Shown one piece after another: positions 1-64,000 of a DNA stretch of 64,000 nucleotides. This DNA is from Streptomyces sp. NBC_01232 (GTDB lineage: Bacteria > Actinomycetota > Actinomycetes > Streptomycetales > Streptomycetaceae), in the NCBI RefSeq assembly GCF_035989885.1, contig NZ_CP108519.1, positions 26,158 to 90,157 on the forward strand, in the 5' to 3' direction. The notes under the pieces are model-generated. The model had not been told where the DNA came from. It saw nothing but the letters and a program-made list of their open reading frames with translations, and searched no databases. How positions within the stretch are numbered: the stretch's first letter is position 1; every line of letters starts with the position of its first letter. The translations under genes and the position numbers were made by a program.

Positions 1-852
1 CCCCTGGGCCGTCCACGCCACGGCGCCCGGGACAGCTACGAGGCCTGCATCTCCCGCACCAGAGAGATGGGCGCCCAAAAACGCCGCACCCGCCTGATCG
101 CGGCCGCCGACGCTGTCGAGGCAGCCGGCGAGGCATTCCGGAGCGGCGCCGCCGCGGGATCCCTGCACGACCTGAGGCCCGAGGAGTTCCAGGTCCCCGG
201 CATCAGCCAGGACGAGAAGGTCGTCACCTGGCTGTACGAGAACGGCATGGTCAAAGGCGGCCCCGGCCGGGCCATCTACGACGACCTGATGTCCGCCCCC
301 GAACACGACCGATGCCCGCTGTGCGGGCACGGCACAGTCAGCCAGCTCGACCACTTCATGCCCAAGACCAGCTACCCCGCGCTATGCGTGGACCCGCTCA
401 ACCTCATACCGGCCTGCTCGGACTGCAACAAGGTCAAAGGCGACACGAAGGCCACCCGGGCAGAGGAGCTTCCTCTCCACCCGTACTTCGACGACATCGA
501 CAGCGAGCCGTGGCTCGCCGCCAGGGTGATCCATGAGGACGGCTCCGTACGGCTGGAGTTCTACGTCTCCCCACCGGACAGCTGGGACCAGGTCCTGATC
601 GACCGCGCCCGCAACCACTTCAAGCTGTTCAAGCTCCGCAAGACCTACGCCAACCAGGCCAACCGGTACATCGGCGAAATCCGCGGCCTGCTCCGACTCC
701 TCCTGGCCCGCGGCGGAGCCGAAGCCGTCCGCGCCCACATGCTCGACAGCGCAGACAGCTCACTGAGCGAGCGCCCCAACAGCTGGATCGGCGTCACCCA
801 CCGGAGCCTGGCCGCAGACCCGGCCTTCTGCCAGGGCGCCTTCGGCAGCTGA
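1..852 (+). CDS. HNH endonuclease, 5' end beyond window
   Basis: This is a putative HNH-family metal-dependent nuclease. The core is a zinc-binding CPLCGHG knuckle followed by LDHFMPK, then NLIPACSDCN, which gives the Cys-X2-Cys / DH / N / Cys-X2-Cys layout of HNH proteins of this type. The frame is open to the left edge with only a CTG before the ATG at 67, and the residues upstream of that ATG look like real protein, so the true start is probably outside the window. Counted from 67 the visible part is 261 residues; the C-terminal 130 residues are rich in Arg and Trp and probably contact DNA. HNH proteins like this often stand behind an ATPase gene in defence modules, but any partner is off-window, so its role is inference. 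Confidence 0.85.
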   Translation, partial: PLGRPRHGARDSYEACISRTREMGAQKRRTRLIAAADAVEAAGEAFRSGAAAGSLHDLRPEEFQVPGISQDEKVVTWLYENGMVKGGPGRAIYDDLMSAPEHDRCPLCGHGTVSQLDHFMPKTSYPALCVDPLNLIPACSDCNKVKGDTKATRAEELPLHPYFDDIDSEPWLAARVIHEDGSVRLEFYVSPPDSWDQVLIDRARNHFKLFKLRKTYANQANRYIGEIRGLLRLLLARGGAEAVRAHMLDSADSSLSERPNSWIGVTHRSLAADPAFCQGAFGS

Positions 853-1175
853 CCGTCGGGGAGACGCGCGAGCCGCTTTGGTCCTGCGGGTGTGCAGCTG
901 GGCGGGCTTGAGCCAAGGACCACCGAGCGCGCGCGTCGCCCTGGAGGGGCCCGCCCGGGACGACGTGCGAAGGGCCTCCGGGCGGGCTCCGACGTCCACG
1001 ATGCCAGCCAGGAACCGGCCGCCTGTCGAGGCGCGGCCGTCCGAGCGCCAGGACCTCGTCGCCTGACGGCCACCGGGGCTGGCCGGCCCCGGCCCAGAGA
1101 CCACACGACGGGTGCTCTCCAAGGGGCCGATCGAAGCCCTGACCCCGTCAGTCGTTCTCTTCGTGGCTTCGTTCA
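853..1175. other. Intergenic, no gene seen
   Basis: The stretch between the HNH gene and the insertion sequence is GC-rich. I find no reading frame that looks like protein, no clear hairpin terminator and no repeat in it. It ends at the left target duplication of the ISL3-type element. Confidence 0.4.
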
Positions 1176-1183
1176 CTTCAATC

Positions 1184-1205
1184 GGTTCTGGCTCAACTTC
1201 CGTGC
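1184..1205 (+). repeat. Left terminal inverted repeat of the IS
   Basis: This 22-bp left end starts GGTTCTGGCTCA and directly follows the target duplication copy at 1176-1183. It pairs with the right end at 3408-3429 with two mismatches. Confidence 0.88.
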
Positions 1206-1219
1206 TGAGTGACGGTCCG

Positions 1220-1651
1220 TTACGGCTGGACATCGAAGAGAGCAATGGAAGGGGGTGGCGGGGCAAGTACTGCGCGAAGGCGCGTCAGTATGGCTCGCCA
1301 CTGCTTCCAGTCCTCCGGGTCGACCCAGTTTGAGGCCGGCCCATCCTCGTCGCCGACGATGCGGGCGAGGGCTTCGTCGGCGAGTGCCCGGAGGTCGGAA
1401 GGGAACACGGGCATCGGTGTTTCCGGGCCGTAGGACATGTCGACGGGTTCGCCTCCCGGGCATTGCGCCGCGATCAAAGCGGCGGCGGCCACCGCCTCTT
1501 CCGCTTCCGTGAGATAGCCGGTTGCGTCGATCGTACGGATGAGGACGCCTCGGATCAGGGCTTCACGCGCCTCGGGCTCGGCGGCGTCGAGCGCGTTGGC
1601 GAAGTCCGCGGCTGTGTCGTTGTCGAAGGGACCGGTATCCCAGGTGCCCAT
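1220..1651 (-). CDS. DUF4259 domain protein, IS passenger
   Basis: The 143-residue product begins MGTWDTGPFDNDTAADF, the signature opening of DUF4259 proteins, whose function is unknown. The ATG at 1651 is chosen because AAGGAG lies just upstream and the conserved N terminus starts exactly there; the frame runs on further upstream but that part overlaps the transposase and is not protein-like. The gene lies between the left inverted repeat and the transposase, so it travels with the IS. The middle is acidic and helical (repeated Glu-Ala) and the C terminus contains a Trp-rich stretch. No catalytic motif is visible. Related proteins are mostly chromosomal orphans, so capture by an IS is unusual. 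Confidence 0.85.
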   Translation of the reverse strand: MGTWDTGPFDNDTAADFANALDAAEPEAREALIRGVLIRTIDATGYLTEAEEAVAAAALIAAQCPGGEPVDMSYGPETPMPVFPSDLRALADEALARIVGDEDGPASNWVDPEDWKQWRAILTRLRAVLAPPPPSIALFDVQP

Positions 1652-1707
1652 GCTGATCTCCTTGCGTATGGTCGCCCGGATCCTCGCATCAAGCACTGAC
1701 AACACGA

Positions 1708-3393
1708 CTACGGGGCGAGCAGGACCCGTTTGCGAAGCAGGTCGAAGCCTGCGCGGCCGAACATCTGGCGCTTGAGCATCTTGATCCGGTTCACGTGGCC
1801 TTCGACGACCCCGGAGTTCCAGGGCAGCGTCATACCGGCGATGACGGCGTCGCGGTCTCGGTCGATTCCGGCCGCGAGAGTGTGGAGGCTGGGCAGGTCG
1901 TCCTGACGGACGTCGTCGAGCCACTGCGGGAGTCGTTCACCCTGGCGTTCGGTGAGCATGTGGGCGAAGGAGCGGACGTGACCGGTCAGGGCATCGAGTT
2001 CGGGGCAGTTGGCAAGGACGGCCTTGAGCCGGAGGTGTTCGATCTCGGTCAGCGTCTCGGGTCGGCTGAGGATCCATCTCGTCACCACGCGGGGTGCCGG
2101 CGGCTGCGCGGCGACCGGCCGTGGCGAGGTGCGCTTCTCTCGCAGGTAGGCGCTGACCCGGCCGTAGCTGCCGCGATAGCCCAAGGGAACGATCTCCTCC
2201 CACAGCTTCCAGGCGTTGGTGCAGCCCTCGTCCCAGCGTTGGTCCAGGTAGGGCTTGTACTCGTCGAGGACGGAGGTCCTGCTGTGCTGCCACTGGCCAC
2301 GAAAGAGGTCTTCCGGCTTCGCAGCGTCGGCGAGGCTCTTGACGGTGCGGTGGGTCATCTGGAGCCGACGCCCGATGGAGCGGCGGCTGTGGCCGGCTTC
2401 CAGCAGCGCGTGGACCGTGGCATGCCGGGCTCGGAGGCGGTTGGCGAACCGCTCGCTCCGCCATGGCGAGTCCGTCTTCTCCTCGGGCGGCGCGGGTTCG
2501 TCGGCCTTCGCCACGGGATCGGGGACCAGAACCCGAAGGCACTGGCGGTGTCGGGCGACCGCACGCTCAGCGGCTTCCCCGAGGTTGTGCCATAAGTGCC
2601 AACGGTCCGCGACCTGCGTCGCCTGGGGTGCCCCGGCTGTGGCGCCTTCCGCGAAGAACGGCGCGCGGTCCCTGCAGACGACCTCGATCCCTGGCCGCTG
2701 GGCGAGCCAGGCGGCCAGGCTTGATGCTTCTCTATCAGGCAGGAGATCGATCGGACGACGGGTCTCGACGTCCACCAGGACAGTGCCGTAGCGGCGGCCC
2801 TTGCGGGTGGCGTACTCGTCGACGCCGACCACCCGAGGCATCGGCACCTCCGGCTCGGGCAGCGCCTCGACCAGGCGCAAGACCGTGCTCCGGCTGATGG
2901 ACATACCAAGCACGGCAGCCAGGCGGGCGCCGGCTCGACCAGCCAGGGCGAGGCCGACTGCGGTCAGGATGGAACGCAGTCGTTCGGTGCGCTGGCCGTG
3001 CCTGCGGGTGAGACCGGATATTTGCTCCACGAACGTCCGACGTGGGCACTTGGTGTTCCCGCACCGGAACCGCCGGACCCGCAGGTGGAGTACGACGCTT
3101 CGTCCGGCGCTCGGGACATCAGCGAGAATCCGCAGGTAGGAGCTGTGAACCCGGGTCGAGCAGACTCCGCATCCCGGGCAGGCAGCGCCGGCCGTGGTGC
3201 ACTGCGCGTCAAGGCGCACGTTCTCGATACCCACGTCCACCGACCGCACCGCGATGTCCGCGATCGCCGGGAACAACAGCGCCTTCAGCTGGCGTGCAAC
3301 GTCTTCCACGGCCCGGACTGTCAGCCCAGCTGCACTGACCACCGTCCATTTTCGGGCGACTTCGCATACCGTCCGGAGACGCTCAGCCGTCAC
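1708..3393 (-). CDS. ISL3 family transposase
   Basis: This DDE transposase moves the surrounding IS. An N-terminal zinc ribbon is seen as CPGCG followed later by CGNTKCP. The catalytic core contains RVVGVDEYATRKG (first Asp), then CRDR and a VADRWHLWHNLGEA segment (second Asp and the conserved Trp-His-Leu-Trp), and near the C terminus VVEGHVNRIK (Glu). The length of up to 561 residues is normal to slightly long for the family. The GTG at 3393 lies inside the terminal region, so a later start, such as the GTG that opens VEDVARQLK near 3311, is quite likely. No frameshift or stop interrupts the frame. Confidence 0.92.
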   Translation of the reverse strand: MTAERLRTVCEVARKWTVVSAAGLTVRAVEDVARQLKALLFPAIADIAVRSVDVGIENVRLDAQCTTAGAACPGCGVCSTRVHSSYLRILADVPSAGRSVVLHLRVRRFRCGNTKCPRRTFVEQISGLTRRHGQRTERLRSILTAVGLALAGRAGARLAAVLGMSISRSTVLRLVEALPEPEVPMPRVVGVDEYATRKGRRYGTVLVDVETRRPIDLLPDREASSLAAWLAQRPGIEVVCRDRAPFFAEGATAGAPQATQVADRWHLWHNLGEAAERAVARHRQCLRVLVPDPVAKADEPAPPEEKTDSPWRSERFANRLRARHATVHALLEAGHSRRSIGRRLQMTHRTVKSLADAAKPEDLFRGQWQHSRTSVLDEYKPYLDQRWDEGCTNAWKLWEEIVPLGYRGSYGRVSAYLREKRTSPRPVAAQPPAPRVVTRWILSRPETLTEIEHLRLKAVLANCPELDALTGHVRSFAHMLTERQGERLPQWLDDVRQDDLPSLHTLAAGIDRDRDAVIAGMTLPWNSGVVEGHVNRIKMLKRQMFGRAGFDLLRKRVLLAP

Positions 3394-3407
3394 TCACCGT
3401 GGCCACT

Positions 3408-3429
3408 GCACGAAAGCTGAGCCAGAACC
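3408..3429 (-). repeat. Right terminal inverted repeat of the IS
   Basis: This is the inverted partner of 1184-1205 (20 of 22 matches). It is followed directly by the second CTTCAATC target duplication copy at 3430-3437. Confidence 0.88.
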
Positions 3430-3647
3430 CTTCAATCAGCAGCGTTTGTCTGCCGGTACGGGCAGCATTTGGGGATCTTGAAGTCCATGAATGTTCACGA
3501 GAAGTAGCAGCGTGGACGATCACGTGGTGTCCCGTGCCTGCCCAGCGCCAGCCGCGCCGGAGGCCCGGTGCGGCGGCGAACGGTTAGTCCGGGCACTCCT
3601 TCTGGTCGGACGCGGCCTTCAGCCGGGCTCGGATCCCTGTCCTTCCC

Positions 3648-4868
3648 TCACTGCAATACCACGGTGACACCGTGTTCCTGCAGGATGTGCACGGCCGCCT
3701 CGAAGTAGGAGCGGTCAGGATGGCGGTCGACGATGTGCCTGGCGAGGGCGTGGCGTGCGATGTCGGCGTGGTGCCAGATGAGTGTGAACGGGGGTACGAC
3801 GGAAGGACCGCCTCCCAGGTGGTCGTCCACCGAGTCGAGGCTGCCGCCGTAGGTGGAGCCGGGGCCGAGGAGGGCCTCGCCGAGTGCCAGGAGCAGGCCG
3901 GGCTTGTCGGTGACGTGTTGTCCGTCCAAGTGGTACGTCCCGCCCGAGCGGCCGATGCCTGGTCCGTACGGGCCGATGCGGCTGAGGTCAAGCCAGGCGG
4001 ACCGGCCCGGCGTACCGAAGGGGGCCCACTGGTTGGGCTTGGTGGGAGCGCCGTGGAACCATGTGTCCCAGACCGGGCGGGCGGCCATGGCAGGCCGATC
4101 GTCGCCGGTGTCGGCGAGGGTGATGTCTATCAGGGTGTCACCGAGGACGGACGGGCGGGCCTCGGTGATGCGGAACTCGAGTTCGTACTTGGCCATGGTC
4201 CGGCCGGTGTGGTCCAGGGCCCACAGCCTGATCAGGTCGTCGTCCTGAGTACGGGCTCGGCCCAGCCGGGCCGACAGTGCCTCTCCGGGTTCGCAGCCGA
4301 TCAGGTGCACGGACTGGCCCTGCCTCTGCGGACGCGGGACGAACAGGCCATCCACGGCGAGGCAGCTCCCCACGGGGTCTGCGGCCAGAAGCGACTCAGC
4401 CCACAGTTCGAACCGGGGGCAGTCGGGCAGCGGGTTCGGGCCCCAATAGGCGTCCTCCCTGACGCCGGCACCCACGACGATGTCCACACGCTCGGAATCA
4501 GCGGGCGTGGGCTGGTGGGCGAGGACAACAGCGTCCTCCAGGTCCCAGAACCGGGTCGGCCCTTGGCGGTCCTCGGCGTAGATGGTCACATTCACGTCGC
4601 CCATCAGCCGCACCGGCTCCGCAGGTCGCACGACCGCCTGGGCCAGCAGGCTTTCGCGCGGGCACCCGCGTAGCGTCAGGATTTCCCGCGGCAGTGGCGG
4701 AGGATCCATGAACAACCCCTCGACCTCCGCGCACCGCGCCCAGAGGTTGCTCGGCTCCTCCTCGTGCACGTCCTCCCAGACCAGGAGATGACGGACCGGG
4801 AAGTCCCGCTTCCACGCTATATGTTCCTCGCCCCGCACACTGCTCCCTGTCGATCTTCGTGTGCTCAC
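3648..4868 (-). CDS. Barstar-domain protein with large N-terminal region
   Basis: The last about 120 of 406 residues resemble barstar, the inhibitor of barnase-type ribonucleases: a YHLDGQHVTDKPGLLLALGE segment, a Gly-Ser-Tyr-Gly-Gly turn, an acidic SLDSVDDHL helix, and a FEAAVHILQEHGVTVVLQ end. The first about 280 residues do not match a family I can name; they contain acidic and Trp-rich segments and no membrane span or signal peptide. A fused N-terminal domain is common in actinobacterial barstar proteins, where the barstar part is thought to act as an immunity or ribonuclease-sensing module. No cognate barnase-like toxin is visible nearby. The start at 4868 is GTG; an internal GTG about 12 codons later is an alternative. 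Confidence 0.75.
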   Translation of the reverse strand: MSTRRSTGSSVRGEEHIAWKRDFPVRHLLVWEDVHEEEPSNLWARCAEVEGLFMDPPPLPREILTLRGCPRESLLAQAVVRPAEPVRLMGDVNVTIYAEDRQGPTRFWDLEDAVVLAHQPTPADSERVDIVVGAGVREDAYWGPNPLPDCPRFELWAESLLAADPVGSCLAVDGLFVPRPQRQGQSVHLIGCEPGEALSARLGRARTQDDDLIRLWALDHTGRTMAKYELEFRITEARPSVLGDTLIDITLADTGDDRPAMAARPVWDTWFHGAPTKPNQWAPFGTPGRSAWLDLSRIGPYGPGIGRSGGTYHLDGQHVTDKPGLLLALGEALLGPGSTYGGSLDSVDDHLGGGPSVVPPFTLIWHHADIARHALARHIVDRHPDRSYFEAAVHILQEHGVTVVLQ

Positions 4869-4982
4869 GATACGGTCAGCCGGTGCAAGCTGGCTGACCC
4901 GCGACCGCTTGTCCGGCCCGCAGCCGCCCGGGCCAACGACGAGGGCGCCGCAAGCTTGCGGCAGGGGCGAAGCACAAGAGGG

Positions 4983-5165
4983 TCACCGCGTGGGGTGGCC
5001 CCAGCGCCGGTAGTCGTCACACGTCTCGACCGCCGCACCGGCGGGACGGTCCGTAATCCGCTCAGCGCCCTCACCGCAGCTCTTCCAGGGCTGGAACCAG
5101 AACAGGAGTCCGCCGGCCAGAACGGCGATCCCAACCAACACCCAGGCAACGGTACGACCCGACAT
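4983..5165 (-). CDS. Small single-span membrane protein
   Basis: The 60-residue product starts MSGRTVAWVLVGIAVLAG, one transmembrane helix or uncleaved signal, followed by a short hydrophilic tail with two cysteines and a GDYRRWG-like end. A GGAAAGG sequence upstream of the ATG at 5165 is a plausible ribosome binding site. It lies between the barstar gene and a secreted-protein fragment, all on the minus strand. I do not recognise the family; a membrane-anchored or exported peptide is the most that can be said. Confidence 0.5.
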   Translation of the reverse strand: MSGRTVAWVLVGIAVLAGGLLFWFQPWKSCGEGAERITDRPAGAAVETCDDYRRWGHPTR

Positions 5166-5196
5166 GCCAGGTACCTTTCCTCAAAGCCGCGATCTG

Positions 5197-5511
5197 TTAC
5201 ATGGTCAGCGCGTCAGCGCGGTCGTCCCAAGACCCGGTGCCCCAGCCCGGATAGTCCTGCTTCCGCAGATCGCCGTAGGCGCACCCGAGGCAGACTATGA
5301 AGGTCGGGTCGACCATGTTGTCCCGGTAGTCGATGAGCGTCATGCCACCGATTTCATCGTTGTTCGCCACCGATGTCGCCTGGTCGCGGAACCCGTACTG
5401 CCCGAGCGTCTTCGTGCCGTCCATGTCCCACTGGAGCTTACGCCCGGTGTAGTCCAGGTCCGCGTACACGCAAGTGAATCCCCACGAACAGCCAGGCGAC
5501 GCAGCCGCCAC
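5197..5511 (-). pseudogene. Peptidase inhibitor I36-like fragment lacking signal peptide
   Basis: The 104 residues carry the features of secreted actinobacterial I36/crystallin-like proteins: SPGCSWGFTCVYADLDYTG near the start, then GRKLQW, a YRD motif and paired cysteines. Family members begin with a Sec signal peptide, and none is visible: the frame upstream of the GTG at 5511 continues for at least 30 codons without a usable start and without a hydrophobic segment. The coding information therefore appears truncated at the 5' end, probably by an old rearrangement, and the protein would not be exported. A frameshifted signal peptide in another frame was looked for and not seen. Confidence 0.5.
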
Positions 5512-5577
5512 GGAAGCCGATGGATTTGCCGTTGTGCAACGCGGCCACAGGTCCCTTACGTTTCTCTGGGAACGGTG

Positions 5578-5611
5578 CGGTGGGTCCAGTACCGAAGTAC
5601 TGGACCCACCG
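5578..5611. terminator. Perfect 15-bp hairpin
   Basis: The arms 5578-5592 and 5597-5611 are perfectly complementary and enclose the 4-base loop CGAA. There is no T-run, as is usual for Streptomyces terminators. It lies downstream of the replication-type gene; a second weaker hairpin (5638-5644 with 5657-5663) sits closer to that gene's stop. Confidence 0.6.
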
Positions 5612-5682
5612 AGGAGAGATGTGCAAGGGCCTGTTAGGGGCCGGTGACGGCTGGCTCCGGCCCTGACCGGGGTGCTGCCGGG

Positions 5683-7137
5683 CTAGTCGAGGCTGGGGAG
5701 TTGGAACCCGCCGGTGAAGGCTGCGAAGGCAGCCCGGGGGTCCGCATCGATGGCCTCTGACGGCTCGGGGGCTTGCTGGTCGTCGAGGGCAGCGGCTGGG
5801 GCCGGAATGAACTCTCCGCCGTTCGCGGCCAGCTGCTCCAGCTGGTTCAGCAGTTCGTTTCGGTGCGCTTCCTCGGCGCGGGCCGCGGCTTCGGCGTCCT
5901 GGGCCAGCTTCTTGCGGAACCCCCGGGCACGGCCGGCCTTCGCAGCAGCCTGAGCCTCTTTGCGCGCCTGCGCCTCAGCCTTCGCGGCCTCCAAGGTCTC
6001 CCGCACCTGCCGGGCAGCATCCGAGAGCACGGAGGGCTGCACCTCGGCGACGGTGGACACCTCGGACTGATGCATTTCGGCGGGGGCTTGCGGAGCTTCG
6101 AGGACAACGTCATCACGGCCGGAGCGGCATGGCACGCAACTGGAGCGTTCCCGGCCCGGGTGAATCAGGCAGGGATCCATGATCTGCAAGGCAGCAGCAG
6201 CGGCCTTCGCACGGTGCGGCTTGAGGTCGTCCAGCCGCTTGCGCAGGAACCCCTTCGGAGCCTTGATCATGCTCGGCAGGTCCTTCCCGAGCTCGGCCAG
6301 CAGCGCGGTTGTCAGGGGCCAGCCCTCAAGGTCCGCCTGCTCCAGCAGGTACGGCGCCAGCTCCTGGCGCTGCTTCGTGTTCAGCGTCAGCGGGCCGTCG
6401 AGCAGTGACAGCAACTCGACCGCGGCGGCGATCCGCTCGGGGTTCGTCTTTTGCCCGGAGGGCTGGCCCCCCTCCCCCGTCACGGCCGTGACCACTTCGT
6501 CGGGCACCGTTCCGGACGGTGTGGGGGGTAGGGGGGTTACCACCCCCCTGGGGGGTGTGGGGGGGACGTGGTTCCAGTGTGCGGCTGAGCCGGAAGTGTT
6601 CTGACCTGCGGAGTGTCCGTTTTGAATGTTTCCGGCTGACCCGGATGCTGGCGACCAGCTTCCGGCTGAGCCGGAAACATTCTGACCTGCGGAAATACCG
6701 CCAGCTTCCGGTTGACCCGGAAACATTGCAAATTGGGGCACAGTGGCCATGTCCGGGTTGTAGAGCGGCTGCTCGTACACCTCGTAGACGATGCGTCCAC
6801 GGCGCCCTGGGAACTTCTCGTTCGCCAGCTCCACCCGCCGGATGAACCCCAGCTCCACCAGGCGCGCGATGGACGCGTACACGGCGTCACGGCCGATGAG
6901 CCTCACTGTGTCGCCCGGCGACTGCACGCCCTGTTCCCGGAGCATCGCGAGGAGCGCGGCCGCCGTCACCTGGGAGCCCTCGGTGATGGCGAACAACAGG
7001 TGCACCATCACCGTGAAGTCCACGGGGTTCTTCAGCGCGCCCGGCCCGAACACCATGTGGCGGTGGACCGTGACGGCGAGGACCGGAGCGGCGCCCCGGA
7101 CGAACGTGGTGTCGCCGCTGATGGACCGAGTGCTCAT
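5683..7137 (-). CDS. Winged-helix replication-type plasmid protein
   Basis: The 484-residue protein belongs to a group found next to replication and transfer genes on Streptomyces plasmids. Residues about 20-120 form a winged helix with helix-turn-helix character (YASIARLVELGFIRRVEL, then a GRRGRIVYEVY wing). The middle is a low-complexity Gly/Ser/Asn linker encoded by palindromic repeats, then a helical domain (about 225-310) and a long Ala/Glu coiled coil before a short acidic tail. A CVPCRSG pair of cysteines lies near residue 325. I chose ATG 7137 because MSTRSISGD is the natural N terminus; an upstream start at 7170 is possible. A role as replication initiator is inference from context, not from a catalytic motif. 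Confidence 0.7.
   Translation of the reverse strand: MSTRSISGDTTFVRGAAPVLAVTVHRHMVFGPGALKNPVDFTVMVHLLFAITEGSQVTAAALLAMLREQGVQSPGDTVRLIGRDAVYASIARLVELGFIRRVELANEKFPGRRGRIVYEVYEQPLYNPDMATVPQFAMFPGQPEAGGISAGQNVSGSAGSWSPASGSAGNIQNGHSAGQNTSGSAAHWNHVPPTPPRGVVTPLPPTPSGTVPDEVVTAVTGEGGQPSGQKTNPERIAAAVELLSLLDGPLTLNTKQRQELAPYLLEQADLEGWPLTTALLAELGKDLPSMIKAPKGFLRKRLDDLKPHRAKAAAAALQIMDPCLIHPGRERSSCVPCRSGRDDVVLEAPQAPAEMHQSEVSTVAEVQPSVLSDAARQVRETLEAAKAEAQARKEAQAAAKAGRARGFRKKLAQDAEAAARAEEAHRNELLNQLEQLAANGGEFIPAPAAALDDQQAPEPSEAIDADPRAAFAAFTGGFQLPSLD
6581..6728. repeat. Four palindromic repeats inside the replication-type gene
   Basis: Four related units start near 6581, 6629, 6659 and 6705. The best is the palindrome TTCCGGCTGAGCCGGAA at 6660-6676, followed by ACATTCTGACCTGCGG. 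Two units share this longer tail. They encode the Gly/Ser/Asn-rich linker of the protein. Intragenic iteron-like repeats are known in several plasmid rep genes, so these may be initiator-binding sites. Confidence 0.6.
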
Positions 7138-7523
7138 CGGGCACCCTCGGCAACCGGGAGGCCGGCACACGCACCGGCGATGCGGGTAGGGCCGGTGAAG
7201 ATCAGCAGTGCGGGCACGGAAGTGGGACGCTGGCCAGCTGGTGTGCAGCTGGCCAGAAAGACGTGCAGTTCAGACACGGGAAAGTTCTCCCCTGGTGGGG
7301 AGCCGTGGACGGCAGTGTGACCAGATAGGGCCCGGAGATGGTGGCCTCAGGAGAAGAGGCTGCTTATTCTGGGTACTGGTGACCACGCGGGCCTAGGCCC
7401 ACGGGCATCACCCCCGGCGAGGTCACCTCACCGGACCACGACTCGGATTGCTTGCAGGCGGGCGAGTCGAATTGCTGTATCGAGGCCGTTCCTGTTGGCG
7501 CAGGGGCGGCCTCAAGCGTTTTT
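7138..7523. promoter_or_regulatory. Upstream region of the replication-type gene with inverted repeat
   Basis: This 386-bp stretch has no convincing gene. It contains a perfect inverted repeat, CTGGCCAGCT at 7230-7239 and AGCTGGCCAG at 7247-7256 with a 7-base spacer, about 90 bp upstream of the start at 7137. This is a good place for an operator or an origin-associated site. Confidence 0.45.
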
Positions 7524-7805
7524 TTAGGGCTCTCCGGAAGCGGCCGTGACCACCTCGGGATACCGCTGGGCAAGGCCGTGAAGCAGCTGGATGTACGCCG
7601 CGCGCTTCGCGCCCGGTCGGGGTTCGACGGAACCGGACTCCCACCGCAGAACGGCCAGAGGCTGCACACCGATTGTCTCGGCCACCTGTTGCTGGGTGAG
7701 GCCGGCAGCGCGACGGAGGGGGGCGCGGACCGGTGCTGGCGGCAGCTCTGCGTGCTTACGCAGCAGCCCCTGTACCGCCGCTACGGGGTCATGAACAGTC
7801 GTCAT
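7524..7805 (-). CDS. XRE-family helix-turn-helix regulator
   Basis: The 93-residue protein has an XRE/Cro-type DNA-binding domain at about residues 28-70: RRAAGLTQQQVAETIGV, then a WESG motif typical of this fold, followed by an AYIQLLHGLAQRYP helix. The ATG at 7805 is preceded by GGAGG at good distance. It probably acts as a small repressor of neighbouring plasmid genes, perhaps at the inverted repeat upstream of the replication-type gene (inference). It lies in the same direction as the GntR regulator upstream, with a gap of about 95 bp. Confidence 0.85.
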   Translation of the reverse strand: MTTVHDPVAAVQGLLRKHAELPPAPVRAPLRRAAGLTQQQVAETIGVQPLAVLRWESGSVEPRPGAKRAAYIQLLHGLAQRYPEVVTAASGEP

Positions 7806-7900
7806 TACCTTCACCTCCACAAGGTAGATAGGCGAAACATACCTGGCTGCGCAGGAACGCGGGGCTCCATTGGGCGTGTCGTTCCGCCGATTCTGGCTTT

Positions 7901-8737
7901 CTAGCCCTCGGGCGGAGTCTCGTAGTAGTCGCCCGTTGCCGGTGTCACTGGCCACTGGGCAGAGGCGCCGCGGGGCAGTGGGTAGCCAACGGCGAAGATC
8001 TCGGAGGACATTCGGATGTCCTGGACCTCGGCGATCCGTTCTGGCTTCTTCCCCTTTGCGGGGAAGAAGGTGACGCGAAGGGCTCGTAGCAGCGGCACGC
8101 CAGTCGGCGGCATGACGAGCGCCTCGGCTTCCTCTGGCGTTGGCATACGGGCGGAGATTTCCTCGCGCCAGTGGAGCGGCCTTCCCTGCCACTCCTCCAG
8201 ACGGTCGTACATGCCACCAAGGCCTGTCCCGCCGGTGAGTTGCGGGAGCTCTTCGGTTACCCACGCAGAGATCCAGCTGTCTGCGAGTTGGCGGTGCGTT
8301 TCCACATCAGGGTCGCCGATGAGGCGCCGCCGGACAGTCAGCTCGTGGCCCGTATCGACTTCCAGGATGTCGGCGATGTCTGTTGGTACGGGAAGGGTCA
8401 CGACTTTGGTGTTCTCGCCGTCGGGGTGAGGCAGGGGGCGCCAGTGTTGTGATTCCGGGCCGCTGTAGTAGCCGAGTTCATCTCGCTCGATCTGGCGGGT
8501 CCTGACGATGAGGCGCAGCCGGTCCGGGTGTTCGCGGACGACAGTGCCGGCGCGACGGCGGGATTCGATCAGTCCTTCGCGGCGGAGCAGCCCGTACGCC
8601 TTGCGCACCGTGATGTCGCTGACGCTGTACTCCTGTGCGACGTCGCGCATGAGAGGCAGTGTCGCCCCGGGTGAGTACTCCCCCGAGGCGATTCGTTCAC
8701 GCAGGTCACGGGCGATTTCCTCGTACCTAGCCGCCAT
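7901..8737 (-). CDS. GntR/UTRA transcriptional regulator (KorSA-like)
   Basis: Residues 1-70 form the GntR winged helix-turn-helix (YEEIARDLRERIASGEY, SDITVRKAYGLLRREGLI, then a GTVV wing). The remaining about 200 residues form a UTRA-type sensing domain with its usual alternation of short strands and a late WREEISARMPTPEEA segment. On Streptomyces plasmids such proteins (KorSA, TraR and relatives) repress transfer genes. Here it is divergent from the TraB-type transfer module and two palindromic sites sit immediately upstream of its start, supporting autoregulation and control of the module. AAGGGA precedes the ATG at 8737. Confidence 0.88.
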   Translation of the reverse strand: MAARYEEIARDLRERIASGEYSPGATLPLMRDVAQEYSVSDITVRKAYGLLRREGLIESRRRAGTVVREHPDRLRLIVRTRQIERDELGYYSGPESQHWRPLPHPDGENTKVVTLPVPTDIADILEVDTGHELTVRRRLIGDPDVETHRQLADSWISAWVTEELPQLTGGTGLGGMYDRLEEWQGRPLHWREEISARMPTPEEAEALVMPPTGVPLLRALRVTFFPAKGKKPERIAEVQDIRMSSEIFAVGYPLPRGASAQWPVTPATGDYYETPPEG

Positions 8738-8772
8738 CGTCCGATCCCTTCATCGATCCCCCGAATGGGATT

Positions 8773-8820
8773 TAACGTATACGAAAAGCTTGCATCCGAT
8801 CGCTTCTAACGTATACGTTA
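8773..8820. promoter_or_regulatory. Two operator copies for the GntR regulator
   Basis: A perfect 14-bp palindrome TAACGTATACGTTA occupies 8807-8820, and a second, 11-bp copy (TAACGTATACG) occupies 8773-8783. The 34-bp spacing places both on nearly the same helix face. Palindromes of this kind directly in front of a gntR gene are normally its operators. Confidence 0.75.
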
Positions 8821-8834
8821 ACTCATGTCAGCCG

Positions 8835-8924
8835 GTGCGGCCCCTGGTTGGAGCCAGGGGCCGCACGGTGTCCTTCGCATTGGAGTGCGCGGGACATGAG
8901 TTGTCCGGCGTTGGAGCGCCGGAC
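8835..8924. promoter_or_regulatory. Two leader hairpins with identical TTGGAG loops
   Basis: The first stem pairs 8835-8847 with 8854-8866 (13 bp), and the second pairs 8903-8910 with 8917-8924 (8 bp). Both enclose the same 6-base loop TTGGAG. They lie between the operators and the first gene of the transfer module, so they would be in its leader RNA. Confidence 0.5.
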
Positions 8925-8969
8925 TGGCTGTCGGACCTGCCCATGTGTGTGGATGAGGGGACCGACTTC

Positions 8970-9173
8970 GTGATGGTTGCAGAGATGGGGCGCTGGTGGC
9001 GCCCCCGGCGGGGTGGGTGCCCCGCCACGGTGCGGACGCGGACGGTTTTACCGTCACGGAGCTGCGCCGCAGGACTGGTTGAGACCCTCCCGGTGGCGCC
9101 TGAGGCGCGGGGCCTGGGCGGGGATGAGCTGCGGGTGCGTGCGAGCCTGCGGGTGCTGGGGGTGGAGCTGTGA
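8970..9173 (+). CDS. Small basic protein at head of transfer module
   Basis: The proposed 67-residue product is basic and Trp/Arg-rich near the N terminus (GRWWRPRRGG) and ends SLRVLGVEL. The GTG at 8970 is chosen because GAGGGG lies nine bases upstream. Its stop overlaps the next gene's start in a GTGA, which suggests translational coupling and is the main reason to accept it. I do not recognise the family. It may be a DNA-binding or spread-associated peptide of the transfer operon. Confidence 0.45.
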   Translation: MMVAEMGRWWRPRRGGCPATVRTRTVLPSRSCAAGLVETLPVAPEARGLGGDELRVRASLRVLGVEL

Positions 9174-9667
9174 GCGGGCAGGGCGGGGTGCCGTCCTGGT
9201 ACTCGCAGCAGGGCCCGCACTTGGCGGCGGTGCCGGAGCAGCGGGCCGAGGAGCACGGGTACGACCGGGACGCATGGTTGAACGAGTTGTGGTCGGACCC
9301 GGCGTACGCGCCGGTGGACTCGATCCCGGACCGGGCGTCGTCGGCCGATGACGCGATCGACTGGGAGAGGGTGCGGGCCGCGGTTCGGCGGGTGCGTCCG
9401 GTCCGGACGCTGGCTCTGCTCGGTGTGGGTGTGCTGCCGGCCCTGTGGTGGGCGCAGGGGGTCACGGTGCCGATCGCCGCGCAGGTGTCGGTGGACGCGG
9501 CGTGGGGGGCCGGGGTGCTGGGCGCCGGGATCGCGGCCGTGGGTGCGGCGACGGGTGGCCGGGTGCGCCGGTGGGTGTCCGCGGCGCTGCTGGTGGCCGC
9601 CGTGGGCGGGACGTTGATCGCTGAGCCGACCCGCCTGCTGGTGGCGGCCTGGATCGTGGGGGTCTGA
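9170..9667 (+). CDS. Small membrane protein of transfer (spread) operon
   Basis: The 165-residue protein has a hydrophilic N-terminal 75 residues (WYSQQGPHLAAVPEQRAEEH, then DAWLNELW) followed by three or so hydrophobic segments: LALLGVGVLPALWW, an Ala/Gly-rich GVLGAGIAAVGAAT, and the C-terminal LLVAAVGG and LLVAAWIVGV. It is coupled to the gene before it and lies 3 bp before the next. Membrane proteins at this place are the spread (Spd) proteins of Streptomyces plasmids, thought to help plasmid movement within recipient hyphae. Function is by context. Confidence 0.75.
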   Translation: MSGQGGVPSWYSQQGPHLAAVPEQRAEEHGYDRDAWLNELWSDPAYAPVDSIPDRASSADDAIDWERVRAAVRRVRPVRTLALLGVGVLPALWWAQGVTVPIAAQVSVDAAWGAGVLGAGIAAVGAATGGRVRRWVSAALLVAAVGGTLIAEPTRLLVAAWIVGV

Positions 9668-9670
9668 CCG

Positions 9671-10195
9671 ATGGATCTGATCACGTTCACGCACGTCGTG
9701 ACCCGGGCCGGGGCCGCGTTCGGGTTCTCCCTGATGGTGGTCACGGCGATGTGGGTCTACTACTCCCGGGGCCGCACCCTGAAGGCCCTCAAGAAGCGCA
9801 AGGTGTGGCTCCCGTGGGCCGGCGCCGCCCTGACCATGGTCATGGCCTCGGCGGTGACCGGCGGTCTGCTCGGGCAGATCAGCGGTGGGTTCACCGGCAC
9901 CGGCAACGAACTCGGGCAGAACATCGGAGACGTTGCGGTCGGGCAGTCCGGGGCCGGCGCGGTCCCGCTGTCCACCGGGGAGGTTCTCTCCTACTCCGGC
10001 TCCTGGCTCGCGTTCTGCATGATCATCGGCCTGGCCCTGTTCATCTGGTTCGCCAAAGGCTGGGAGGAGCGCAGCCTGGCCCTGTCCGGCGGCCTGACCG
10101 GTGCCACGTGGGGGATCACGGCCGCGATCGGCGGCTGGGCGTCGATGCTGGGTGTCCCGCTGCTGTCGTGGCTCGGGGAGGTGCTGATCGGATGA
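9671..10195 (+). CDS. Four-helix membrane protein of transfer operon
   Basis: The 174-residue product has about four membrane segments: FGFSLMVVTAMWVYY, WAGAALTMVMASAVTGGLLG, WLAFCMIIGLALFIWFA and a C-terminal Gly/Ala-rich segment. A basic LKALKKRK loop follows the first. It overlaps the TraB-type gene by 4 bp (ATGA), so the two are probably translated together. The position next to a TraB pump suggests a spread protein or a membrane partner of the translocase. Confidence 0.75.
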   Translation: MDLITFTHVVTRAGAAFGFSLMVVTAMWVYYSRGRTLKALKKRKVWLPWAGAALTMVMASAVTGGLLGQISGGFTGTGNELGQNIGDVAVGQSGAGAVPLSTGEVLSYSGSWLAFCMIIGLALFIWFAKGWEERSLALSGGLTGATWGITAAIGGWASMLGVPLLSWLGEVLIG

Positions 10196-12342
10196 GCCAG
10201 CGCCCCGCCCGCCGGACGCGGTCCGGCGCCCGTCACCTGGCCCTGTTCCTCGCCCACTGGGCGGGCGGGCACACCGTCTCCAACGAGGAACTGTTCCGCC
10301 GAATCATCAAGCAGCGCGCCGAGGCCCACCAGGAGGCCCTGGAAGAGCACCGCCGCCTGGTCCTCAAGGCGCACAAGAAGGCGACCAAGCTGCACCGGAT
10401 CGCCGAGGAGGACGGCGGCCTGACCCCGGCCGCCAAGGCCGAACTCAAGGCGGCCACCAAGGAGGCGGAGCGGCACACCGCCGCGCTGCGCGCCCTGGGC
10501 GAGTTCACGGTGCCCGCCCTGGACCCGGGGCAGGTACGCCACCGGCGCCGCCGGATCGCCGCCGCACGGTGCGCGGTCCTGGCGGCCCCAGCCGCCGGGA
10601 TCACCGCCGCCACCGTGGCCGGCGCGTGGTGGACCGGCCCGACCGCCGCCGTGCTGGGCGTGCTCACCTCCTGGGCGCGCGGCCCGCAGGCGTTCGACCT
10701 GACCGTGCGGCCCGTCCCGGCCGACCTGATCGCCGAAACCCCGATGGTCCTCGCCGTCCCGGGCGCCGCCCCCGCTCCGGCCGTGGCGGCCGGCCTGCCG
10801 TCGGTACCGCCCATGCCCACCAACGCCCCCGCCACCGCCGGGGCCACCCCGGCCAAGACGGGCACGGCGGCCGAGGGCGGCCAGGACCTGGTGCTGGCCC
10901 TGTCGAAGGCGCTGGGCGCGTGCCGGGTGATCCCGCGCGGCACCCGGGTCACGCTCCTGGCCGCGCCGGAGGTCACCGCGGAGCGGTGGACGGCCATGGT
11001 CCGCCTCCCGGACGACACCGGCGCCACCGTGGACCACGTGGTGGCCGCCCGGAAAAATTTGGGCGGGGAACTCGGCCTGGACCGGGCCCGCCTGCACGTC
11101 GAGCAGGTGGCCGGCGCGGACGACAAGACGCTCCGGGTCTCCGGCTTCACCACCGACCCGTTCGCCCGGCCGAGGCTGTGCACTGCGGAGATGCTCGGCG
11201 GAGTCGATGTGTGGGAGCAGGGCATCCCGGTCGCGTTCGACGCGTTCGGGCGGCTGCTCTACCTACGGCTGCGGGACGTGTCGATCCTGCTGGGCGGCTC
11301 CTCCCGCTCCGGCAAGGGCGCCGTCCTGCGCCTGATCATCGCCGGATGCCTGCTGGACACCCGGGTGCGCCTGCACCTGGCGGACGGCAAACACCCCGGC
11401 CAGTACCGGTGGTCCTTGTTGGCCGACTCCTACATCTACGACCCCGACAAGCGCGCCAAGCAGCTCGCCAAGCGCCTCGAAGCCCTGGTGGCGGAGATGG
11501 GCGAGCGAGCCGGCCGTCTGGCCGCGGTCGGGGTGGAGTCCCTCGCGGAGCGCCCCGACCTGGTCGGCACCGACGGACTGACCCTCGAAGTGGTCGTGGT
11601 CGACGAGGTGTCCGCGTTCACGCTGGACGCGAAGTACGGCAAGCGCATCACCAAGGCGCTGATCGAGCTGGCAGCCCGCGGGCTGGCATTCGGGATCGTT
11701 CTCATCCTGGCCACGCAGCTCTCCACCGCCGGGGTACTGGACCGGCTGATCACCTCGAACATCGTGTGGCGGTGGTGCATGTACGCCACCGGCGCCGACG
11801 AGTCGAACACCATCCTCGGCAAGGGCATGGCCGGGCGCGGCTACTCCGCGCACCTGCTCGACCCCGAACAGCGCGGCTCCGGCCTGCTGCTGGCCGAGGG
11901 CCGCATCTCCACCGTCCGCTCCCTGTGGCTGGACGGGGACGACATGACGGCCGTACAGGACATGATCCGCGCGCTGCGCGCCAAGCCCGCCACCACGGCG
12001 ACGCCCCCGGTTCCGGCCCAGGCCCCCGTTCCGGCGCCCTCTCCGGATCCGGCGGAGGAGGAGGCTGACTGGTCGGTCCTGGACGGTTGGCTGGAGCAGG
12101 CGGCACCGCCCGTTCCCGGTCCTGCGGCGGTGCCGGCCGGGGCGCTCCAGCGGCTGCGGGCGCTGGACGTGATCCGGCAGGCCGGACCCGACGGCATCAA
12201 GCGCGCCGCCCTCGCGGAGGCGGTGGGCGCGCCCGCCACCACGGTCGGCGGCTGGCTGAAGGAGTGGACCGGGCAGGGCGTGATCGAGGCGCTCGGCAGC
12301 CCCCCGCACACCCGCTACGCCGCTACCGACGGCCGTCAGTAG
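10192..12342 (+). CDS. FtsK/SpoIIIE-type DNA translocase, TraB-like
   Basis: This 716-residue protein is the likely double-stranded DNA pump of Streptomyces conjugation. An N-terminal helical region (1-115) is followed by a membrane segment (about 123-160), a linker, and the ATPase domain. Walker A is GGSSRSGKG at about 368-376 and Walker B is VVVVDEV at about 465; an ATQLS sensor motif follows. The C-terminal about 70 residues form a winged helix (AGPDGIKRAALAEAVGA then VGGWLKEW), which in TraB proteins reads short repeats in the plasmid clt locus. Just such repeats start at the stop codon. ATG 10192 overlaps the previous stop. Confidence 0.88.
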   Translation: MSQRPARRTRSGARHLALFLAHWAGGHTVSNEELFRRIIKQRAEAHQEALEEHRRLVLKAHKKATKLHRIAEEDGGLTPAAKAELKAATKEAERHTAALRALGEFTVPALDPGQVRHRRRRIAAARCAVLAAPAAGITAATVAGAWWTGPTAAVLGVLTSWARGPQAFDLTVRPVPADLIAETPMVLAVPGAAPAPAVAAGLPSVPPMPTNAPATAGATPAKTGTAAEGGQDLVLALSKALGACRVIPRGTRVTLLAAPEVTAERWTAMVRLPDDTGATVDHVVAARKNLGGELGLDRARLHVEQVAGADDKTLRVSGFTTDPFARPRLCTAEMLGGVDVWEQGIPVAFDAFGRLLYLRLRDVSILLGGSSRSGKGAVLRLIIAGCLLDTRVRLHLADGKHPGQYRWSLLADSYIYDPDKRAKQLAKRLEALVAEMGERAGRLAAVGVESLAERPDLVGTDGLTLEVVVVDEVSAFTLDAKYGKRITKALIELAARGLAFGIVLILATQLSTAGVLDRLITSNIVWRWCMYATGADESNTILGKGMAGRGYSAHLLDPEQRGSGLLLAEGRISTVRSLWLDGDDMTAVQDMIRALRAKPATTATPPVPAQAPVPAPSPDPAEEEADWSVLDGWLEQAAPPVPGPAAVPAGALQRLRALDVIRQAGPDGIKRAALAEAVGAPATTVGGWLKEWTGQGVIEALGSPPHTRYAATDGRQ

Positions 12343-12445
12343 CCGTCCGTAGAGCCCGGTTTCTACCGACGACCGCAGGTCAGAGCGCTGCGCCCCCACT
12401 GACGAGGGGTCGTCAGTAGCCGTTCGTCAGTAGCTCGTCAGTAGC
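12334..12445 (+). repeat. CGTCAGTAGC repeat cluster, candidate clt/TRS
   Basis: Four exact copies of CGTCAGTAGC lie at 12334-12343, 12411-12420, 12425-12434 and 12436-12445, and related inverted forms such as CTACCGACG occur between them. The copy at 12411 also forms a small hairpin with ACTGACGA before it. The first copy overlaps the end of the TraB-like gene. TraB proteins of Streptomyces recognise short direct repeats in a clt locus, usually near traB, so this is the natural candidate site. Confidence 0.6.
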
Positions 12446-12610
12446 CGCGCCACCGTCTGCCCGCTGCCCGCCCGCCCCCGCGTCGCACGCCCGGGGGCGG
12501 GTCGAGGGGAGCCGCCAGACGGCCCCAGACGCAGCCGAGCGCCCCCGATCAACTTGGCGGAAGAGCAAGGGGCGCCCGGTTCCATCCCTCACGAGAGACG
12601 GAGCCACATC

Positions 12611-12799
12611 ATGGCATTCCGCAGGACGATCTCCCAGAGCGAGCTGGCCCAGGGCCAGAGCGACGCCGACCGCCAGCAGCACGGCCGGGGCTACTCCGCC
12701 CAGACCGGCGGGTGGACCGAAGTGGCCACCGACAAGCCGACTGCTGGCACCGGCACCACCGACCAGGATGCTTCCGGCGTCCGGAAGTGGTGGAAGTGA
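12611..12799 (+). CDS. Small hydrophilic plasmid protein
   Basis: The 62-residue product begins MAFRRTISQSELAQGQ and ends GVRKWWK. It is Gln/Thr/Gly-rich, without membrane segments. The ATG at 12611 is preceded by GAGACGGAG. Its stop overlaps the next start (TGATG), placing it in an operon with two more tiny genes and the DUF2637 gene. I do not recognise a family. Confidence 0.6.
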   Translation: MAFRRTISQSELAQGQSDADRQQHGRGYSAQTGGWTEVATDKPTAGTGTTDQDASGVRKWWK

Positions 12800-12933
12800 T
12801 GGCCCGCCACACGGCCCCGGCCCGCCACGGCCGCCGGATGCGCCACGACGCCAAGAACCGGCAGTACGTCTGCGCCCGCTGCGGAGGCTGGACCACCCGT
12901 CTGTGGGCCCTCTCCCAGGGCGGTGCCCGGTGA
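12799..12933 (+). CDS. Tiny basic CxxC protein
   Basis: The 44-residue protein is very basic, with a HAKNRQYVCARCGGW-like core holding a single Cys-X2-Cys, so half of a zinc ribbon is present. Its start overlaps the stop of the previous gene and its stop overlaps the start of the next (GTGA), which supports real translation. It might bind nucleic acid or dimerise around zinc. The family is unrecognised. Confidence 0.55.
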   Translation: MARHTAPARHGRRMRHDAKNRQYVCARCGGWTTRLWALSQGGAR

Positions 12934-13082
12934 GCGCGGCCGAGGCGGCCTATCAGGCCGCGCTCGCGCAGCAGGCACAGGCCCGCCAGGAGGCCGAGGC
13001 CGCGGCTCAGGCCATATGGGACGCGCAGGAGGCGGCCGCTGCGCTGGCCGCCGACATCGCGGCCCACCTCGGCGGCCACTGA
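12930..13082 (+). CDS. Tiny Ala/Gln-rich helical protein
   Basis: The 50-residue product is almost wholly Ala, Gln and Glu with a single Trp and should be one long helix or coiled coil. It starts at a GTG overlapping the previous stop. Composition resembles the long coiled coil of the DUF2637 protein downstream, so a partner role is conceivable but is only inference. Confidence 0.5.
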   Translation: MSAAEAAYQAALAQQAQARQEAEAAAQAIWDAQEAAAALAADIAAHLGGH

Positions 13083-13149
13083 CCGGCCGCCTCACCAGCC
13101 GCGGAAGAGCACCCCGTTCGGGCGAGCCCTCTGAGGTCCAGCTCGATCC

Positions 13150-13179
13150 GGCGGGCTGGGAGAAAACTCCCGGCCCGCC
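13150..13179. promoter_or_regulatory. Hairpin before the DUF2637 gene
   Basis: The arms 13150-13162 and 13167-13179 form a 13-bp stem, one pair being G-U, around an AAAA loop. It lies 27 bp before the GTG at 13207 and could attenuate or terminate transcription between the small genes and the DUF2637 gene. Confidence 0.5.
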
Positions 13180-13206
13180 ACCCAAGTCCATGCTTCGGAG
13201 GTACCC

Positions 13207-15063
13207 GTGACGACGCATCACACGCTGCACGACCTGACCCGGCCGGCCGTGCCGCTGGCTCCGCCCGGACCGGCCGCCGCTCCACCTGGGACGGGCGGTG
13301 CTCCGGCTCCGCACCGAAGGGGGGAAGATGCCGGGATGAACGAGACGCTGACGCACGGCCAGAACATGGGCCAGGGGGTGGCCGTGGCCGGGGCCACTCC
13401 GGTGACGACCGGGGCCGCTCCGGCCACACGGCCAGGCGCTCCGGCTCGACCGGAGGGCGCTCCACCCCCGCCGCGCAAGGGCGGCCAGGGTCGGCCTGGG
13501 GTGCCCGGCCAGCCGGTGGCCGTGGCCCCGGCCGCCGGCGAGGTGGCCCCGGCCGCAGTGGCCGCCCCCCAGGCCGGGAACACGGTGGTTCGCCGCGGGG
13601 CCCGGTGGCTCGCGGCGGCCGCCCTGATCGGCATGATCCCGGTCACGATCATCGGGTTCGCAGCCTCGTACAGCACCCTGGCCGCGATGGCTGAGGCGGC
13701 CGGATTCGCCCCGTGGCTGGCCCCGTGGATCCCGGTCGGTATCGACGGCGCGATCATCGGGTTCCTCGCGCTGGACCTGTACCTGACGGGCCGCCGCATC
13801 CCCTGGCCGCTCCTGCGGTTCGGCGCCCACGCCATGACCGCGGCCACGGTGGTCATCAACGCCGCCGGGGGCACCGTCGTGAAAGCCGCCGCCGAAGGCG
13901 CCGAGGTGGCAGGCCCGGTACGCGTGCTGTGGCATGCACTGATGCCGGTCCTGTTCGTGGTCGGCGTGGAGGGCGCCCGGCGCCTGATCGTGCACGCCGC
14001 GCAGCTCGAGGACGGCACGGCCAGCGACCGGGTCCCGCTGCACCGGTGGGTGCTCTCCCCGATCCGTACCGGCCGGCTGTACCGGCGGATGCGGCTGGCC
14101 GTGGTGCGCAGCTACCCGGAGATGGTGGAGCGGGAGCAGGCACTGGAGGGCTACCGGGTGTGGCTGACCCAGGAGCTGGGTGGGGACCTGTCGAAGGCGA
14201 CCGAGGTGCAGCTGCTCCCGATGACGATGGCGCCCCGCGGGTACACCGTGGAGGAGGCCCTGGCTCTCCCGGCGAAGTGGAAGGACGAGGCGGCGGAGCG
14301 GGCCCGCGCCGAGGCGGAGCGCGAGCGTGTGGAGGCGGAGCGCCTGCGCCGGCAGGCCAAGGAGGACAGGCTGCGGGAGCTGGAGGACGTCTCCGACATC
14401 AAGGTCGCCGAGCACCAGCAGGCAGTCCGGACGGAGACGGCGGCCGCGGACGCGGAGGCTGCGAAGGCGGAGGCGGAGTCGGCGGCGCAGGCGGCCAAAG
14501 TGGCGGCGGAGCACCGCCGTCGGGCGGCGGAGCGGCAGTCCCTGGCGGAGGCCCAGGCGCTCGAGTCGGCGGAGGCGGCGGCCGCTCGCCGGAAGATGTC
14601 CGAGGACAAGGCGGAGGCGGAGCGGGCCGAGGCAGAGGCGGAGCGACAGCGCGCGGAGAAGGAGAAGGCGATCGCCGAAGCGGCACGGCAGCGGGCGGCG
14701 GCCGCACATCACGCGGAGGCCGAGGTGCGGGCTAACGCCGAAAAGAAGGCCGCGGAGCAGGCGGTTGCCGAGGCCGCGCGCGCGGTCGAGGCCGCCCGGT
14801 ACGAGACAGCAATGGTCGAGGCACGCGCCCAGCAGGCCGAGGACTACGCACGGCTGACCCCGCGCGAGCGCTCCGAGCGCCAAGTGGCCCGGATGATTCT
14901 TGCCGCCGGGGGCGACCCCGAAGCGGTACCTCTCAGCACGATCATGGACGTGCTCAACGTGAAGCAGACCGCGGCAGGCGACATCCGGAAGGCGGCCCTG
15001 GACAAGCTGGACGGTGGCTACCGGCCGACCGAGTTGGAGACCTTGCTGGACGTCCGGGCCTGA
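13207..15063 (+). CDS. DUF2637 membrane protein with long coiled coil
   Basis: The 618-residue protein has a Pro/Ala-rich N-terminal 130 residues, then a DUF2637-type membrane domain (about 135-270) with four hydrophobic segments including LAAAALIGMIPVTIIGFAA and VGIDGAIIGFLALDLYL. After it come a helical linker (about 290-350), an Ala/Glu/Arg coiled coil of roughly 180 residues, and a small C-terminal winged-helix-like end (AGGDPEAVPLSTIMDVLNVK). DUF2637 proteins are typical of Streptomyces transfer regions and are often labelled SpdB-like spread proteins. GGAGG precedes the GTG at 13207. Confidence 0.8.
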   Translation: MTTHHTLHDLTRPAVPLAPPGPAAAPPGTGGAPAPHRRGEDAGMNETLTHGQNMGQGVAVAGATPVTTGAAPATRPGAPARPEGAPPPPRKGGQGRPGVPGQPVAVAPAAGEVAPAAVAAPQAGNTVVRRGARWLAAAALIGMIPVTIIGFAASYSTLAAMAEAAGFAPWLAPWIPVGIDGAIIGFLALDLYLTGRRIPWPLLRFGAHAMTAATVVINAAGGTVVKAAAEGAEVAGPVRVLWHALMPVLFVVGVEGARRLIVHAAQLEDGTASDRVPLHRWVLSPIRTGRLYRRMRLAVVRSYPEMVEREQALEGYRVWLTQELGGDLSKATEVQLLPMTMAPRGYTVEEALALPAKWKDEAAERARAEAERERVEAERLRRQAKEDRLRELEDVSDIKVAEHQQAVRTETAAADAEAAKAEAESAAQAAKVAAEHRRRAAERQSLAEAQALESAEAAAARRKMSEDKAEAERAEAEAERQRAEKEKAIAEAARQRAAAAHHAEAEVRANAEKKAAEQAVAEAARAVEAARYETAMVEARAQQAEDYARLTPRERSERQVARMILAAGGDPEAVPLSTIMDVLNVKQTAAGDIRKAALDKLDGGYRPTELETLLDVRA

Positions 15064-15074
15064 CCCGGCATACG

Positions 15075-15112
15075 GCGGCGGCCGGTACCTGAAAGCAGGT
15101 ACCAGCCGCCGC
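15075..15112. terminator. Bidirectional hairpin between convergent genes
   Basis: The 17-base arms 15075-15091 and 15096-15112 pair completely apart from one G-U, around the loop AAAG. It lies exactly between the converging stops at 15063 and 15124, the usual position of a shared terminator. Confidence 0.75.
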
Positions 15113-15123
15113 GGTCCATCGCG

Positions 15124-15666
15124 TCAGGTCTGCCCGCCCCACGACCGCTTGCGGGGCTCAGACTCCGCCTCGCCCAGGTCGCCCTGGGCCTGGCCGGGAA
15201 CAGCCGGCCCGCCCGGCGGAGCCAGCGCAGGCCGCGCCGGAGCGGGAGCCAGCGCTGCCACCGCCCGCTGCAGGTCCGCGATGTGCTCACCGCGCGCCAC
15301 GAGCTCGCGGCGCAGGTGCTCGGCCTCGGCCTCCGCCAGCTTCTGCCCGAAACGGGCCTCGGCCAGCGCAAGCGCGTGCTCCGCGTTCAACCGAGCCAAC
15401 TCCGCCCGCAGTACGGCCGCGTCCTGACCCTCGCCGTGGGCCGGCGCGGCGGGGCCGACCGGGCCCGGGGCGGCCTGGTCGGGCGGTGCGGGGGCGTTGA
15501 GTCGGAAACCCGCTGCCAGGAGGTCGTCCACCGGGACCATCCAGCCGCGCTCGGGGTCCTGGACGGAACCGGGCAGGTCACCCGCCTCACGGCGGCGGCG
15601 GATCGTGGAGCGGCTGACGCCGCACGCGGCGGCGGCCTCCCGCTGGGTCAGCATCGGGCGCGTCAT
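15124..15666 (-). CDS. MerR/excisionase-like HTH protein with coiled coil
   Basis: The 180-residue product begins with a small winged helix-turn-helix (LTQREAAAACGVSRSTIRRR, then a PVDDLLAAGF end) of the excisionase/MerR type, which binds DNA. A Pro/Ala/Gly linker and an Ala/Leu/Glu coiled coil (about 95-140) follow, with an Arg-rich SEPRKRSWGG tail. ATG 15666 is preferred to the GTG at 15672 because GAGAGG lies eight bases before it. Similar short HTH plus coiled-coil proteins occur near transfer regions of Streptomyces plasmids. Its target is unknown. Confidence 0.75.
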   Translation of the reverse strand: MTRPMLTQREAAAACGVSRSTIRRRREAGDLPGSVQDPERGWMVPVDDLLAAGFRLNAPAPPDQAAPGPVGPAAPAHGEGQDAAVLRAELARLNAEHALALAEARFGQKLAEAEAEHLRRELVARGEHIADLQRAVAALAPAPARPALAPPGGPAVPGQAQGDLGEAESEPRKRSWGGQT

Positions 15667-15827
15667 AAGCACATCCTCTCCGGCAACGCCGCTCCCTCAC
15701 ACCACCACCCCCGCCGGACCTGTCGGACCGGCCGCGGCGCTGTCCCCGTAGGTTGTGGCCGGTCAGCCGTCTCTGCACCGCCATCGGCCCATGCGGAGCC
15801 GGGGCACGCCTCTCCGGCCCGTTGGTG

Positions 15828-18227
15828 TCAGCCGAACGGTGCCACCCACAGTTGGGTGGTGCTGTCGCGGGGGGTGGCAAGGACGGTGGCAAGGATGGTG
15901 TTGTCGCAGGAGAACGCCACCGCGGAGACTGTGCCGGTTTGTCCGGTGAGGGGGTCGCCGACGGGCTGGCCGGTGACCGGATCCCACAGCCGAACCGTGC
16001 CGTCGGCACCCGCGGAGGCGAGAAGACGACCGTCGGAGGAGAACGCCACTGCGGAGGCTGGTCCGGTGTGTCCGGTGAGGGGGTCGCCAACGGGCTGGCG
16101 GGTTACCGGGTCCCACAGCCGAACCCTGCCGTCCCTGCTGGCGGAGGCGAGGAGGCAGCCGTCGGGGGAGAACGCCACCGCGGAGACTGTGCCGGTGTGT
16201 CCGGTGAGGGGGTCGCCGACGGGCTGGCCGCTGACCGGGTCCCACAGCCGAACCGTGCCGTCGGCACCCGCGGAGGCGAGAAGGCCACCGTCGGGGGAGA
16301 ACGCCACTGCGGAGACTGGTCCGGTGTGTCCGGTGAGGGGGTCGCCGACGGGCTGGCCGCTGACCGGGTCCCACAGCCGAACCGTGCCGTCGGCACCCGC
16401 GGAGGCGAGAAGGCGGCCGTCGGGGGAGAACGCCACTGCGGAGACTGGTCCGGTGTGTTCGGTGAGGGGGGCGCCGACGGGCCAGCGGGTTACCGGGTCC
16501 CACAGCAGAACCCTGCCGTCCCTGCTGGCGGAGGCGAGGAGGCGGCCGTCGGGGGAGAACGCCACTGCGGAGACTGGTCCGGTGTGTCCGGTGAGGGGGG
16601 CGCCGACGGGCCAGCGGGTTACCGGGTCCCACAGCAGAACCCTGCCGTCGTCGTGCGCAGAGGCAAGGATGGTGCCGTCGGGAGAGAAGGACACCGCGAT
16701 GGCCCGGCTGCCCGCCTTGAGACCGGGCAGCATCACCGGATGCCCCTGTCGTACGGCGTGCAGCACGGCCCGTTCCGCGAGGCAAGCGTCCGATGGTAGT
16801 GGCTGCCGGACTTCCTGCTCGTACAGCCTTACCGTGCCGGTAGTACCGGCGGTGACGAGGAGGCGGCCGTCAGGCGAGAACGCCACCGTATTGACCAGCT
16901 TGAGGTGGTCGGGGAGGGGGTCGCCGACGGGCAAGCCGGTGACCGGGTCCCACAGCCGGACGAGGCCGACCCTGCCAACCCTGCCTTCCCCGCCGGCCGT
17001 GACGAGGAGGCGGCCGTTGGGGGAGAACGCCACTGCGGAGAGTGCGTCGGTGTGTTCGGTGAGGGGTTTGCCGACGGTACGGCGGGTGATCGGGTCCCAC
17101 AGCCGAACCGTGCCGTCGGCACCCGCGGAGGCGAGAAGGCGGCCGTCGGGGGAGAACGCCACCGCGCGGGCCCTGCTGGTGTGTCCGGTGAGGGGTTTGC
17201 CGACGGTACGGCGGGTGACCGGGTCCCACAGCCGAACCGTGCCGTCGGCACCCGCGGAGGCGAGAAGGCGGCCGTCGGGGGAGAACGCCACTGCGGAGAC
17301 TGTGCCGGTGTGTCCGGTGAGGGGTTCGCCGACGGGTCGGCGGGTGACCGGGTCCCACAGCCGAACCGTGCCGTCGGCACCCGCGGAGGCGAGAAGGCGG
17401 CCGTCGGGGGAGAACGCCACTGCGGAGACTGTGCTGGTGTGTTCGGTGAGGGGTTCGCCGACGGGTCGGCGGGTGACCGGGTCCCACAGCCGAACCGTGC
17501 CGTCGGCACCCGCGGAGGCGAGAAGGCGGCCGTCGGGAGAGAACGCCACCGCGCGGGCCCTGCTGGTGTGTCCGGTGAGGGGTTCGCCGACGGGTCGGCG
17601 GGTGACCGGGTCCCACAGCCGAACCGTGCCGTCGGCACCCGCGGAGGCGAGAAGGCGGCCGTCGGGAGAGAACGCCACCGCGAGGACCGCCATGCCGTGG
17701 GCGAAGGACGACTGGTACCTGACATGTGGCCCAACTTCCCGCGAGTCCAAGGCGGGTACGGCCAGCTCCAGCTCCCTGCCAGTCGACTCGGGCACGGAAG
17801 GAGCCAGCGACACATTACTCTCCACGGTCTGGACGCCGGAACCAGGCGATGACGGTGCTGCGACTTTCCGACGGCGTGCCTGCTTCGCCGTGGCGATGGC
17901 CATCCAACGTTCGTACCACTCGTCCAACTTGGGATCCGCGTACGCCGGCGGATCGCACTCCCTGCCGTACTTGTCCCACGACAAAAGAGTCCGGACAAGC
18001 CACATCAGCCTGTCCTGACCCAGATAGCCGCCACTGAAAGCGGCGCTCTGCGTAGCGGGCGGCAAGGACACCTTCTCGTCGGCGAACAGCTTCTTGGCAC
18101 GGGCCTCGATCGTCCGTAACGACGGATTGCCCCGCTGCACCTTCAGCCGCGTCAGGCACTGCGCCTGCTCCTGCAACAGCTCCTCGTACGTGCCCGCGCC
18201 GCCTGCCGCCCCGCGCTGCTCCGCCAT
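15828..18227 (-). CDS. HTH-like / 14-blade WD40 repeat protein
   Basis: The 799-residue protein has an N-terminal helical domain (1-120, with YEELLQEQAQCLTRLK and a WYERWMAI end) like the degenerate HTH domain that precedes WD40, NTPase or protease domains in actinobacterial signalling proteins. After a linker come 14 WD repeats, recognisable as VAFSPDGRLLASAGADGTVR with LWDP, which should fold as two seven-bladed propellers. Blades 6 and 7 are longer and most diverged, and mark the boundary. WD40 propellers are protein-binding scaffolds or sensors. The gene is divergent from a tiny membrane protein. ATG 18227 follows GGGGCGGGG and starts the conserved part. Confidence 0.88.
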   Translation of the reverse strand: MAEQRGAAGGAGTYEELLQEQAQCLTRLKVQRGNPSLRTIEARAKKLFADEKVSLPPATQSAAFSGGYLGQDRLMWLVRTLLSWDKYGRECDPPAYADPKLDEWYERWMAIATAKQARRRKVAAPSSPGSGVQTVESNVSLAPSVPESTGRELELAVPALDSREVGPHVRYQSSFAHGMAVLAVAFSPDGRLLASAGADGTVRLWDPVTRRPVGEPLTGHTSRARAVAFSPDGRLLASAGADGTVRLWDPVTRRPVGEPLTEHTSTVSAVAFSPDGRLLASAGADGTVRLWDPVTRRPVGEPLTGHTGTVSAVAFSPDGRLLASAGADGTVRLWDPVTRRTVGKPLTGHTSRARAVAFSPDGRLLASAGADGTVRLWDPITRRTVGKPLTEHTDALSAVAFSPNGRLLVTAGGEGRVGRVGLVRLWDPVTGLPVGDPLPDHLKLVNTVAFSPDGRLLVTAGTTGTVRLYEQEVRQPLPSDACLAERAVLHAVRQGHPVMLPGLKAGSRAIAVSFSPDGTILASAHDDGRVLLWDPVTRWPVGAPLTGHTGPVSAVAFSPDGRLLASASRDGRVLLWDPVTRWPVGAPLTEHTGPVSAVAFSPDGRLLASAGADGTVRLWDPVSGQPVGDPLTGHTGPVSAVAFSPDGGLLASAGADGTVRLWDPVSGQPVGDPLTGHTGTVSAVAFSPDGCLLASASRDGRVRLWDPVTRQPVGDPLTGHTGPASAVAFSSDGRLLASAGADGTVRLWDPVTGQPVGDPLTGQTGTVSAVAFSCDNTILATVLATPRDSTTQLWVAPFG
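15880..17690. repeat. Tandem about 129-bp WD40-coding repeats
   Basis: The WD blades are encoded by repeats of about 129 bp that are nearly identical at DNA level; long runs coding for the DGTVRLWDP region recur with few changes. Such uniformity suggests recent duplication or gene conversion and makes copy number prone to change. Confidence 0.8.
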
Positions 18228-18280
18228 CCCCGCCCCCACTGCTCTGTGGGAAGCCACGCTAGAGCCCCAGCGCGGCACAA

Positions 18281-18408
18281 CACCGAACTTCACCGAACTT
18301 CCCGGAACAACCCCGAACGGCGATGAGCGAGCGCAATGCGTTCGGTCGCACACGGCCGCTGTACGGCGATGCCATCCAGCTGATCAGAATTCTCCGGGGT
18401 TGTTCGAT
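18281..18408. promoter_or_regulatory. Divergent promoter region with repeats
   Basis: A tandem pair of CACCGAACTT fills 18281-18300. A GAACAACCCCG motif follows near 18305 and reappears inverted as CGGGGTTGTTC near 18398. The region separates the WD40 gene from the divergent small membrane protein gene, so these are candidate operators. Confidence 0.45.
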
Positions 18409-18446
18409 ATGCCCAGGTCACAGCCCTGGAGTCGCACATTCGAGAC

Positions 18447-18674
18447 ATGACCACGGATCAGAACTCGCAGCCCACCACCGGATCACCCGACGAGGCTGCC
18501 GCCCAGCCGTTCCTGTCCCTGCACACCACCGTCGTACTGCTCACCGCCCTCGTGATCGGCCTCGTTATGGGCGGGCTCACCTTCCTCACCGGCACCTCCG
18601 CAGCGGCCGCCCTCATCGTGGGACTGACCGGCACCGGTGTCAGCACACCCGTCCTGCGCAGCCTCATCCGTTAA
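18447..18674 (+). CDS. Small two-span membrane protein
   Basis: The 75-residue protein has a polar N terminus and two hydrophobic helices, SLHTTVVLLTALVIGLVMGG and a Thr/Ala-rich AAALIVGLTGTGVSTPVL. It is divergent from the HTH/WD40 gene across a repeat-rich gap. Tiny membrane proteins also face two other HTH-fused genes in this window (27875-28075 and 38295-38468), so it may be the membrane partner of the WD40 protein. No family is recognised. Confidence 0.6.
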   Translation: MTTDQNSQPTTGSPDEAAAQPFLSLHTTVVLLTALVIGLVMGGLTFLTGTSAAAALIVGLTGTGVSTPVLRSLIR

Positions 18675-18808
18675 AGGTCGGATGTCGTCGCCTCCGCCGT
18701 CGCGGCCATGCTCACCGACCACGACCCCGCCGTGGTTACCTCCACGTGGACCGGGGCCCGTGCTCCGCCGCCCCGCACCCCAGAGCTGGCCGCCCACCAG
18801 CACAACCA

Positions 18809-18852
18809 GGCCCCCCCGGGGCCGCCCTCATCGAAGGGCGGCCCCGGGGGCC
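18809..18852 (+). terminator. GC-rich hairpin terminator
   Basis: A long stem pairs the GGGGCCGCCC side ending at 18827 with GGGCGGCCCC from 18836, followed by TTCTTGCGTTT. This is the form of an intrinsic terminator for transcription running rightwards from the small membrane protein gene. Confidence 0.7.
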
Positions 18853-19075
18853 TTCTTGCGTTTCTGGAGCACTTCAGCCCGACCGGCCTCACCTCTGGTC
18901 AAAGGCCCACATGGGGGAGCAGCAGTGCTGTGACGGACGGCAACCCCGCGAATTTCCTGCACTTCGCGAGAGACGTCGTGGGCTCCTTTAGATGCGGCAC
19001 CGCCCCGGATCCACGCGGTCGGGCTGCACTGCCGGGAACACCCGGCAGCAGGACCTCACGAAAGGGACCACGTAC

Positions 19076-19204
19076 GTGAACACTCACCCCGGAGGAGGCG
19101 CCGGCCCGCGCCTGTCCGTGCTGCTCGTGGTGGCGGCCGCCGCCGTTGCAGCCGCGCAGAGCGAGGCGTGGGCGACCTGGGGGGGGTCCTTCATTACGCC
19201 GTAA
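19076..19204 (+). CDS. Possible 42-residue hydrophobic peptide
   Basis: A GTG at 19076 with AAGGGA upstream opens a frame for a short peptide with one hydrophobic helix (LSVLLVVAAAAVAAAQ) that ends inside the first parS-like palindrome. Composition is compatible with a signal peptide or membrane anchor. It could be a chance frame; the ribosome site and hydrophobic pattern are the only support. Confidence 0.3.
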   Translation: MNTHPGGGAGPRLSVLLVVAAAAVAAAQSEAWATWGGSFITP

Positions 19205-19206
19205 TG
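19192..19206. other. parS-like palindrome, copy 1
   Basis: The 15-bp palindrome CATTACGCCGTAATG lies about 30 bp beyond the parB stop. It is the same site as copies 2 and 3, read on the other strand. Confidence 0.75.
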
Positions 19207-19235
19207 AAGGACCCCCCCAGGTGGTGCGGAGACGG

Positions 19236-20339
19236 CTATGCCAACAGCTCGGCCAGCTGCTGTCGATATTCGGGGCTTGTGCTGGCCCGCAGTTCTTCGG
19301 CGAAAACCTCTGGGCCGCCGACCAGTTCGATGTAGCGGGCGATCGCCCGGTCTCGCTGATTGTGTTGGGTCAGCTTGCTGAACGCGATGTCCATGGCGGC
19401 GGCGCCATCGGCCCACGGCATCTTTACAGGCGCTGGCATGGGTACTGGGCCACGGGCAGCCGGCACGCCGTCCGTGCCGGGGCCTGTATCGATGGCCTTG
19501 GGGTCGGCGGTCTTCATTACGGCGTAATGGGACCGGTCGGGCTCGCCAGCTGCGGGGAACTCCGGCTCATCCTCTGCGGCGCTCGGCGTGGGCTCCGGGC
19601 GTGTGGGGGCCGGTACTCGCTTCTTGGCTGCCGCCTTCTGTTCCTTGAGGAGTTCGAGGTGTGCGGCTTGCTCCTCCGGCTTCTTGTTTCCGACCCTGCG
19701 GAGAAGTTCTGCGGGCTCTTCGCCGGCTACCAGCTTGCTCTGGAGCTCGGGGGTCAGCCCGAGGAGGGCCAGACGTTGCGAGACCCAGCCTTGTGAGCGG
19801 TGGAGTCGGGCTGCCAGCGCTTCTTGAGTGCCAGCGCTCTGCAGGAGTTGCTGAAGTACGCGGGCTTCGTCGAGAGGCTCGAGGTCCTGGCGGTGGATGT
19901 TCGCGACAAGTGAGGATTCGAGGATCTCATCGGCGGTGTTGCCAAGGTCTTCGTCAAGCATGACCTTGATGTCGCTCAGGTCGGCCTCACGTGCTGCTGC
20001 CAGGCGGGAGTTGCCGTCGATGACGACGTACTCGGCGCCTTCGTCCAGATCCTCGGCCCGGTCCGGGTTGGCTTCGAGGTAGGAGAAGCGCGACATGATC
20101 GTGATCGCTTGCTTCTGGCCGTGGTCACGAAGGCTGGCTGCGAGGTCGCGAAGGTCCCCGAGCGTCGTGCGGGGGTTGGCCGGGTTCAGGCTGATAAGAC
20201 TCACCGGGAGTTTGACCGGAGGGAGCGCGCCTTCGGTCGGCGCGCTGGTGGCCGCGTCGATGGCCTGGCGCCGGGCGCTGACGTTCTGCGTCTGCGTGAA
20301 CGAAGCGCCCTTACCCAGTCGTGATGCCTTGCTGCTCAT
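19236..20339 (-). CDS. parB: Partition protein ParB
   Basis: The 367-residue centromere-binding protein has the ParB/Srx N-terminal domain (PVSLISLNPANPRTT, then VIDGNSRLAAA) where family members bind CTP, and a central helix-turn-helix (TQEALAARLHRSQGWVSQRL). A Lys/Pro/Glu-rich linker and a small C-terminal helical dimerisation-like end follow. In this linker the DNA itself contains the second parS-like palindrome. The ATG at 20339 starts the conserved part and overlaps the parA stop by 4 bp, so the pair forms one operon. ParB loads at parS and stimulates ParA to segregate the replicon. Confidence 0.92.
   Translation of the reverse strand: MSSKASRLGKGASFTQTQNVSARRQAIDAATSAPTEGALPPVKLPVSLISLNPANPRTTLGDLRDLAASLRDHGQKQAITIMSRFSYLEANPDRAEDLDEGAEYVVIDGNSRLAAAREADLSDIKVMLDEDLGNTADEILESSLVANIHRQDLEPLDEARVLQQLLQSAGTQEALAARLHRSQGWVSQRLALLGLTPELQSKLVAGEEPAELLRRVGNKKPEEQAAHLELLKEQKAAAKKRVPAPTRPEPTPSAAEDEPEFPAAGEPDRSHYAVMKTADPKAIDTGPGTDGVPAARGPVPMPAPVKMPWADGAAAMDIAFSKLTQHNQRDRAIARYIELVGGPEVFAEELRASTSPEYRQQLAELLA
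19515..19529. other. parS-like palindrome, copy 2, inside parB
   Basis: CATTACGGCGTAATG lies within the parB coding sequence and encodes part of its linker. It is identical to copy 3 and to the reverse complement of copy 1. Confidence 0.75.
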
Positions 20340-21577
20340 GCGATCTCCCGTGCGAGCGCGCGCAGGGCGACGGCCTGCGTGCACTGAGGTGCGTAGGCGA
20401 GCAGAGGCTGCTTCACGCGCACTGCTTCCTTCTGTTCTTTCAGGTCGCCGATGAGTCCGACGACGCGTGGGTTCCTTATGGCCATCCAGCTCTCCAGCGA
20501 GGAGGTGGCGATGTATCCGCGGCGGGCGTCGTAGTGGTTGACCACGATGCCCAGGTAGTCCAGTTCGAGGTGCATGTCCGAGCGCAGGTCGTCGATCTGG
20601 CTGGTCAGCAGGCCGTAAGCGTCCGCGGAGCTGTCTTCTGCTTGGACCACTACGAGGATGCCGGAGTTGCCAGGTGCCTCGGAGTCGCGGCGGCGGCCGT
20701 AGTAGGCGGCCGCGTCCATGCTGAGCCCGAGGCTTGGGGGGCAGTCGATGAGGATGACGTCGTAGTCCGACTCGACGGGGGACAGGGCTCGTTCGAGTGC
20801 GGCCTCCCGGGCGCGTACGCCGGAGAGCTTCACGTCGAGGAGGAACGCGTCCGTGCAGGAGGGCAGCAGGTGCAGCCGGTCACCGAAGCGTTCGTCGGCG
20901 ACAGTGACGATGAGGTCCTTGAGCTTTCCATGTGAGTCCCCGCCCATGTGCTTGGTGAGGCTGTCGCCGTCCAGGGGCAGAAGGTCATGTCCCAGCTGCT
21001 TGGTGAGGTGTCCCTGGGGGTCGAAGTCGACCAAGAGGACACGAAGGCCGAGTCCGGGGAGGTCCTCCAACTCCAAGGGGGTGGCATCCGGGTCCGCCTC
21101 GGCGAGGGCATGCGCGAAGTGCTTGGACACCCCGACGGGGTGCAGGGTGTCGGGGTCCTCTGCCATCGCCTCGGCGGCACCGGCGGCCACCGCGGTCTTG
21201 CCCACACCTCCCTTCTGGTTGCAGACGACGATGCGTCGTACGACCGAGGGGCGCTGCACGCCTGGGGCTGGGTGCGTCTCCAGCCACAAAGACACCGACT
21301 GCGCAAGTCCCTGGATGAGGGAAACGCCCCGATGGGTGCAATCGGCTCGGAATGCATCCCACTGGCCCTCCGGCAGCCATGTCGAGAAAGACTTGGCGCC
21401 AGCGGTGTCGACGGGGGAGAGGTTGGACCCGAGGCCGCGCCAGGCGGTGACCCCCTCTTCCACCGCGTGCTGGATGTCGATGCGGAGCTGAGCGGTGCGG
21501 ACCTTCAGCTGTTGCTGCAGAGAAGGGGGCAGCTTGGAGACGACTTTCTCCCGATCCCCCGATGGCGTCGATGACAT
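20336..21577 (-). CDS. parA: Partition ATPase ParA
   Basis: The 413-residue Walker-type partition ATPase carries a deviant Walker A, KGGVGKT, at about residues 122-128, the Walker A-prime VLLVDFDPQGH, and Walker B VILIDCPPSLGL. The first about 110 residues are an extension with helical, possibly DNA-binding character, as in longer plasmid (type Ia) ParA proteins that also autoregulate. It is the first gene of the parAB operon. A parS-like palindrome stands about 65 bp upstream of its start, where it could serve both as centromere and operator. Confidence 0.93.
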   Translation of the reverse strand: MSSTPSGDREKVVSKLPPSLQQQLKVRTAQLRIDIQHAVEEGVTAWRGLGSNLSPVDTAGAKSFSTWLPEGQWDAFRADCTHRGVSLIQGLAQSVSLWLETHPAPGVQRPSVVRRIVVCNQKGGVGKTAVAAGAAEAMAEDPDTLHPVGVSKHFAHALAEADPDATPLELEDLPGLGLRVLLVDFDPQGHLTKQLGHDLLPLDGDSLTKHMGGDSHGKLKDLIVTVADERFGDRLHLLPSCTDAFLLDVKLSGVRAREAALERALSPVESDYDVILIDCPPSLGLSMDAAAYYGRRRDSEAPGNSGILVVVQAEDSSADAYGLLTSQIDDLRSDMHLELDYLGIVVNHYDARRGYIATSSLESWMAIRNPRVVGLIGDLKEQKEAVRVKQPLLAYAPQCTQAVALRALAREIA

Positions 21578-21642
21578 GATGACACCTTACTAACATTCAA
21601 GATCAATTTCATGCATGGCGCGTTACCTTGGATGGCCAGTCT

Positions 21643-21657
21643 CATTACGGCGTAATG
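21643..21657. other. parS-like palindrome, copy 3, upstream of parA
   Basis: CATTACGGCGTAATG lies between the parA start and the gene-free region upstream. With copies 1 and 2 it brackets the par operon. Confidence 0.75.
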
Positions 21658-22201
21658 GAGCCGTGCTCGGGATGCGGAGACAGAACCGCACAAACCGACA
21701 GCGACCGCACCGCGATCCGCACGCCGACAGAGCTGCAGCCGACCACCAGCGGTAGGCGCCCCGCCAGATCGAGGCGCACGGGAGTGTGTACCCCCACGCG
21801 GTGATGGCTGACCGGAATTTGGCCGTAAAACCGAACCGCTAAGAAAGCCCAATATTGCGCCGCATGATAGGCGCACGTCTCGACCGCGCCGACCGCGCCG
21901 ACATGCTGCGGGCGCTGCTCTGGGTGAGCGAAGTCCGCATAGCCGGCGACCTCGCTGCCGCGCGACGCGGATCCCCTGGACGTCTACGGAGAGGCTCGGG
22001 GCGGCTTCGCCAAGGTCGGGGTGGATACCTACGACCGTGCGCACGATTCGGATGAGGCTTTGGGGTTCGAGGGGTGGCCGTTGACCGTCGTGAAGAGATG
22101 GGCGGTGTCGTCGCGGGCGGTGGCGCGGTGGGGAGCCGTCACGAGCTGATACCCGTGCTGCGCGAGACGGCACTACCCCGGCACACCGAACTCTTCACCC
22201 C
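21658..22201. other. Intergenic, no gene seen
   Basis: This stretch upstream of parA contains no reading frame with protein-like composition. Part of it (about 21820-21860) is relatively AT-rich. It probably holds the parAB promoter on the parA side and untranslated sequence of the acetyltransferase operon on the other. Confidence 0.4.
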
Positions 22202-22759
22202 TCACACCTCGGGCTGCAGCGGCTTGATCATGGATCGGTACACCGGCGCGCCGTCCCATGGCTGAGTGACGCCCACCAGTTCGTAGCCCAGGCGCTCGTA
22301 CCAGGCGGCGGCCGGCGCTTCGGGGCGGACGGTGAGGGTGACCCGCTCTGCGGTGACTCCGTTCAGCAGGGCGGCGTGCAGAGCCCGGCCGACGCCAAGG
22401 CCGCGACGGTCCGCGAGTACGGCGAGTTCCATCACGACGAAGGTGCGGCGGCCGTCCTCGCGGGTGAACTCCTCGGGCAGGGCGGTGTTCAGGAATCCGG
22501 ACCACCATCCGGTGGTGGATGCGAGGGGGAGGCCGTAGGCGAACCCGGTGAGCTCGCCGCCGTCGCGGGCCAGGACCAGGCGGAAGCCGGGCGTCTTGTG
22601 CTCGCGCTGGTAGCGCTCCAGGAACTCGGCGACGTCACGAGGTCCCTCGTTGTACGGGGGCTCTGCGAACACGGCTTCATAGACCGGGGCGAGGTCGTCC
22701 AGCTCCCGCCCGGCGGAGACGGTGTCGGTGACGGTGGTGTATTCCACGGGACTCCTCAT
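22202..22759 (-). CDS. GNAT family N-acetyltransferase
   Basis: The 185-residue protein has the GNAT fold: an N-terminal PPYNEGPRDVAEFLERY region, central strands with FRLVLARDGGELTGFAYGL, the acetyl-CoA loop region ELAVLADRRGLGVGRALH (an R/Q-X-X-G-X-G/A variant), and the typical AWYERLGYELVG near the end. It would transfer an acetyl group from acetyl-CoA to an amine of unknown identity. ATG 22759 overlaps the stop of the TPR regulator, so the two genes are one operon and probably act together. Confidence 0.85.
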   Translation of the reverse strand: MRSPVEYTTVTDTVSAGRELDDLAPVYEAVFAEPPYNEGPRDVAEFLERYQREHKTPGFRLVLARDGGELTGFAYGLPLASTTGWWSGFLNTALPEEFTREDGRRTFVVMELAVLADRRGLGVGRALHAALLNGVTAERVTLTVRPEAPAAAWYERLGYELVGVTQPWDGAPVYRSMIKPLQPEV

Positions 22760-24039
22760 CGGGTGGGGCGGACACGGTCCAGCTCGCGGCGGGCCACGGC
22801 CAACGATTCCCGCGCCCGCCCCGATGACACTTCGGTGAGCAGGGACTCGCCCTGCTCGATGTGGTGCGCCGCCTCGTCGGCGTCTCCCGACCGGGCGAGC
22901 GCCCCGGCGAGTCCGGCCCGCTGCAAGGCCTCGTTGCGGGCGTAAGCGGTCTCCTGCCGTTCCAGGGAGCGGCGCAGCCACGACACGGCGGCGCGGTGAT
23001 GCCCGGCGGCCGTGAACAGTTCGGCCTGTGCCGAGGCGAGTTCGGCGGGACCGTGGAACAGTGTCCAGTCCGGTGCCGACCGTGACCCGCGGTCCTTCTC
23101 GTACAGGCGGGCCGCGTTCGCCAGCGTGGCGCGGGCCGACGCCGAGTCGCCGAGCATGGCCAGCGCCCGTGCTTCCCGGGTGGCGAGGATCGACAGCAGC
23201 GACGGCGGCGCCCACGGCGCGGCGAGCTCGGCGGCCCGTCGGGCGTGGTCCAGCGCGGGCCGGGGCTGTTTCTCCCGCAGCTCCAGCAGCGCCATGGACG
23301 CGAGCACCAGGACGCCGAGGGAGTCGTCACGCAGTTCGGCCGCCGTCTCGCGGGCCTGGGTCCAGTACGTCCGGGCGCGCGCGTGGTCGCCTGCGTCGAA
23401 GGCGAGCCATCCGACGTGTTCGGCGGTCTCGCCGGAGATGAGCCGCAGCTGACGGCTGATCGTCTCGGGGTAGGACCCAGTATCGATCAGGCGCCGTACA
23501 CGGGACAGGTGGGCGGCGGCGAGCGGGCCGACCGTGGCGCCGCCGAACCGATCGTCCAGCCCGTACAGGGAGGCGAGGCCCCGGCGCAGGTCGGTCACGG
23601 TGTCCGTGCCGATCCGGGGCGCGTCGTACGCAGTGGCAGGTGCCGCTCCTATCCCGGTCGCGCCGAGGGCGATGCCGCCCGCGGCGGCCAGGATGGTGCG
23701 GCGGTCCTGCATCAAATCGGTCCTCTCGCGGAGTTCGGGGATCGGGTCCAGTACCGCCACGGGGGCCGTGACAGCGTTGCGGCGGTGCTCCGGAACCCGG
23801 AAGCCGGCCTGTTCCAGCGGCACGCCGAGCATCGCTTCTAAGACGCGCTGACGGCCCGGTTGCGGGCACGGCGGCTCCGGCGCTCGCCACCGGCGGATCT
23901 GCCGGTCGGTGACGTCCTCGCGTTCACCGATGCGGGCCGCGACGGCCGCGTACACGCGGATGAACTGCTTGGGACTGCGCCACCCGAAACCGTCGACGAG
24001 GTCCGCGAACGCCCTTGGCTCCTCCGCCGGTTCGGACAT
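22756..24039 (-). CDS. HTH/TPR transcriptional regulator
   Basis: The 427-residue protein has an N-terminal DNA-binding-like region (about 1-65: GWRSPKQFIRVYAAVAARIG, TDRQIRRWR), a hydrophobic RRTILAAAGGIALGATG segment near residue 105, then about 300 residues of helical repeats with TPR character (HVGWLAFDAGDHARARTYW, LASMALLELREKQPRPALDH). This architecture is common in Streptomyces regulators. It is divergent from the small-protein/methyltransferase operon and a perfect 18-bp inverted repeat lies in the gap, a likely operator. GAGGGGGC precedes ATG 24039. Confidence 0.82.
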   Translation of the reverse strand: MSEPAEEPRAFADLVDGFGWRSPKQFIRVYAAVAARIGEREDVTDRQIRRWRAPEPPCPQPGRQRVLEAMLGVPLEQAGFRVPEHRRNAVTAPVAVLDPIPELRERTDLMQDRRTILAAAGGIALGATGIGAAPATAYDAPRIGTDTVTDLRRGLASLYGLDDRFGGATVGPLAAAHLSRVRRLIDTGSYPETISRQLRLISGETAEHVGWLAFDAGDHARARTYWTQARETAAELRDDSLGVLVLASMALLELREKQPRPALDHARRAAELAAPWAPPSLLSILATREARALAMLGDSASARATLANAARLYEKDRGSRSAPDWTLFHGPAELASAQAELFTAAGHHRAAVSWLRRSLERQETAYARNEALQRAGLAGALARSGDADEAAHHIEQGESLLTEVSSGRARESLAVARRELDRVRPTR

Positions 24040-24095
24040 GGCGCCCCCTCGCGTTCCGTGGTGTGAGCTCTCCTCGCACGGTAGAGCCACCCGGC

Positions 24096-24143
24096 CCGGA
24101 CTTTCAGGCGGACCGGGGCAGAAAAGTCCGCCTGAAAGTCCGG
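24096..24143. promoter_or_regulatory. Perfect 18-bp inverted repeat in divergent promoter
   Basis: The arms 24096-24113 and 24126-24143 are exact inverted copies (CCGGACTTTCAGGCGGAC and its complement) around a 12-base spacer. The repeat lies 57 bp before the TPR regulator and about 120 bp before the divergent operon. It is a strong operator candidate. Confidence 0.65.
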
Positions 24144-24265
24144 CACAGCCCACTCCCCGCCTTGCCTGTCACCGGTTGACTACCCACAGCACATCCCCCG
24201 GGGGTGCGTCCTGGCCTAGCAGCGGGGCGCCCTCCCCCCTACGCCGATAGGCAGGAGGCACGGAC

Positions 24266-24529
24266 GTGATCAGGAACGACACGAACGTGTGGGTGCGGGA
24301 GGACGACGACCACCACCTGTTGGGGCGGGAGGTCATCCACCCCGCAACGGAGCGCACCGGCACCGTCGGCACCGTGTTCATCCGCACCTCCAAGGTCACC
24401 GGCAAGACGGTCGACCGGATCGCGCACATGCGCCCCATGGACGGCTCGGGACGGGAGTGGACGGCCGACCCCCGCGAGCTGAAACCCCTGCGCCTGTTCG
24501 CCCCGGACGTGGCCGCGGGTGTCCGGTGA
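24266..24529 (+). CDS. Small conserved-looking soluble protein
   Basis: The 87-residue product contains a compact beta-like domain: NVWVREDDDHHLLGREVIHP, then GTVGTVFIRTSK and AHMRP. It begins at a GTG and ends in a GTGA overlap with the next gene. No catalytic motif is seen. It is the first gene of an operon opposite the TPR regulator. A KOW/SH3-like small fold is possible. Confidence 0.65.
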   Translation: MIRNDTNVWVREDDDHHLLGREVIHPATERTGTVGTVFIRTSKVTGKTVDRIAHMRPMDGSGREWTADPRELKPLRLFAPDVAAGVR

Positions 24530-24738
24530 GCGGGCCCCGGGCGTGGGTCGGCGACCAGGTCAAAGACGCCGCCGGACACGGCGCCATCGTCACAGACGTC
24601 CGCGAGAAGGGCCCGGGCCCCGTGCCGGTGTGGGTGCTGCGGCCCATCTACGGCGGCACCTTCCACCAGTGGGAGACCGACGCCCCGGACACCCTCACCG
24701 TGATCCGACGCCGTGCCGAGCGGATCACCGACCCCTGA
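24526..24738 (+). CDS. Small soluble protein, beta-rich
   Basis: The 70-residue product begins MSGPRAWVGDQVKDAAG and continues with GAIVTDVREKG and PVWVLRPIYGG, again suggesting a small SH3-like beta barrel. The GTG start overlaps the previous stop. The two adjacent small genes look distantly alike (short aromatic beta strands around a GT/GA-V turn), perhaps an old duplication. Confidence 0.65.
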   Translation: MSGPRAWVGDQVKDAAGHGAIVTDVREKGPGPVPVWVLRPIYGGTFHQWETDAPDTLTVIRRRAERITDP

Positions 24739-24867
24739 GACCACCCCGCGGTGAGGCTGCTGCCGAAGCGGCCTTCCCCTGACGCTTCGGCACCCCGACC
24801 GTGGGGCGTACGACCCCGGCCGGCCACTCGGCCCGGCCGGTACCGCACGACCGAGAGGAGTACCGCC

Positions 24868-25032
24868 ATGGCGAACAACAGCGGGAACAGCGGGAGCAGT
24901 GGAGGCAGTGGCAGTGGAGGAGGTGGTGGAGGGAGCCACGGCGGAGGGTCCGCGCCGATCTCCACCCCGCCCCCGCCGCCGCCGTCCAACCCCGACACCA
25001 GCACGCCCTCCGGTGGCGGGAAGCACCGGTAA
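24868..25032 (+). CDS. Gly/Ser/Pro-rich peptide, candidate modified peptide
   Basis: The 54-residue product has an N-terminal half almost entirely of Gly, Ser and Asn, then a polyproline run, SNPDTSTPSGG, and a basic GKHR end. GAGGAG lies eight bases before the ATG at 24868. It stands 3 bp before a PCMT-like methyltransferase gene. Very short low-complexity peptides next to such methyltransferases can be precursors of ribosomally made, modified peptides. There is no Cys and no recognised leader, so this assignment is inference. Confidence 0.55.
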   Translation: MANNSGNSGSSGGSGSGGGGGGSHGGGSAPISTPPPPPPSNPDTSTPSGGGKHR

Positions 25033-25035
25033 CCC

Positions 25036-26226
25036 ATGACCGTCATCGCACACCAGGAGCGCCCCAGCCGTACCGAGCTGGGGCGCTGCCTCATGGAATC
25101 CGGTGCCCTCTCCTCCGACTGGGCGCCCGCCTTCGCCGCCGTCGACCGCGCGGCGTTCCTGCCCACGGTCATGTGGCCGTTCATCCTGGCCGATCACCAG
25201 CAGACGGCTGGTGTTCTTGCCGCCCGTGCTGTGGTCGTGGACCGGCGCACGGATCCGGCCGCCTGGTACGGATACGCCGACAGCGACCTGTCCGTCGTCA
25301 CCCAGTGGGACGACGGCGCCCATCGCGGCGACCATCCGGGCACGGTCCCGACCTCCTCCAGCTCCCAACCCTCGGTGGTGTTCCGCCTGCTCGCCGCCCT
25401 GGACGCCGACGCCGGGATGCGCGTCCTGGACGCGGGCACCGGCACCGGCGAGACCGCCGCACTCCTGGCCCACCGCTGCGGCGCCGCCAACGTCACCACC
25501 ATCGACGTGGACCCGGCCGTGTCTGCGGCCGCGCGGGAGCGGCTGTGCACCCTCGGCCTCTACGCCGAGGCGGTCACCGGCGACGCCCTCGCCGGCCACC
25601 CCGACCGCGCCTTGTACGACCGGCTGCTGTGCACGTTCGGCGTGCGCAGCATCTCGCGCGCCTGGGTGGAACAGGTCAGGCCCGGCGGCGTCATCGTCGC
25701 CCCGTACGGAACGCACTACAGCAGCCGCGACGCCGCCGCCTGCCTCACGGTCCACGCCGACGGCACCGCGTCCGGCCCGTTCGTCACCGCGGTGGAGTTC
25801 ATGAAGGCCCGGTCGCACCGCACGGTGTGGCCGGACGCCGAGAAGTATGTGAAGCAGTGGCCGGGCTCGACCGGCACGGCCGTGCAGCCCGACCAGCTCG
25901 CCGAGGCGCACCACGCCATCAGCCTCGCCGTCCCCCACGTCGCGCACACCACCCACACGGAATCCGACGGTGCCCCGGCCGCCTGGTGGTACTCCCTCAC
26001 CGATCGGTCGTGGGCGGCCGTACGGTGGCCGGAGGAGTACGGGCCGGGCGTCGTCTATCAGCACGGCCCTCGACGCCTGTGGGACGCCGTAGAGGCGGCC
26101 TGCGGGTGGTGGGAGGCGCAAGGCAGCCCCGCCCTTGACCGCTTCGGCCTTACGGTGGGCCCCGACGGTGAGACACCATGGCTGGACGCCCCCGAAAACC
26201 TGCTGCCCGGGGCCCGCTGGCGATAG
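25036..26226 (+). CDS. PCMT-like SAM methyltransferase
   Basis: The 396-residue protein resembles protein-L-isoaspartate methyltransferases. The N-terminal 120 residues hold the PCMT-type substrate region (AFAAVDRAAFLPTVMW and QTAGV). Motif I for S-adenosylmethionine is VLDAGTGTGET at about 130-140, followed by IDVDPAVS. A C-terminal 170-residue extension with many Trp residues is longer than classical PCMT (about 210 residues) and is typical of homologues encoded beside small peptides in Streptomyces. It starts 3 bp after the Gly/Pro-rich peptide gene, which is the likely substrate by context. Confidence 0.85.
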   Translation: MTVIAHQERPSRTELGRCLMESGALSSDWAPAFAAVDRAAFLPTVMWPFILADHQQTAGVLAARAVVVDRRTDPAAWYGYADSDLSVVTQWDDGAHRGDHPGTVPTSSSSQPSVVFRLLAALDADAGMRVLDAGTGTGETAALLAHRCGAANVTTIDVDPAVSAAARERLCTLGLYAEAVTGDALAGHPDRALYDRLLCTFGVRSISRAWVEQVRPGGVIVAPYGTHYSSRDAAACLTVHADGTASGPFVTAVEFMKARSHRTVWPDAEKYVKQWPGSTGTAVQPDQLAEAHHAISLAVPHVAHTTHTESDGAPAAWWYSLTDRSWAAVRWPEEYGPGVVYQHGPRRLWDAVEAACGWWEAQGSPALDRFGLTVGPDGETPWLDAPENLLPGARWR

Positions 26227-26483
26227 GGGAGAACGTGGAAGCCGACAGGGAACCGCTCGCAGCGTGGGCGGAGCGCCGCGACCGCCGACGCGAGTCCGAC
26301 CGGCAGATCACCGGCCGCCGCCGCGCCGAACCCCTGGACCCGGCGGCCCGCGGCCGAGCCGCGCACCTCGCCCCCGACGGCCCCCGCGTCCTCTTCGAGC
26401 TCGAGGAGGAGTCCGGCGAGTGGCTGCCCGTCGGAGTCGCCGACGACGCCGCCGAGGCCGCCGCCTTCATCCACGGGTGGTGA
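26178..26483 (+). CDS. Small charged protein, last gene of operon
   Basis: The 101-residue product is Arg/Glu-rich with AAWAERRDRRRESDRQITG, then a beta-like RVLFELEEESGEWLPVGV end. As drawn it overlaps the methyltransferase by 49 bp; the GTG at 26235, with AGGGGAGA before it, would avoid the overlap and is a fair alternative. An intrinsic terminator follows, closing the operon. The family is unknown. Confidence 0.55.
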   Translation: MAGRPRKPAARGPLAIGENVEADREPLAAWAERRDRRRESDRQITGRRRAEPLDPAARGRAAHLAPDGPRVLFELEEESGEWLPVGVADDAAEAAAFIHGW

Positions 26484-26509
26484 CACCACCGCCCCACCCG
26501 AACCAACCG

Positions 26510-26543
26510 GCCCCCTGTGCACCACTGCAGGGGGCTTCTTTTT
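26510..26543 (+). terminator. Intrinsic terminator
   Basis: GCCCCCTG at 26510-26517 pairs with CAGGGGGC at 26528-26535 and is followed by TTCTTTTT, a standard rho-independent terminator for the methyltransferase operon. Confidence 0.85.
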
Positions 26544-26737
26544 GCCCGCCGCCCCCGGAGCCGCAGGCCAGGCAGAGCACGAACGCATCGAAGCACGTGC
26601 CGCGTTCGCCGTCGCGACAGAGGCACCAACTGGCGATGTACAGCGCGCTTCCGCCCTGAGGGCACCGAGCGCGCTCAGGGACAACCGCCCGTTTCGTTCG
26701 AGGGGATCAGTCCAGCTACCGCCAAGGGCGTGGGACA

Positions 26738-27082
26738 TTGCCTCCCGCCACCGGTCGGGGCCGAGTGCTGTCCCTGGATGCCGCACTCGGGGACGGACTG
26801 TCGCTGTACGACTTGGTCGCCGCCGATGTAGACCTCCTGAGTCGGGTGACAGGCGGGATCTACCAGGACGAGCGGCTCAACGCCGTCCTCCGAGGGCTCG
26901 ATCCGGCCGAGCTACAGGTGGTGCTCGCGTACGCCGCGGCCGACGGGACAACCTGGACGGAGGCCGCGGCCGCCACAGGTGCCACCGAGCCAGATGCATT
27001 CGGTGAAAGGGTCCGCCGCAAAGCCAAACGCCTGGCTGCCGAACAGCGCCGCCGCTCCGAACTGACCGTCCGCGATTCGTAA
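26738..27082 (+). CDS. Sigma-like / HTH small protein
   Basis: The protein of up to 114 residues contains GDGLSLYDLVAADVDLL, then LRGLDPAELQVVLAYAAADG, TWTEAAAATGA and a basic GERVRRKAKRLAAEQ end. The layout (Leu-rich helix, then a turn, then a basic recognition-like helix) recalls sigma-factor region 4, and similar proteins are frequent in Streptomyces. The start is uncertain: TTG at 26738 opens the frame, while the GTG at 26765 is closer to the conserved part. It may be a DNA-binding regulator; this is inference. Confidence 0.6.
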   Translation: MPPATGRGRVLSLDAALGDGLSLYDLVAADVDLLSRVTGGIYQDERLNAVLRGLDPAELQVVLAYAAADGTTWTEAAAATGATEPDAFGERVRRKAKRLAAEQRRRSELTVRDS

Positions 27083-27225
27083 CCACGGTATGCCCGCAAA
27101 GGCCTTCAAGATCTATTGCCGGTGGGCCCGCTCCCCGGGACCGAGAGAGGAACAAGCGCATCCGGGCTCGTCGCCTCCAAGGCTCTTGGCACGGGGCGGC
27201 GAGAGAACCTCCCCAAGGGACATAA

Positions 27226-27795
27226 GTGACCACTGTGCATCCCGCCAGCCACCAGGGCCAGCCCGCTCACCAGTTGCCGATCCTGACCACCTCATTCGAC
27301 GGCTTTCTCACCCAGGCCGAGCACGAACTCAGCTGCCGCCGACGCGAGGTCCGTGCCCTGCGCCGGCGAGTCCGACGCCAGCGACGCCGCGAACTCGGCC
27401 TCCTGCGGCGCACCGCCTACCTCGTTGGCAAGGCGACGGCGGCAACCCTGTCCATGGCCAGAGCCATCGCCTTCCTCGCCGCCACGATCCTGCTGATCCT
27501 CGGCAACTTCGACGCCGCCAAGGACACCTTCGCGCTTTCGGCCGCCGCGTGGGGGGCCGCCACGGCCGTCTGCGCCCCCCTCGGTTCCCACTGCAACCAC
27601 CCGCTCGGCGGCGCGCATGATGCCGTTCCACTGTCCAACCCCGCTGACATCTCGATGTCCAACGGCAACAGCCTCCGAATTGTCGTGCGCAGGGTTGATG
27701 TCAGTGCGGCGCAGGGTTTTGTCAGTACGGAACGCCCCCGGCGCGGGATTGCGCCGGGGGCGGTGTGTGACTACGTGGGGCAGTCTGCTGTTTGA
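27226..27795 (+). CDS. Basic coiled-coil/membrane protein, 3' end altered by insertion
   Basis: The GTG at 27226 follows AAGGGA. The predicted 189 residues contain a very basic helix (RRREVRALRRRVRRQRRREL), then one membrane segment (ARAIAFLAATILLILGN). From residue about 153 the frame runs into the IS21-like terminal repeat that begins at 27681, and the last about 37 residues are translated from that repeat and a terminator hairpin. The original C terminus was therefore probably lost. The family is unrecognised. Confidence 0.45.
   Translation: MTTVHPASHQGQPAHQLPILTTSFDGFLTQAEHELSCRRREVRALRRRVRRQRRRELGLLRRTAYLVGKATAATLSMARAIAFLAATILLILGNFDAAKDTFALSAAAWGAATAVCAPLGSHCNHPLGGAHDAVPLSNPADISMSNGNSLRIVVRRVDVSAAQGFVSTERPRRGIAPGAVCDYVGQSAV
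27681..27727 (+). repeat. Left end: two IS21-type repeat units
   Basis: Unit 1 (27681-27706) is the perfect inverted partner of 31448-31473. Unit 2 (27708-27727) shares GCGCAGGGTT and GTCAGTA. Confidence 0.75.
27733..27762. terminator. Perfect 12-bp hairpin
   Basis: CGCCCCCGGCGC at 27733-27744 pairs with 27751-27762 around GGGATT. It lies just inside the left end of the element and would stop transcription entering from the left. Confidence 0.6.
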
Positions 27796-27874
27796 AGCGG
27801 ACAGGTCTGGCTGCTCAGGTCTCGCGGTCGCCGAGCATCTCAGCGAGGTGGCGCAGGCCGGGCAGCGGCGGAGG

Positions 27875-28075
27875 CTAGCGGCCCCCCTTCGGGCCGCCGT
27901 CCTGCGGCCGCCGCCACGCGGCGTACAACACTGTCGCGGCGGTGGCATATCCGGCGAGGTCCTGAGGGGTGCTGTGTCCGACCAGGACAAAGACACTGAC
28001 GACCAGGAGCACCGCCAAGAAGACAAGAAGGTCACTGGGGATACGAGGGTCGCGAGACTTACGGTTGAAAGACAT
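27875..28075 (-). CDS. Small two-span membrane protein
   Basis: The 66-residue protein begins MSFNRKSRDPRIPSDLLVF and has hydrophobic helices LLVFLAVLLVVSVFVLVG and AGYATAATVLYAAW, with a basic Gly-rich tail. GGAGAG lies upstream of ATG 28075. It is divergent from the HTH/trypsin-like gene, repeating the pattern of a tiny membrane protein opposite an HTH-fused protein. It probably sits in the cytoplasmic membrane; its function is unknown. Confidence 0.65.
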   Translation of the reverse strand: MSFNRKSRDPRIPSDLLVFLAVLLVVSVFVLVGHSTPQDLAGYATAATVLYAAWRRPQDGGPKGGR

Positions 28076-28272
28076 CGTTCTCTCTCCAGAGGGACGGGAT
28101 CTGCCGCGCAGCGCGCCAACGTCGTTGCGGCAGTTCGGTGTGGAAGCGGGGCACCTTGTGGTGCCCCGCTTTCTATTGCGCCCCCGTTTCCCGAGTGCCT
28201 CGCACGCCCCGGACACTCGTCCCGCAAATCCTGCTGTCACCTGGAGAGAGATCCGCTGCTGGCACTACGCTC

Positions 28273-28291
28273 GCTGACACTTGCTGACACT
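28273..28291. promoter_or_regulatory. Tandem GCTGACACT repeats
   Basis: Two exact copies of GCTGACACT at 28273-28281 and 28283-28291 have a 10-bp period, one helix turn. They lie about 25 bp before the HTH/trypsin-like gene, a position that suits an operator for its own HTH domain. Confidence 0.45.
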
Positions 28292-28314
28292 CTGTCTTCA
28301 CAGGGGGCCGTCCG

Positions 28315-29280
28315 TTGCAGCGCAGAGGGAGCCGGGGCGTACAGATGCCTCCGCTGGAGGAGTTTCCCGACGGTCCACGCCGGACAGTGCTGGAGAACTT
28401 GCACGCCCTGTACCGGGCAGCAGACAGACCCGGCGTGCGCACGATCAGTGACGGTCTTGCCGACGGGGACTTCCGGGCCACGATGAATCGGACCCTCGTC
28501 TCGCAGGTCTTCCGAGGCGATCAGTGGCCCACCGCCTGGCAACTCGACAGCCTCGTACGCTGGCTCACCGGGCGGGCGATCGACGGCAGAGACCCGGATG
28601 CCGAAGCCAACCGCTTCCTCGCGCTGTACCAGCATGCTGAGGCCGCAGGAGATCTGACATCCAGAGCGCCCGTCGCATCCCGGGCATCACTCCTGGTCCA
28701 TTGCGGCAACAGGCTCGGATCGGGTGTGCTCCTGCAGGACGGAATGGTACTCACCCGTGCCTACCTGGTTCAGGAAGACGAGGACCTCCAGGAGGGCAGG
28801 CAGAGACTTGCGGTGAGAGCGATCGACTCTCCCGGCGCTTGGACTGACGCAGATGTGCTCTGGCGAGATCCGGAACTGAGAGGCTTGGCCGTCCTCGCGC
28901 CGAGCGGAAGGGTCGACGGGGCAGCGGGCGCAAGGTGGGCAGCCCCACCCCCACCCGGCGCACGAGTGAGGATCTACGGCGCGCACGATTCCGACAGCGG
29001 ACGCGGCGATCTCCGCCTTGAGGGGATCTGGCTCGCGGGCACAACAATGGGCCCGACTGGGTCAGATGGCGACTGGCAGCTCGATGTATCCGTACCGCCA
29101 GGCAGCGACGGCACGTCCCCATCGAAAATCGGTAGGTGGCTCGGAGGTGCTGCCGTTCTGGACGAATCGGGCCGCGTCATTGGAGTCCTCTCTCACCAAC
29201 TGCAACGAACCAGCTTCTACTGGATGACCCCCTTCGACGTCATCACGGCGCAGGTTCCCTTACTCGCTCGACGCCGGTAG
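28315..29280 (+). CDS. HTH-like protein fused to degenerate trypsin-like domain
   Basis: Residues about 10-100 form a degenerate helix-turn-helix domain (GVRTISDGLADGDFRATM, LVSQVFRGDQWPTAWQLDSL). Residues about 125-320 follow the trypsin fold, with GSGVLLQDGMVLTRAYLV and a late GGAAVLDESGRVIGVLSHQ. In active proteases these places hold LTAAH and GDSGG; here the His and Ser positions are replaced (RAYLV, RWLGGA), so catalysis is unlikely and the domain may be a sensor or binding module. It starts at TTG 28315 with AGGGGG upstream, or at ATG 28345. It is divergent from a tiny membrane protein. Confidence 0.72.
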   Translation: MQRRGSRGVQMPPLEEFPDGPRRTVLENLHALYRAADRPGVRTISDGLADGDFRATMNRTLVSQVFRGDQWPTAWQLDSLVRWLTGRAIDGRDPDAEANRFLALYQHAEAAGDLTSRAPVASRASLLVHCGNRLGSGVLLQDGMVLTRAYLVQEDEDLQEGRQRLAVRAIDSPGAWTDADVLWRDPELRGLAVLAPSGRVDGAAGARWAAPPPPGARVRIYGAHDSDSGRGDLRLEGIWLAGTTMGPTGSDGDWQLDVSVPPGSDGTSPSKIGRWLGGAAVLDESGRVIGVLSHQLQRTSFYWMTPFDVITAQVPLLARRR

Positions 29281-29627
29281 GACCGAACTCGCCGGCCAGC
29301 TGATCAAGATCAATCTCACCGGGATTTCCTATACGCCAACTACTCACACAGACCCAGGTCCGGGCGTCTCCGGGCCCGTCGATGTCTTCCTCGTGCAAGT
29401 TAAGGGCGCGGATCTGCGCCATCGGGTGGTCCTTCATCCAGTCCCCGGCGGCGTGAAGAACGTCGGACTCCTCGGTGGTCAGTCTCCTTGAGTCGCCATG
29501 GTGGCTTCGTAGGTGATGACGAAGAGCGTTTGATGCCGAGTTTCGTTCCGAGAGCACCAGTACCGGCGTGTCGACCGCTCTGTGCAGGTGCCGAGGGCTG
29601 CGTGGGTGGAGCCGATATCGTCCTGGC

Positions 29628-30359
29628 ATGACACGTGAGTTCGATATGGTGCGGTCGCTCGCTGCGGGTGTTGAAGGCCGCAGGGGCGCCTGGGAGTTCA
29701 TCCGCGGGTTCGTTGCGAACTGGTCGGAGGCGCTCGGTGATGACGACGGCTGGGGCGAGGCGGATCTCGTGGCCGCGGAGGAGAGGCTCGGCTTCCGGCT
29801 GCCACTGGCGCTTCGAGAGGCGTATCTGCTGCTCGGCCGCCGTCAGGACCTGACCAGCAACCATGACGTCCTGCTCAGCCCGTCAGAGCTGTATGTGGAC
29901 GAGGCTAAGGAAGCTCTGGTCTTCCGGCATGAGAACCAGGGGGCCTGTTCCTGGGGGATCCTCCTCGATGAGGTGGTGGACGAAGACCCTGCCGTGTTCA
30001 TCAGGGCCGACTTGGCTGACAAGGCTGCCGAACGCTGGGAGAGCTGGCTGGAGCGGCTGTCCCTGTGCTTCATCGAGATCGTGCTGTCGGAATCCCTGCA
30101 GGCCGAAGGCGAGCTCTGCGACTTCCTGAGCGACTTCGACGACTACGGCGTTGATCTGCTGGAACAGAACTGCACTCGGCTGCCGTTCCCGGCCTATCCG
30201 ATGGGCGAGGAAGAGCACGCCATCCGTTGGTTCCTGGGCCATGACGTGCTTCTGCGTGACGACGACGGCATGGCTCTGCTGGCCCGTGGCCGCACCGAAC
30301 CAGCCCTCGACGGAATACGTGACCTGCTCCCGGGCGACTGGCTGAACGACTTCCGGTAG
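29628..30359 (+). CDS. SMI1/KNR4 family protein
   Basis: The 243-residue protein has the SMI1/KNR4 pattern: WGEADLVAAEERLGFRLPL with ALREAYLLLGRR, a central FRHENQGACSWGI segment, and a late DVLLRDDDG region. In bacteria this superfamily often supplies immunity proteins for polymorphic or contact-dependent toxins. No toxin gene adjoins it. It lies inside the IS21-type repeats as cargo. ATG 29628 is the natural start; the frame extends upstream without protein-like sequence. Confidence 0.8.
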   Translation: MTREFDMVRSLAAGVEGRRGAWEFIRGFVANWSEALGDDDGWGEADLVAAEERLGFRLPLALREAYLLLGRRQDLTSNHDVLLSPSELYVDEAKEALVFRHENQGACSWGILLDEVVDEDPAVFIRADLADKAAERWESWLERLSLCFIEIVLSESLQAEGELCDFLSDFDDYGVDLLEQNCTRLPFPAYPMGEEEHAIRWFLGHDVLLRDDDGMALLARGRTEPALDGIRDLLPGDWLNDFR

Positions 30360-30424
30360 ATCATGTTCCGACCTTCTGCCAGCCGCCCGGCGCCCCGTGG
30401 TCGCGCTCGCTCGTTTGTGGGGAC

Positions 30425-30621
30425 TCAGCCGGCCGCAGCCTGCTGCTCTGCGCGGGCGCGGGTGGTGGCGAGGCGGTAGGAGTCGGTGCCGGTTTCGATG
30501 ATGTTGCCGCCGAAGGTGAGGCGGTCAACGATCGCAGCGCAAAGACGCGGGTCGGTGAAGGTCTTCGTCCAGCCGGAGAACGACTCGTTCGAGGCGATGG
30601 CCACGCTGTTCTTTGAGACCG
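30425..30621 (-). pseudogene. istB: istB C-terminal remnant
   Basis: Reading from 30621 down to the stop at 30425 gives the end of an IS21-family ATP-binding helper: NSVAIASNESFSGWTKTF, then DPRLCAAIVDRLTF, IIETGTDSYRLATTRAR. This matches the IstB C terminus, and all N-terminal ATPase motifs are missing. The break near 30621 coincides with the start of an opposite-strand gene, so a deletion or recombination joined the two. Confidence 0.8.
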
Positions 30622-30624
30622 CCT

Positions 30625-31407
30625 GTGACCGCGCCCTACTCCGGCCGTCCCATCCACCGCGAGGGCCCGCAGCGGCGCCGCGACTCCGTGCAGAGGTCCT
30701 ACGTCATCAAGCGGCGCCTCCTGGCCGCCGGAATGACCGGCTGGCAGCTCGCTGACCTCCTCGGCGTCCACGAGCACCAGATCGACCTCGAAGAACTCCC
30801 CGACCTGCCCGTCCGCGTCCTGCTCGAACTCGCCCGCCGCCTCGACATGCACCCCGCCGACCTGATGCCCGGCTCCGACGACCTCTTCGAGCTGCCCCGC
30901 CAATGCCAGGTAGCCGACCGCCGCCCAGCCGGCGCCGACCACGACGCGCTCACCGTCCTCACCGCGCTCGCGCACGCGGACGGCCCCCTCACCTCCGACG
31001 CCCTCGCAGCCGCCCAGTCCTGGACCCGCCACCGGACCGACACCGCCCTCGACCACGCCCGTACCCACCCCGAGGCCGGCGGCGTGCTCCTCCTACGGCA
31101 CGTCCCACCCGAGGCGTACACCGCCACCCCGCGCCTCGACATCCTCGACGCGCACCAGCTCGACGCCCTCACCGGACGGAAGAAGCCCAACGCCGCCGTA
31201 CGCGGCCCGATCCAGCCCGCCGAAGCCGAGGTCCTCCTGCGCGTCTGGGTCGACGGAGGCATCGATCTTCACGACGCCGCGCAGCGCCAGGCGCTGGAAG
31301 ACCTCGCCGCCGCCGAGATGGTCAACCCCGGAGGCATCGTCGACTGCCTCCACGACAACGTGCTCTACAGCCTTCTGGGGGCTCCCCACATCGTCACTGC
31401 CTACTGA
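30625..31407 (+). CDS. HTH protein carried by the IS21-like element
   Basis: The roughly 260-residue product has an XRE-like domain early (KRRLLAAGMTGWQLADLLGV, then LLELARRLDMHPADLM) and a second DNA-binding-like region (LTALAHADGPLTSDALAAAQ, a winged-helix pattern). The rest is helical and acidic. The GTG at 30625 lies just beyond the istB break, so the true start could have been affected by the junction. The stop falls within the right terminal repeats, a sign that it belongs to the mobile unit. It may regulate transposition, but this is inference. Confidence 0.65.
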   Translation: MTAPYSGRPIHREGPQRRRDSVQRSYVIKRRLLAAGMTGWQLADLLGVHEHQIDLEELPDLPVRVLLELARRLDMHPADLMPGSDDLFELPRQCQVADRRPAGADHDALTVLTALAHADGPLTSDALAAAQSWTRHRTDTALDHARTHPEAGGVLLLRHVPPEAYTATPRLDILDAHQLDALTGRKKPNAAVRGPIQPAEAEVLLRVWVDGGIDLHDAAQRQALEDLAAAEMVNPGGIVDCLHDNVLYSLLGAPHIVTAY

Positions 31408-31473
31408 CAACAACTCTGCGTTCCCACTGTCATAACCCTGCGCATCCCACTGACATCAACCCTGCGCACGACA
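31402..31473 (-). repeat. Right end: three IS21-type repeat units
   Basis: Units at 31402-31421, 31425-31445 and 31448-31473 share the pattern ACTGACA-AACCCTGCG with a 23-bp period. The last is the perfect inverted partner of 27681-27706. Confidence 0.75.
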
Positions 31474-31594
31474 CCGACCACGTCGCGTACAGCCTCCGCA
31501 TGCTCAGTTCTTTCAATCCTGTTAGCACTCCAGGTATCTTCGATACGCGATCATGGATCACGATGCAGTGGGCACCGGATGAGGGGGTGGGAGG
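31474..31594. promoter_or_regulatory. Relaxase upstream region, candidate promoter/oriT
   Basis: This 121-bp gap is the most AT-rich nearby and contains a GTATC-TTC-GATAC hairpin (31534-31546) and a CGATCATGGATCACG segment. MobF relaxases often nick just upstream of their own gene, so oriT may lie here, but the nick motif is not recognised. Confidence 0.35.
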
Positions 31595-34500
31595 GTGGGG
31601 TACGCGACACCCATCTACGCCCCCGAGCAGGTCGACTACCGGCTGACCGAGGACTGCGGTTGCGACCGGGCCGAGGACGCCCAGGTTGAGTACCGGCTCG
31701 CCGGGGAGAGCACGCTGCGGTGGATCGGCAGTGGGCTGGCCGAGCTGGATCTGGTGGCCGGTGAGCGGGTCGATCCGGAAGCCGCGCACGCGCTGATGGA
31801 CGGTCGGGACTGGCGGTCCGGCGAGCAGTTGGTCGCCCGGAAGAAGGCGCTCGACCCGCGGGGGAAGGTCATCGCGCGCGTGCTTGTGGACGCTGTCTCC
31901 GAGGCGGCGGCCGCGACCGGAACGACGGTCTCGGAGTACTTGGGCCGGCCCGCGCTGGCGAAGAGGTTCGCCCGGGCCGAGCGCGGCATCCTGCGCGACG
32001 GCGAGAGTCACCTGCTGCCGCTGGCCGATGCCGAGCACCTGGCTGCGGCTGCCGGTCTCGCCCTGGACGAGCTGTACGGCGCGGACACGGTGGCCGAAGC
32101 CCGGAGGTGGATGCGGCACCACGTCGACGTCGGCCTGCGCGGCGTGGACATCACCCTCGATCTCCCGAAGAGCATCTCCGCCGCCTACGGGCTGGCCGGT
32201 GCCGAGCTCGCCGGACGGATCGAGGAGGACTGGCTGGCGTCCGTCACCGAAGCCGTGCACGCACTGGAAGGGTGGGCGGCCTACGGGATGGCCGGCCACC
32301 ACGGGGACGGCCGGCAGGCCGAGCGGGTGGAGACGTCCGGGCTGATCGGCTGGACGACCCTGCACCGTTCCGCTCGCCCGGTCGATGGCTCGCCCGGAGA
32401 CCCGCACCTGCACGTCCACGTGAACATCGCGCACATGGCGAAGTGCCTGGACGGCAAGTGGCGCACGATCGCGGGCGGCGGCGAGGACCTCCACCGCTAC
32501 GCCCACCTGATCAACGAGATCGCCGAGGGCCGGCTCCGGGCCCGCCTGACAGAGACGCACGGCGCCCGCTTCGAGCGCTCGGAGACCACCGGGGCGTGGG
32601 AGCTCGCCGGGGTCGACGAAGGCCTTCGCGACGTGTTCTCCCGGCGGCACCAGCAGGTTCTCGAGCTGGCGGGCGAGGGCGCCTCACGGGACCAGCAGAA
32701 GACGGCCGCCCGCAAGAGCGCGGAGGCCAAGGAGGACGTCGACTCGGGCGCGCCGAGGGAGGCCTGGCGCACCCGGGCGGCCGCAGAACTCGGCGGCGAG
32801 GCCGCCGTCGACGCGATGATCGCGGCCGCCCTGCCCGGGCCTTCCGGGACAACGCCGCCGCTGTCTGCGGGCGGCGGCCCGCGGATGCCGAGCCCAGCGG
32901 AGATCGCGGCTCAGATCTGGGATGCCGAGCACGGGCTGATCGCGTCTCGCAAGACGGTCTCCCACACGCACGTGATGGCGGCCGTCGCGAAGACGCTGCC
33001 CTACCTGCTGTCGGCGCAGCAGCTGACCGCGCTGACGGACGACGTCCTTGCGGTGGGCGGGCATGCGGTCCGCCTGGCCGACTCCAACCGCGGCCATCAC
33101 GCCCACCGGCAGCGCTACACCCACACCACGGTCGTGGCCGCGGAGCAGACCGTGATCGAGTGGGCCTCGGCCGGTCTCGACCAGCACCTGGCCCAGCTGA
33201 CCGTCGAGGCCGCCGAGCTGACGCTCTCCTCCGTCGAGGTCACCAACTCCACCGACGGCCGCCCCTTCGTCTTCAGCGCCGAGCAGCGCGCCGTGGTGAT
33301 GCGACTGCTGACCGCAGGGCACGCGGTCGACGCCGTCATCGGTGTCGCCGGTGCGGGCAAGACAACCCTCATGCAGGCCGCCCGCACCGGCTGGGAGGCG
33401 GCCGGACTGCGCGTCGTCGGCGCCTCCACCGCGGCCGTCGCCGCTGCGAACCTGGCTGCCGAAGCCGGTATCGAGTCCCAGACCATCGCCGCGTGGACCC
33501 GGGAGGTCAGCGGCGGCCGCGGCCTGCACGGGGTCGGCGTGCTGGTCATCGACGAGGCCGCGATGGTCGACGACCGGGCGCTCGCCGCACTCCTGCGGCA
33601 CGCGGCCGACACCGGCACCAAGGTCGTCGCCGTCGGCGACCCGCTTCAGCTGCGCGCGGTCGGCATCGGAGGCGGCTTCGCCCGGATCCACCGCATCGTC
33701 GATGGCCTCGAACTCACCGAGAACCGCCGCCAGCGCGACATCGTGGAACGGGCTGCTCTGCAGGACTGGCGCAGCGGCGGCCGCACCAGCGCGCTCGCCG
33801 CCTTCGCCGCCCACGGCCGCGTCCACGCCGAGGACACCGCCACCGATGCCCTGACCGCCATGCTCGGCGCCTGGAACGAAACCCGGACCCGCTGGGCCGG
33901 TGACCCCCACGGCCAGGTCTCCGACCTTCTGCTGCTCGCCGCCCGCCGCGCGGACGTCGCCACCCTCAACGCCGGCGCCCGCGCCGCGCTCGTCGCCTCC
34001 GGAGGGCTGGAGGCAGGCCGCACCTACGCGGTCGCGGGCGGGGGGCGGATCCAGTTCGCGGCCGGGGACCTGGTCCACATCCGGCGCAACGACTACCGCA
34101 GTCGGCGCGGCGAGTCCGCGGTAGACGTCCTCAACGGGTTCCGTGGCGTCGTCCTGGACGTCGACGCCAAGCGGGGCGTTCTCGTCCAGTGGCGCCGTCC
34201 CCAGCCGGCCGGCGGGTTCGTGATGAGCGAGGCCTGGATGTCCGCCCGCGACATCGCGGAGGGCCGCCTTACCCACGCCTACGCGATGACGATCGGATCC
34301 GCGCAGGGCCTGACTGCCGAAGTCGCCATTGCCTACGGCCTGCACGCCGACTCCCACAGCCTCTACCCGGCCATGTCCCGGGCCCGACAGGAGAGCCACC
34401 TCCACCTGCCGCTCGACGAACTGGAGGACCACCCCACCCGGGCCGCCCTCGGGCCGGTCCGCACCGACGCCGACCGCCTGGACCGTGCGGTCGCTGCGTA

Positions 34501-35488
34501 CGGCCGCATCCTGCAGGCCGACGCCGAGGACACCATGGTCACCGACGAGCTCACCGGCATCCCCGCCGCCCGGACCGTGGTCAGGGAAGGGCCTGCCTAC
34601 ACCCCGTGGCAGCAGCGCCCGTACGGTCACCTTCCCTCACAGCACCTGGCCGCCCGGGCAGCCGAGGAGACCGCGGCCGCGCAGCGCGCCGAGCACTTGG
34701 CCGCCGAGCACGGGCGTCAGGCCGGTGAACAGCAGCGCCGCCTGGATGCCCCCGTCACCCCGGGAGGGGCACTCGCCGCCGAGGCGTACGACGTGCTCTC
34801 CCGGGCCGGCGGCTGGACGCAGAGGGCGCGAGAAGAAGCAGAGCGCCAGGCAGCGGCCCAGCGGCACGCCGTGTCGACGCGCCGGATTCTCGACCAGATC
34901 GAGCAGTCCGCGCAGAAGGGCCGGATAGCGCTCCGGCTCGCCGGCACCAGCCGGAAGGGAACCGCCGCTCTCACCGCCCAGTACCAGCAGCAGCACCTGG
35001 CCGCGGTCGACGAAGCCCAGCGGGCCTCGCGCGCCTCCGCTCAGGCCCTGCGCGAGGGCTGGCAGGCCCTCACCGGCTACCAGCACGCGTCCCTGCTGAT
35101 GCAGGGCGGGACCCTGATCACGCCCAGGGACGTTCCGGGGATGGAGCCGGTCCTGGAGGCGATGCAGCAGCGCGTGCCCGTCCTGGCCGACCGGCTCGAT
35201 ACCCGCATCGCTGAGGACATCCAGCAGTTGCGCGAGAGTTCCGGATCCCAGCGGACGGTGGCCGCACGCCACCGTGCGAACGTCGTCGCGATGCAGCAGG
35301 AGAACGCCCTCCGCGAGGAGATGCAGGTCGCCGCTCCGCTCCGCCATGCCCGCGAGATCGACGAGCGCGCCAGCGCGGTGCAGGGGCGCCATGGGCAGGC
35401 ACCTCCCAGGCCAGCGACGCGGGTACCTTCCCCCTCACCACACCACCCTGCCCCCACCGATCCCAGGGCTCAGCTTCCGCGACCGTGA
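31595..35488 (+). CDS. MobF-family relaxase-helicase (TraA/TrwC type)
   Basis: The 1,297-residue protein would nick and unwind one strand for conjugation. The N terminus (YATPIYAPEQVDYRL) supplies candidate catalytic Tyr residues, and the metal-binding triad is HLHVH at about residue 270, the HUH motif. Segments RGVDITLDLPKS and GMAGHHGDGRQ are typical of actinobacterial TrwC relaxases. A RecD-like helicase follows: Walker A GVAGAGKTT at about 583, Walker B VLVIDEAAM at about 649, and late TIGSAQGLT and YPAMSRARQE motifs. The last about 300 residues are coiled coil and linker. GTG 31595 fits the conserved N terminus. Confidence 0.93.
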   Translation: MGYATPIYAPEQVDYRLTEDCGCDRAEDAQVEYRLAGESTLRWIGSGLAELDLVAGERVDPEAAHALMDGRDWRSGEQLVARKKALDPRGKVIARVLVDAVSEAAAATGTTVSEYLGRPALAKRFARAERGILRDGESHLLPLADAEHLAAAAGLALDELYGADTVAEARRWMRHHVDVGLRGVDITLDLPKSISAAYGLAGAELAGRIEEDWLASVTEAVHALEGWAAYGMAGHHGDGRQAERVETSGLIGWTTLHRSARPVDGSPGDPHLHVHVNIAHMAKCLDGKWRTIAGGGEDLHRYAHLINEIAEGRLRARLTETHGARFERSETTGAWELAGVDEGLRDVFSRRHQQVLELAGEGASRDQQKTAARKSAEAKEDVDSGAPREAWRTRAAAELGGEAAVDAMIAAALPGPSGTTPPLSAGGGPRMPSPAEIAAQIWDAEHGLIASRKTVSHTHVMAAVAKTLPYLLSAQQLTALTDDVLAVGGHAVRLADSNRGHHAHRQRYTHTTVVAAEQTVIEWASAGLDQHLAQLTVEAAELTLSSVEVTNSTDGRPFVFSAEQRAVVMRLLTAGHAVDAVIGVAGAGKTTLMQAARTGWEAAGLRVVGASTAAVAAANLAAEAGIESQTIAAWTREVSGGRGLHGVGVLVIDEAAMVDDRALAALLRHAADTGTKVVAVGDPLQLRAVGIGGGFARIHRIVDGLELTENRRQRDIVERAALQDWRSGGRTSALAAFAAHGRVHAEDTATDALTAMLGAWNETRTRWAGDPHGQVSDLLLLAARRADVATLNAGARAALVASGGLEAGRTYAVAGGGRIQFAAGDLVHIRRNDYRSRRGESAVDVLNGFRGVVLDVDAKRGVLVQWRRPQPAGGFVMSEAWMSARDIAEGRLTHAYAMTIGSAQGLTAEVAIAYGLHADSHSLYPAMSRARQESHLHLPLDELEDHPTRAALGPVRTDADRLDRAVAAYGRILQADAEDTMVTDELTGIPAARTVVREGPAYTPWQQRPYGHLPSQHLAARAAEETAAAQRAEHLAAEHGRQAGEQQRRLDAPVTPGGALAAEAYDVLSRAGGWTQRAREEAERQAAAQRHAVSTRRILDQIEQSAQKGRIALRLAGTSRKGTAALTAQYQQQHLAAVDEAQRASRASAQALREGWQALTGYQHASLLMQGGTLITPRDVPGMEPVLEAMQQRVPVLADRLDTRIAEDIQQLRESSGSQRTVAARHRANVVAMQQENALREEMQVAAPLRHAREIDERASAVQGRHGQAPPRPATRVPSPSPHHPAPTDPRAQLPRP

Positions 35489-35559
35489 ACGCCGCCTTCT
35501 AGCTCTGGGTCTGCTCAAATCCGGTACGAGCAGACTTCGCGCGGTCCAGGGTCCTGGCC

Positions 35560-36339
35560 ATGGACTTCGTTCAGTGGCTTCCTGCGCTCGTTGCAACGGG
35601 GATGATCGGGATGATCGGCGCCGCCTTCATCAACAGCCGTGCTGCATTCAGGACGGCATCGAGCAGCAACGAGATAGCTGTGCAATCCGCGGCTTTGACT
35701 GCGCGAGTCTCCCTGCACACTACCTACGCCACGCCGCGCATCAAGGCCGTCACGGACTTCCTGGACGCCGTTCAGAACGGCCGCGGCGCCCCGACGCTTG
35801 AGAACCTCAGCAAGGCTCTGACCGCCTACCTGACCCTGCGCATCCTTGCCTTCGAGGAAACCAACGAAGCCAAAGACGTGACAGCCCGTGCCAAGGCCCT
35901 GACGGAGAACCTGCGCGCCATGGTGGAAAACCATCACCACGTTCCGGCCGCCCCGGCCGAGACGATGCTCAATGAGCTGGACTCCGACACCAGGAACGCC
36001 GAGGCAGAGGACCAAGAACAGCGCGAGGCCGGCACCGACATGAGCACGGACCGCGCCCGGGCCGCTCTCAGGCGCACGGCCGACCTGCGGGCCGCACTGG
36101 ACCTTCTGAGGGAACTACAACGCTCAGGGGGCGTCACCGAAGAGGGGGAAGCCGACCTGCATGGCCTCGGAGCCTGCGTCGGAATGCCCTCTCTGCACCT
36201 GGCCGTCGAGTCCCCTGTGGTCCGTACCAACCGTGCGCAGGGCCGCGCCATGTACAGAGAGGGGAACAAGCGCCTGTCGGAGGACCGCCAGGACTTCGCA
36301 GAGGCCGTGGCCCGCTGGCTGAACGCCGGACCGCAATGA
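35560..36339 (+). CDS. Membrane-anchored helical protein
   Basis: The 259-residue protein starts MDFVQWLPALVATGMIGMIG, an N-terminal membrane anchor, and then is helical with long hydrophilic stretches (FEETNEAKDVTARAKALTEN, STDRARAALRRTADLRAALD). This resembles N-anchored, coiled cytoplasmic proteins often encoded near Streptomyces plasmid genes. It converges with the HTH/coiled-coil gene on the other strand. No catalytic motif is seen and the family is unrecognised. Confidence 0.65.
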   Translation: MDFVQWLPALVATGMIGMIGAAFINSRAAFRTASSSNEIAVQSAALTARVSLHTTYATPRIKAVTDFLDAVQNGRGAPTLENLSKALTAYLTLRILAFEETNEAKDVTARAKALTENLRAMVENHHHVPAAPAETMLNELDSDTRNAEAEDQEQREAGTDMSTDRARAALRRTADLRAALDLLRELQRSGGVTEEGEADLHGLGACVGMPSLHLAVESPVVRTNRAQGRAMYREGNKRLSEDRQDFAEAVARWLNAGPQ

Positions 36340-36415
36340 TCCCGGGCGTCCAAGGCATTATTGCCGCCGACGTTCGGCTCGGTTCATCCGCGACATCCGA
36401 TCCAGGCACAGTCGG

Positions 36416-38137
36416 TTAGATCAGGCCGACTGTGCTCGCCAGCCAGCGGTTCACGGTGCCGCCCCCAGGCGCATTCGTCAGGGCTATGCCAGCCGTGATC
36501 GCATAGAGGCCGAAGACTGCTCTTTTCCTGAGAATTAGGCCGATCTCGAGAGCCAGCAGGCCCGCGCCCCAAAAGATTAGTTCCAGGACCGGCGGGCCCG
36601 GATCAGCCTCGAAAGCAGCAGCGAAGGCCGCAGAGAGGGCTGTCATCAGCAGAAGTCCCACCACATCGATGATCCACCCCAAGGTGTGGCCCAGAGGATC
36701 GGGTTGAAGTCTCTGCAGGCTCATGAATGGATGCAGGGCAGCTACGAGCACCGGGCTCACTGATCCCCCACCGACGGCTGTCCACGCGCGGTGGAATTCC
36801 GAGACCTCCCCGAGGTCGGCTCCGAGCGCGGTAAGGACGGGGTGCAGCTGCCTCCAGCGCTGGGGAAGAGTCTCTCCGGCGAACCAGCTCCTTAGGACAT
36901 CCTCCGCTACGGCGCTCTCGGTCAGACCGAAGGCGATCTCTGCTAGCCGAGAGTCCGTCACCTGCGTGTGTGCATGGGCGCGAAGCTTACGCAGCTGCGC
37001 GGCGAACTCGTCCTGCGTGCCCACTTGGACCAGCCCAGCTAGCAGTTCCGCCCGAAAGACAACAGCGTTCCTAGCCGGCCCGAGGACCGGTGGGGGCTTG
37101 TGCGCCTTGGCGACGCGGCTGCTCCCCTCCGGCGGCAGGAGGCCCTGCTGCGTCCTGTCCGGGATGGGTGCGCGTGGGACGGGACTAGAAGGTAGGTCCT
37201 CCTGCTCCAGCTGAGGATGGTCCGAGTTCGGTTTGGTGCTGGCCCGTAATTGTCCCGGGACAATCAGGAGGGAGGGTGGCGACTCCCCGTCCACGTCGTG
37301 ACCGAGCAGCGCCTCCAGGTCGCTCAGCTCAGAATCCTGAGCATCGAGCTGCTCCTGGGCGGCCTGCAAGACATCGTGAATCTGATCGAGCGGAGGAAGG
37401 TCCAGCTCGTCCGGGCCTATGCCCAGTGCACCAGCAGGGAGATCGGTCACGGTCTCGCCGATCCGCCTTAGGGCGAGCTGTGCCCGGAGGACCTGCTGCT
37501 CGGCCGCGCGGCGGAGTAGGTATGCCTTCTCCTCGGCACGGCGAGCGTGATCTAGTTTTTCGTCGGCCTGGAGCCGGTACTCCAGGGACATCTGCAATTC
37601 CCGTTCGAAGTCAGCGCGGGAGTCTTCCCGTGCCCGGTCCCGCTCGCTCGTGAGCAGAGTGCAGCGCTCCTGCAGTACTGAGACCATGTCCTCCAGCTGG
37701 AGACGGCGGCGCTCGGAGGCAGCCAGCTTCTGCATGGCCTCAATCTGCCGCAGCCTGGCGTCGTCCAGCCGCAACAGGGCTTGAGAGACCGCGTCATGTC
37801 CGCGTTGCTGAGGGCCGGGCATCGGCAGCGAGGGAGGGGCTTCCCTGTTGTCTAAGACTGCTTCGGCCGTGCGAGCAGCTTCTAGCAGGCGTAGCCCCTC
37901 GGCTAGTTGTCGCTTGCTCATCTGTGGCTCCCGAATGTACTTCTCGACCACCTCCCTGAGCAGCCTCTCGGGCAGCAACCGACTACCGCTGCGGAACTCG
38001 CTCCAGGAAGTCGTGCTGTAGGAGAAGTCCGCCTCCAGCGCTCTGACCCCCTTGCCGCCCGTCATCTTGCGCAGCCACACGGCCAGCTCGTTCGACTGTT
38101 CCGTCCGGCCCTTCAGGGCCCCCAAAGGCCGTCCCAT
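36416..38137 (-). CDS. HTH-like / coiled-coil / membrane protein
   Basis: The 573-residue protein opens with an HTH-like domain (NELAVWLRKMTGGKGVRALE, SEFRSGSRLLPERLLREVV) comparable to the degenerate HTH domains of the WD40 and trypsin-like proteins. A coiled coil of about 150 residues follows (ERRRLQLEDMVSVLQERC), a Pro-rich linker, a second helical domain (about 345-430), and two or three membrane helices at the C terminus (WIIDVVGLLLMTALSAAFAA, LELIFWGAGLLALEIGLIL). It is divergent from a tiny membrane protein with an inverted repeat between. A membrane-tethered regulator is a reasonable guess. Confidence 0.72.
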   Translation of the reverse strand: MGRPLGALKGRTEQSNELAVWLRKMTGGKGVRALEADFSYSTTSWSEFRSGSRLLPERLLREVVEKYIREPQMSKRQLAEGLRLLEAARTAEAVLDNREAPPSLPMPGPQQRGHDAVSQALLRLDDARLRQIEAMQKLAASERRRLQLEDMVSVLQERCTLLTSERDRAREDSRADFERELQMSLEYRLQADEKLDHARRAEEKAYLLRRAAEQQVLRAQLALRRIGETVTDLPAGALGIGPDELDLPPLDQIHDVLQAAQEQLDAQDSELSDLEALLGHDVDGESPPSLLIVPGQLRASTKPNSDHPQLEQEDLPSSPVPRAPIPDRTQQGLLPPEGSSRVAKAHKPPPVLGPARNAVVFRAELLAGLVQVGTQDEFAAQLRKLRAHAHTQVTDSRLAEIAFGLTESAVAEDVLRSWFAGETLPQRWRQLHPVLTALGADLGEVSEFHRAWTAVGGGSVSPVLVAALHPFMSLQRLQPDPLGHTLGWIIDVVGLLLMTALSAAFAAAFEADPGPPVLELIFWGAGLLALEIGLILRKRAVFGLYAITAGIALTNAPGGGTVNRWLASTVGLI

Positions 38138-38165
38138 CTCGCCCCCCGCATCTGGTGTTTTCCTA

Positions 38166-38187
38166 GGTACAACAAGCGGGTTGTACC
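38166..38187. promoter_or_regulatory. GGTACAAC inverted repeat in divergent promoter
   Basis: GGTACAAC at 38166-38173 and GTTGTACC at 38180-38187 are exact inverted copies with a 6-base spacer. They lie about 29 bp before the HTH/coiled-coil gene and would suit a dimeric regulator. Confidence 0.55.
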
Positions 38188-38294
38188 CGATCTTCGATCG
38201 TCGACCTGCGAGAACATCAGTCCCTCGCGGCGGACAATCACATCACCGATCACGGTGGGTCTCCACCTATTCAGACGATCACAGGAGACCTGCC

Positions 38295-38468
38295 GTGCCC
38301 GCCCTAAACTCTTCCATTCCGCCGCGCCGGTCCTGGCCCTACGTGGTGGCGGCCATCGTTGTCCTCGCCGTGCGCCAAGGCTGGGAGGCCGAGCAGGTCA
38401 TCACGCTCGCTGTCTGTCTTCTCGTCCTCATCGCCCTGGTCTCGTCGGCGAGCCCGGGAGGTGAGTAG
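38295..38468 (+). CDS. Small two-span membrane protein
   Basis: The 57-residue product starts at GTG 38295 with AGGAGA seven bases upstream. It has two hydrophobic segments, WPYVVAAIVVLAV and VITLAVCLLVLIALV, separated by an acidic turn. Size, topology and its place opposite an HTH-fused gene match the proteins at 18447 and 27875, although the sequences are not clearly alike. Confidence 0.6.
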   Translation: MPALNSSIPPRRSWPYVVAAIVVLAVRQGWEAEQVITLAVCLLVLIALVSSASPGGE

Positions 38469-38529
38469 GTCGGACGCGTCCTGCGGTGATTGCGCGCGGC
38501 CGGAGATCGTGGTCCTTCCGGGGGCACCC

Positions 38530-39144
38530 TCAACGGGTTGATACGACCTGGGCGGGCTGCGCGCTGGAAGGGTGCCGCTGCGCAAGCTGAATCTGGATCC
38601 GCCGGACTGCGTCCGCGCCGGCTCCCTGCACTTCAGTGAAGGTTTCGATCAGCCCGTCGGCAAGGGGTTCTGCCTTTGAGGGCGGCAGTGCCTTCCACAT
38701 GCTGTACGCGCGGCGCACCGCGAGCGTGGTCTCGTCGTGGTCCGGGCCGTGCAGGGCGGCGTGCAGGCGGACGACGTGGAGGTACCAGGCCACTGCGGTC
38801 TCGTGGTGACCGGACAGAAGCACGAGGTATGCCCGGACCTCCCTCACCCGCACCGTCTCGATGTGCCGCTCCCCGCGCACTGCCGTGGTCTTGGCGTCGA
38901 GTTCCTCGGCGATGGCGCCCGCGCGCGCGAGGTCGACGGCGGCCGCCGTCTGGATGGCGGCCAGCTTCTCGGTGACTTCTGCGCTCACGACGTCCGCAAC
39001 CGCGTCGACGGCGATGGGGGCCGCAGCGGCAGTGGCGGCTTCCTCGGTCTCCGGCCCTGCCCAGAATGCCGGGTCGACCAGACCCCAGGGCCGGAAGAGC
39101 GTCCGGTCTTCGTCCACCGCGTCTCCTGTGATCGTCTCGGTCAC
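38530..39144 (-). CDS. Helical TPR-like protein of the T4SS region
   Basis: The 204-residue product has an acidic N terminus (TETITGDAVDEDRTLFRPWG), an Ala/Val-rich helical middle and a TPR-like pair of helices (VRAYLVLLSGHHETAVAWYL, HLHAALHGPDHDETTLAV). The GTG at 39144 overlaps the transglycosylase stop, so it is translated with it. It may be an adaptor in the secretion complex. The family is not recognised. Confidence 0.6.
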   Translation of the reverse strand: MTETITGDAVDEDRTLFRPWGLVDPAFWAGPETEEAATAAAAPIAVDAVADVVSAEVTEKLAAIQTAAAVDLARAGAIAEELDAKTTAVRGERHIETVRVREVRAYLVLLSGHHETAVAWYLHVVRLHAALHGPDHDETTLAVRRAYSMWKALPPSKAEPLADGLIETFTEVQGAGADAVRRIQIQLAQRHPSSAQPAQVVSTR

Positions 39145-40259
39145 CAGGCGACCACCCGTCGAATTCCTGTGGCCCTGGTCATGTAGTTCGTGGAGTTGCG
39201 CCAGCTGCTGTACGGGACGATCCGGGTCTTGACCCCGGTGCGCGGGGACTCGATCAGCAGGCCCGAGCCGATGTACATGCCGACGTGCCCGGGGCTTGCG
39301 GCCGAGCCGTCGGACCCGGCATTGAAGACCAAGTCGCCCGGCTTCGGGCTGTCCAGGCCGACCTGGATGGGCAGGTCGATCTGGTCGAAAGTCACCCGGG
39401 GGATGGTGATGCCCGCGGCCTTGTACGCCTGCTGCATCAGGGAGGAGCAGTCGCACCAGTGCCGGGGGTTCGAGCCGAGCGCGTCGGTGCAGTCGCCTCC
39501 GAGCTGGTACCAGCCGCCCTTCTGGGCCAGGGCCCAGGCCACGGCGGTGCGGACCTGGGGCGGTGTGTCCGGGGGGAACTCGAATCCGGCGGGCAGCTCG
39601 ACCGGACCGCCGTTGCCGCCGGGCGCGGTGTACTTCACCGACTGGGCCAGGATCGACTTCACGTAGTTGTAGGTCTGCCCCTCCGCGAAGCCGACGGGCG
39701 GGACGCCTCCGAACTGTTCGACCCTCCCCCAGCCCGCGTTGTACCCGGCCAGGGCCTTCTCGATGGCCGATCCGCTGTACTCGGGATGGTTCTTGGCGGT
39801 CCGCAGCAGGCCGCACATCATGCGGCCCTGGCTCGGGATCGCGTCCTTGGGGTCCATGACGTCCCGGTCGCCGTCGCCGTCACCGTCGATTCCCTGGCTG
39901 GCCCAGGTGCCGGGGATGAACTGGGAGATGCCGTGGGCGATCGGCCTGCCCGAGCCGTCGCGGGAGATCGCCGTGGGGTCGAAATTCGACTCGGCCCAGA
40001 TCTGTGCGGCCAGGATTGCCGGGGGCAGGCCTTCCTTGCAGTCGGCGGCCGCGGCCAGGATCAGGGGCGCGTACTGGGCGGGGACACCGTCGCGGCCCCC
40101 GATCCGCAGCGATCCCGCTGTCGGCCACGTCCCGACGTCCCGGCCCTTACCGCCGTCCTCCGAGACTGCGGCGAGGAGCATCACCAAACCGACCCCAAGG
40201 GCCAGTGGCGTCGCCACCACACCTGCCACAGCAAGTCCAACCCACCTCTTCGCCCCCAT
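39141..40259 (-). CDS. Lytic transglycosylase / NlpC-P60 cell-wall hydrolase
   Basis: This 372-residue protein opens the cell wall for the conjugation apparatus. An N-terminal membrane anchor (about 8-32) is followed by an SLT-type lysozyme-like domain with catalytic Glu at about 90 (IWAESNFDP), HGISQFIPGTW and ALAGYNAG. Residues about 235-372 are an NlpC/P60 peptidase with Cys about 271 in HWCDCSSL and His about 325 in PGHVGMYIG. The pairing of transglycosylase and peptidase domains is typical of Gram-positive VirB1-like T4SS proteins. The gene is divergent from the T4SS operon. Confidence 0.9.
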   Translation of the reverse strand: MGAKRWVGLAVAGVVATPLALGVGLVMLLAAVSEDGGKGRDVGTWPTAGSLRIGGRDGVPAQYAPLILAAAADCKEGLPPAILAAQIWAESNFDPTAISRDGSGRPIAHGISQFIPGTWASQGIDGDGDGDRDVMDPKDAIPSQGRMMCGLLRTAKNHPEYSGSAIEKALAGYNAGWGRVEQFGGVPPVGFAEGQTYNYVKSILAQSVKYTAPGGNGGPVELPAGFEFPPDTPPQVRTAVAWALAQKGGWYQLGGDCTDALGSNPRHWCDCSSLMQQAYKAAGITIPRVTFDQIDLPIQVGLDSPKPGDLVFNAGSDGSAASPGHVGMYIGSGLLIESPRTGVKTRIVPYSSWRNSTNYMTRATGIRRVVAW

Positions 40260-40514
40260 CGAAATCCCCCTCGGCCATCCCCCGGATTTGCGGCCACGAA
40301 GACTTATTCAGGCCACATGGCCAGTTGTATTTCCCCGTGGTTTCGCGTCGTGGATCGTGACACTATGCCATTCCTGCTTGCAGGAGCCGTTGGTGATGAA
40401 CCCTCAGGGGCTGTCAGAGGTCCGGTGTAGGGTGCCGACGGATTTCGACTGCGCGCCGTGAACATTCGAAGTTCACATTAGCTACGGATTTCGTTGTTGT
40501 GCACGGGGGGTTCG

Positions 40515-41414
40515 GTGGGCAAAAAGGGCAATTCGGCGATCCCGGGATTTGCTGAGGCCTCGCGCCTCGTCGTGCCGGTCATGGCCGCGACGGGCGGCAG
40601 CGCCCGGTCAACAGTGGCGCACCTGCTCGCCGGTGAACTCGCGGCGGCCGCCGACACTGTTCTCGTCGACCTGGCGCCTCGCCTCGCCTCCCCGTGGCCG
40701 ACCTGGACCGCCGGGTCGCAGGCCGGCGGGCTCGCCGAGATCCCGCACGATGTCCCGCTGACCCGTACCCGTATCCGCGCCGCAGCAGCGGTGCGCCGGT
40801 CGTCCGAGGGCGACTGGGCGGTCCTGACCGATGGACGGGAGTGGAGCGCCGCCCCGCTGTCCCTGCCCGTTCCCGCAGCCGCCTGGTACCAACTGGCGGC
40901 CGCGGGCGGCTGGCAGGCCCTGGTGGCGGACACCGCCCACCCGGTCGCCCACGACCTGCTTGCCGCCCGGTGCACGGACGGCCGGGTGAGCCTGACCCGC
41001 GCCTGGTGCGAGCTCCCCTTCACCGTTCCGGTGCTGTGCGCCCAGGCCACGGCCGACGGGATACAGGCCCTGCAGCAGGCCGTGATGGTCCTGCATGCGG
41101 ACGGTCTGCCGCTCCAGCGCACGGTCGTCGTCCTGGTCGCCGGGACCGACGGGCGCCCGCCCGCCGTCGCCCGGGCAGCGGCCACCATGCTGTCCGCCCG
41201 CACCGCCGCCGTGGTCCACCTCCCCCACGACGTGGACATCCGCGCCCACGGACTCCAGGCCCAACCGACCCGGACCCGTGCACGCACGCGCCAGGCAGCG
41301 CGCGACCTGGCTACCGCCCTACTTGCCGTCGCCCGCGAATCCTTCGGCGACCCGCTGCCCGATGCTCCGCAGCCCGCTCCGCTCCCTGCCGCTGCAGTCC
41401 CCGCTGCCGTCTGA
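40515..41414 (+). CDS. ParA/MinD-like protein with degenerate Walker A
   Basis: The 299-residue product resembles the P-loop fold of septum-site/ParA proteins: VVPVMAATGGSARSTVAHLL stands where KGGVGKT is expected, then VLVDLAPR (Walker A-prime like) and VVVLVAGTDG. The lysine residues of the P loop are missing (ATGGSARST), so ATP hydrolysis is doubtful. Such proteins precede T4SS genes in actinobacterial plasmids. I chose GTG 40515, preceded by GGGGGG; a TTG at 40494 would add seven residues. Confidence 0.7.
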   Translation: MGKKGNSAIPGFAEASRLVVPVMAATGGSARSTVAHLLAGELAAAADTVLVDLAPRLASPWPTWTAGSQAGGLAEIPHDVPLTRTRIRAAAAVRRSSEGDWAVLTDGREWSAAPLSLPVPAAAWYQLAAAGGWQALVADTAHPVAHDLLAARCTDGRVSLTRAWCELPFTVPVLCAQATADGIQALQQAVMVLHADGLPLQRTVVVLVAGTDGRPPAVARAAATMLSARTAAVVHLPHDVDIRAHGLQAQPTRTRARTRQAARDLATALLAVARESFGDPLPDAPQPAPLPAAAVPAAV

Positions 41415-41430
41415 CGAGGAATCACCGAAC

Positions 41431-41772
41431 ATGAGCCACTTCCTGATGAGCCTGCACACCCTTGCCACCGACCCCGGCATGGTCACTCTGGCCGACAAAG
41501 TCGGGCCCGTGCCCGACTTCGACCCGGCGCTGCCCGCTGCGGTCAACAACCCGACCAAGATGATCCTGGCCTGGACCGCCGGCGGCGGCCTGGCCCTCGC
41601 CGTGCTGGGCGGGCTCAGCGGATGGGCCCTCGTGGCGATCGGCCACAACACCGAGCGGGCCGCGCTGGCCGCACGCGGCAAGCAGAGCGTGCTGTGGAGC
41701 CTGATCGGCGCGGGCGGCATCGGTCTGACGTCCTCCCTGGTCCTGGCCGTCTTCACCATGACGAGTGCGTGA
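41431..41772 (+). CDS. Small T4SS membrane protein (VirB2/TrbC-like position)
   Basis: The 113-residue product has two hydrophobic helices, ILAWTAGGGLALAVLGGLSG and SLIGAGGIGLTSSLVLAVF, separated by a short basic loop (NTERAALAARGKQS). GACGAGG precedes ATG 41431. Two-helix proteins of this size at the head of a T4SS operon are usually pilin-like or inner-membrane components. It ends in a GTGA overlap with the next gene. Confidence 0.68.
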   Translation: MSHFLMSLHTLATDPGMVTLADKVGPVPDFDPALPAAVNNPTKMILAWTAGGGLALAVLGGLSGWALVAIGHNTERAALAARGKQSVLWSLIGAGGIGLTSSLVLAVFTMTSA

Positions 41773-42551
41773 GCGTGGACTCTTCGAACGGGCTCAAGGC
41801 CCGCAAGGCGCGGCTCATCCTCGCCGCCATCGTCATCGCCGTGGCCGCCCTGCTGGTCGCCGGTGGATTCACCGCCGCCACCCTGATGCAGGGCGACCCC
41901 GACGGGAAACCGCAGGCCGAGGCGAGTCCGTCCGCCGGCGCACCCGCGCCGACAGCTACTGGCGCGTCAGGCCCGATGACCCCGGAGAAGGGGAAGAAGA
42001 CCGAGCTCCGCAAGCCCACGGGGCAGAAGGACGGTGTGTCCACCGGCTTCCCGGGCTCCCCCAGCGGCGGGATCTCCGCCGTCGTCTACTTCTGGGAGGA
42101 GTACGCCTGGCTCGACGACGAGAAGGCCCACCAGCAGCTCACGGCCGTCGCATCCAAGGACTCCCCCGGATACGTCGACAAGCGGATCTCCGAGATCCGC
42201 ACGATGCGTGAAGCACTGGGCCTGCCCCCTTCCGGCGGCATTCCGGCCGACATCACCTTCACCACCGCGGTGCACGCCACCCGGGCCACCACCGTCAAGG
42301 CGCCCGGCCTGCCGGCCGGTGACGTGATGCAGGTCTGGCTCTCCTACGACCGCTTCGCCACCGGCCCCAAAGGCGGCCGCGACGAGAACCCCCTGCGCGG
42401 GGAGACCGTCGACTTCACCGTGAAGTGGCAGGACGGCACCTGGAAGTTCACCGACGAGTTCAACGAACTGCGGTCCTTCCCTGTCGCCTACGAGCCGACC
42501 AGCCCGTACGCCTGGAAAGACGGATGGGTCCAGGTCCGCCATGCCGACTGA
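41769..42551 (+). CDS. Membrane-anchored extracytoplasmic T4SS protein
   Basis: The 260-residue protein has an N-terminal anchor (LILAAIVIAVAALLVAGG), a Pro/Ala/Thr linker, then a soluble domain of about 170 residues with YFWEEYAWLDDEKAHQQL, VHATRATTV and VDFTVKWQDGTWKFTDEFN. Its layout (single span, external domain with alternating strands) recalls VirB8/TcpC-like proteins of Gram-positive T4SS, which bridge the membrane and wall. The match to that family is by shape and position only. It overlaps the VirB6-like gene by 11 bp. Confidence 0.65.
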   Translation: MSVDSSNGLKARKARLILAAIVIAVAALLVAGGFTAATLMQGDPDGKPQAEASPSAGAPAPTATGASGPMTPEKGKKTELRKPTGQKDGVSTGFPGSPSGGISAVVYFWEEYAWLDDEKAHQQLTAVASKDSPGYVDKRISEIRTMREALGLPPSGGIPADITFTTAVHATRATTVKAPGLPAGDVMQVWLSYDRFATGPKGGRDENPLRGETVDFTVKWQDGTWKFTDEFNELRSFPVAYEPTSPYAWKDGWVQVRHAD

Positions 42552-44379
42552 GCGCTTCCAGCGGATCTCCCGCGCACTCGTCCTGCTCTGCGCCCTGCTC
42601 TCATTCCTCAGCGCGGGTGCGACCCTGTCGATCGCCGTCGCCGCCGACGATCCGAAATACCACGCCACCGTCGGACCGCCCGATCCCATCCCCAAGGAGT
42701 GGGAACAGGAGACCGTCGGTCTCGACCCGAAGGGGAAGTACTGCCTGGTCGACCGGATCGACGACCGTGCCCTGTGCCGTCGGGCGGAGGCGGGCGAGCT
42801 GCCCGGCACCCTCCCCATCTGTGAGGGCGCCGACGGCAACGGGGCCAGGGACTGCTCTCCGGAAGACCAGAGCGAGGCCGAGATCCGTCGCCTGGAGGAG
42901 TGGCGCAAGGCCGCGAACAAGCAGGCGAAGAACTACGAGAAGCTCAACGAATACATGACCGACTGTGTGGTGAACAGGAAAATTCCGTTCACCGCATGCA
43001 GGTGGTACGGGGAGAAGAAGTTCCCGGAGGAGTCCTCCGGGCTGCTGGACTGGGTCGCAGGTAAATTCTCCGAATTCGCCTCCAATGCACTGAAAGAGGC
43101 TGCTTCCTACATCGGGAAGTCGGTCGTCTGGCTGCTGTCCTCGTTCGCGGAGATCTTCAACGACACATCCTCGATCGACCTGAGCAAGACCGGAGTCGGG
43201 AAGGTCACCGCGATGATGACCTCGCTTTCCGCGGTCCTCGCCGTCTTCCTGCTCCTGATCCAGTTCGGGAAGGTGACCGTCAGCCACGACGGTGGGCCGG
43301 CTGCGACCGCGCTGCTCGGCCTGGGCAAGTGGGCCGTCATCTCCTCCGTCTACCTGCTCGTCGCGCAGACCGCCCTGGACTGGTCCGACGTGGTATCGAC
43401 CTGGATCATCAACAAGACCTTCGAGGGCGGCGGCAGCGGCGACGACGGGGCTACGAAGGCGATGCAGGATCAGCTCGGCACCCTCTTCGGCGGCCTGATC
43501 ACAGGAGGCGGCGGTACCGCCACTGTCGGCGGCGCGCTCATCGCCGGCGAGACCGTGGCGACTTCCGCGGTCGGCGTCATCATCGTCATGGGCATCGTCT
43601 GCATCCTGGCGATTGCCGCCCTGTGGGTGGAGATGCTCATGCGGCAGGTCGGCATCGTGATCATCATCGCGACCATGCCCATCACCCTCGCGGGGCAGCT
43701 CTCCGACGCCACCGCCGAGTGGTGGCCCAAGGCCCGTAACGCCTTCACCGCCCTGGTCCTGATGAAGCCCGCGATCGTCACGGTGTTCTCCATCGGCTTC
43801 TTCGCCATGGCCGAGGGCAAGGGCGTGCAGAACATGCTCGTCGGATTCGTCATGTTCCTGGCCGCGTGTTTCTGCTGGCCGGTCCTGGCGAAGTTCATGA
43901 CATTCACGACCAATGGCGCGGGGAGTTCCATGGCGTCGGGGTGGATCAGCGCGATCGGCTCCTCCGCCTCCTCGTCCTCCGGCGGATACCGTCCCGACCC
44001 CAGCGGCGCCGGAGCGGTCGGCGGTGGCGTCGGCTACACCAAGGCCCTGGAAGCCGAGAACTCCACGCCTGCGGCGGCTCCCGCAGCATCGGGCGGAGTG
44101 GGCGGCGCGGTGAAGTCCGCGGCCCGCTTCGGCGGCAAGGCCATGGGCGTGGCCGCCTTCGGCCTGCAGGTGGTGGCGGCAGGCAAGGACTCCCTGGAGT
44201 CCGGACTGTCCAACACGGCCGCCCACGCAGGCCTCGACCAGGGCGCGGGCGGCGGACGGCATGTCGTGATCGCCCCGCGCCGCGGAGGGGGACCTGCGCC
44301 CGCTCCGATCGGCGCGCCGTCCGAGGTACCGCCGGACCCGCAGCCCGTACCGGCCCCTTCCGCGAACGACGAGGGATGA
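42541..44379 (+). CDS. VirB6/TrbL-like polytopic channel protein
   Basis: The 612-residue protein has a signal peptide (ALVLLCALLSFLSAGATLS), a Cys-containing external region (about 35-170), then about six membrane helices between 190 and 470 (LLSSFAEIF, SLSAVLAVFLLLIQF, VISSVYLLVAQ, VGVIIVMGIVCILAIAAL, VGIVIIIATMPITL, FVMFLAACFCWPVL). A Gly/Ala/Pro-rich tail of about 140 residues follows. This is the form of the polytopic channel component of actinobacterial T4SS. It is followed 1 bp later by the SCO6880-type gene. Confidence 0.82.
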   Translation: MPTERFQRISRALVLLCALLSFLSAGATLSIAVAADDPKYHATVGPPDPIPKEWEQETVGLDPKGKYCLVDRIDDRALCRRAEAGELPGTLPICEGADGNGARDCSPEDQSEAEIRRLEEWRKAANKQAKNYEKLNEYMTDCVVNRKIPFTACRWYGEKKFPEESSGLLDWVAGKFSEFASNALKEAASYIGKSVVWLLSSFAEIFNDTSSIDLSKTGVGKVTAMMTSLSAVLAVFLLLIQFGKVTVSHDGGPAATALLGLGKWAVISSVYLLVAQTALDWSDVVSTWIINKTFEGGGSGDDGATKAMQDQLGTLFGGLITGGGGTATVGGALIAGETVATSAVGVIIVMGIVCILAIAALWVEMLMRQVGIVIIIATMPITLAGQLSDATAEWWPKARNAFTALVLMKPAIVTVFSIGFFAMAEGKGVQNMLVGFVMFLAACFCWPVLAKFMTFTTNGAGSSMASGWISAIGSSASSSSGGYRPDPSGAGAVGGGVGYTKALEAENSTPAAAPAASGGVGGAVKSAARFGGKAMGVAAFGLQVVAAGKDSLESGLSNTAAHAGLDQGAGGGRHVVIAPRRGGGPAPAPIGAPSEVPPDPQPVPAPSANDEG

Positions 44380-44380
44380 C

Positions 44381-45901
44381 ATGTCACAACCCGTTTCCTA
44401 CGGAGGCTGGCAGTCCGAGACGACCGGCTTTATGGGACGCCTGTCCGGACCAGGTTTCGCCATGGTTGCCGCAGCCTCCCTGCTCGCTCTCATGCCGTTC
44501 AACGTCGGCTGGCAGGCCGCGTTCGTGTGCGTGCCCCTCGCGCTGCTCCTGCTCGCGCTCGCCTTCGGGCGGGTCTCGGGGCTCAGCGCAGACGAATGGA
44601 TCTCTCTCGCAGTAAGGCACCAGATCTCCGTGGCTACCCGACGCAACCTCTTCTTCTCCGGCGCCTTCGCGCCCCGCTCCGCCAAGACGGGGCGCCAGCC
44701 GATGGACCTGCCCGGCGTCCTGGCCCGGCTGCGGATCCTGGAGGCACCCGACGGGCTCGGCGGCCAGCTCGGCGTCGTCCACGACCCCGTGGCCGGCACC
44801 TACAGCGCCATCGCCCGCGTCTCCTTCCCCGGTCTCGCCCTGGTCGACACCGACAAGCAGGCCTCGCGCGTGGCGTCCTGGGCCCAGTTCCTGCGGTCCT
44901 ACTGCACCGAGGACTCGCCCGTCACCCGGATTGCCGTGCACCAGCGGTGCCTGCCCGACGACGGCGCCGCCCTGGCCTCCTGGACCGCCCGCCACGTCAC
45001 CGCCGACGCACCGGCCGCCGCGGTGACCGCCCTCGCCGAGCTGATGGACGGCGCCGGGCCGGCCGCAGCCACGCGTGAGACATACCTGACGGTCACCCTC
45101 TCCAGCGCCCGGGCCCGCCTCGCCATCAAGGGCGCGGGCGGCGGCCAGACCGGGGCCGCCGCCGTCCTCGTACGCGAACTGCACGCGATGGGCCAGGCCC
45201 TGTCCACCGCCAGCCTGCAGGTCACCGAGTGGCTCCCGCCCCGGCGGGTGGCCGCGACGGTGCGGACCGCGTACGACCCCGAGTCACAGCAGATGCTCGC
45301 CACCCGTACCGCCGCCGCCCAGGCCCCCGACTGGACCGGCACCGCTCCGGGCGTCGACGTCGACCTCGCCGGGCCCGCGGCCGCTGAGACGGCCTGGGGC
45401 GTCTACCGGCACGACGGTGCCTGGTCGGTGTCCTACCAGGTGCGGACCTGGCCGCAGGCCGCCGTGTACGCGACGATCCTGCAGCCGCTGCTGCGCCCGC
45501 GGCAGAACGCGAGGCGCTCGATGACCCTGCTCTACGAGCCGATCGGACCGCGCCGCGCCCGCCAGGAGCTCGCCCGCGACAAGGCCAAGCGGAGCTCCGC
45601 CCGCCACCTGCGCGCCAAGTCGGGCCGGGACGAGAGCGAGGACGAGCGCCGCGAGGAGGCCATCTCCCGGCAGCAGGACGCCGCCCGCGCCTCCGGCCAG
45701 GGCGTCATGCGGATGACCGCCGTCCTGACCGTGACCGTCACCGAGCTCGACGAGCTGGAGACCGCCTGCGCCGAACTGCAGGCCGACGCGGCCGCCTCCG
45801 GGCTGGAGGTCCGCCGCATGTGGGGGGCCCAGGACACCGGATTCGCCACCGGAGCCCTGCCGCTGGGCCAGGGACTGCCCGACCGACGGATGGGATTCTG
45901 A
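44381..45901 (+). CDS. SCO6880-type T4SS protein with PrgI-like N terminus
   Basis: The 506-residue protein has two membrane helices near the N terminus (AMVAAASLLALMPFNV, AFVCVPLALLLLALAFG), as in PrgI domains, then a large soluble region with GVVHDPVAGTYSAIARVSFP and AWGVYRHDGAWSVSYQVRTW and a basic helical segment. This combination is that of the SCO6880 family, found only in actinobacterial conjugation clusters and related by structure to the N-terminal part of VirB4 (which is missing from the ATPase encoded next). It lacks Walker motifs. TGATG joins it to that gene. Confidence 0.85.
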   Translation: MSQPVSYGGWQSETTGFMGRLSGPGFAMVAAASLLALMPFNVGWQAAFVCVPLALLLLALAFGRVSGLSADEWISLAVRHQISVATRRNLFFSGAFAPRSAKTGRQPMDLPGVLARLRILEAPDGLGGQLGVVHDPVAGTYSAIARVSFPGLALVDTDKQASRVASWAQFLRSYCTEDSPVTRIAVHQRCLPDDGAALASWTARHVTADAPAAAVTALAELMDGAGPAAATRETYLTVTLSSARARLAIKGAGGGQTGAAAVLVRELHAMGQALSTASLQVTEWLPPRRVAATVRTAYDPESQQMLATRTAAAQAPDWTGTAPGVDVDLAGPAAAETAWGVYRHDGAWSVSYQVRTWPQAAVYATILQPLLRPRQNARRSMTLLYEPIGPRRARQELARDKAKRSSARHLRAKSGRDESEDERREEAISRQQDAARASGQGVMRMTAVLTVTVTELDELETACAELQADAAASGLEVRRMWGAQDTGFATGALPLGQGLPDRRMGF

Positions 45902-47451
45902 TGGGCCTCTTCTCCCGCCGCCCGGCGGGCGACACCCTGCTGGAGGCCATCGGCATCGACGAGGCCGCCGGCATCGCCGACCGCCCGCCCGTGCCTGTCC
46001 CTGCGCAGAAGACCGCTCGCGAGCAGCGCCGCGAACGCCTACTCGAAGACCCTGAGACGGCCATGAGGGTGGCCCCGAGGAAGGGCTGGACCCGCCCCTT
46101 CGCGGGCCGGGCTGCCTCGATGCCCCGCACCGAAGTCGTCCGCGCGGACACGGCGAACGCCGCCGGGATATACCCCTACCTCCACGCCGCGAGCCTGCCG
46201 CCCATCGGCGCGTACATCGGCCGCAACGTCCTGACCACGGAAGCTTTCAGCGCGCATCCTGCGGTCTGGGTGAAGGAGGGCCTGTGCACCAATCCCAACG
46301 TCATGATCACCGGCATCCCGGGATCGGGTAAGAGCGCGCACGTCAAGGCGTTGTCCCTGAGGCTGATGGCCTTCGGCCACCGCACCCTGATCGCCGGAGA
46401 CGTCAAGGGCGAGTACCAGGCCATGTGCCGCCACCTCGGCGTGGAGCCCGTTCGCCTCGGCCCCGGCCTGCCCGGGCGGCTGAACCCCCTGGACGCCGGC
46501 CCGCTGGGCGTCGGCCTCGACCTCATCAGGGACCCCGCCGAGCTCAAATCCCGCCTGACCGAGATCCACCGGCGCCGCCTGACCCTGCTCAAGGCGTTGC
46601 TGGAACTCCAGCTGCGCCGCACCCTGCAGCCCCAGGAGGAGGAGGCACTCGACGTCGCCGTACGCGAGGTCACCGGCGAACTGCACGGCACTACCCGCCT
46701 CGCCGTGCCCACCATCCCGCTCGTCTACGACCGCCTGCGCGACCCCACCGACGAGATGGCCCGAGAACTCCGCATCCGCGACGGGGAAGTCCAGCGGGCC
46801 CGGGAGCAGATGGCCTCCATCCGCTCCGCCCTCGGCGGGATGGTCACCGGGCACCTGGGCGGCCTCTTCGACGAGGCGACGTCCATCGACCTGGACTGGG
46901 ACGCCCCCATCCAGTCCGTCGACATCTCCGCCCTGCAGGAGTACGGCGACGAAACCGTCGCGATGGTGCTGTCCTGCGTCTCGACCTGGGCGCAATCGGC
47001 GATCGACCAGCCCGGACAGAAGCCGTGGATCGTCGTACGCGACGAGCTCTGGCGACAGATGCGTTCCGGCGGCGCCACGATGGTGAAGAAGATCGACAGC
47101 GACCTCCGGCTGTCACGGGCGACCGGCACCATCCAAGTCCTCGCCACCCACCGCCTCTCGGACTTCGAGAGCGTGGGCGCGGCCGGCTCCGAGGCCGTCG
47201 CCATCGCCCGCGACCTCATCGCCAGCTGCGAGACCCGCATCCAGCTCGCCCAGGACACCCGGCCCCTGCAGATCACCCGCGAGGCCATCGGACTGACCGA
47301 CTCCGAATGCCGGCTCATCGGCTCATGGGGCGCAGGCCAGAGAGGCCGCGCCCTCTGGAAGGTCGGGCGCGGCGGCGGGCACGCGGTCCAGCTGATGCTC
47401 TCCCGCACCGAGGAAAGGCTGTTCGAGACCGACGAGAAGATGGTGATCTGA
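45901..47451 (+). CDS. VirB4-like T4SS ATPase
   Basis: The 516-residue ATPase powers assembly of the secretion channel. Walker A is GIPGSGKSAH at about 138-147; an AGDVKGEY segment follows, as in VirB4/TraC proteins, and later WIVVRDELWRQM (Walker B with RDE) and ATHRLSDFE. It lacks the N-terminal half present in full VirB4 (about 800 residues), which the preceding SCO6880-type gene probably supplies. The ATG overlaps the previous stop, and its own stop overlaps the coupling protein start, so the genes are tightly coupled. Confidence 0.88.
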   Translation: MGLFSRRPAGDTLLEAIGIDEAAGIADRPPVPVPAQKTAREQRRERLLEDPETAMRVAPRKGWTRPFAGRAASMPRTEVVRADTANAAGIYPYLHAASLPPIGAYIGRNVLTTEAFSAHPAVWVKEGLCTNPNVMITGIPGSGKSAHVKALSLRLMAFGHRTLIAGDVKGEYQAMCRHLGVEPVRLGPGLPGRLNPLDAGPLGVGLDLIRDPAELKSRLTEIHRRRLTLLKALLELQLRRTLQPQEEEALDVAVREVTGELHGTTRLAVPTIPLVYDRLRDPTDEMARELRIRDGEVQRAREQMASIRSALGGMVTGHLGGLFDEATSIDLDWDAPIQSVDISALQEYGDETVAMVLSCVSTWAQSAIDQPGQKPWIVVRDELWRQMRSGGATMVKKIDSDLRLSRATGTIQVLATHRLSDFESVGAAGSEAVAIARDLIASCETRIQLAQDTRPLQITREAIGLTDSECRLIGSWGAGQRGRALWKVGRGGGHAVQLMLSRTEERLFETDEKMVI

Positions 47452-49133
47452 TGGCCGAGCGCACCGGCCCGTCCGCCGCCGGACTCGACGACAACACGCT
47501 GCTCGCCGCGTACGGCGCGGGCCTGGTCGTCACGATCGGCGGCTCCGTCCTGCTCGCCGGACCCCTCGCCGGACTGCTCTCCGGCAACGGCTGGATTGGC
47601 AGCTCGGACAGCGTTCCCATCACCGTCATCTCAGCCCTGGTCAAGGGCCCCGCCTCCGTCTACCAGCCGGCCCCGCCCCCCTGGCTGTTCTACGCGCTCA
47701 CCGTGTTCCTCGTGCTCGCCCTGGGCGCCGTGATCGTCAAGGTCGCCAGCGCGGTGTCGTTCGGCGGGCGTACCGGGGGCGCCCAGTGGGGTGGAGCGAA
47801 GATCGAGCGGAAGATGTCCGCCCACAACGACCCCGGCAAGCGGGTCAACCGCATCACAGCCGGCCGCGGCCTGCGCACCAGGAAGGTCGTGGCCGCCCAG
47901 CCCAACATCAGCGCCACCGTGTTCGGGGTGCCCGGTTCGTCGAAGACCACCGGCCTGGTCTTGCCGAACGCGTCCGAGTGGGAAGGGCCGCTGGTGGTCA
48001 CCACCACCAAGGCGGCCGACCTCGACGTCATCTACGCCCGCCGCCGCTACTTCGGCCCGGTCTGGGTCATCGCCCCGGCCGGCATCCCCGGCCGGGCCAG
48101 CGACCACTGGTCGCCGGTCGAGTACTGCACCGACGCTAAGGCCGCCGACCGGATGGCCTCCTGGCTTGCCGAGGCCTCCTCCTCCGGCGACGACAAGCGG
48201 GCCGCCCCCTGGATCGACCAGGCCAAGAGCGTCCTCAAGGGCATCCTGCTAGCCGCCCGCCTCTCCGGCGGCGGCATCTCCGACATGCGCCGCTGGATCT
48301 CCCTGGGCAAGGACGCCGTCGACCACGTCCGCGCGATCCTCCTCGCCCACGGATTCAACGACGTCGCCGACGACTACGCCTCTCCCTGGCTGCGCCTGCA
48401 CGAGGACGGCATCGGATCCATCCAGTTCAGCCTCAACGTCCTGGCCCGCGTCTTCGCCGACGAGGAGGTCCGCGAGACCTGCTCCCACAGTGACTTCACC
48501 TTCGAGGAGTGGCTCGACAAGCGGGGCACCATCTGCATCATCGCCTCCGAGGCCGACGCGGACCGCTTCGCCCCGCTCATCAGCTCCCTGATCGCCGGAG
48601 CCATCCACGCCGCCGAGACCCGCTACAACACGCACGGCAAGCCCATCGACCCGAGCGTCGGCATCCTCGTCGACGAGGCCGGCAACATGCTCCGCTACCC
48701 CCGGCTGCCCAACATCCTGACCACCGGCCGCGGCATGGGCATCACCATGCTGACCGTCTGGCACGACCTGTCCCAGCTCCGCGAGTCCCTGGGCGTGCAG
48801 AAGGCCAACACCGTCCTGTCCGCGAGCGGCCTGCGCATGCTGCTGCCCGGATGCGGCGACCTGGAGACCTTGAGGTACTTCTCCGGCCTGTACGGACGGA
48901 CCGAGGTCATGAAGACCAGCCACGGCCGCTCCAGGGGCGAGCACTCCACCAACACGCAGGCCACCGAGACCGACCTCGCGCCGGTCCACTCCCTGCAGCA
49001 GCTCCCCGACTTCACCGCGATCGCCCAGTACACCAACCTGCCGCCGATCAAGGTGAGGATGCGCCTCACCTTCCGCGACAAGGATCTCAAGAAGCTCCTC
49101 GCCGAGCCCAAGGCCAGCCCCACCAAGAAGTAG
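47451..49133 (+). CDS. VirD4/TraG type IV coupling protein
   Basis: The 560-residue protein would deliver the relaxase-DNA complex to the channel. Two membrane helices occupy about 20-95 (LVVTIGGSVLLAGPLAGLL, LFYALTVFLVLALGAVIV). Walker A is GVPGSSKTTG at about 159-168, and Walker B is GILVDEAGNM at about 403; ILTTGRGMGITMLTVWHDLSQ is the conserved TraG segment. It ends with a basic DKDLKKLL tail. It is probably the partner of the MobF relaxase encoded at 31.6 kb. Confidence 0.9.
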   Translation: MAERTGPSAAGLDDNTLLAAYGAGLVVTIGGSVLLAGPLAGLLSGNGWIGSSDSVPITVISALVKGPASVYQPAPPPWLFYALTVFLVLALGAVIVKVASAVSFGGRTGGAQWGGAKIERKMSAHNDPGKRVNRITAGRGLRTRKVVAAQPNISATVFGVPGSSKTTGLVLPNASEWEGPLVVTTTKAADLDVIYARRRYFGPVWVIAPAGIPGRASDHWSPVEYCTDAKAADRMASWLAEASSSGDDKRAAPWIDQAKSVLKGILLAARLSGGGISDMRRWISLGKDAVDHVRAILLAHGFNDVADDYASPWLRLHEDGIGSIQFSLNVLARVFADEEVRETCSHSDFTFEEWLDKRGTICIIASEADADRFAPLISSLIAGAIHAAETRYNTHGKPIDPSVGILVDEAGNMLRYPRLPNILTTGRGMGITMLTVWHDLSQLRESLGVQKANTVLSASGLRMLLPGCGDLETLRYFSGLYGRTEVMKTSHGRSRGEHSTNTQATETDLAPVHSLQQLPDFTAIAQYTNLPPIKVRMRLTFRDKDLKKLLAEPKASPTKK

Positions 49134-49156
49134 CCGACGACCGCCAGGAGACCTAC

Positions 49157-49672
49157 GTGCCCGACCCGCTGAACCCCGCCGACCTCTGGCCGACGCCGCC
49201 CGGGGCCGCCCAGAAGACCGAGCCGCAGCGCTGGGTGTGGGCGGCCATGGAACCCAAGGAGCGGCGGATCCGGATGCGCGAACTCGGCGGATGGGTCGAC
49301 TGGCTCCGCCGGACGTTCGAGCTCCACAACGCGATCACGCACTGCTGGTACCGGCACCCCGCCGTTGTCGAGCACCTCACCGCGCTCTACGCGGGCTGGA
49401 TGCGCACCTACGCCGGAGAAGAGGCACCCGGGCGCGAGCTCGCCGAAGCCGACTGGATCAACACCCTGCACGCCTTCGTACCGCGCCTGCAGCTCGCCGC
49501 CTGCGCGACCGGCACCCACCAGGAACCGCCGCTCATCGTTCCCCCGCCTGCTCGCAGCCACGAGGACTTCGAGCTGTACCTGAACCTCTCCGACGCGACC
49601 AGCGCCTCGGCCGTCCACCCGGCGGCCGCCGAGCTCAGCCGCCACGAAGCCGAGCTGAACGCGCCGCTCTAG
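49157..49672 (+). CDS. DUF-type protein after coupling protein
   Basis: The 171-residue protein is soluble, with PQRWVWAAMEPKERRIRM and WLRRTFELHNAITHCWYRHP, a Trp-rich helical domain conserved at this place in Streptomyces T4SS clusters. GTG 49157 is preceded by AGGAG. It sits 23 bp after the coupling protein gene and 10 bp before the giant methyltransferase-helicase gene, so is in the same operon. The function is unknown; contact with the coupling protein is plausible. Confidence 0.7.
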   Translation: MPDPLNPADLWPTPPGAAQKTEPQRWVWAAMEPKERRIRMRELGGWVDWLRRTFELHNAITHCWYRHPAVVEHLTALYAGWMRTYAGEEAPGRELAEADWINTLHAFVPRLQLAACATGTHQEPPLIVPPPARSHEDFELYLNLSDATSASAVHPAAAELSRHEAELNAPL

Positions 49673-49682
49673 AGGAGGCCTT

Positions 49683-52600
49683 GTGTCCATCATCGACAGC
49701 CCCACCGCGGCGGACAGGCCCGAGGAAGCACCGGCCGGCTCCCCCGGTCCGCTGACGCTTCCCGAGGGGGCACAGCCGGTGGAGGGGATTCCGGGCTACC
49801 ACGCCGTCGTCAAGGGCGGTGCGGTCACCGTGTTCGGCCCGGACGGTGTCGAGATCGCCTCCGCCGCCCGCAGGGGGTACAACGACGCCCTGGTGGGCCG
49901 GGTCGGTGACACGAAGCTGGTCAGCGACGGGCTCGGGGACAGGCGGCTCACGTCGTTCGCCGTGCTGGCCGCGCGCCATCACAGGGCTGCGGCGGACCCG
50001 GGCGTCCGCGACCGGGTCTGGGTGCGGTGGGAGGAGGACGGCGTTGCCGCGGTGTACGGCACCGTCAAGGGTGACGACGCCGACCGGCGGGCGGTGAAGG
50101 CCGGGAACCTGTTCTGGTCGGGGCAGCGGCAGGGGTACGCGACGGGCCGGAGGTGGAACCCGGCCACCCGTGACCGCAACCTCGCCGCGGTGCTGCTGGC
50201 GTTCTCGAATCAGGGCCGCAACGTCGTGGTGCTGGGGCCCGGGCAGACGCCGGAGGACCTGGCTGCCGCGCCGCCGGTCGTGGCCCCGCTCGTCCCGGTA
50301 CCGCAGGCCGCGGGGGTACCCGCCGCACCTCCGGAGCCGGTGGCGGCTCCGGAGGACTTCACCGGCCTCTCGTACGAGGAGCTGGTGGCGGCCGAGAAGT
50401 CCGCTGATACGGAGCGGTACCGGGCGTACAGCACCGAGGCGGAACAGCGGTACAAGACGCTGCGGCAGCAGCGCGGCGAGCGCCTGCTGGAGCGGGTGGC
50501 CACGTCGGCGCCGGTCACCGAGATGAGCGCCCAGGACCTGGCCGCCGAGTCCGAGTGGTGGCAGGAGACGATCTACAAGACGCCGTTCCACGCCTCGGAT
50601 GAGAACTACCGGACGCTGGAGCGCCGCAAGACGGCGGTGACCGTCGAGCAGCACGTCCGCATCGCCCGGAACATTCTGGCGGGCCCGCCAGTGGCCGACC
50701 TGGACGACGTGGCGGTGGAGAGCGCCTACGAGCAGATCGGGGCGACGTGGACGAACCTGCCGACCACCCACGAGCTGCACGACCAGGTCACCGCCCGCCG
50801 GACGGCCCTCAAGGAGGAACGGATCGCCCGGCGGGCGCGGTCCTACGGAGAGCGGACTCCGGTGGGCGAGGTACCGCTGGAGGATCTGGTCGCCGAGAGC
50901 GCCGACCTGGGGTCGCTTACGGCGGGGAACGCCGAGCAGTCCGCCTACTCGCACAGCGAGGCGGTCAAGACGGCCCGGGCAGAGCGTCTGCGGGCCGTGG
51001 AAGCAGAGTGGTACCGGCGGGGCCTGGAACAGCACCCAGACGCCGCCCGCGCGACCCTGGGCCGGGACATCGGCGGCCGCCGGGGCGCCCTGATCGATGG
51101 CTCGGAGCGCTCTTACGGCTACGTGCAGCGCCAGGGAAAGAAGTTCAGTGCACTGGCCGACTACGACCAGCGCAGCAGCATCGGCGACTTCGACTCCGGA
51201 CCGGCGGCGATGGCCGCCCTGGTGCAGCGCTACGACCAGGACCCGGAAACACTGCCGCGGCGTACCTGGGGCCGCGAGCGGCAGGTGATGCTGCCGGTCA
51301 GCGCTCACGAACCGCTGGTGTCGTGGCTGCGGCGCAGGCCGGCGGAGCTCTCCCGCGAGTACGACCGGGTGCTGAACATCCTCACCCACTACCAGCTGCC
51401 GACGCAGACGAAGGTGCTCAACCCGCTCACGAACCAGGTGATGCGGGCCTACCCGTTCTCCTTCGAGGAGGGGCTGCTCGGGGAGCTGGCTCGGATCGCT
51501 GAGCGGACCACGGAGGACCTGCGCGAGCAGTCCCTGAACGAGAACCTGCCCAAGCGGGAGCGGGAGGCGGCCAAGCGGCGCATCCCGGCGATGGGCGCCG
51601 CACTGATCGGCATCAACGCGGTGAACGAGCAGGTGCGGGCCGCCGGCGGCGACGTCGAGCGCCGGGGCGTGGACTCGTCCCGGCTGGCGGCACAGATGGC
51701 GGCGCTCGACGGTAGCGTCGACGACAACGACGAGGGAGGCGAGGCGGATGGCGACGGCCCATCGGAACGAGGAACTGCTGCGCAGGCACTGGGAGGAGTT
51801 CCGGCCCCGGGAACTGGCGGCGATGCAGGACCCGGAGAGCTTCTTCCTCAGGCTGGGAACGCAGATGGAGGACGCGATCGAGGAGGCCGAGGAGAGCCTG
51901 GAGGAGACGCTGGAGCCGGTGACGGACTACGAGGGCAGGGTCGGTCAGCTGCGACAGATCGCGGCGACGGCCCGGGAGCAGGTGCTGCGCGAGATGCTGC
52001 CGCCGCCGGAGGACCTGTAGCGGAGAGGTTCCGCCCCGACCCGGCGGACCTGGCGATCGGCGCGATGGCCCGCGCCGAGGCCAACCTCGAAGCGATCAAG
52101 GTACTGCGAACGCTGGAGAGCGACCGCCGCGGTGCCACCGCTGAGGAGAAGCGCGTCCTGGCCCGCTGGTCGGGCTGGGGATCGGTCCCGACCATCTTCC
52201 TGGCCGAGCCCGACCCCGAGGAGCCGACCTACCGGCCCGGCGGAGACCGGGACGGCGGCTTCGAGACGGACCACGCCCGCTGGGAGTCCTACTCCCGGGT
52301 GCGCGGCGAGCTGAAGGAACTGCTGGACCCCTTCGAGTGGCGGGCCGCCTCCCGGGCCGTCCTGTCGGCCCACTACACCCCGCAGGGGATCGCCGAGGCG
52401 ATGTGGCAAGGGCTGTCCGCGTACGGCTTCGACGGCGGAGAAGTCCTGGAGGCCGGCTGCGGATCGGGCGTCTTCTTCGGCGTCGCACCCGAGACCGCGC
52501 GGCTGACCGGCATCGAGCTGGACCCCACCACCGCGGCGATCACGGCACGCATCTACCTGCACGCCAACGTGCTGCCCGAGTCCTTCGCCGACACCGACGT

Positions 52601-55600
52601 CCCGGCCGGCACGTTCGATGTCGCGATCGGGAACGTGCCGTTCTCCCACAACACCCCGTTCGGAGAGCGACGCTACGGCGCCGACGGGCACACCCTGCAC
52701 AACGGATTCATCATCAAGAAGCTCGCCCTGTTGCGGCCGGGCGGCTACATGGCGGTGATCACCTCCCGCTGGACCCTGGACGGGGAGGACACCAAGGCCC
52801 GTCGTGCGATGGGCCGCTGGGGCGACCTGGCGGGCGCGTACCGGCTGCCGAAGGGAACCTTCGGCGAGACCGCCGACACCGACGTCGTGGTGGACGTACT
52901 GATCTTCCGCCGCCGCGCGGAGGGCGAGGAGCCGGGCGATCAGGGGTGGATCGAGGCGCCGGAACGCGAGCTCGGCGGCCACCGCCTGCACGTGAACTCC
53001 TACTTCACCCAGAACCCCGACCACGTGCTGGGCCGCCTCACCTCCGAGATGGGCCAGTTCGGGCCGCGCGTGACCGTACTGGGAGACCCGGGCACCGCCC
53101 CACGGCTGCTGCGCGAGCGCATGGAGACCGCAGCAGCGGCGGCGATCACCGCAGGCCGGGGCTACGCCCCGCACGAAGACGGACCCGACCGCCCGCCGCT
53201 GCTGCTGCAGACCGCCCGCGACAGGCACGCCACCGACTTCACCGGCCGCCTCTACACCGACGACCAGGCCCGGGTCTGGCAGCACGTCAACGGCGCCGAC
53301 CCGGTACGCGTCGTCACGGCGGACGGCGCCGCCGGTACCGAGCAGCTGCGGATGCTGATGTCGCTGCGCGACGTCGCCGGCGAGCTGCGGGACCTGGACC
53401 GCACCGGCGATGACCCGGATCGCGCGAGCGAGGTACGCGCCGGGCTGGCCCGACTGCACGCCGCGTACACCAAGAAGTACGGGCCCGTCTCGAAGCCGGG
53501 GCAGACCCGCAGGGCGCAGCCGACGGAGGTGGCGCGGGCCGCCGCCCGCGAGGCCGGAGTCGCCCCGGACAGCGAGGGCCGGCTCCCCACCGGCTGGGGT
53601 TGGTTCCGCAAGGACCCGCACGCTGGTCTCGTTCTTGGTCTGGAGCGCTGGGACCGGGCCAACGACCGGGCGGTGCCCTCCGAGGTCCTCACCCGACGCC
53701 CGGGCGCCCGCCGCGGCGACCTGGAACCCACCGACGACCCGAAGACCGCGCTGACGGCCGTCATGGGCGCCACCGGCGGCGTCGACCTGCCGCTGATCGC
53801 CTCCCTGCTGAACACCACTCCGGAAGAGGCCCGCCGCCGCCTGGGCACCGAGGTCTTCGACAACCCGGTCACCGGGAAGCCGGAGCACGCCGGCGCCTAC
53901 CTGTCCGGCCCGGTACGCCAGAAACTCGACCAGGCGCGCGAGGCCGCCGCATCCGACCCGACGTACGCGGTCAACGTCGCCGCCCTGGAGGCGGCGCTGC
54001 CGCCGGACAAGCGGCTGGGGCAGTTCACCGCCCAACTCGGCGCGCACTGGATCCCCGCCCCCCTGGTCCAAGGGTTCCTGCGGGAGTACCTCGGCGACCC
54101 GACGCTCCAGATCAGCCACAACGAGCGCTATGGCTGGACCCTGGCCGCAGGCAAGGTCCCCGACGCGATCAACGCGCTGAAGGGCACCGAACGCCGCTCG
54201 GCCGTCCACATCGCCAAGGCCCTCCTCGGCAAGGCGTCGATGGTCGTCGACCGTCTGGACGACAGCGGCGTCGACGAGGACGCCACCCGCGCGATGCGCT
54301 ACAAGGCCGACTCCATGCGGTCCGCCTTCGAGGAGTACTGCACCGCCAGTACCGCCCGGGTCACCGTGCTCACCGACGCATACAACCGGCAGATGAACGG
54401 GCACGTCGTCCGCAACTACGACGGCCTCGCCCCGACCCTGGCCGGGTTCACCACCGAGCGGACCCCCCACCCGTGGCAGCTCTCCGGGGCCGCCAGGATG
54501 CAGTTCGAGCGAGGCGTCGTCCTCGCGCACGAGGTCGGCCTGGGCAAGACGACCACCATGGTGATGGGCTCCCAGGCCCTCAAGGCCTCCGGGCAGATCT
54601 CCAAGCCGTTCGCGGTCGTCCAGCCGCACCTGGCCCGGCAGTGGCTGGACGAGGCCCGGCTTCTCTACCGCAATGCCGAGATCCGGCTGATCACCTCCGA
54701 AGACCTGAAGGGCGAGAACCGTCGCCCGGTTTTGGAATGGCTGCGTTCGAACACCCCCGACTTGGTCATCTTCACCGAGGGCGCGTTCCAGTCGATCCGG
54801 ATGAGCCCCGAGCAGCAGGAGCTGTACCTCTTCCGCGAGCTCGAATCGCTCAAGGAGCAGCTGGAACGCGAGCGCGGCGTGCCGCACAACAACTTCGCGC
54901 TGATGAAGCTGGAACAGCGCCTGACCACGGTGGAATCCCGGATCCGGCGCAACGACGCACCGATGCGCACCCCGGGCGAGGTGTACTGGGACGACCTCGG
55001 CTTCGACTACGCCTGCATCGACGAGGCCCACCGCTTCACCGCGATCGGGTTCCGCTCGAAGGAGGCCGGCGGCGAGACCGCGAGCGTCCGCGCGGTGGAC
55101 CTGCACCAAAAGATCGACTGGCACCACCGGATGGCGGACCTTGTCGGCGGACGGCCGACCGTCACCCTCGGCACCGGCACGCCGATGGAGAACTCGATCT
55201 TCGAGCAGTACTCGGTCCTCGAACTCGGGGCGCCGTGGCTGCTGGACCAGTTCGGCGTCCGCGGCCCGGACCTGTGGGCGGAGACCTTCGGGCAGAGGGT
55301 CCAGCGCATCGAGATGGCCCCGGACGGCAGCGGCCTGGTGGTCGTCGAGCGGTTCTCCCGCTTCGTGTCGAAGGGCACGATGAAGACGATGTGGGGGCTG
55401 GCAGCGGACACCAAGACCGGTGACGAGGTCGGCATCGAGCGGCCTGTGCTCGCCGGCGGCGCCCCCCAGCTGGTGCTCGTCGAGCCGACCGCCGACCAGC
55501 GCTCCAGGCTCCAGACCCTGGTGGCGAGGGGCCAGGCGATCCACGCCGGCGACGTCAGCCGCGAAGAGGACAACATGCTGGCCGTCACCGGCGAGGGCCG

Positions 55601-58600
55601 CGCGGTCGCGCTGGACCCCCGTCTCGTGGACGCGAACGCGCCCGCCGCGAACAAGCTGGTCACGGCGGCCGACATCATCGCCGCCGAGTACCACGTCCAC
55701 AAGGACCACATCTACAACGTCTCCAGCCGCGACGACACACCCCACCCGGTCCCCGGCGGACTGTTCTTCGTGTTCTGCAACTCGGGCACCCCCGGAGGCC
55801 GGAACAAGGGCAACTTCAACGTCTACGCCGAGCTGCGCGACCTGCTGGCCGCCCGCGGTGTCCCCCGCGACCTGGTCCAGTTCGCGCAGGACAACGCCAC
55901 CCCGGAGAAGAAGGCCGCGATGGCCGATGCCGCCAACAATGGCGGCATCGCGGTCCTCATGGGCTCCACCGAGGTCCTCGGCACCGGCTTCAACGGCCAA
56001 AACCGCGCGCACAGCCTCATGCACATCGACCAGGACTGGACCCCGGCCAGCATGATCCAGCGCAACGGCCGCGTCATCCGCCCCGGCAACCAGCACGAGG
56101 CGGTGAACATCTTCTTCCTCGCCACCAAGGGCAGCATGGACGCCTGGCAGGTCGGACTGCTCACCTCCAAGGCGGAGGGTCTGCGCGACATCCAGCGCCC
56201 GCCCGGCATCGGCGACGACGACGGCGACACCGTCGAGGAGATCGGCGGCACGGACTGGGACTACGCCACGATGGCCGCCGAGATCGGCGGCAACCCGTAC
56301 ATGCGCGAGTTCATGCTGGCCAAGGGACATCTCGAAGGTCTGGAGGCCGACCGCCGCAACCTAGCCGCCGACCGCGTCCGCCTGGCCGAGCTCCTCCTCG
56401 ACAAGGAAACCGAACTCGCCGACACCATGGTCGCCGTCGCTGCCCGGGACACGGCCCTGCCGAAGATCACCGCCACCATCCGCGGCGACGCCTTCCACAT
56501 CCGCCTCGCAGGACGCGACTTCGACCGGCGCGGCGAGGCCGGCCCCGTCCTGCGGCAGGCCGTCATGACGGCCCTGCGCGGCCACAGCACCCTCGGAATG
56601 GGGCCCTGGACAAAGCTCGGCACCTTCGGCGGCCTCGACTTCGCGATCCGAGCGGAGATCCTCGACAGCGGCGCCGAGATCCGCGCGCACGTAGGCTTCC
56701 CCGACCTGCGAAACAGCGACTCCGTCTGCTCCATCGGCGACCTCGCCAACCCCAAGTTCGGCTCCACCATCATCGGCCGCCTGGCGACCGCGCTGGAGAA
56801 GGCAGAAGACCAGCAGCTCATGGACCGCAAGCGCCTCCCGGTCCTGGAAGCCGACATCACCGTGTTCGCCGCACAGCAGGCAGCCGTCGACTACGGCCCG
56901 GCCATCGAGCACGCCCGGCAGCGCGTCGAGCTCCTGGACGCCGTCGTCGGCGCGATCACCGAGCGCGACAAGCATCCCGAGCTGACCGAGTCCATGCTCG
57001 ACCCGAAGACGCACCCCACCCCGGACAGCCGCCAGAAGGCCGTCCGGGAACGTGCCGATCAGCGCGCTCCCCACCAGGCCAAGGTGGACCAGGCCGCGGG
57101 CGCCCTTGCGGCGTACGACCAGACGACCCCCGCCCCCGCACTGCCCCAGCCCGTGCCGACCCCGGCCGCCGAGCCGCAGGCCGTCCAGGAAAGCCAGCAG
57201 CCTCCGGCACCGATGGCACGCCTCAGGAACCGTGGCGCGGTCGGGCACAGCGGCAGCCCGCAGGCGGAAGAAGGCGCTGACCACGGCGGCAATGACCCGG
57301 ACGCCGAGGCACGGGCCGGGCAACAGCTCCCTGACACCGGACCCCCGGCAGCGGAATCCGCTCCGGGCCCGCTGCCGGCGCCCGAGCACACCGGCGACAC
57401 CGAAGAGAATCCGGAGCCGGACGCCGACGCATACGGAACGTTGAGCCTCTTCGACGCGTTCGGGCTGATTCCGCCGGAGCGCGTCCCGGGCCGGGGCCCG
57501 CAGGATGAGCCTGACCCCGAAGGGGAGGAGCCCGGTATCCCTGAAGGACAGATGACGTTCGACGACGCTCCGCCGGTTGCCCAGCCACCCACCAGTGACA
57601 AGGAACCCAAGATGACCGCCGCCCGGACCTCACCTCCAGCCCAGCTGGGACTGTTCGGTGTTCCCGACACGGCTCCCGCTCCGGATCGGACCGAAACGGT
57701 CGAGGAGACATCGGCCCCCGCGGGCACGGATGCGGACCCCACGGTGCCAACCGAGGCTTTGAAGCCGAAGGAACCGGCAGAAGAGGCCAAGAGGCCGGTG
57801 GCCGAACCAGCAGCGTCCGGTGCCCCGGAGAATCAGGCGCCTGCTGCGGTGGACGCGCAGGCCGGGGGTTTCGAGACCGGTACCGAGGTCTACCACGATG
57901 GATGGCTCTACGTGGTCAAGTCGACGTCCGATGACGGTCTGACCATCCGTACCTTCGCTGACCGCGACCTTCCGGCACACGAGGTGACTGCAGCGACGGA
58001 CATGCCTCCGGTCACGGGCCGAGACCTGGCCGACACCCCGGCATGGTCGCAGTTCAGCTACCAGGGCCGTTCCTATACGGCGGCCCAGCTCCCCGACGAA
58101 CTGGCCATCGGACCTCTGGTGTTCCTGCGGACCGTCGTGGTGGACGAGGACGGCGAGCTGGTCGCACGCCTCTTCAGCAGGCCCACCAGCCACGACATCG
58201 TCTGGGCGCACACCCATCCGGGCACCCCGAACCCGAGAGTCACCTCTTGGCTGAGTGCGGAGGGCTACGCATCCTGGCCGGAGTACACCGACACGGAACG
58301 AGCGCATCTCGCAGCGGGCCCACCGAACGGAGACGCCGAGCAGCAGGCCGTACCGTCCGCAGGCACCACCTCTGCCAGCGGCCCGGACACGGGACTGCCC
58401 CCCGCCGAGGCGGCGCCGCAGGAGACCCCGGCGATCCCCAAGACGCCCTCAAGGCCCGCCGCCGAGAGGCAGGTCCCCGAGCAGAACCACGGCGCCCAAC
58501 CGAAGGCTCCTGCCGCGGACACCAACCCGGTGCCCGAGCACACGACCCCGGTCCCCCGCAGCCGCGAACCCCTCGAACACTCTGCCCCCGAAGCCGCGCC

Positions 58601-60017
58601 GGAGAAGGCCGCGCGCGAGCCCGCCGACGAGCAGCCGGCCCCCGGCCCCGTCCCGAACGCTCAAGAACATCACGAAGCCGAGGCCGCCCCCGGGCCGCCC
58701 AGCTCCGTGTCCGGCAGCGAGCAGCCGGAGCACACCGCCGCCCCACAGATCGCGCCGCCCACAGCCGCGGCGCACGACATGGAGGTACCCGCAATGGCCA
58801 CACCAGTGGATCAGACGACCGGCCTTAACGCCGTCGCGCACGTGCGGCCGGGACCTGACGCAATGCCCCTGTGGCAGGACCCGGACAGCCAACCGCACCT
58901 CCGGAAGCCGGTCGCTGCGCCTGCCAGCCACATCCCGCCCGAGTACCCGGACGACCAGTGGCCGGAGTTCGAGGAGGCGCTGGCCGCCTGGGACGAGTTG
59001 GGCCTCCCTGTCCCCGCCGCCGAGGTCCGGGCAGCGGTCGCCGCCGATCTGGCGGTCCTGAATCCGCGAACGCAGGAGCCCGCAGCCGCCACAGCACCCG
59101 CCGCCCCGGCTTCGCCCTCTCAGCCCCAGGCGTCGCCTGCAGTTCCAGCTGCAGCGACAGCGGTGGATAAGGCCGCAGCAGGAGCGGACGTCCACGCGCA
59201 CACGCTCAAGGACCATCCGGAGTGGCAGCGGATCCAGTCGGTCCGCGGCGCCCTGCGTCACGTCTGGGACGTGATGAAGGAGAAGGCCGGCCCGTACTGG
59301 GAGAAGCTGCGCGAGGACGTCCGCTTCCAGGGGTTCTGGAAGACGGTGTCGATCCGGGCTTGCGAGGCGATTTCGGTTCAGGCGGCGGCGCTCGCGAACC
59401 GCCTCCGCCCCGGCACCGGAGACCTCCCCTCCGCCGATGCCCTGCTGAAACTCTCCGACGCCGCCCTCACCTACAGCACGGTCGCATCCATCAGGCCGAC
59501 ACGAGAGGTGACGCCGGCCCCGGCCAAGGCGGCGGTGGCCGAGGCCGATCTCCTGATGCAACGGCTCGTCGAGCGGAGGAAGCCGACCGCGTACGCCACC
59601 CGCGACGATGCCGTGCGGGCTGCGGAAGAGGTCACCGCGCGCTTCCAGGCGTGGATCCAAACCCCCATGGGGCAGGAAGCCGTCGGCTCCAGCCACAAGC
59701 GGGTACTGGCGTTCCGCGACGCCTGGACGAAGATCCCGCCCCACGACGCCCAGAACGGCCCGGCCGTCGGCTCCTACGGGGCGGTCGCCGAACAGGCACA
59801 AGCCCTCGTCGCCCTTGCGGTGGGCTCAGCCCGCTTCGCCCCCGCCGACGTCCAGGCCCTGCAGGGCCTGGCCAAGGCGGCCGGGGCACACTCGGCCCGC
59901 CTGTCGGTGACCCTGCCGCCCGGGATGCAAAGGCCGGCCCAGACGGCGGCCGCGCCGACACCGCGGGTCGCCACCCCTGTGACTCCCGCAGCCCGTACCC
60001 CCCGGGCGTCGGCCTAG
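49683..60017 (+). CDS. Giant methyltransferase-helicase (DarB/SNF2-like)
   Basis: The 3,444-codon frame opens at GTG with GAGGAGG upstream. Residues 1-690 form helical modules of unknown family. About 800-1100 is an N6-type methyltransferase with GCGSGVFFG near 925 and AIGNVPF near 985 (NPPF variant). About 1590-2150 is an SNF2-type helicase: HEVGLGKTTTM near 1620, DEAHRF near 1777, and a late QRNGRVIRPG. After 2300 it is mostly Pro/Ala-rich linker with two small folds. The arrangement is that of large plasmid and phage proteins such as P1 DarB, which guard DNA against restriction. A frame embedded at 51748-52020 and two internal start-like sites (57612, 58794) suggest fusion of separate genes. 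Confidence 0.85.
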   Translation: MSIIDSPTAADRPEEAPAGSPGPLTLPEGAQPVEGIPGYHAVVKGGAVTVFGPDGVEIASAARRGYNDALVGRVGDTKLVSDGLGDRRLTSFAVLAARHHRAAADPGVRDRVWVRWEEDGVAAVYGTVKGDDADRRAVKAGNLFWSGQRQGYATGRRWNPATRDRNLAAVLLAFSNQGRNVVVLGPGQTPEDLAAAPPVVAPLVPVPQAAGVPAAPPEPVAAPEDFTGLSYEELVAAEKSADTERYRAYSTEAEQRYKTLRQQRGERLLERVATSAPVTEMSAQDLAAESEWWQETIYKTPFHASDENYRTLERRKTAVTVEQHVRIARNILAGPPVADLDDVAVESAYEQIGATWTNLPTTHELHDQVTARRTALKEERIARRARSYGERTPVGEVPLEDLVAESADLGSLTAGNAEQSAYSHSEAVKTARAERLRAVEAEWYRRGLEQHPDAARATLGRDIGGRRGALIDGSERSYGYVQRQGKKFSALADYDQRSSIGDFDSGPAAMAALVQRYDQDPETLPRRTWGRERQVMLPVSAHEPLVSWLRRRPAELSREYDRVLNILTHYQLPTQTKVLNPLTNQVMRAYPFSFEEGLLGELARIAERTTEDLREQSLNENLPKREREAAKRRIPAMGAALIGINAVNEQVRAAGGDVERRGVDSSRLAAQMAALDGSVDDNDEGGEADGDGPSERGTAAQALGGVPAPGTGGDAGPGELLPQAGNADGGRDRGGRGEPGGDAGAGDGLRGQGRSAATDRGDGPGAGAARDAAAAGGPVAERFRPDPADLAIGAMARAEANLEAIKVLRTLESDRRGATAEEKRVLARWSGWGSVPTIFLAEPDPEEPTYRPGGDRDGGFETDHARWESYSRVRGELKELLDPFEWRAASRAVLSAHYTPQGIAEAMWQGLSAYGFDGGEVLEAGCGSGVFFGVAPETARLTGIELDPTTAAITARIYLHANVLPESFADTDVPAGTFDVAIGNVPFSHNTPFGERRYGADGHTLHNGFIIKKLALLRPGGYMAVITSRWTLDGEDTKARRAMGRWGDLAGAYRLPKGTFGETADTDVVVDVLIFRRRAEGEEPGDQGWIEAPERELGGHRLHVNSYFTQNPDHVLGRLTSEMGQFGPRVTVLGDPGTAPRLLRERMETAAAAAITAGRGYAPHEDGPDRPPLLLQTARDRHATDFTGRLYTDDQARVWQHVNGADPVRVVTADGAAGTEQLRMLMSLRDVAGELRDLDRTGDDPDRASEVRAGLARLHAAYTKKYGPVSKPGQTRRAQPTEVARAAAREAGVAPDSEGRLPTGWGWFRKDPHAGLVLGLERWDRANDRAVPSEVLTRRPGARRGDLEPTDDPKTALTAVMGATGGVDLPLIASLLNTTPEEARRRLGTEVFDNPVTGKPEHAGAYLSGPVRQKLDQAREAAASDPTYAVNVAALEAALPPDKRLGQFTAQLGAHWIPAPLVQGFLREYLGDPTLQISHNERYGWTLAAGKVPDAINALKGTERRSAVHIAKALLGKASMVVDRLDDSGVDEDATRAMRYKADSMRSAFEEYCTASTARVTVLTDAYNRQMNGHVVRNYDGLAPTLAGFTTERTPHPWQLSGAARMQFERGVVLAHEVGLGKTTTMVMGSQALKASGQISKPFAVVQPHLARQWLDEARLLYRNAEIRLITSEDLKGENRRPVLEWLRSNTPDLVIFTEGAFQSIRMSPEQQELYLFRELESLKEQLERERGVPHNNFALMKLEQRLTTVESRIRRNDAPMRTPGEVYWDDLGFDYACIDEAHRFTAIGFRSKEAGGETASVRAVDLHQKIDWHHRMADLVGGRPTVTLGTGTPMENSIFEQYSVLELGAPWLLDQFGVRGPDLWAETFGQRVQRIEMAPDGSGLVVVERFSRFVSKGTMKTMWGLAADTKTGDEVGIERPVLAGGAPQLVLVEPTADQRSRLQTLVARGQAIHAGDVSREEDNMLAVTGEGRAVALDPRLVDANAPAANKLVTAADIIAAEYHVHKDHIYNVSSRDDTPHPVPGGLFFVFCNSGTPGGRNKGNFNVYAELRDLLAARGVPRDLVQFAQDNATPEKKAAMADAANNGGIAVLMGSTEVLGTGFNGQNRAHSLMHIDQDWTPASMIQRNGRVIRPGNQHEAVNIFFLATKGSMDAWQVGLLTSKAEGLRDIQRPPGIGDDDGDTVEEIGGTDWDYATMAAEIGGNPYMREFMLAKGHLEGLEADRRNLAADRVRLAELLLDKETELADTMVAVAARDTALPKITATIRGDAFHIRLAGRDFDRRGEAGPVLRQAVMTALRGHSTLGMGPWTKLGTFGGLDFAIRAEILDSGAEIRAHVGFPDLRNSDSVCSIGDLANPKFGSTIIGRLATALEKAEDQQLMDRKRLPVLEADITVFAAQQAAVDYGPAIEHARQRVELLDAVVGAITERDKHPELTESMLDPKTHPTPDSRQKAVRERADQRAPHQAKVDQAAGALAAYDQTTPAPALPQPVPTPAAEPQAVQESQQPPAPMARLRNRGAVGHSGSPQAEEGADHGGNDPDAEARAGQQLPDTGPPAAESAPGPLPAPEHTGDTEENPEPDADAYGTLSLFDAFGLIPPERVPGRGPQDEPDPEGEEPGIPEGQMTFDDAPPVAQPPTSDKEPKMTAARTSPPAQLGLFGVPDTAPAPDRTETVEETSAPAGTDADPTVPTEALKPKEPAEEAKRPVAEPAASGAPENQAPAAVDAQAGGFETGTEVYHDGWLYVVKSTSDDGLTIRTFADRDLPAHEVTAATDMPPVTGRDLADTPAWSQFSYQGRSYTAAQLPDELAIGPLVFLRTVVVDEDGELVARLFSRPTSHDIVWAHTHPGTPNPRVTSWLSAEGYASWPEYTDTERAHLAAGPPNGDAEQQAVPSAGTTSASGPDTGLPPAEAAPQETPAIPKTPSRPAAERQVPEQNHGAQPKAPAADTNPVPEHTTPVPRSREPLEHSAPEAAPEKAAREPADEQPAPGPVPNAQEHHEAEAAPGPPSSVSGSEQPEHTAAPQIAPPTAAAHDMEVPAMATPVDQTTGLNAVAHVRPGPDAMPLWQDPDSQPHLRKPVAAPASHIPPEYPDDQWPEFEEALAAWDELGLPVPAAEVRAAVAADLAVLNPRTQEPAAATAPAAPASPSQPQASPAVPAAATAVDKAAAGADVHAHTLKDHPEWQRIQSVRGALRHVWDVMKEKAGPYWEKLREDVRFQGFWKTVSIRACEAISVQAAALANRLRPGTGDLPSADALLKLSDAALTYSTVASIRPTREVTPAPAKAAVAEADLLMQRLVERRKPTAYATRDDAVRAAEEVTARFQAWIQTPMGQEAVGSSHKRVLAFRDAWTKIPPHDAQNGPAVGSYGAVAEQAQALVALAVGSARFAPADVQALQGLAKAAGAHSARLSVTLPPGMQRPAQTAAAPTPRVATPVTPAARTPRASA
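51748..52020 (+). CDS. Embedded 90-residue protein in alternative frame
   Basis: Within the giant gene, in another frame, this 90-codon frame starts at ATG with GGAGGC upstream and ends in TAG. The product looks well formed: NEELLRRHWEEFRPRELAAM, FFLRLGTQMEDAIEEAEESL, then VTDYEGRVGQLRQIAATARE. By my hand count about 84 of 90 codons end in G or C, the host pattern, while the giant frame here reads as a Gly/Ala-rich linker with low G/C at third positions. The coding signal in this stretch is therefore that of the small gene. A RBS-like GGAGAGG follows its stop. Confidence 0.6.
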   Translation: MATAHRNEELLRRHWEEFRPRELAAMQDPESFFLRLGTQMEDAIEEAEESLEETLEPVTDYEGRVGQLRQIAATAREQVLREMLPPPEDL

Positions 60018-60043
60018 AACCGATAGACAGCGGGCGAGGGACC

Positions 60044-60280
60044 TCACTCCATGGCGGAGCGCAGCATCCCCGCGGTCCTGGCCATCGCGACCGCCGTCGC
60101 CTCATCGGCGGCGGTCCGCCCGGCGTCCTCCAGCAGCAGCGCTGCCGCCTGCAGGAGCCCGACGTGCACGGGCACGGTCTCCAGCCCGGTGAGCGCGGCC
60201 ATGGCCTGGTCGGTCGCGCTCTGCGGGATGAGGGTGCTGACGCCGCGGCCGATGCCTCGCGCCTGACTTGGAGTGTTCAC
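60044..60280 (-). CDS. Small helical protein
   Basis: The 78-residue product begins MNTPSQARGIGRGVSTLI and consists of amphipathic Ala/Leu-rich helices (VGLLQAAALLLEDAGRTA, ATAVAMARTAGMLRSAME). It starts at GTG 60280 with GGAGAG upstream, and its stop converges with the giant gene 27 bp away. It has no membrane span. The family is not recognised. Confidence 0.6.
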   Translation of the reverse strand: MNTPSQARGIGRGVSTLIPQSATDQAMAALTGLETVPVHVGLLQAAALLLEDAGRTAADEATAVAMARTAGMLRSAME

Positions 60281-60364
60281 CAGGTGATTCTCTCCGGTCG
60301 GGCCGCTGGGTGGGTCCGAGTTGACGCACCACCCGGCGGCGGACCGGAGCACCGGGCGGGAGCG

Positions 60365-60895
60365 TCAGACGGCCGGGGAGGCGGTGTAGTCGTGGCGCTG
60401 GTAGCCGCGCCCGTCGCCCTGCCAGTCCAGGAACAGCACCGCGTCGGCCAGAGCCCCGCTGCCGGCCCGATGGCTGATCGTCGGTGTGCGGTAGTGGCCG
60501 TCGTAGTCGGCGCCGGGCGTGCTGTCCTCCATCCGTTGCTCGATGCTGGTGAAGTCCCGCTCGATCACCACGGGGTCGGTGCCCTGGCGGGACTGCTTGA
60601 TCTGGACCCGCAGCTTGGCCCCGTCGAAGATCGTCGGATCGTCGACGGGGTAGAAGCCGGGCCCGTCCCACCGGGCCTCGGCGTAGGCGTGGACGGTGGC
60701 CCCGGACCGAGCCGCGCACGTCTTCACCGTGATCTTCCAGTTGTCCGGCCACGGCCCGTCATAGCTGGTGTCGTCGATGTCGCGTGTGCTGTTGGCGCAC
60801 TTGTAGCGCAGGGCCGGGGCGGCGGTGGCCGGGGCGGCCGCGGTGGCCGAGACCGCAGCCACGGCAAGTGCGGCCACGGTCCTCATGGTGTTCAT
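60365..60895 (-). CDS. Secreted protein of unknown function
   Basis: The 176-residue product has a clear signal peptide (MRTVAALAVAAVSATAAAPA with an Ala-X-Ala site) followed by a mature domain with Tyr/Trp-rich strands: YKCANSTRDIDDTSYDGPWP, ATVHAYAEARWDGPGFY and a C-terminal GRGYQRHDYTASP. Two cysteines may form a disulfide. It is probably exported, perhaps as a surface or entry-exclusion type protein, but that is only a guess from its place on a conjugative element. Confidence 0.68.
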   Translation of the reverse strand: MNTMRTVAALAVAAVSATAAAPATAAPALRYKCANSTRDIDDTSYDGPWPDNWKITVKTCAARSGATVHAYAEARWDGPGFYPVDDPTIFDGAKLRVQIKQSRQGTDPVVIERDFTSIEQRMEDSTPGADYDGHYRTPTISHRAGSGALADAVLFLDWQGDGRGYQRHDYTASPAV

Positions 60896-61600
60896 GACCG
60901 GTCAATGTCGTACTGCGGTCGGCGACACGGCCGGGCTCCGAAGTCGCCCCAGACGAGGGACTGCATGCGTTCTCATTCCCGCCAGGACGCGGCTGGGGCC
61001 GAGGGCGACAGCTCTGGCGCGAATGTCCGTCCCGGCCGCGACGGTCACGCGCGAGGCGGAAGAGACTCGAACTCCCGGCATGCGAAGTGACCGCCCTCTG
61101 GACGGGCGGCATCCGTTACATGGCATGCGTGGCCGGCGCCGCTGCCGACTGCGGCATCTCGGGGCGTCGAAAAGACGGCCAGCGGCGGGAGGGGTGGGGT
61201 CGCAGGCCCTGAGCGGCCGTCTGGCAGCCCCGAAGCCGGGCGGGCCGCCGTACCCCCGCCGTCGATCCGGACCCTGCGTGAGGCGACCTGGCGCTCCGGG
61301 GAGGGCTGGCGGGGAGCAGCTGCTGCCGCGCTCGGTCTGAGGCTTCGTGGGGTCACTCCGTGTCGGTGCGGACCGGCCGGGGTTGATGAGCGCGTCGAGA
61401 ACCGCCTCCCGCGCGCCCGTGGGCACCCGCCAGCCCAAGCGCCGTAGGCGGTGCGGCACAGGTGTTCGCAGAAGCGCGCGCCGGGGCCCGCACGCACCCG
61501 CCATGGCGAGCGCTGCTGACGGCCTGGACGCTTGTTCAGTTCCCCAAAAGATGCCCCTGACCTGCGGAAACATGAAGGGATCAGCTGGACGCGTGAACGC
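60896..61600. other. Gene-poor stretch before the cytosine methyltransferase
   Basis: About 700 bp without a convincing gene. It contains a piece near 61055-61080 that, on the minus strand, reads like a tRNA T-loop region (GGGAGTTCGAGTCTC), but no full tRNA could be folded. Confidence 0.35.
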
Positions 61601-61603
61601 TAA

Positions 61604-61661
61604 TGCAGTAAAGTGGTTCTTGTCGGAAGGGGGGACGGTATCCGCCCCCGACAGCCCGTCA
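61604..61661 (+). promoter_or_regulatory. Leader element copy A, before the methyltransferase
   Basis: TGCAGTAA at 61604-61611 is followed by a hairpin (61621 to 61653) whose loop side reads CGGTATCCGCC, and then CCCGTCA at 61655-61661, 34 bp before the ATG. The same order of parts occurs at 63162-63225 before the next gene and, in part, at the right edge. Confidence 0.6.
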
Positions 61662-61688
61662 CCACCACCAACCCGAAGGACGGTCCGC

Positions 61689-63149
61689 ATGACCTACACC
61701 GCCACCGATCTCTTCTGCGGGGCCGGAGGATCCTCGACTGGACTGGTTGCCGCCGGATTCGAGCTGAAGATGGCCGCCAACCACAGTCCCGTCGCGATCA
61801 CCACGCACAGCGCCAACCACCCCGACGCCGAGCACCTGTGCGCCGACATCAACAACGTCGACATGCGCCGCCTGCCCCGCACCGACGTCCTGTGGGCGTC
61901 GCCGATCTGCACTGAGATCAGCCCCGCCGGAGGCAACCGCCGCACCGGCAGGCCCTCGCAGTTGGGGCTCACGGACGAGGAGTGCGAGCCCGTCGAGAGT
62001 GCGGCCTTCATTCGCACCAGGGCGACCGCGTATGACGTCGTCCGCGCGGTCGAGGTCCACAAGTACAAGGTGATCATGGTGGAGAACGTCACCGAGTTCG
62101 TCACCGACTGGGGGTTGTTCAACTGGTGGTTCAGCGGCGTGGAGCAGCAGGGTTACGTCGGGCAGATCGTCAGTGTCTCCTCCGCCCACGTCGGCGGGGA
62201 GGTCCTCGCCCCGGCCCCCCAGTGGCGCAACCGCGTGTATGTGGTGTTCACCCGGAGCGACATCAAGGTGCCGGACCTGCGTCCCCGCCCGCTGGCCTGG
62301 TGCCCCGAATGCGCCGAGGACGTCCGCGCCGTCCAGTCCTGGCGGAACGGCCGCAAGGTCGGCAAGTACGGCATGCAGTACGACTACCGATGCCCGAACT
62401 CGAAGTGCCAGAACGCACGGGTGGAGCCCTACGTGCGACCGGCCGCCGCAGCCATCGACTGGAGCGACCTGGGGACCCCCATCGGCAGCCGCACCCGCCC
62501 CCTGGCCGCCAAGACGTTGGCCCGGATCCAGGGAGGCCTCGACGAATACCCCCAGCGGGCCAGTCTCGTGACGGTCAACCATGGCGGCCATGACGGCCGT
62601 ACGGCCCTTCCCGAGCTGGCGCCGCTCCCGTCCCGCACCGCCAGGGTGGGCGAGGGCCTGGTAGTCCCCCAGGGCATGCTCGTGCCGACCGGCGGAACGT
62701 GGCGGACCGGCGGAACCGCCCTGGCCGAGCCCATGCCCACCCGGACCACCCGGGAGAGCGACGGCCTGCTGACCATCCCCGGCTCGTTCGTGGTGACCAT
62801 GCGCCGGAACGGCAAGCACGCTCCGGTCACCAAGCCCCTGGCCGCCGTCACCGCCGGGGGTCGCCACCACGGCCTGGTCATCCCGTACCGCAAGGGTGTC
62901 GCGAAGTCGACCGACGAGCCCCTGCTCACCCTCGCCACTCGCGACTCTGCCGGACTCCTGCGGCCGGGAGTCGACATCGATTCCTGCCACTTCCGGATGC
63001 TGCAGCCCCGCGAACAGCTCAACGCGCAGGCCTTCCCGGAGACGTATCTCATCCACGGCACGAAGCACGAGCAGACGCTCCAGGCCGGAAATGCCGTCTC
63101 GTGCAACGTCGCGGAGTGGATCGGGCGCCGAGTCCTCGCGGCCCTCTGA
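61689..63149 (+). CDS. Phage-type DNA (cytosine-5)-methyltransferase
   Basis: The 486-residue enzyme would methylate C5 of cytosine using S-adenosylmethionine. Motif I is DLFCGAGGSSTGL at the N terminus. Motif IV appears as ASPICTEI with the catalytic Cys at about 74, where classical enzymes have PPCQ; motif VI is MVENVTEF at about 131-138. Motif X is QAGNAVSCNVAEWIGRRV near the end. The variable region (about 210-420) contains a zinc-ribbon-like CPEC and CPNSKC pair. This form is like actinophage enzymes rather than restriction-linked ones. No restriction endonuclease lies beside it. GAAGGA precedes ATG 61689. Confidence 0.9.
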   Translation: MTYTATDLFCGAGGSSTGLVAAGFELKMAANHSPVAITTHSANHPDAEHLCADINNVDMRRLPRTDVLWASPICTEISPAGGNRRTGRPSQLGLTDEECEPVESAAFIRTRATAYDVVRAVEVHKYKVIMVENVTEFVTDWGLFNWWFSGVEQQGYVGQIVSVSSAHVGGEVLAPAPQWRNRVYVVFTRSDIKVPDLRPRPLAWCPECAEDVRAVQSWRNGRKVGKYGMQYDYRCPNSKCQNARVEPYVRPAAAAIDWSDLGTPIGSRTRPLAAKTLARIQGGLDEYPQRASLVTVNHGGHDGRTALPELAPLPSRTARVGEGLVVPQGMLVPTGGTWRTGGTALAEPMPTRTTRESDGLLTIPGSFVVTMRRNGKHAPVTKPLAAVTAGGRHHGLVIPYRKGVAKSTDEPLLTLATRDSAGLLRPGVDIDSCHFRMLQPREQLNAQAFPETYLIHGTKHEQTLQAGNAVSCNVAEWIGRRVLAAL

Positions 63150-63161
63150 TCTGTCACCTAT

Positions 63162-63225
63162 TGCAGTAAGCGAATAAGTGTCGGGTGGGGCGGCCGGTAT
63201 CCGCCCCACCCGGTCCCACCCGTCA
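63162..63225 (+). promoter_or_regulatory. Leader element copy B, before the next gene
   Basis: TGCAGTAA at 63162-63169 is followed by a perfect 12-bp stem (63182-63193 with 63201-63212) and a 7-base loop CCGGTAT, then CCCGTCA at 63219-63225, 25 bp before the ATG at 63244. Confidence 0.65.
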
Positions 63226-63243
63226 CCGACAAAGGAACTGACC

Positions 63244-63720
63244 ATGACGCATGACCGGCCGACCGCCGCCCAGAGCTACACCCTCCCCGACAGCCTCACG
63301 CTGGCCGAAGCCGCCGACCGCGCCGACGACTGCAGCACCGATTCCGCTGCCGTCGCACGAGCGGTCTGCCTGCTCCTCGCCGCCACCGTCCGCGACCTGC
63401 TCACCAAAGGTGATCACGACGCCGGATTCGACGCCACCGGGCTGGAACTGCTGCGGCATCACGTCCTCGGAACGATGACGGCCACCGGCTACTACTGGAC
63501 CGCCGACGGCGGCCGCCACCAGTTCGAGGAAGCCAACGCCTCCTACGACCTCACGGGCTGGAGCTGCGACCTCACCGACAAGAACCAGGACGCATGGGAA
63601 CCGCTGTGCACAGCCCTGGACGGGGACGACCTCGGCACCCGCTACCGGCTCGACCTCCCCCGGGCCGCCGCGTGCATCCTCACAGACCCTGCCTTGATGC
63701 CGACCACGGACGCCCCCTAG
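63244..63720 (+). CDS. Hypothetical soluble protein
   Basis: The 158-residue product begins MTHDRPTAAQSYTLPDSLTL, has a helical ARAVCLLLAATVRDLLTKG segment, a central ATGYYWTADGGRHQFEEAN and a late WEPLCTALDGDDLG. AAAGGAAC precedes ATG 63244. It is downstream of the cytosine methyltransferase and shares its leader motif, so may be regulated with it. The family is not recognised. Confidence 0.62.
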   Translation: MTHDRPTAAQSYTLPDSLTLAEAADRADDCSTDSAAVARAVCLLLAATVRDLLTKGDHDAGFDATGLELLRHHVLGTMTATGYYWTADGGRHQFEEANASYDLTGWSCDLTDKNQDAWEPLCTALDGDDLGTRYRLDLPRAAACILTDPALMPTTDAP

Positions 63721-63728
63721 CCACACCG

Positions 63729-63759
63729 CCCCGGGCCGGGACCCGCTCCCGGCCCGGGG
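63729..63759 (+). terminator. Perfect 13-bp hairpin
   Basis: CCCCGGGCCGGGA at 63729-63741 pairs exactly with 63747-63759 around CCCGC, nine bases after the stop at 63720. There is no T-run, as usual in Streptomyces. Confidence 0.75.
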
Positions 63760-63926
63760 CCACATGCGGGGCGCCAGCGCGCGGTGGCCGACGGTTCGTC
63801 GCGGTGGTCGTCCTCGCTGCGAACGCCGGCCGCAGGCCAGGCCCGTCCGGCGTCACGCTGCCGGCCGGCCTCCCCCCGGTGCGGACCGCCGCACGACTCT
63901 GGTGCGGGCCGCAGGACAAGAAAAAA

Positions 63927-63986
63927 GGGGACCGGCGAACCCGCCCCGTGAAGGGCGGTCGGTATTCCGCCGGTCCCAACCCGTCA
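63927..63986 (+). promoter_or_regulatory. Leader element copy C at the right edge
   Basis: A 10-bp stem (63928-63937 with 63968-63977) encloses a second small stem (63941-63946 with 63953-63958). CGGTATTCCGCC at 63960-63971 and CCCGTCA at 63980-63986 match copies A and B in order and spacing. A gene start is expected just beyond the right edge. Confidence 0.55.
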
Positions 63987-64000
63987 ACACCCGAAGGCGC

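Follow-up and report, generated by a model that had tools for sequence, protein, structure and literature searches.

A 64,000-nucleotide stretch of DNA from Streptomyces sp. NBC_01232 (NZ_CP108519.1), hereafter the window, raises the question of why three large proteins of different kinds each lie next to a divergent gene for a tiny membrane protein. The original prediction was of a thrice-repeated module, in which a gene with an N-terminal HTH head is divergent from a small membrane gene with repeats between the two. This arrangement was confirmed at all three places (Table 1), with divergent genes at 3/3 loci and repeats in 3/3 intergenic gaps, on a 90-kb Streptomyces contig carrying parA/parB-like genes. 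Read off their sequences, small-1, small-2 and small-3 each appear to have two helices; the HTH protein of locus 3 has two C-terminal membrane helices of its own by a simple hydropathy rule. The arrangement is, judging from related loci, more general than is visible from the window, with many Streptomyces proteins having a like head, a divergent tiny membrane gene and repeats between. The pair looks like an uncharacterised plug-in switch, the variable part of which differs from copy to copy.

Table 1. Features of the three loci (positions in the 64,000-nt window)
Feature	Position	Strand	Remarks
HTH-headed WD40 gene	15828..18227	-	A1-type head, beta-propeller tail; ATG 18227
A1-type HTH head	17868..18197	-	HMM match 8.2e-45 (model includes this very sequence); hhalign to A2 head
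Putative operator array	18279..18318	-	four GTTC words at exact 10-bp steps before WD40 gene
Single GTTC facing small-1	18402..18405	+	45 bases before ATG (start to start)
small-1	18447..18674	+	75-aa membrane protein, family A4
small-2	27875..28075	-	66-aa membrane protein, family A6/A8
12-bp perfect inverted repeat	28144..28171	.	4-bp loop; locus 2 gap
CTGNCA words	28234..28289	+	at 28234, 28259, 28274, 28284; last two CTGACA, 10 bp apart
HTH-headed trypsin-like gene	28345..29280	+	A2-type head; catalytic His and Ser replaced
A2-type HTH head	28345..28638	+	HMM match
HTH-headed coiled-coil gene	36416..38137	-	A3-type head; C-terminal membrane helices
A3-type HTH head	37835..38131	-	HMM match; A3 profile matches cro/C1-type HTH structures
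Inverted repeat GGTACAAC/GTTGTACC	38166..38187	.	variant of GGACAAC/GTTGTCC sites before relatives
ATTGTCC site	38232..38238	-	between locus 3 HTH gene and small-3 gene
small-3	38295..38468	+	57-aa membrane protein, family A5; GTG start

The HTH heads

The heads fall into the subfamilies A1, A2 and A3. A comparison of the three N-terminal domains with hhalign, for which the original prediction had allowed that they might be unrelated, revealed related HTH domains: A1 and A2 are linked at 95% (E 3e-8), A2 and A3 at 54% (1e-4) and A1 and A3 at 38% (3e-4), the link to A3 being weak, and the three alignments keep one HTH register. In a profile search of the PDB, A3 matched the designed HTH protein 8tac (8.5e-5) and ClgR (3f51; 0.011); no HTH structure was found with the A1 and A2 profiles. 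Pfam HTH_31 was matched at E<=1 by 6/16 members of A3 (best 2.5e-7), 3/16 of A1 (best 0.0055) and 2/10 of A2 (best 4.6e-5), while the window's own three heads gave no Pfam HTH match. On these profile matches the A3 head qualifies as a cro/C1 (XRE-type) HTH; A1 and A2 may be placed in that class only indirectly, via their hhalign links to the other heads.

Conservation and pairing of the small membrane proteins

The A4 family (small-1) has a mean column identity of 62%, and in both A4 and A5 codon position 3 is the most variable. A gene is annotated at the small-1 match in 6/9 plasmid records and none in 3/9, the annotation table being incomplete; an annotated orthologue exists for small-3. Despite their like size and shape, no homology was detected between the families compared (A4-A6 and A5-A6), and a common ancestor of the small proteins is not supported for these pairs.

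Small-1 is divergent from an HTH-headed gene in 19/23 GTDB loci, and small-2, which occurs beside several head types, in 24/30 (19 HMM-supported and five called by eye), with no HTH partner detected in 3/23 and 6/30 loci, respectively. The small-2 set of 30 leaves out hits without a fetched locus, the weak L210, L212, L214-L219, L223, L230, L231 and L233, the repeated places L236 and L237, the chromosome-end copy L232, and L043, where an A1 head is accompanied by a small-2-type protein. Among the partners called by eye, L226 has a Pfam HTH match at E 0.05, L213, L227 and L234 have none, and L224 lay outside the scan; the weakly HMM-supported L206 also has none at this threshold.

A small-ORF detector found a divergent hydrophobic ORF at 14/17 A1-head loci against 2/30 TetR controls, both of the latter apparently spurious (three control loci are of non-standard length, and their position is approximate in this count). 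By the same criterion a small gene is present at 6/30 A2-headed and 10/30 A3-headed loci, and at 12/40 in a further A3 tally. The small gene is thus near-obligate for A1 heads and a minority feature for A2 and A3 heads, so that having such a head does not always mean having the full arrangement. Next to the homologues surveyed, the small genes proved to be conserved.

Repeat words between the genes

The tandem or inverted repeats originally noted are present in all three gaps, with the correction that the words differ by head family. Upstream of A1-headed genes, 27 non-redundant loci contain 50 GTTC pairs exactly 10 bp apart, against 0.1 on average and 1 at most after shuffling (near-identical L042, L050, L057 and L071 and convergent L067 left out), and 20/27 relatives have a GAAC/GTTC at a distance of 41-49 bases from the matched small-protein start. 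CTGACA-type 10-bp repeats also precede some other A2-headed genes. At A3 loci GGACAA occurs in 23/36, against 4.4 expected, and the sites are mostly inverted in appearance rather than 10-bp direct repeats. Repeats at lag 10 differ in frequency: A1 16/27, A2 8/28, A3 4/36 and TetR 1/27 (near-identical upstream regions were removed from the A2 and A3 sets, and the TetR word tests use 27/30 loci, omitting three of non-standard length).

Loci with small-2 were also compared by head. Three copies of GTTCGG at period 10 were fitted with 1-6 mismatches at best in nine loci combining an A1-like head with small-2, 5-8 in 13 small-2 loci whose heads are of other types, and 7-9 in the 27 TetR controls, with no comparable gap between groups at periods 8, 9, 11 or 12 (this count omits L220, a near copy of L194, and L234, a near copy of L224). 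An exact GTTC 10-bp pair is found in only 3/9 of the A1-head/small-2 loci. By the mismatch counts, the repeat word tracks the head and not the small protein. In the strain's own 8.8-Mb genome exact three-unit arrays lie only at two of the four A1-headed genes; those at C1:1180k and C1:6148k showed none in this search. Elsewhere on C1 there are seven arrays with one mismatch (control 1), and a CTGACA array search allowing three mismatches gave seven places against one in the control, none of them at window locus 2. As conserved, head-specific words, the repeats look like operators.

Exchangeable tails

The tails seen on these heads comprise WD40, dead trypsin, NACHT, TPR, solute-binding/vWA and NaeI-like endonuclease domains. 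Compared with L034, head identity is 68% for L041 and 67% for L055, with no significant match past the head, and P0005 shares its N-terminal 306-322 residues with P0021 and P0086 before diverging. An interchangeable system, as had been proposed, is supported: the same head and small protein go with unrelated tails.

The idea that the variable parts are effectors held in part. For the trypsin-like proteins, residues were checked against the catalytic motif of S1 proteases. P0004 has Y and G where catalytic residues align (by eye), and a PDB search with it gave no match; the catalytic Ser is missing in 8/9 aligned sequences, P0004 included, while P0014 retains both His and Ser. An active protease as the effector of window locus 2 is rejected, its catalytic His and Ser being replaced. 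Several other tails look like sensors. The NaeI-like tails of L206 and L227 (compared with PDB 1ev7), on the other hand, look like effectors, having kept a D..D-x-K stretch which we take to hold the catalytic residues.

A proposed switch and its alternatives

On balance we favour, with modest confidence, the view that a self-regulating switch module of two genes is present at each locus, combining a plug-in tail with a constant partner or output at the membrane. Three parts would be constant, namely an HTH head of cro/C1 type at the N-terminus, an operator specific to that head in the promoter region common to both genes, and the divergent membrane protein of ~57-85 residues; the C-terminal tail of the HTH protein would be the exchangeable part. 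Heads would bind the putative operator and keep both genes at a low set point, those of A1 and A2 in a row of several adjacent subunits, each taking up one 10-bp turn. On binding a trigger, or on becoming activated, the tail would alter head binding and both genes would rise, with the small protein at the cytoplasmic membrane either providing the common output or partnering the HTH protein there. The modular architecture, small-protein conservation, tail exchange and head-following words are evident from the sequence comparisons; that the head itself binds its words, the direction of regulation and the part played by the membrane protein we infer from them. The tails probably supply the input in the case of the WD40, TPR, solute-binding and dead-protease types, and less probably in that of the NaeI-like ones. 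For the membrane protein, a membrane-acting output or toxin and a tether or regulator of the HTH protein are equally plausible, each falling short of even, and some other role is a good deal less so.

It is most improbable that ordinary XRE-family regulators lie by chance next to unrelated small membrane genes and that the likeness of the three loci is coincidental. Streptomyces has many HTH regulators and small ORFs, and the small gene is often missing beside A2 and A3 heads; chance resemblance is nevertheless rejected by the small-1 pairing (19/23) and the contrast between TetR controls and A1 loci (2/30 against 14/17), and the recurrence of homologous small proteins next to homologous heads with differing tails also speaks against it. 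We also consider it improbable that the tandem words are the sites of a global regulator rather than of the HTH head; a PhoP-like response regulator, which binds direct repeats, would be an example. GTTC direct repeats resemble the PHO boxes of Streptomyces, but the PHO-box period is 11 and the period here is 10. Direct-repeat binding by a PhoP is stated in PMC4832192; against such an origin, different head subfamilies have different words, a head keeps its word where it is paired with another small protein, and the exact three-unit arrays of the strain's genome are confined to A1-headed genes.

Two further readings turn on the small protein, and both seem to us possible rather than probable. 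In a TA-like module it would be a toxin, resembling holins or type I toxins, that depolarises the membrane, and its transcription would be repressed by the HTH protein, with the tail timing derepression in abortive infection or plasmid addiction. The small proteins are short with hydrophobic helices, the HTH gene sits where a divergent repressor would be expected at all three window loci and at 19/23 small-1 loci, the GTTC word holds a conserved place before the small gene (20/27 loci), and copies occur on plasmid-size contigs and chromosome ends of the strain's genome. This very divergence, however, differs from type II TA pairs, which are usually co-transcribed; in addition, some small genes have no detected HTH partner, small-1 and small-2 gave no match at E 0.1 to 50,697 phage records, and of 10 proteins scanned with PADLOC-DB only P0001 matched, to one HEAT-ARM model via its WD40 part. 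Alternatively, the small protein would bind the HTH protein, hold it at the membrane and control its access to DNA or the placement of its tail, the tail being the effector. Because small-2 pairs with heads of several subfamilies, specific contact with the head would need to be loose. Membrane helices in the tail are not supported as a substitute for the small gene, which is found in 6/27 uncut A3-head loci with a tail helix and 5/12 without (39 loci; L264, cut by a contig end, is counted only in the 12/40 above), and some proteins, such as that of window locus 3, have both. In favour of a tether are the putative catalytic residues of the NaeI-like tails, the existence of a NACHT tail, and the correlation between head and small-protein distances (Mantel r 0.45, p 0.0009; computed on the non-redundant set of 27 A1 loci), for which shared descent alone may account. 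No methyltransferase was recognised by eye among the ORF starts in 6.5 kb at L258, which also fits a tether, though L259 has one ORF with a methyltransferase-like start.

Returning to the switch module, its setting on plasmids and chromosome ends, with several paralogues (in the one genome inventoried) and with nuclease and NACHT tails, points to a role in conflict, stress or plasmid-host interplay. A more far-reaching version, which we regard as doubtful, is that the modules form a Streptomyces family, not described before, of plug-in switches for immunity or stress: heads would lie head to tail on the 10-bp arrays with their large exchangeable tails aligned on one face of the DNA, a trigger would free a shared membrane-acting peptide, and some ten separately addressed sensors per genome would lead to one kind of membrane response. 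If the switch is real, a recurrent gene pair currently called 'hypothetical' has been defined, one regulatory logic covers WD40, pseudo-protease, NACHT, NaeI-like nuclease and solute-binding domains, several families of small membrane proteins gain a partner, and the head-specific words allow further copies to be found and tested singly.

Comparison with known systems

Class II holins and small membrane toxins resemble the small proteins in having ~60-75 residues and two hydrophobic helices. The type IIE restriction endonuclease NaeI (PDB 1ev7) resembles the tails of L206 and L227 in the D..D-x-K stretch, but here a head and coiled coil precede the NaeI-like part and a small-2 partner lies alongside. 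A literature search at the level of titles and the beginnings of abstracts returned no description of the head/membrane-peptide pair. The XRE-DUF397 pairs of Streptomyces (Scr1/Scr2 and relatives), proposed as TA systems, turned out to be regulators according to the accessible part of PMC10364602; like the present pairs, they have an XRE-type HTH regulator adjoining a small protein (63-96 residues) and many paralogues per genome. In them the small protein carries DUF397, which had no match in small-1, small-2 or small-3, and lies downstream of an XRE-DUF5753 gene, whereas here it is a membrane protein, divergently encoded, and the regulator has exchangeable tails. The EAD/VMAP and related NTP-dependent conflict systems, also present in Streptomyces, likewise join a constant adaptor to interchangeable domains (trypsin-like, STAND NTPase, TPR). 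As far as the accessible parts of PMC7159879 and PMC8195603 describe them, the present pair is set apart by a constant part that is an HTH of DNA-binding type, with repeat words of its own and a small membrane partner.

Setting of the three pairs

The window contains, as in the original prediction, three genes encoding proteins with N-terminal HTH domains (heads), each paired with a gene for a small membrane protein: head A1 on a WD40 protein with small-1 (family A4), head A2 on a trypsin-like protein with small-2 (A6/A8), and head A3 on a coiled-coil protein with small-3 (A5). An HMM scan of the window, with head and small-protein models that themselves contain window sequences, detected the heads and small proteins of the three pairs and no further ones. 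A perfect 12-bp inverted repeat (AAGCGGGGCACC/GGTGCCCCGCTT, 4-bp loop) lies between small-2 and the trypsin-like gene.

The window (26158-90157) reaches to the end of contig C2, which is 90,157 bases long; contigs of 84.5 kb (C3) and 8.66 Mb (C1) belong to the same genome. Named homologues place it in the genus Streptomyces. Because ParB- and ParA-like genes, named by eye, come just after locus 1, C2 is probably a plasmid; the three plasmid records with homologues that were examined are linear. The locus 1 module thus adjoins a plasmid partition region (19236-21577).

Coordinates of features in the window and in two small-2 loci
Feature	Source	Position	Strand	Description
ParB-like gene	window	19236-20384		just past locus 1
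ParA-like gene	window	20336-21577		just past locus 1
Inverted repeat	window	28144-28171		12-bp arms
NaeI-like protein	L206	1785-3191	+	HTH-like head, coiled coil, NaeI-like domain; divergent from small-2
NaeI-like protein	L227	1808-3163	+	HTH-like head (by eye), coiled coil, NaeI-like domain; divergent from small-2

HTH heads

Head alignments were built from genus hits, with 16 rows for A1 (of which L030, cut at the wrong place, adds little), 10 for A2 and 16 for A3. The idea that the three heads are related was borne out by profile comparison, which gives a firm link between A1 and A2 (95%, E 3e-8) and ties in A3 more weakly (E 3e-4, 38%, to A1; 1e-4, 54%, to A2), with the HTH in identical register. 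Against the PDB, the A3 profile matched ClgR, a cro/C1 regulator, as well as a designed HTH protein; no such HTH match was found for A1 or A2. Six A2-like HTH proteins (L138, L143, L145, L149, L155 and L156) run for ~140-190 residues after the head start and end in DEPPF, a tail resembling the acidic tip that single-strand DNA-binding proteins carry.

Small membrane proteins beside the heads

A small-ORF detector found a divergent hydrophobic ORF at 14/17 A1 loci vs 2/30 TetR controls (both look spurious); for A3 and A2 heads it was positive at a minority of loci (10/30 and 6/30). With longer flanks and HMMs the small gene was found beside 12/40 A3 heads, and some A2 loci hold below-threshold candidates that are shorter or co-directional. 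The head family is therefore wider than the pair.

Thirteen of the 17 A1 loci of the genus, counting near-identical copies in one genome (L037 and L042), have a divergent A4 protein; the rest have the A6 type (L039, L043), another hydrophobic ORF (L040) or none (L035). An A4 pattern search of GTDB genomes gave 23 confirmed loci, every one titled Streptomyces, with a divergent A1-type head at 18, a divergent A2-type head on a NACHT protein at L054, and a convergent A1-head TPR gene at L067; no intact head was found at L058, L065 and L069. Small-3 homologues occur in 4/150 genus genomes, all four adjoined by an A3-type head. The third codon positions of A4 and A5 genes are the most variable. The genome itself has three A4 matches and one A5 match.

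For small-2 (A8 alignment, 17 rows) 30 loci were examined. A divergent, HMM-supported head of A1, A2 or A3 type (E up to 0.012) is present at 19 and an HTH-like head is visible by eye at five more (L213, L224, L226, L227, L234), with none identified at L202, L208, L211, L228, L229 and L238. A Pfam scan of seven small-2 partners gave an HTH match in L226 (HTH_31, 6.5e-12) and none at E 0.05 in L206, L213, L227, L228, L234 and L238. Matches to the small-2 profile were found in 8/296 genomes of a class-wide sample, seven Streptomyces and one weak match outside the genus. The genome studied here has seven small-2 matches, two of them mirror-placed 46 kb from the C1 ends; these modules (L224 and L232, at 46126 and 8613779 of C1) are in an apparent terminal inverted repeat of the chromosome.

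Putative operators

Across 27 non-redundant A1/A4 loci there are 101 copies of GTTC (shuffles: mean 24.9, maximum 39) and 50 GTTC pairs at exactly 10 bp (mean 0.1, maximum 1). These arrays sit before the HTH gene, often upstream of a TAACCT/TACTCT-like -10 (by eye). At 20/27 loci the matched start of the small protein has, 41-49 bases away, a GAAC, which reads as GTTC on the strand of the small gene. A2-headed genes carry CTGACA-type units at 10 bp (L133, L137, L139, L146, L157, by eye), with lag-10 repeats at 8/28 loci, and A3-headed genes carry GGACAA/TTGTCC, often inverted (by eye), in 23/36 vs 4.4 expected.

The words follow the head. At nine loci combining an A1-like head with small-2 the GTTCGG 10-bp array is still present, with a best mismatch over three copies of 1-6, vs 5-8 in 13 small-2 loci whose heads are of other types and 7-9 for the 27 TetR controls; an exact GTTC 10-bp pair occurs in only 3/9. 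Exact three-unit arrays occur at four places in the genome, which form two overlapping pairs and lie at the A1 modules on C2 and C3. Such arrays are absent from the other two A1-headed genes found (C1:1180k and C1:6148k). One-mismatch matches number seven on C1 and one at the C2 module, vs one for the backwards control pattern. The A1-headed gene of L201 is preceded by six perfect tandem copies of a 10-bp unit, CCCGTACGGA.

Exchangeable tails

The part C-terminal to the head varies. At least four WD-like motifs occur in 18 tails of the 27 A1/A4 loci; other tails on the same heads are solute-binding plus vWA (L055), TPR (L067) and unassigned domains, together with nucleotide-cyclase-like (L053) and zinc-ribbon-like (L041) tails recognised by eye and having no Pfam match. 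L041 and L055 share 68% and 67% head identity with L034, in alignments that end at about residue 115, and the small proteins of these loci are close (distances of 0.19 for L034-L041 and 0.21 for L055-L041). Relatives of the window coiled-coil protein retain head and coiled coil and differ in their ends, TPR in P0021 and SBP_bac_3 in P0086. The window trypsin-like domain has lost its catalytic His and Ser; of nine aligned sequences only P0014 keeps both (by eye). Two neighbouring A1/A4 modules (L049 and L051, NZ_JABZEE010000084.1) have near-identical heads and small proteins and differing tails, one WD40 and the other short and frameshifted-looking.

Among small-2 partners, Pfam recognises a NaeI-like endonuclease in L206 (E 2.4e-72) and L227 (E 7.2e-36), and in L213 a biotinyl/lipoyl domain (E 2.8e-15). 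L206 aligns with NaeI (1ev7) at 4.4e-38 and retains the D..D-x-K stretch with the putative catalytic residues. L258 and L259 likewise combine an HTH-like head, coiled coil and NaeI-like domain with divergent small-2; inspection by eye of 6.5 kb around L258 revealed no methyltransferase, and L259 has a methyltransferase-like ORF start.

Interpretation

Judged from sequence, the arrangement is very likely a modular, head-specific gene pair, in which the head is likely to act as a local DNA binder. No description of such a pair was found in the literature searched, which comprised titles and the starts of abstracts, most subscription journals lying outside its scope; the papers considered include PMC7159879, PMC8195603, PMC10364602 and PMC4170104. 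The small membrane protein may be the common output, which fits its constancy under changing tails. Alternatively, the tail may be the effector and the small protein its membrane partner, a reading that fits the NaeI-like and NACHT tails.
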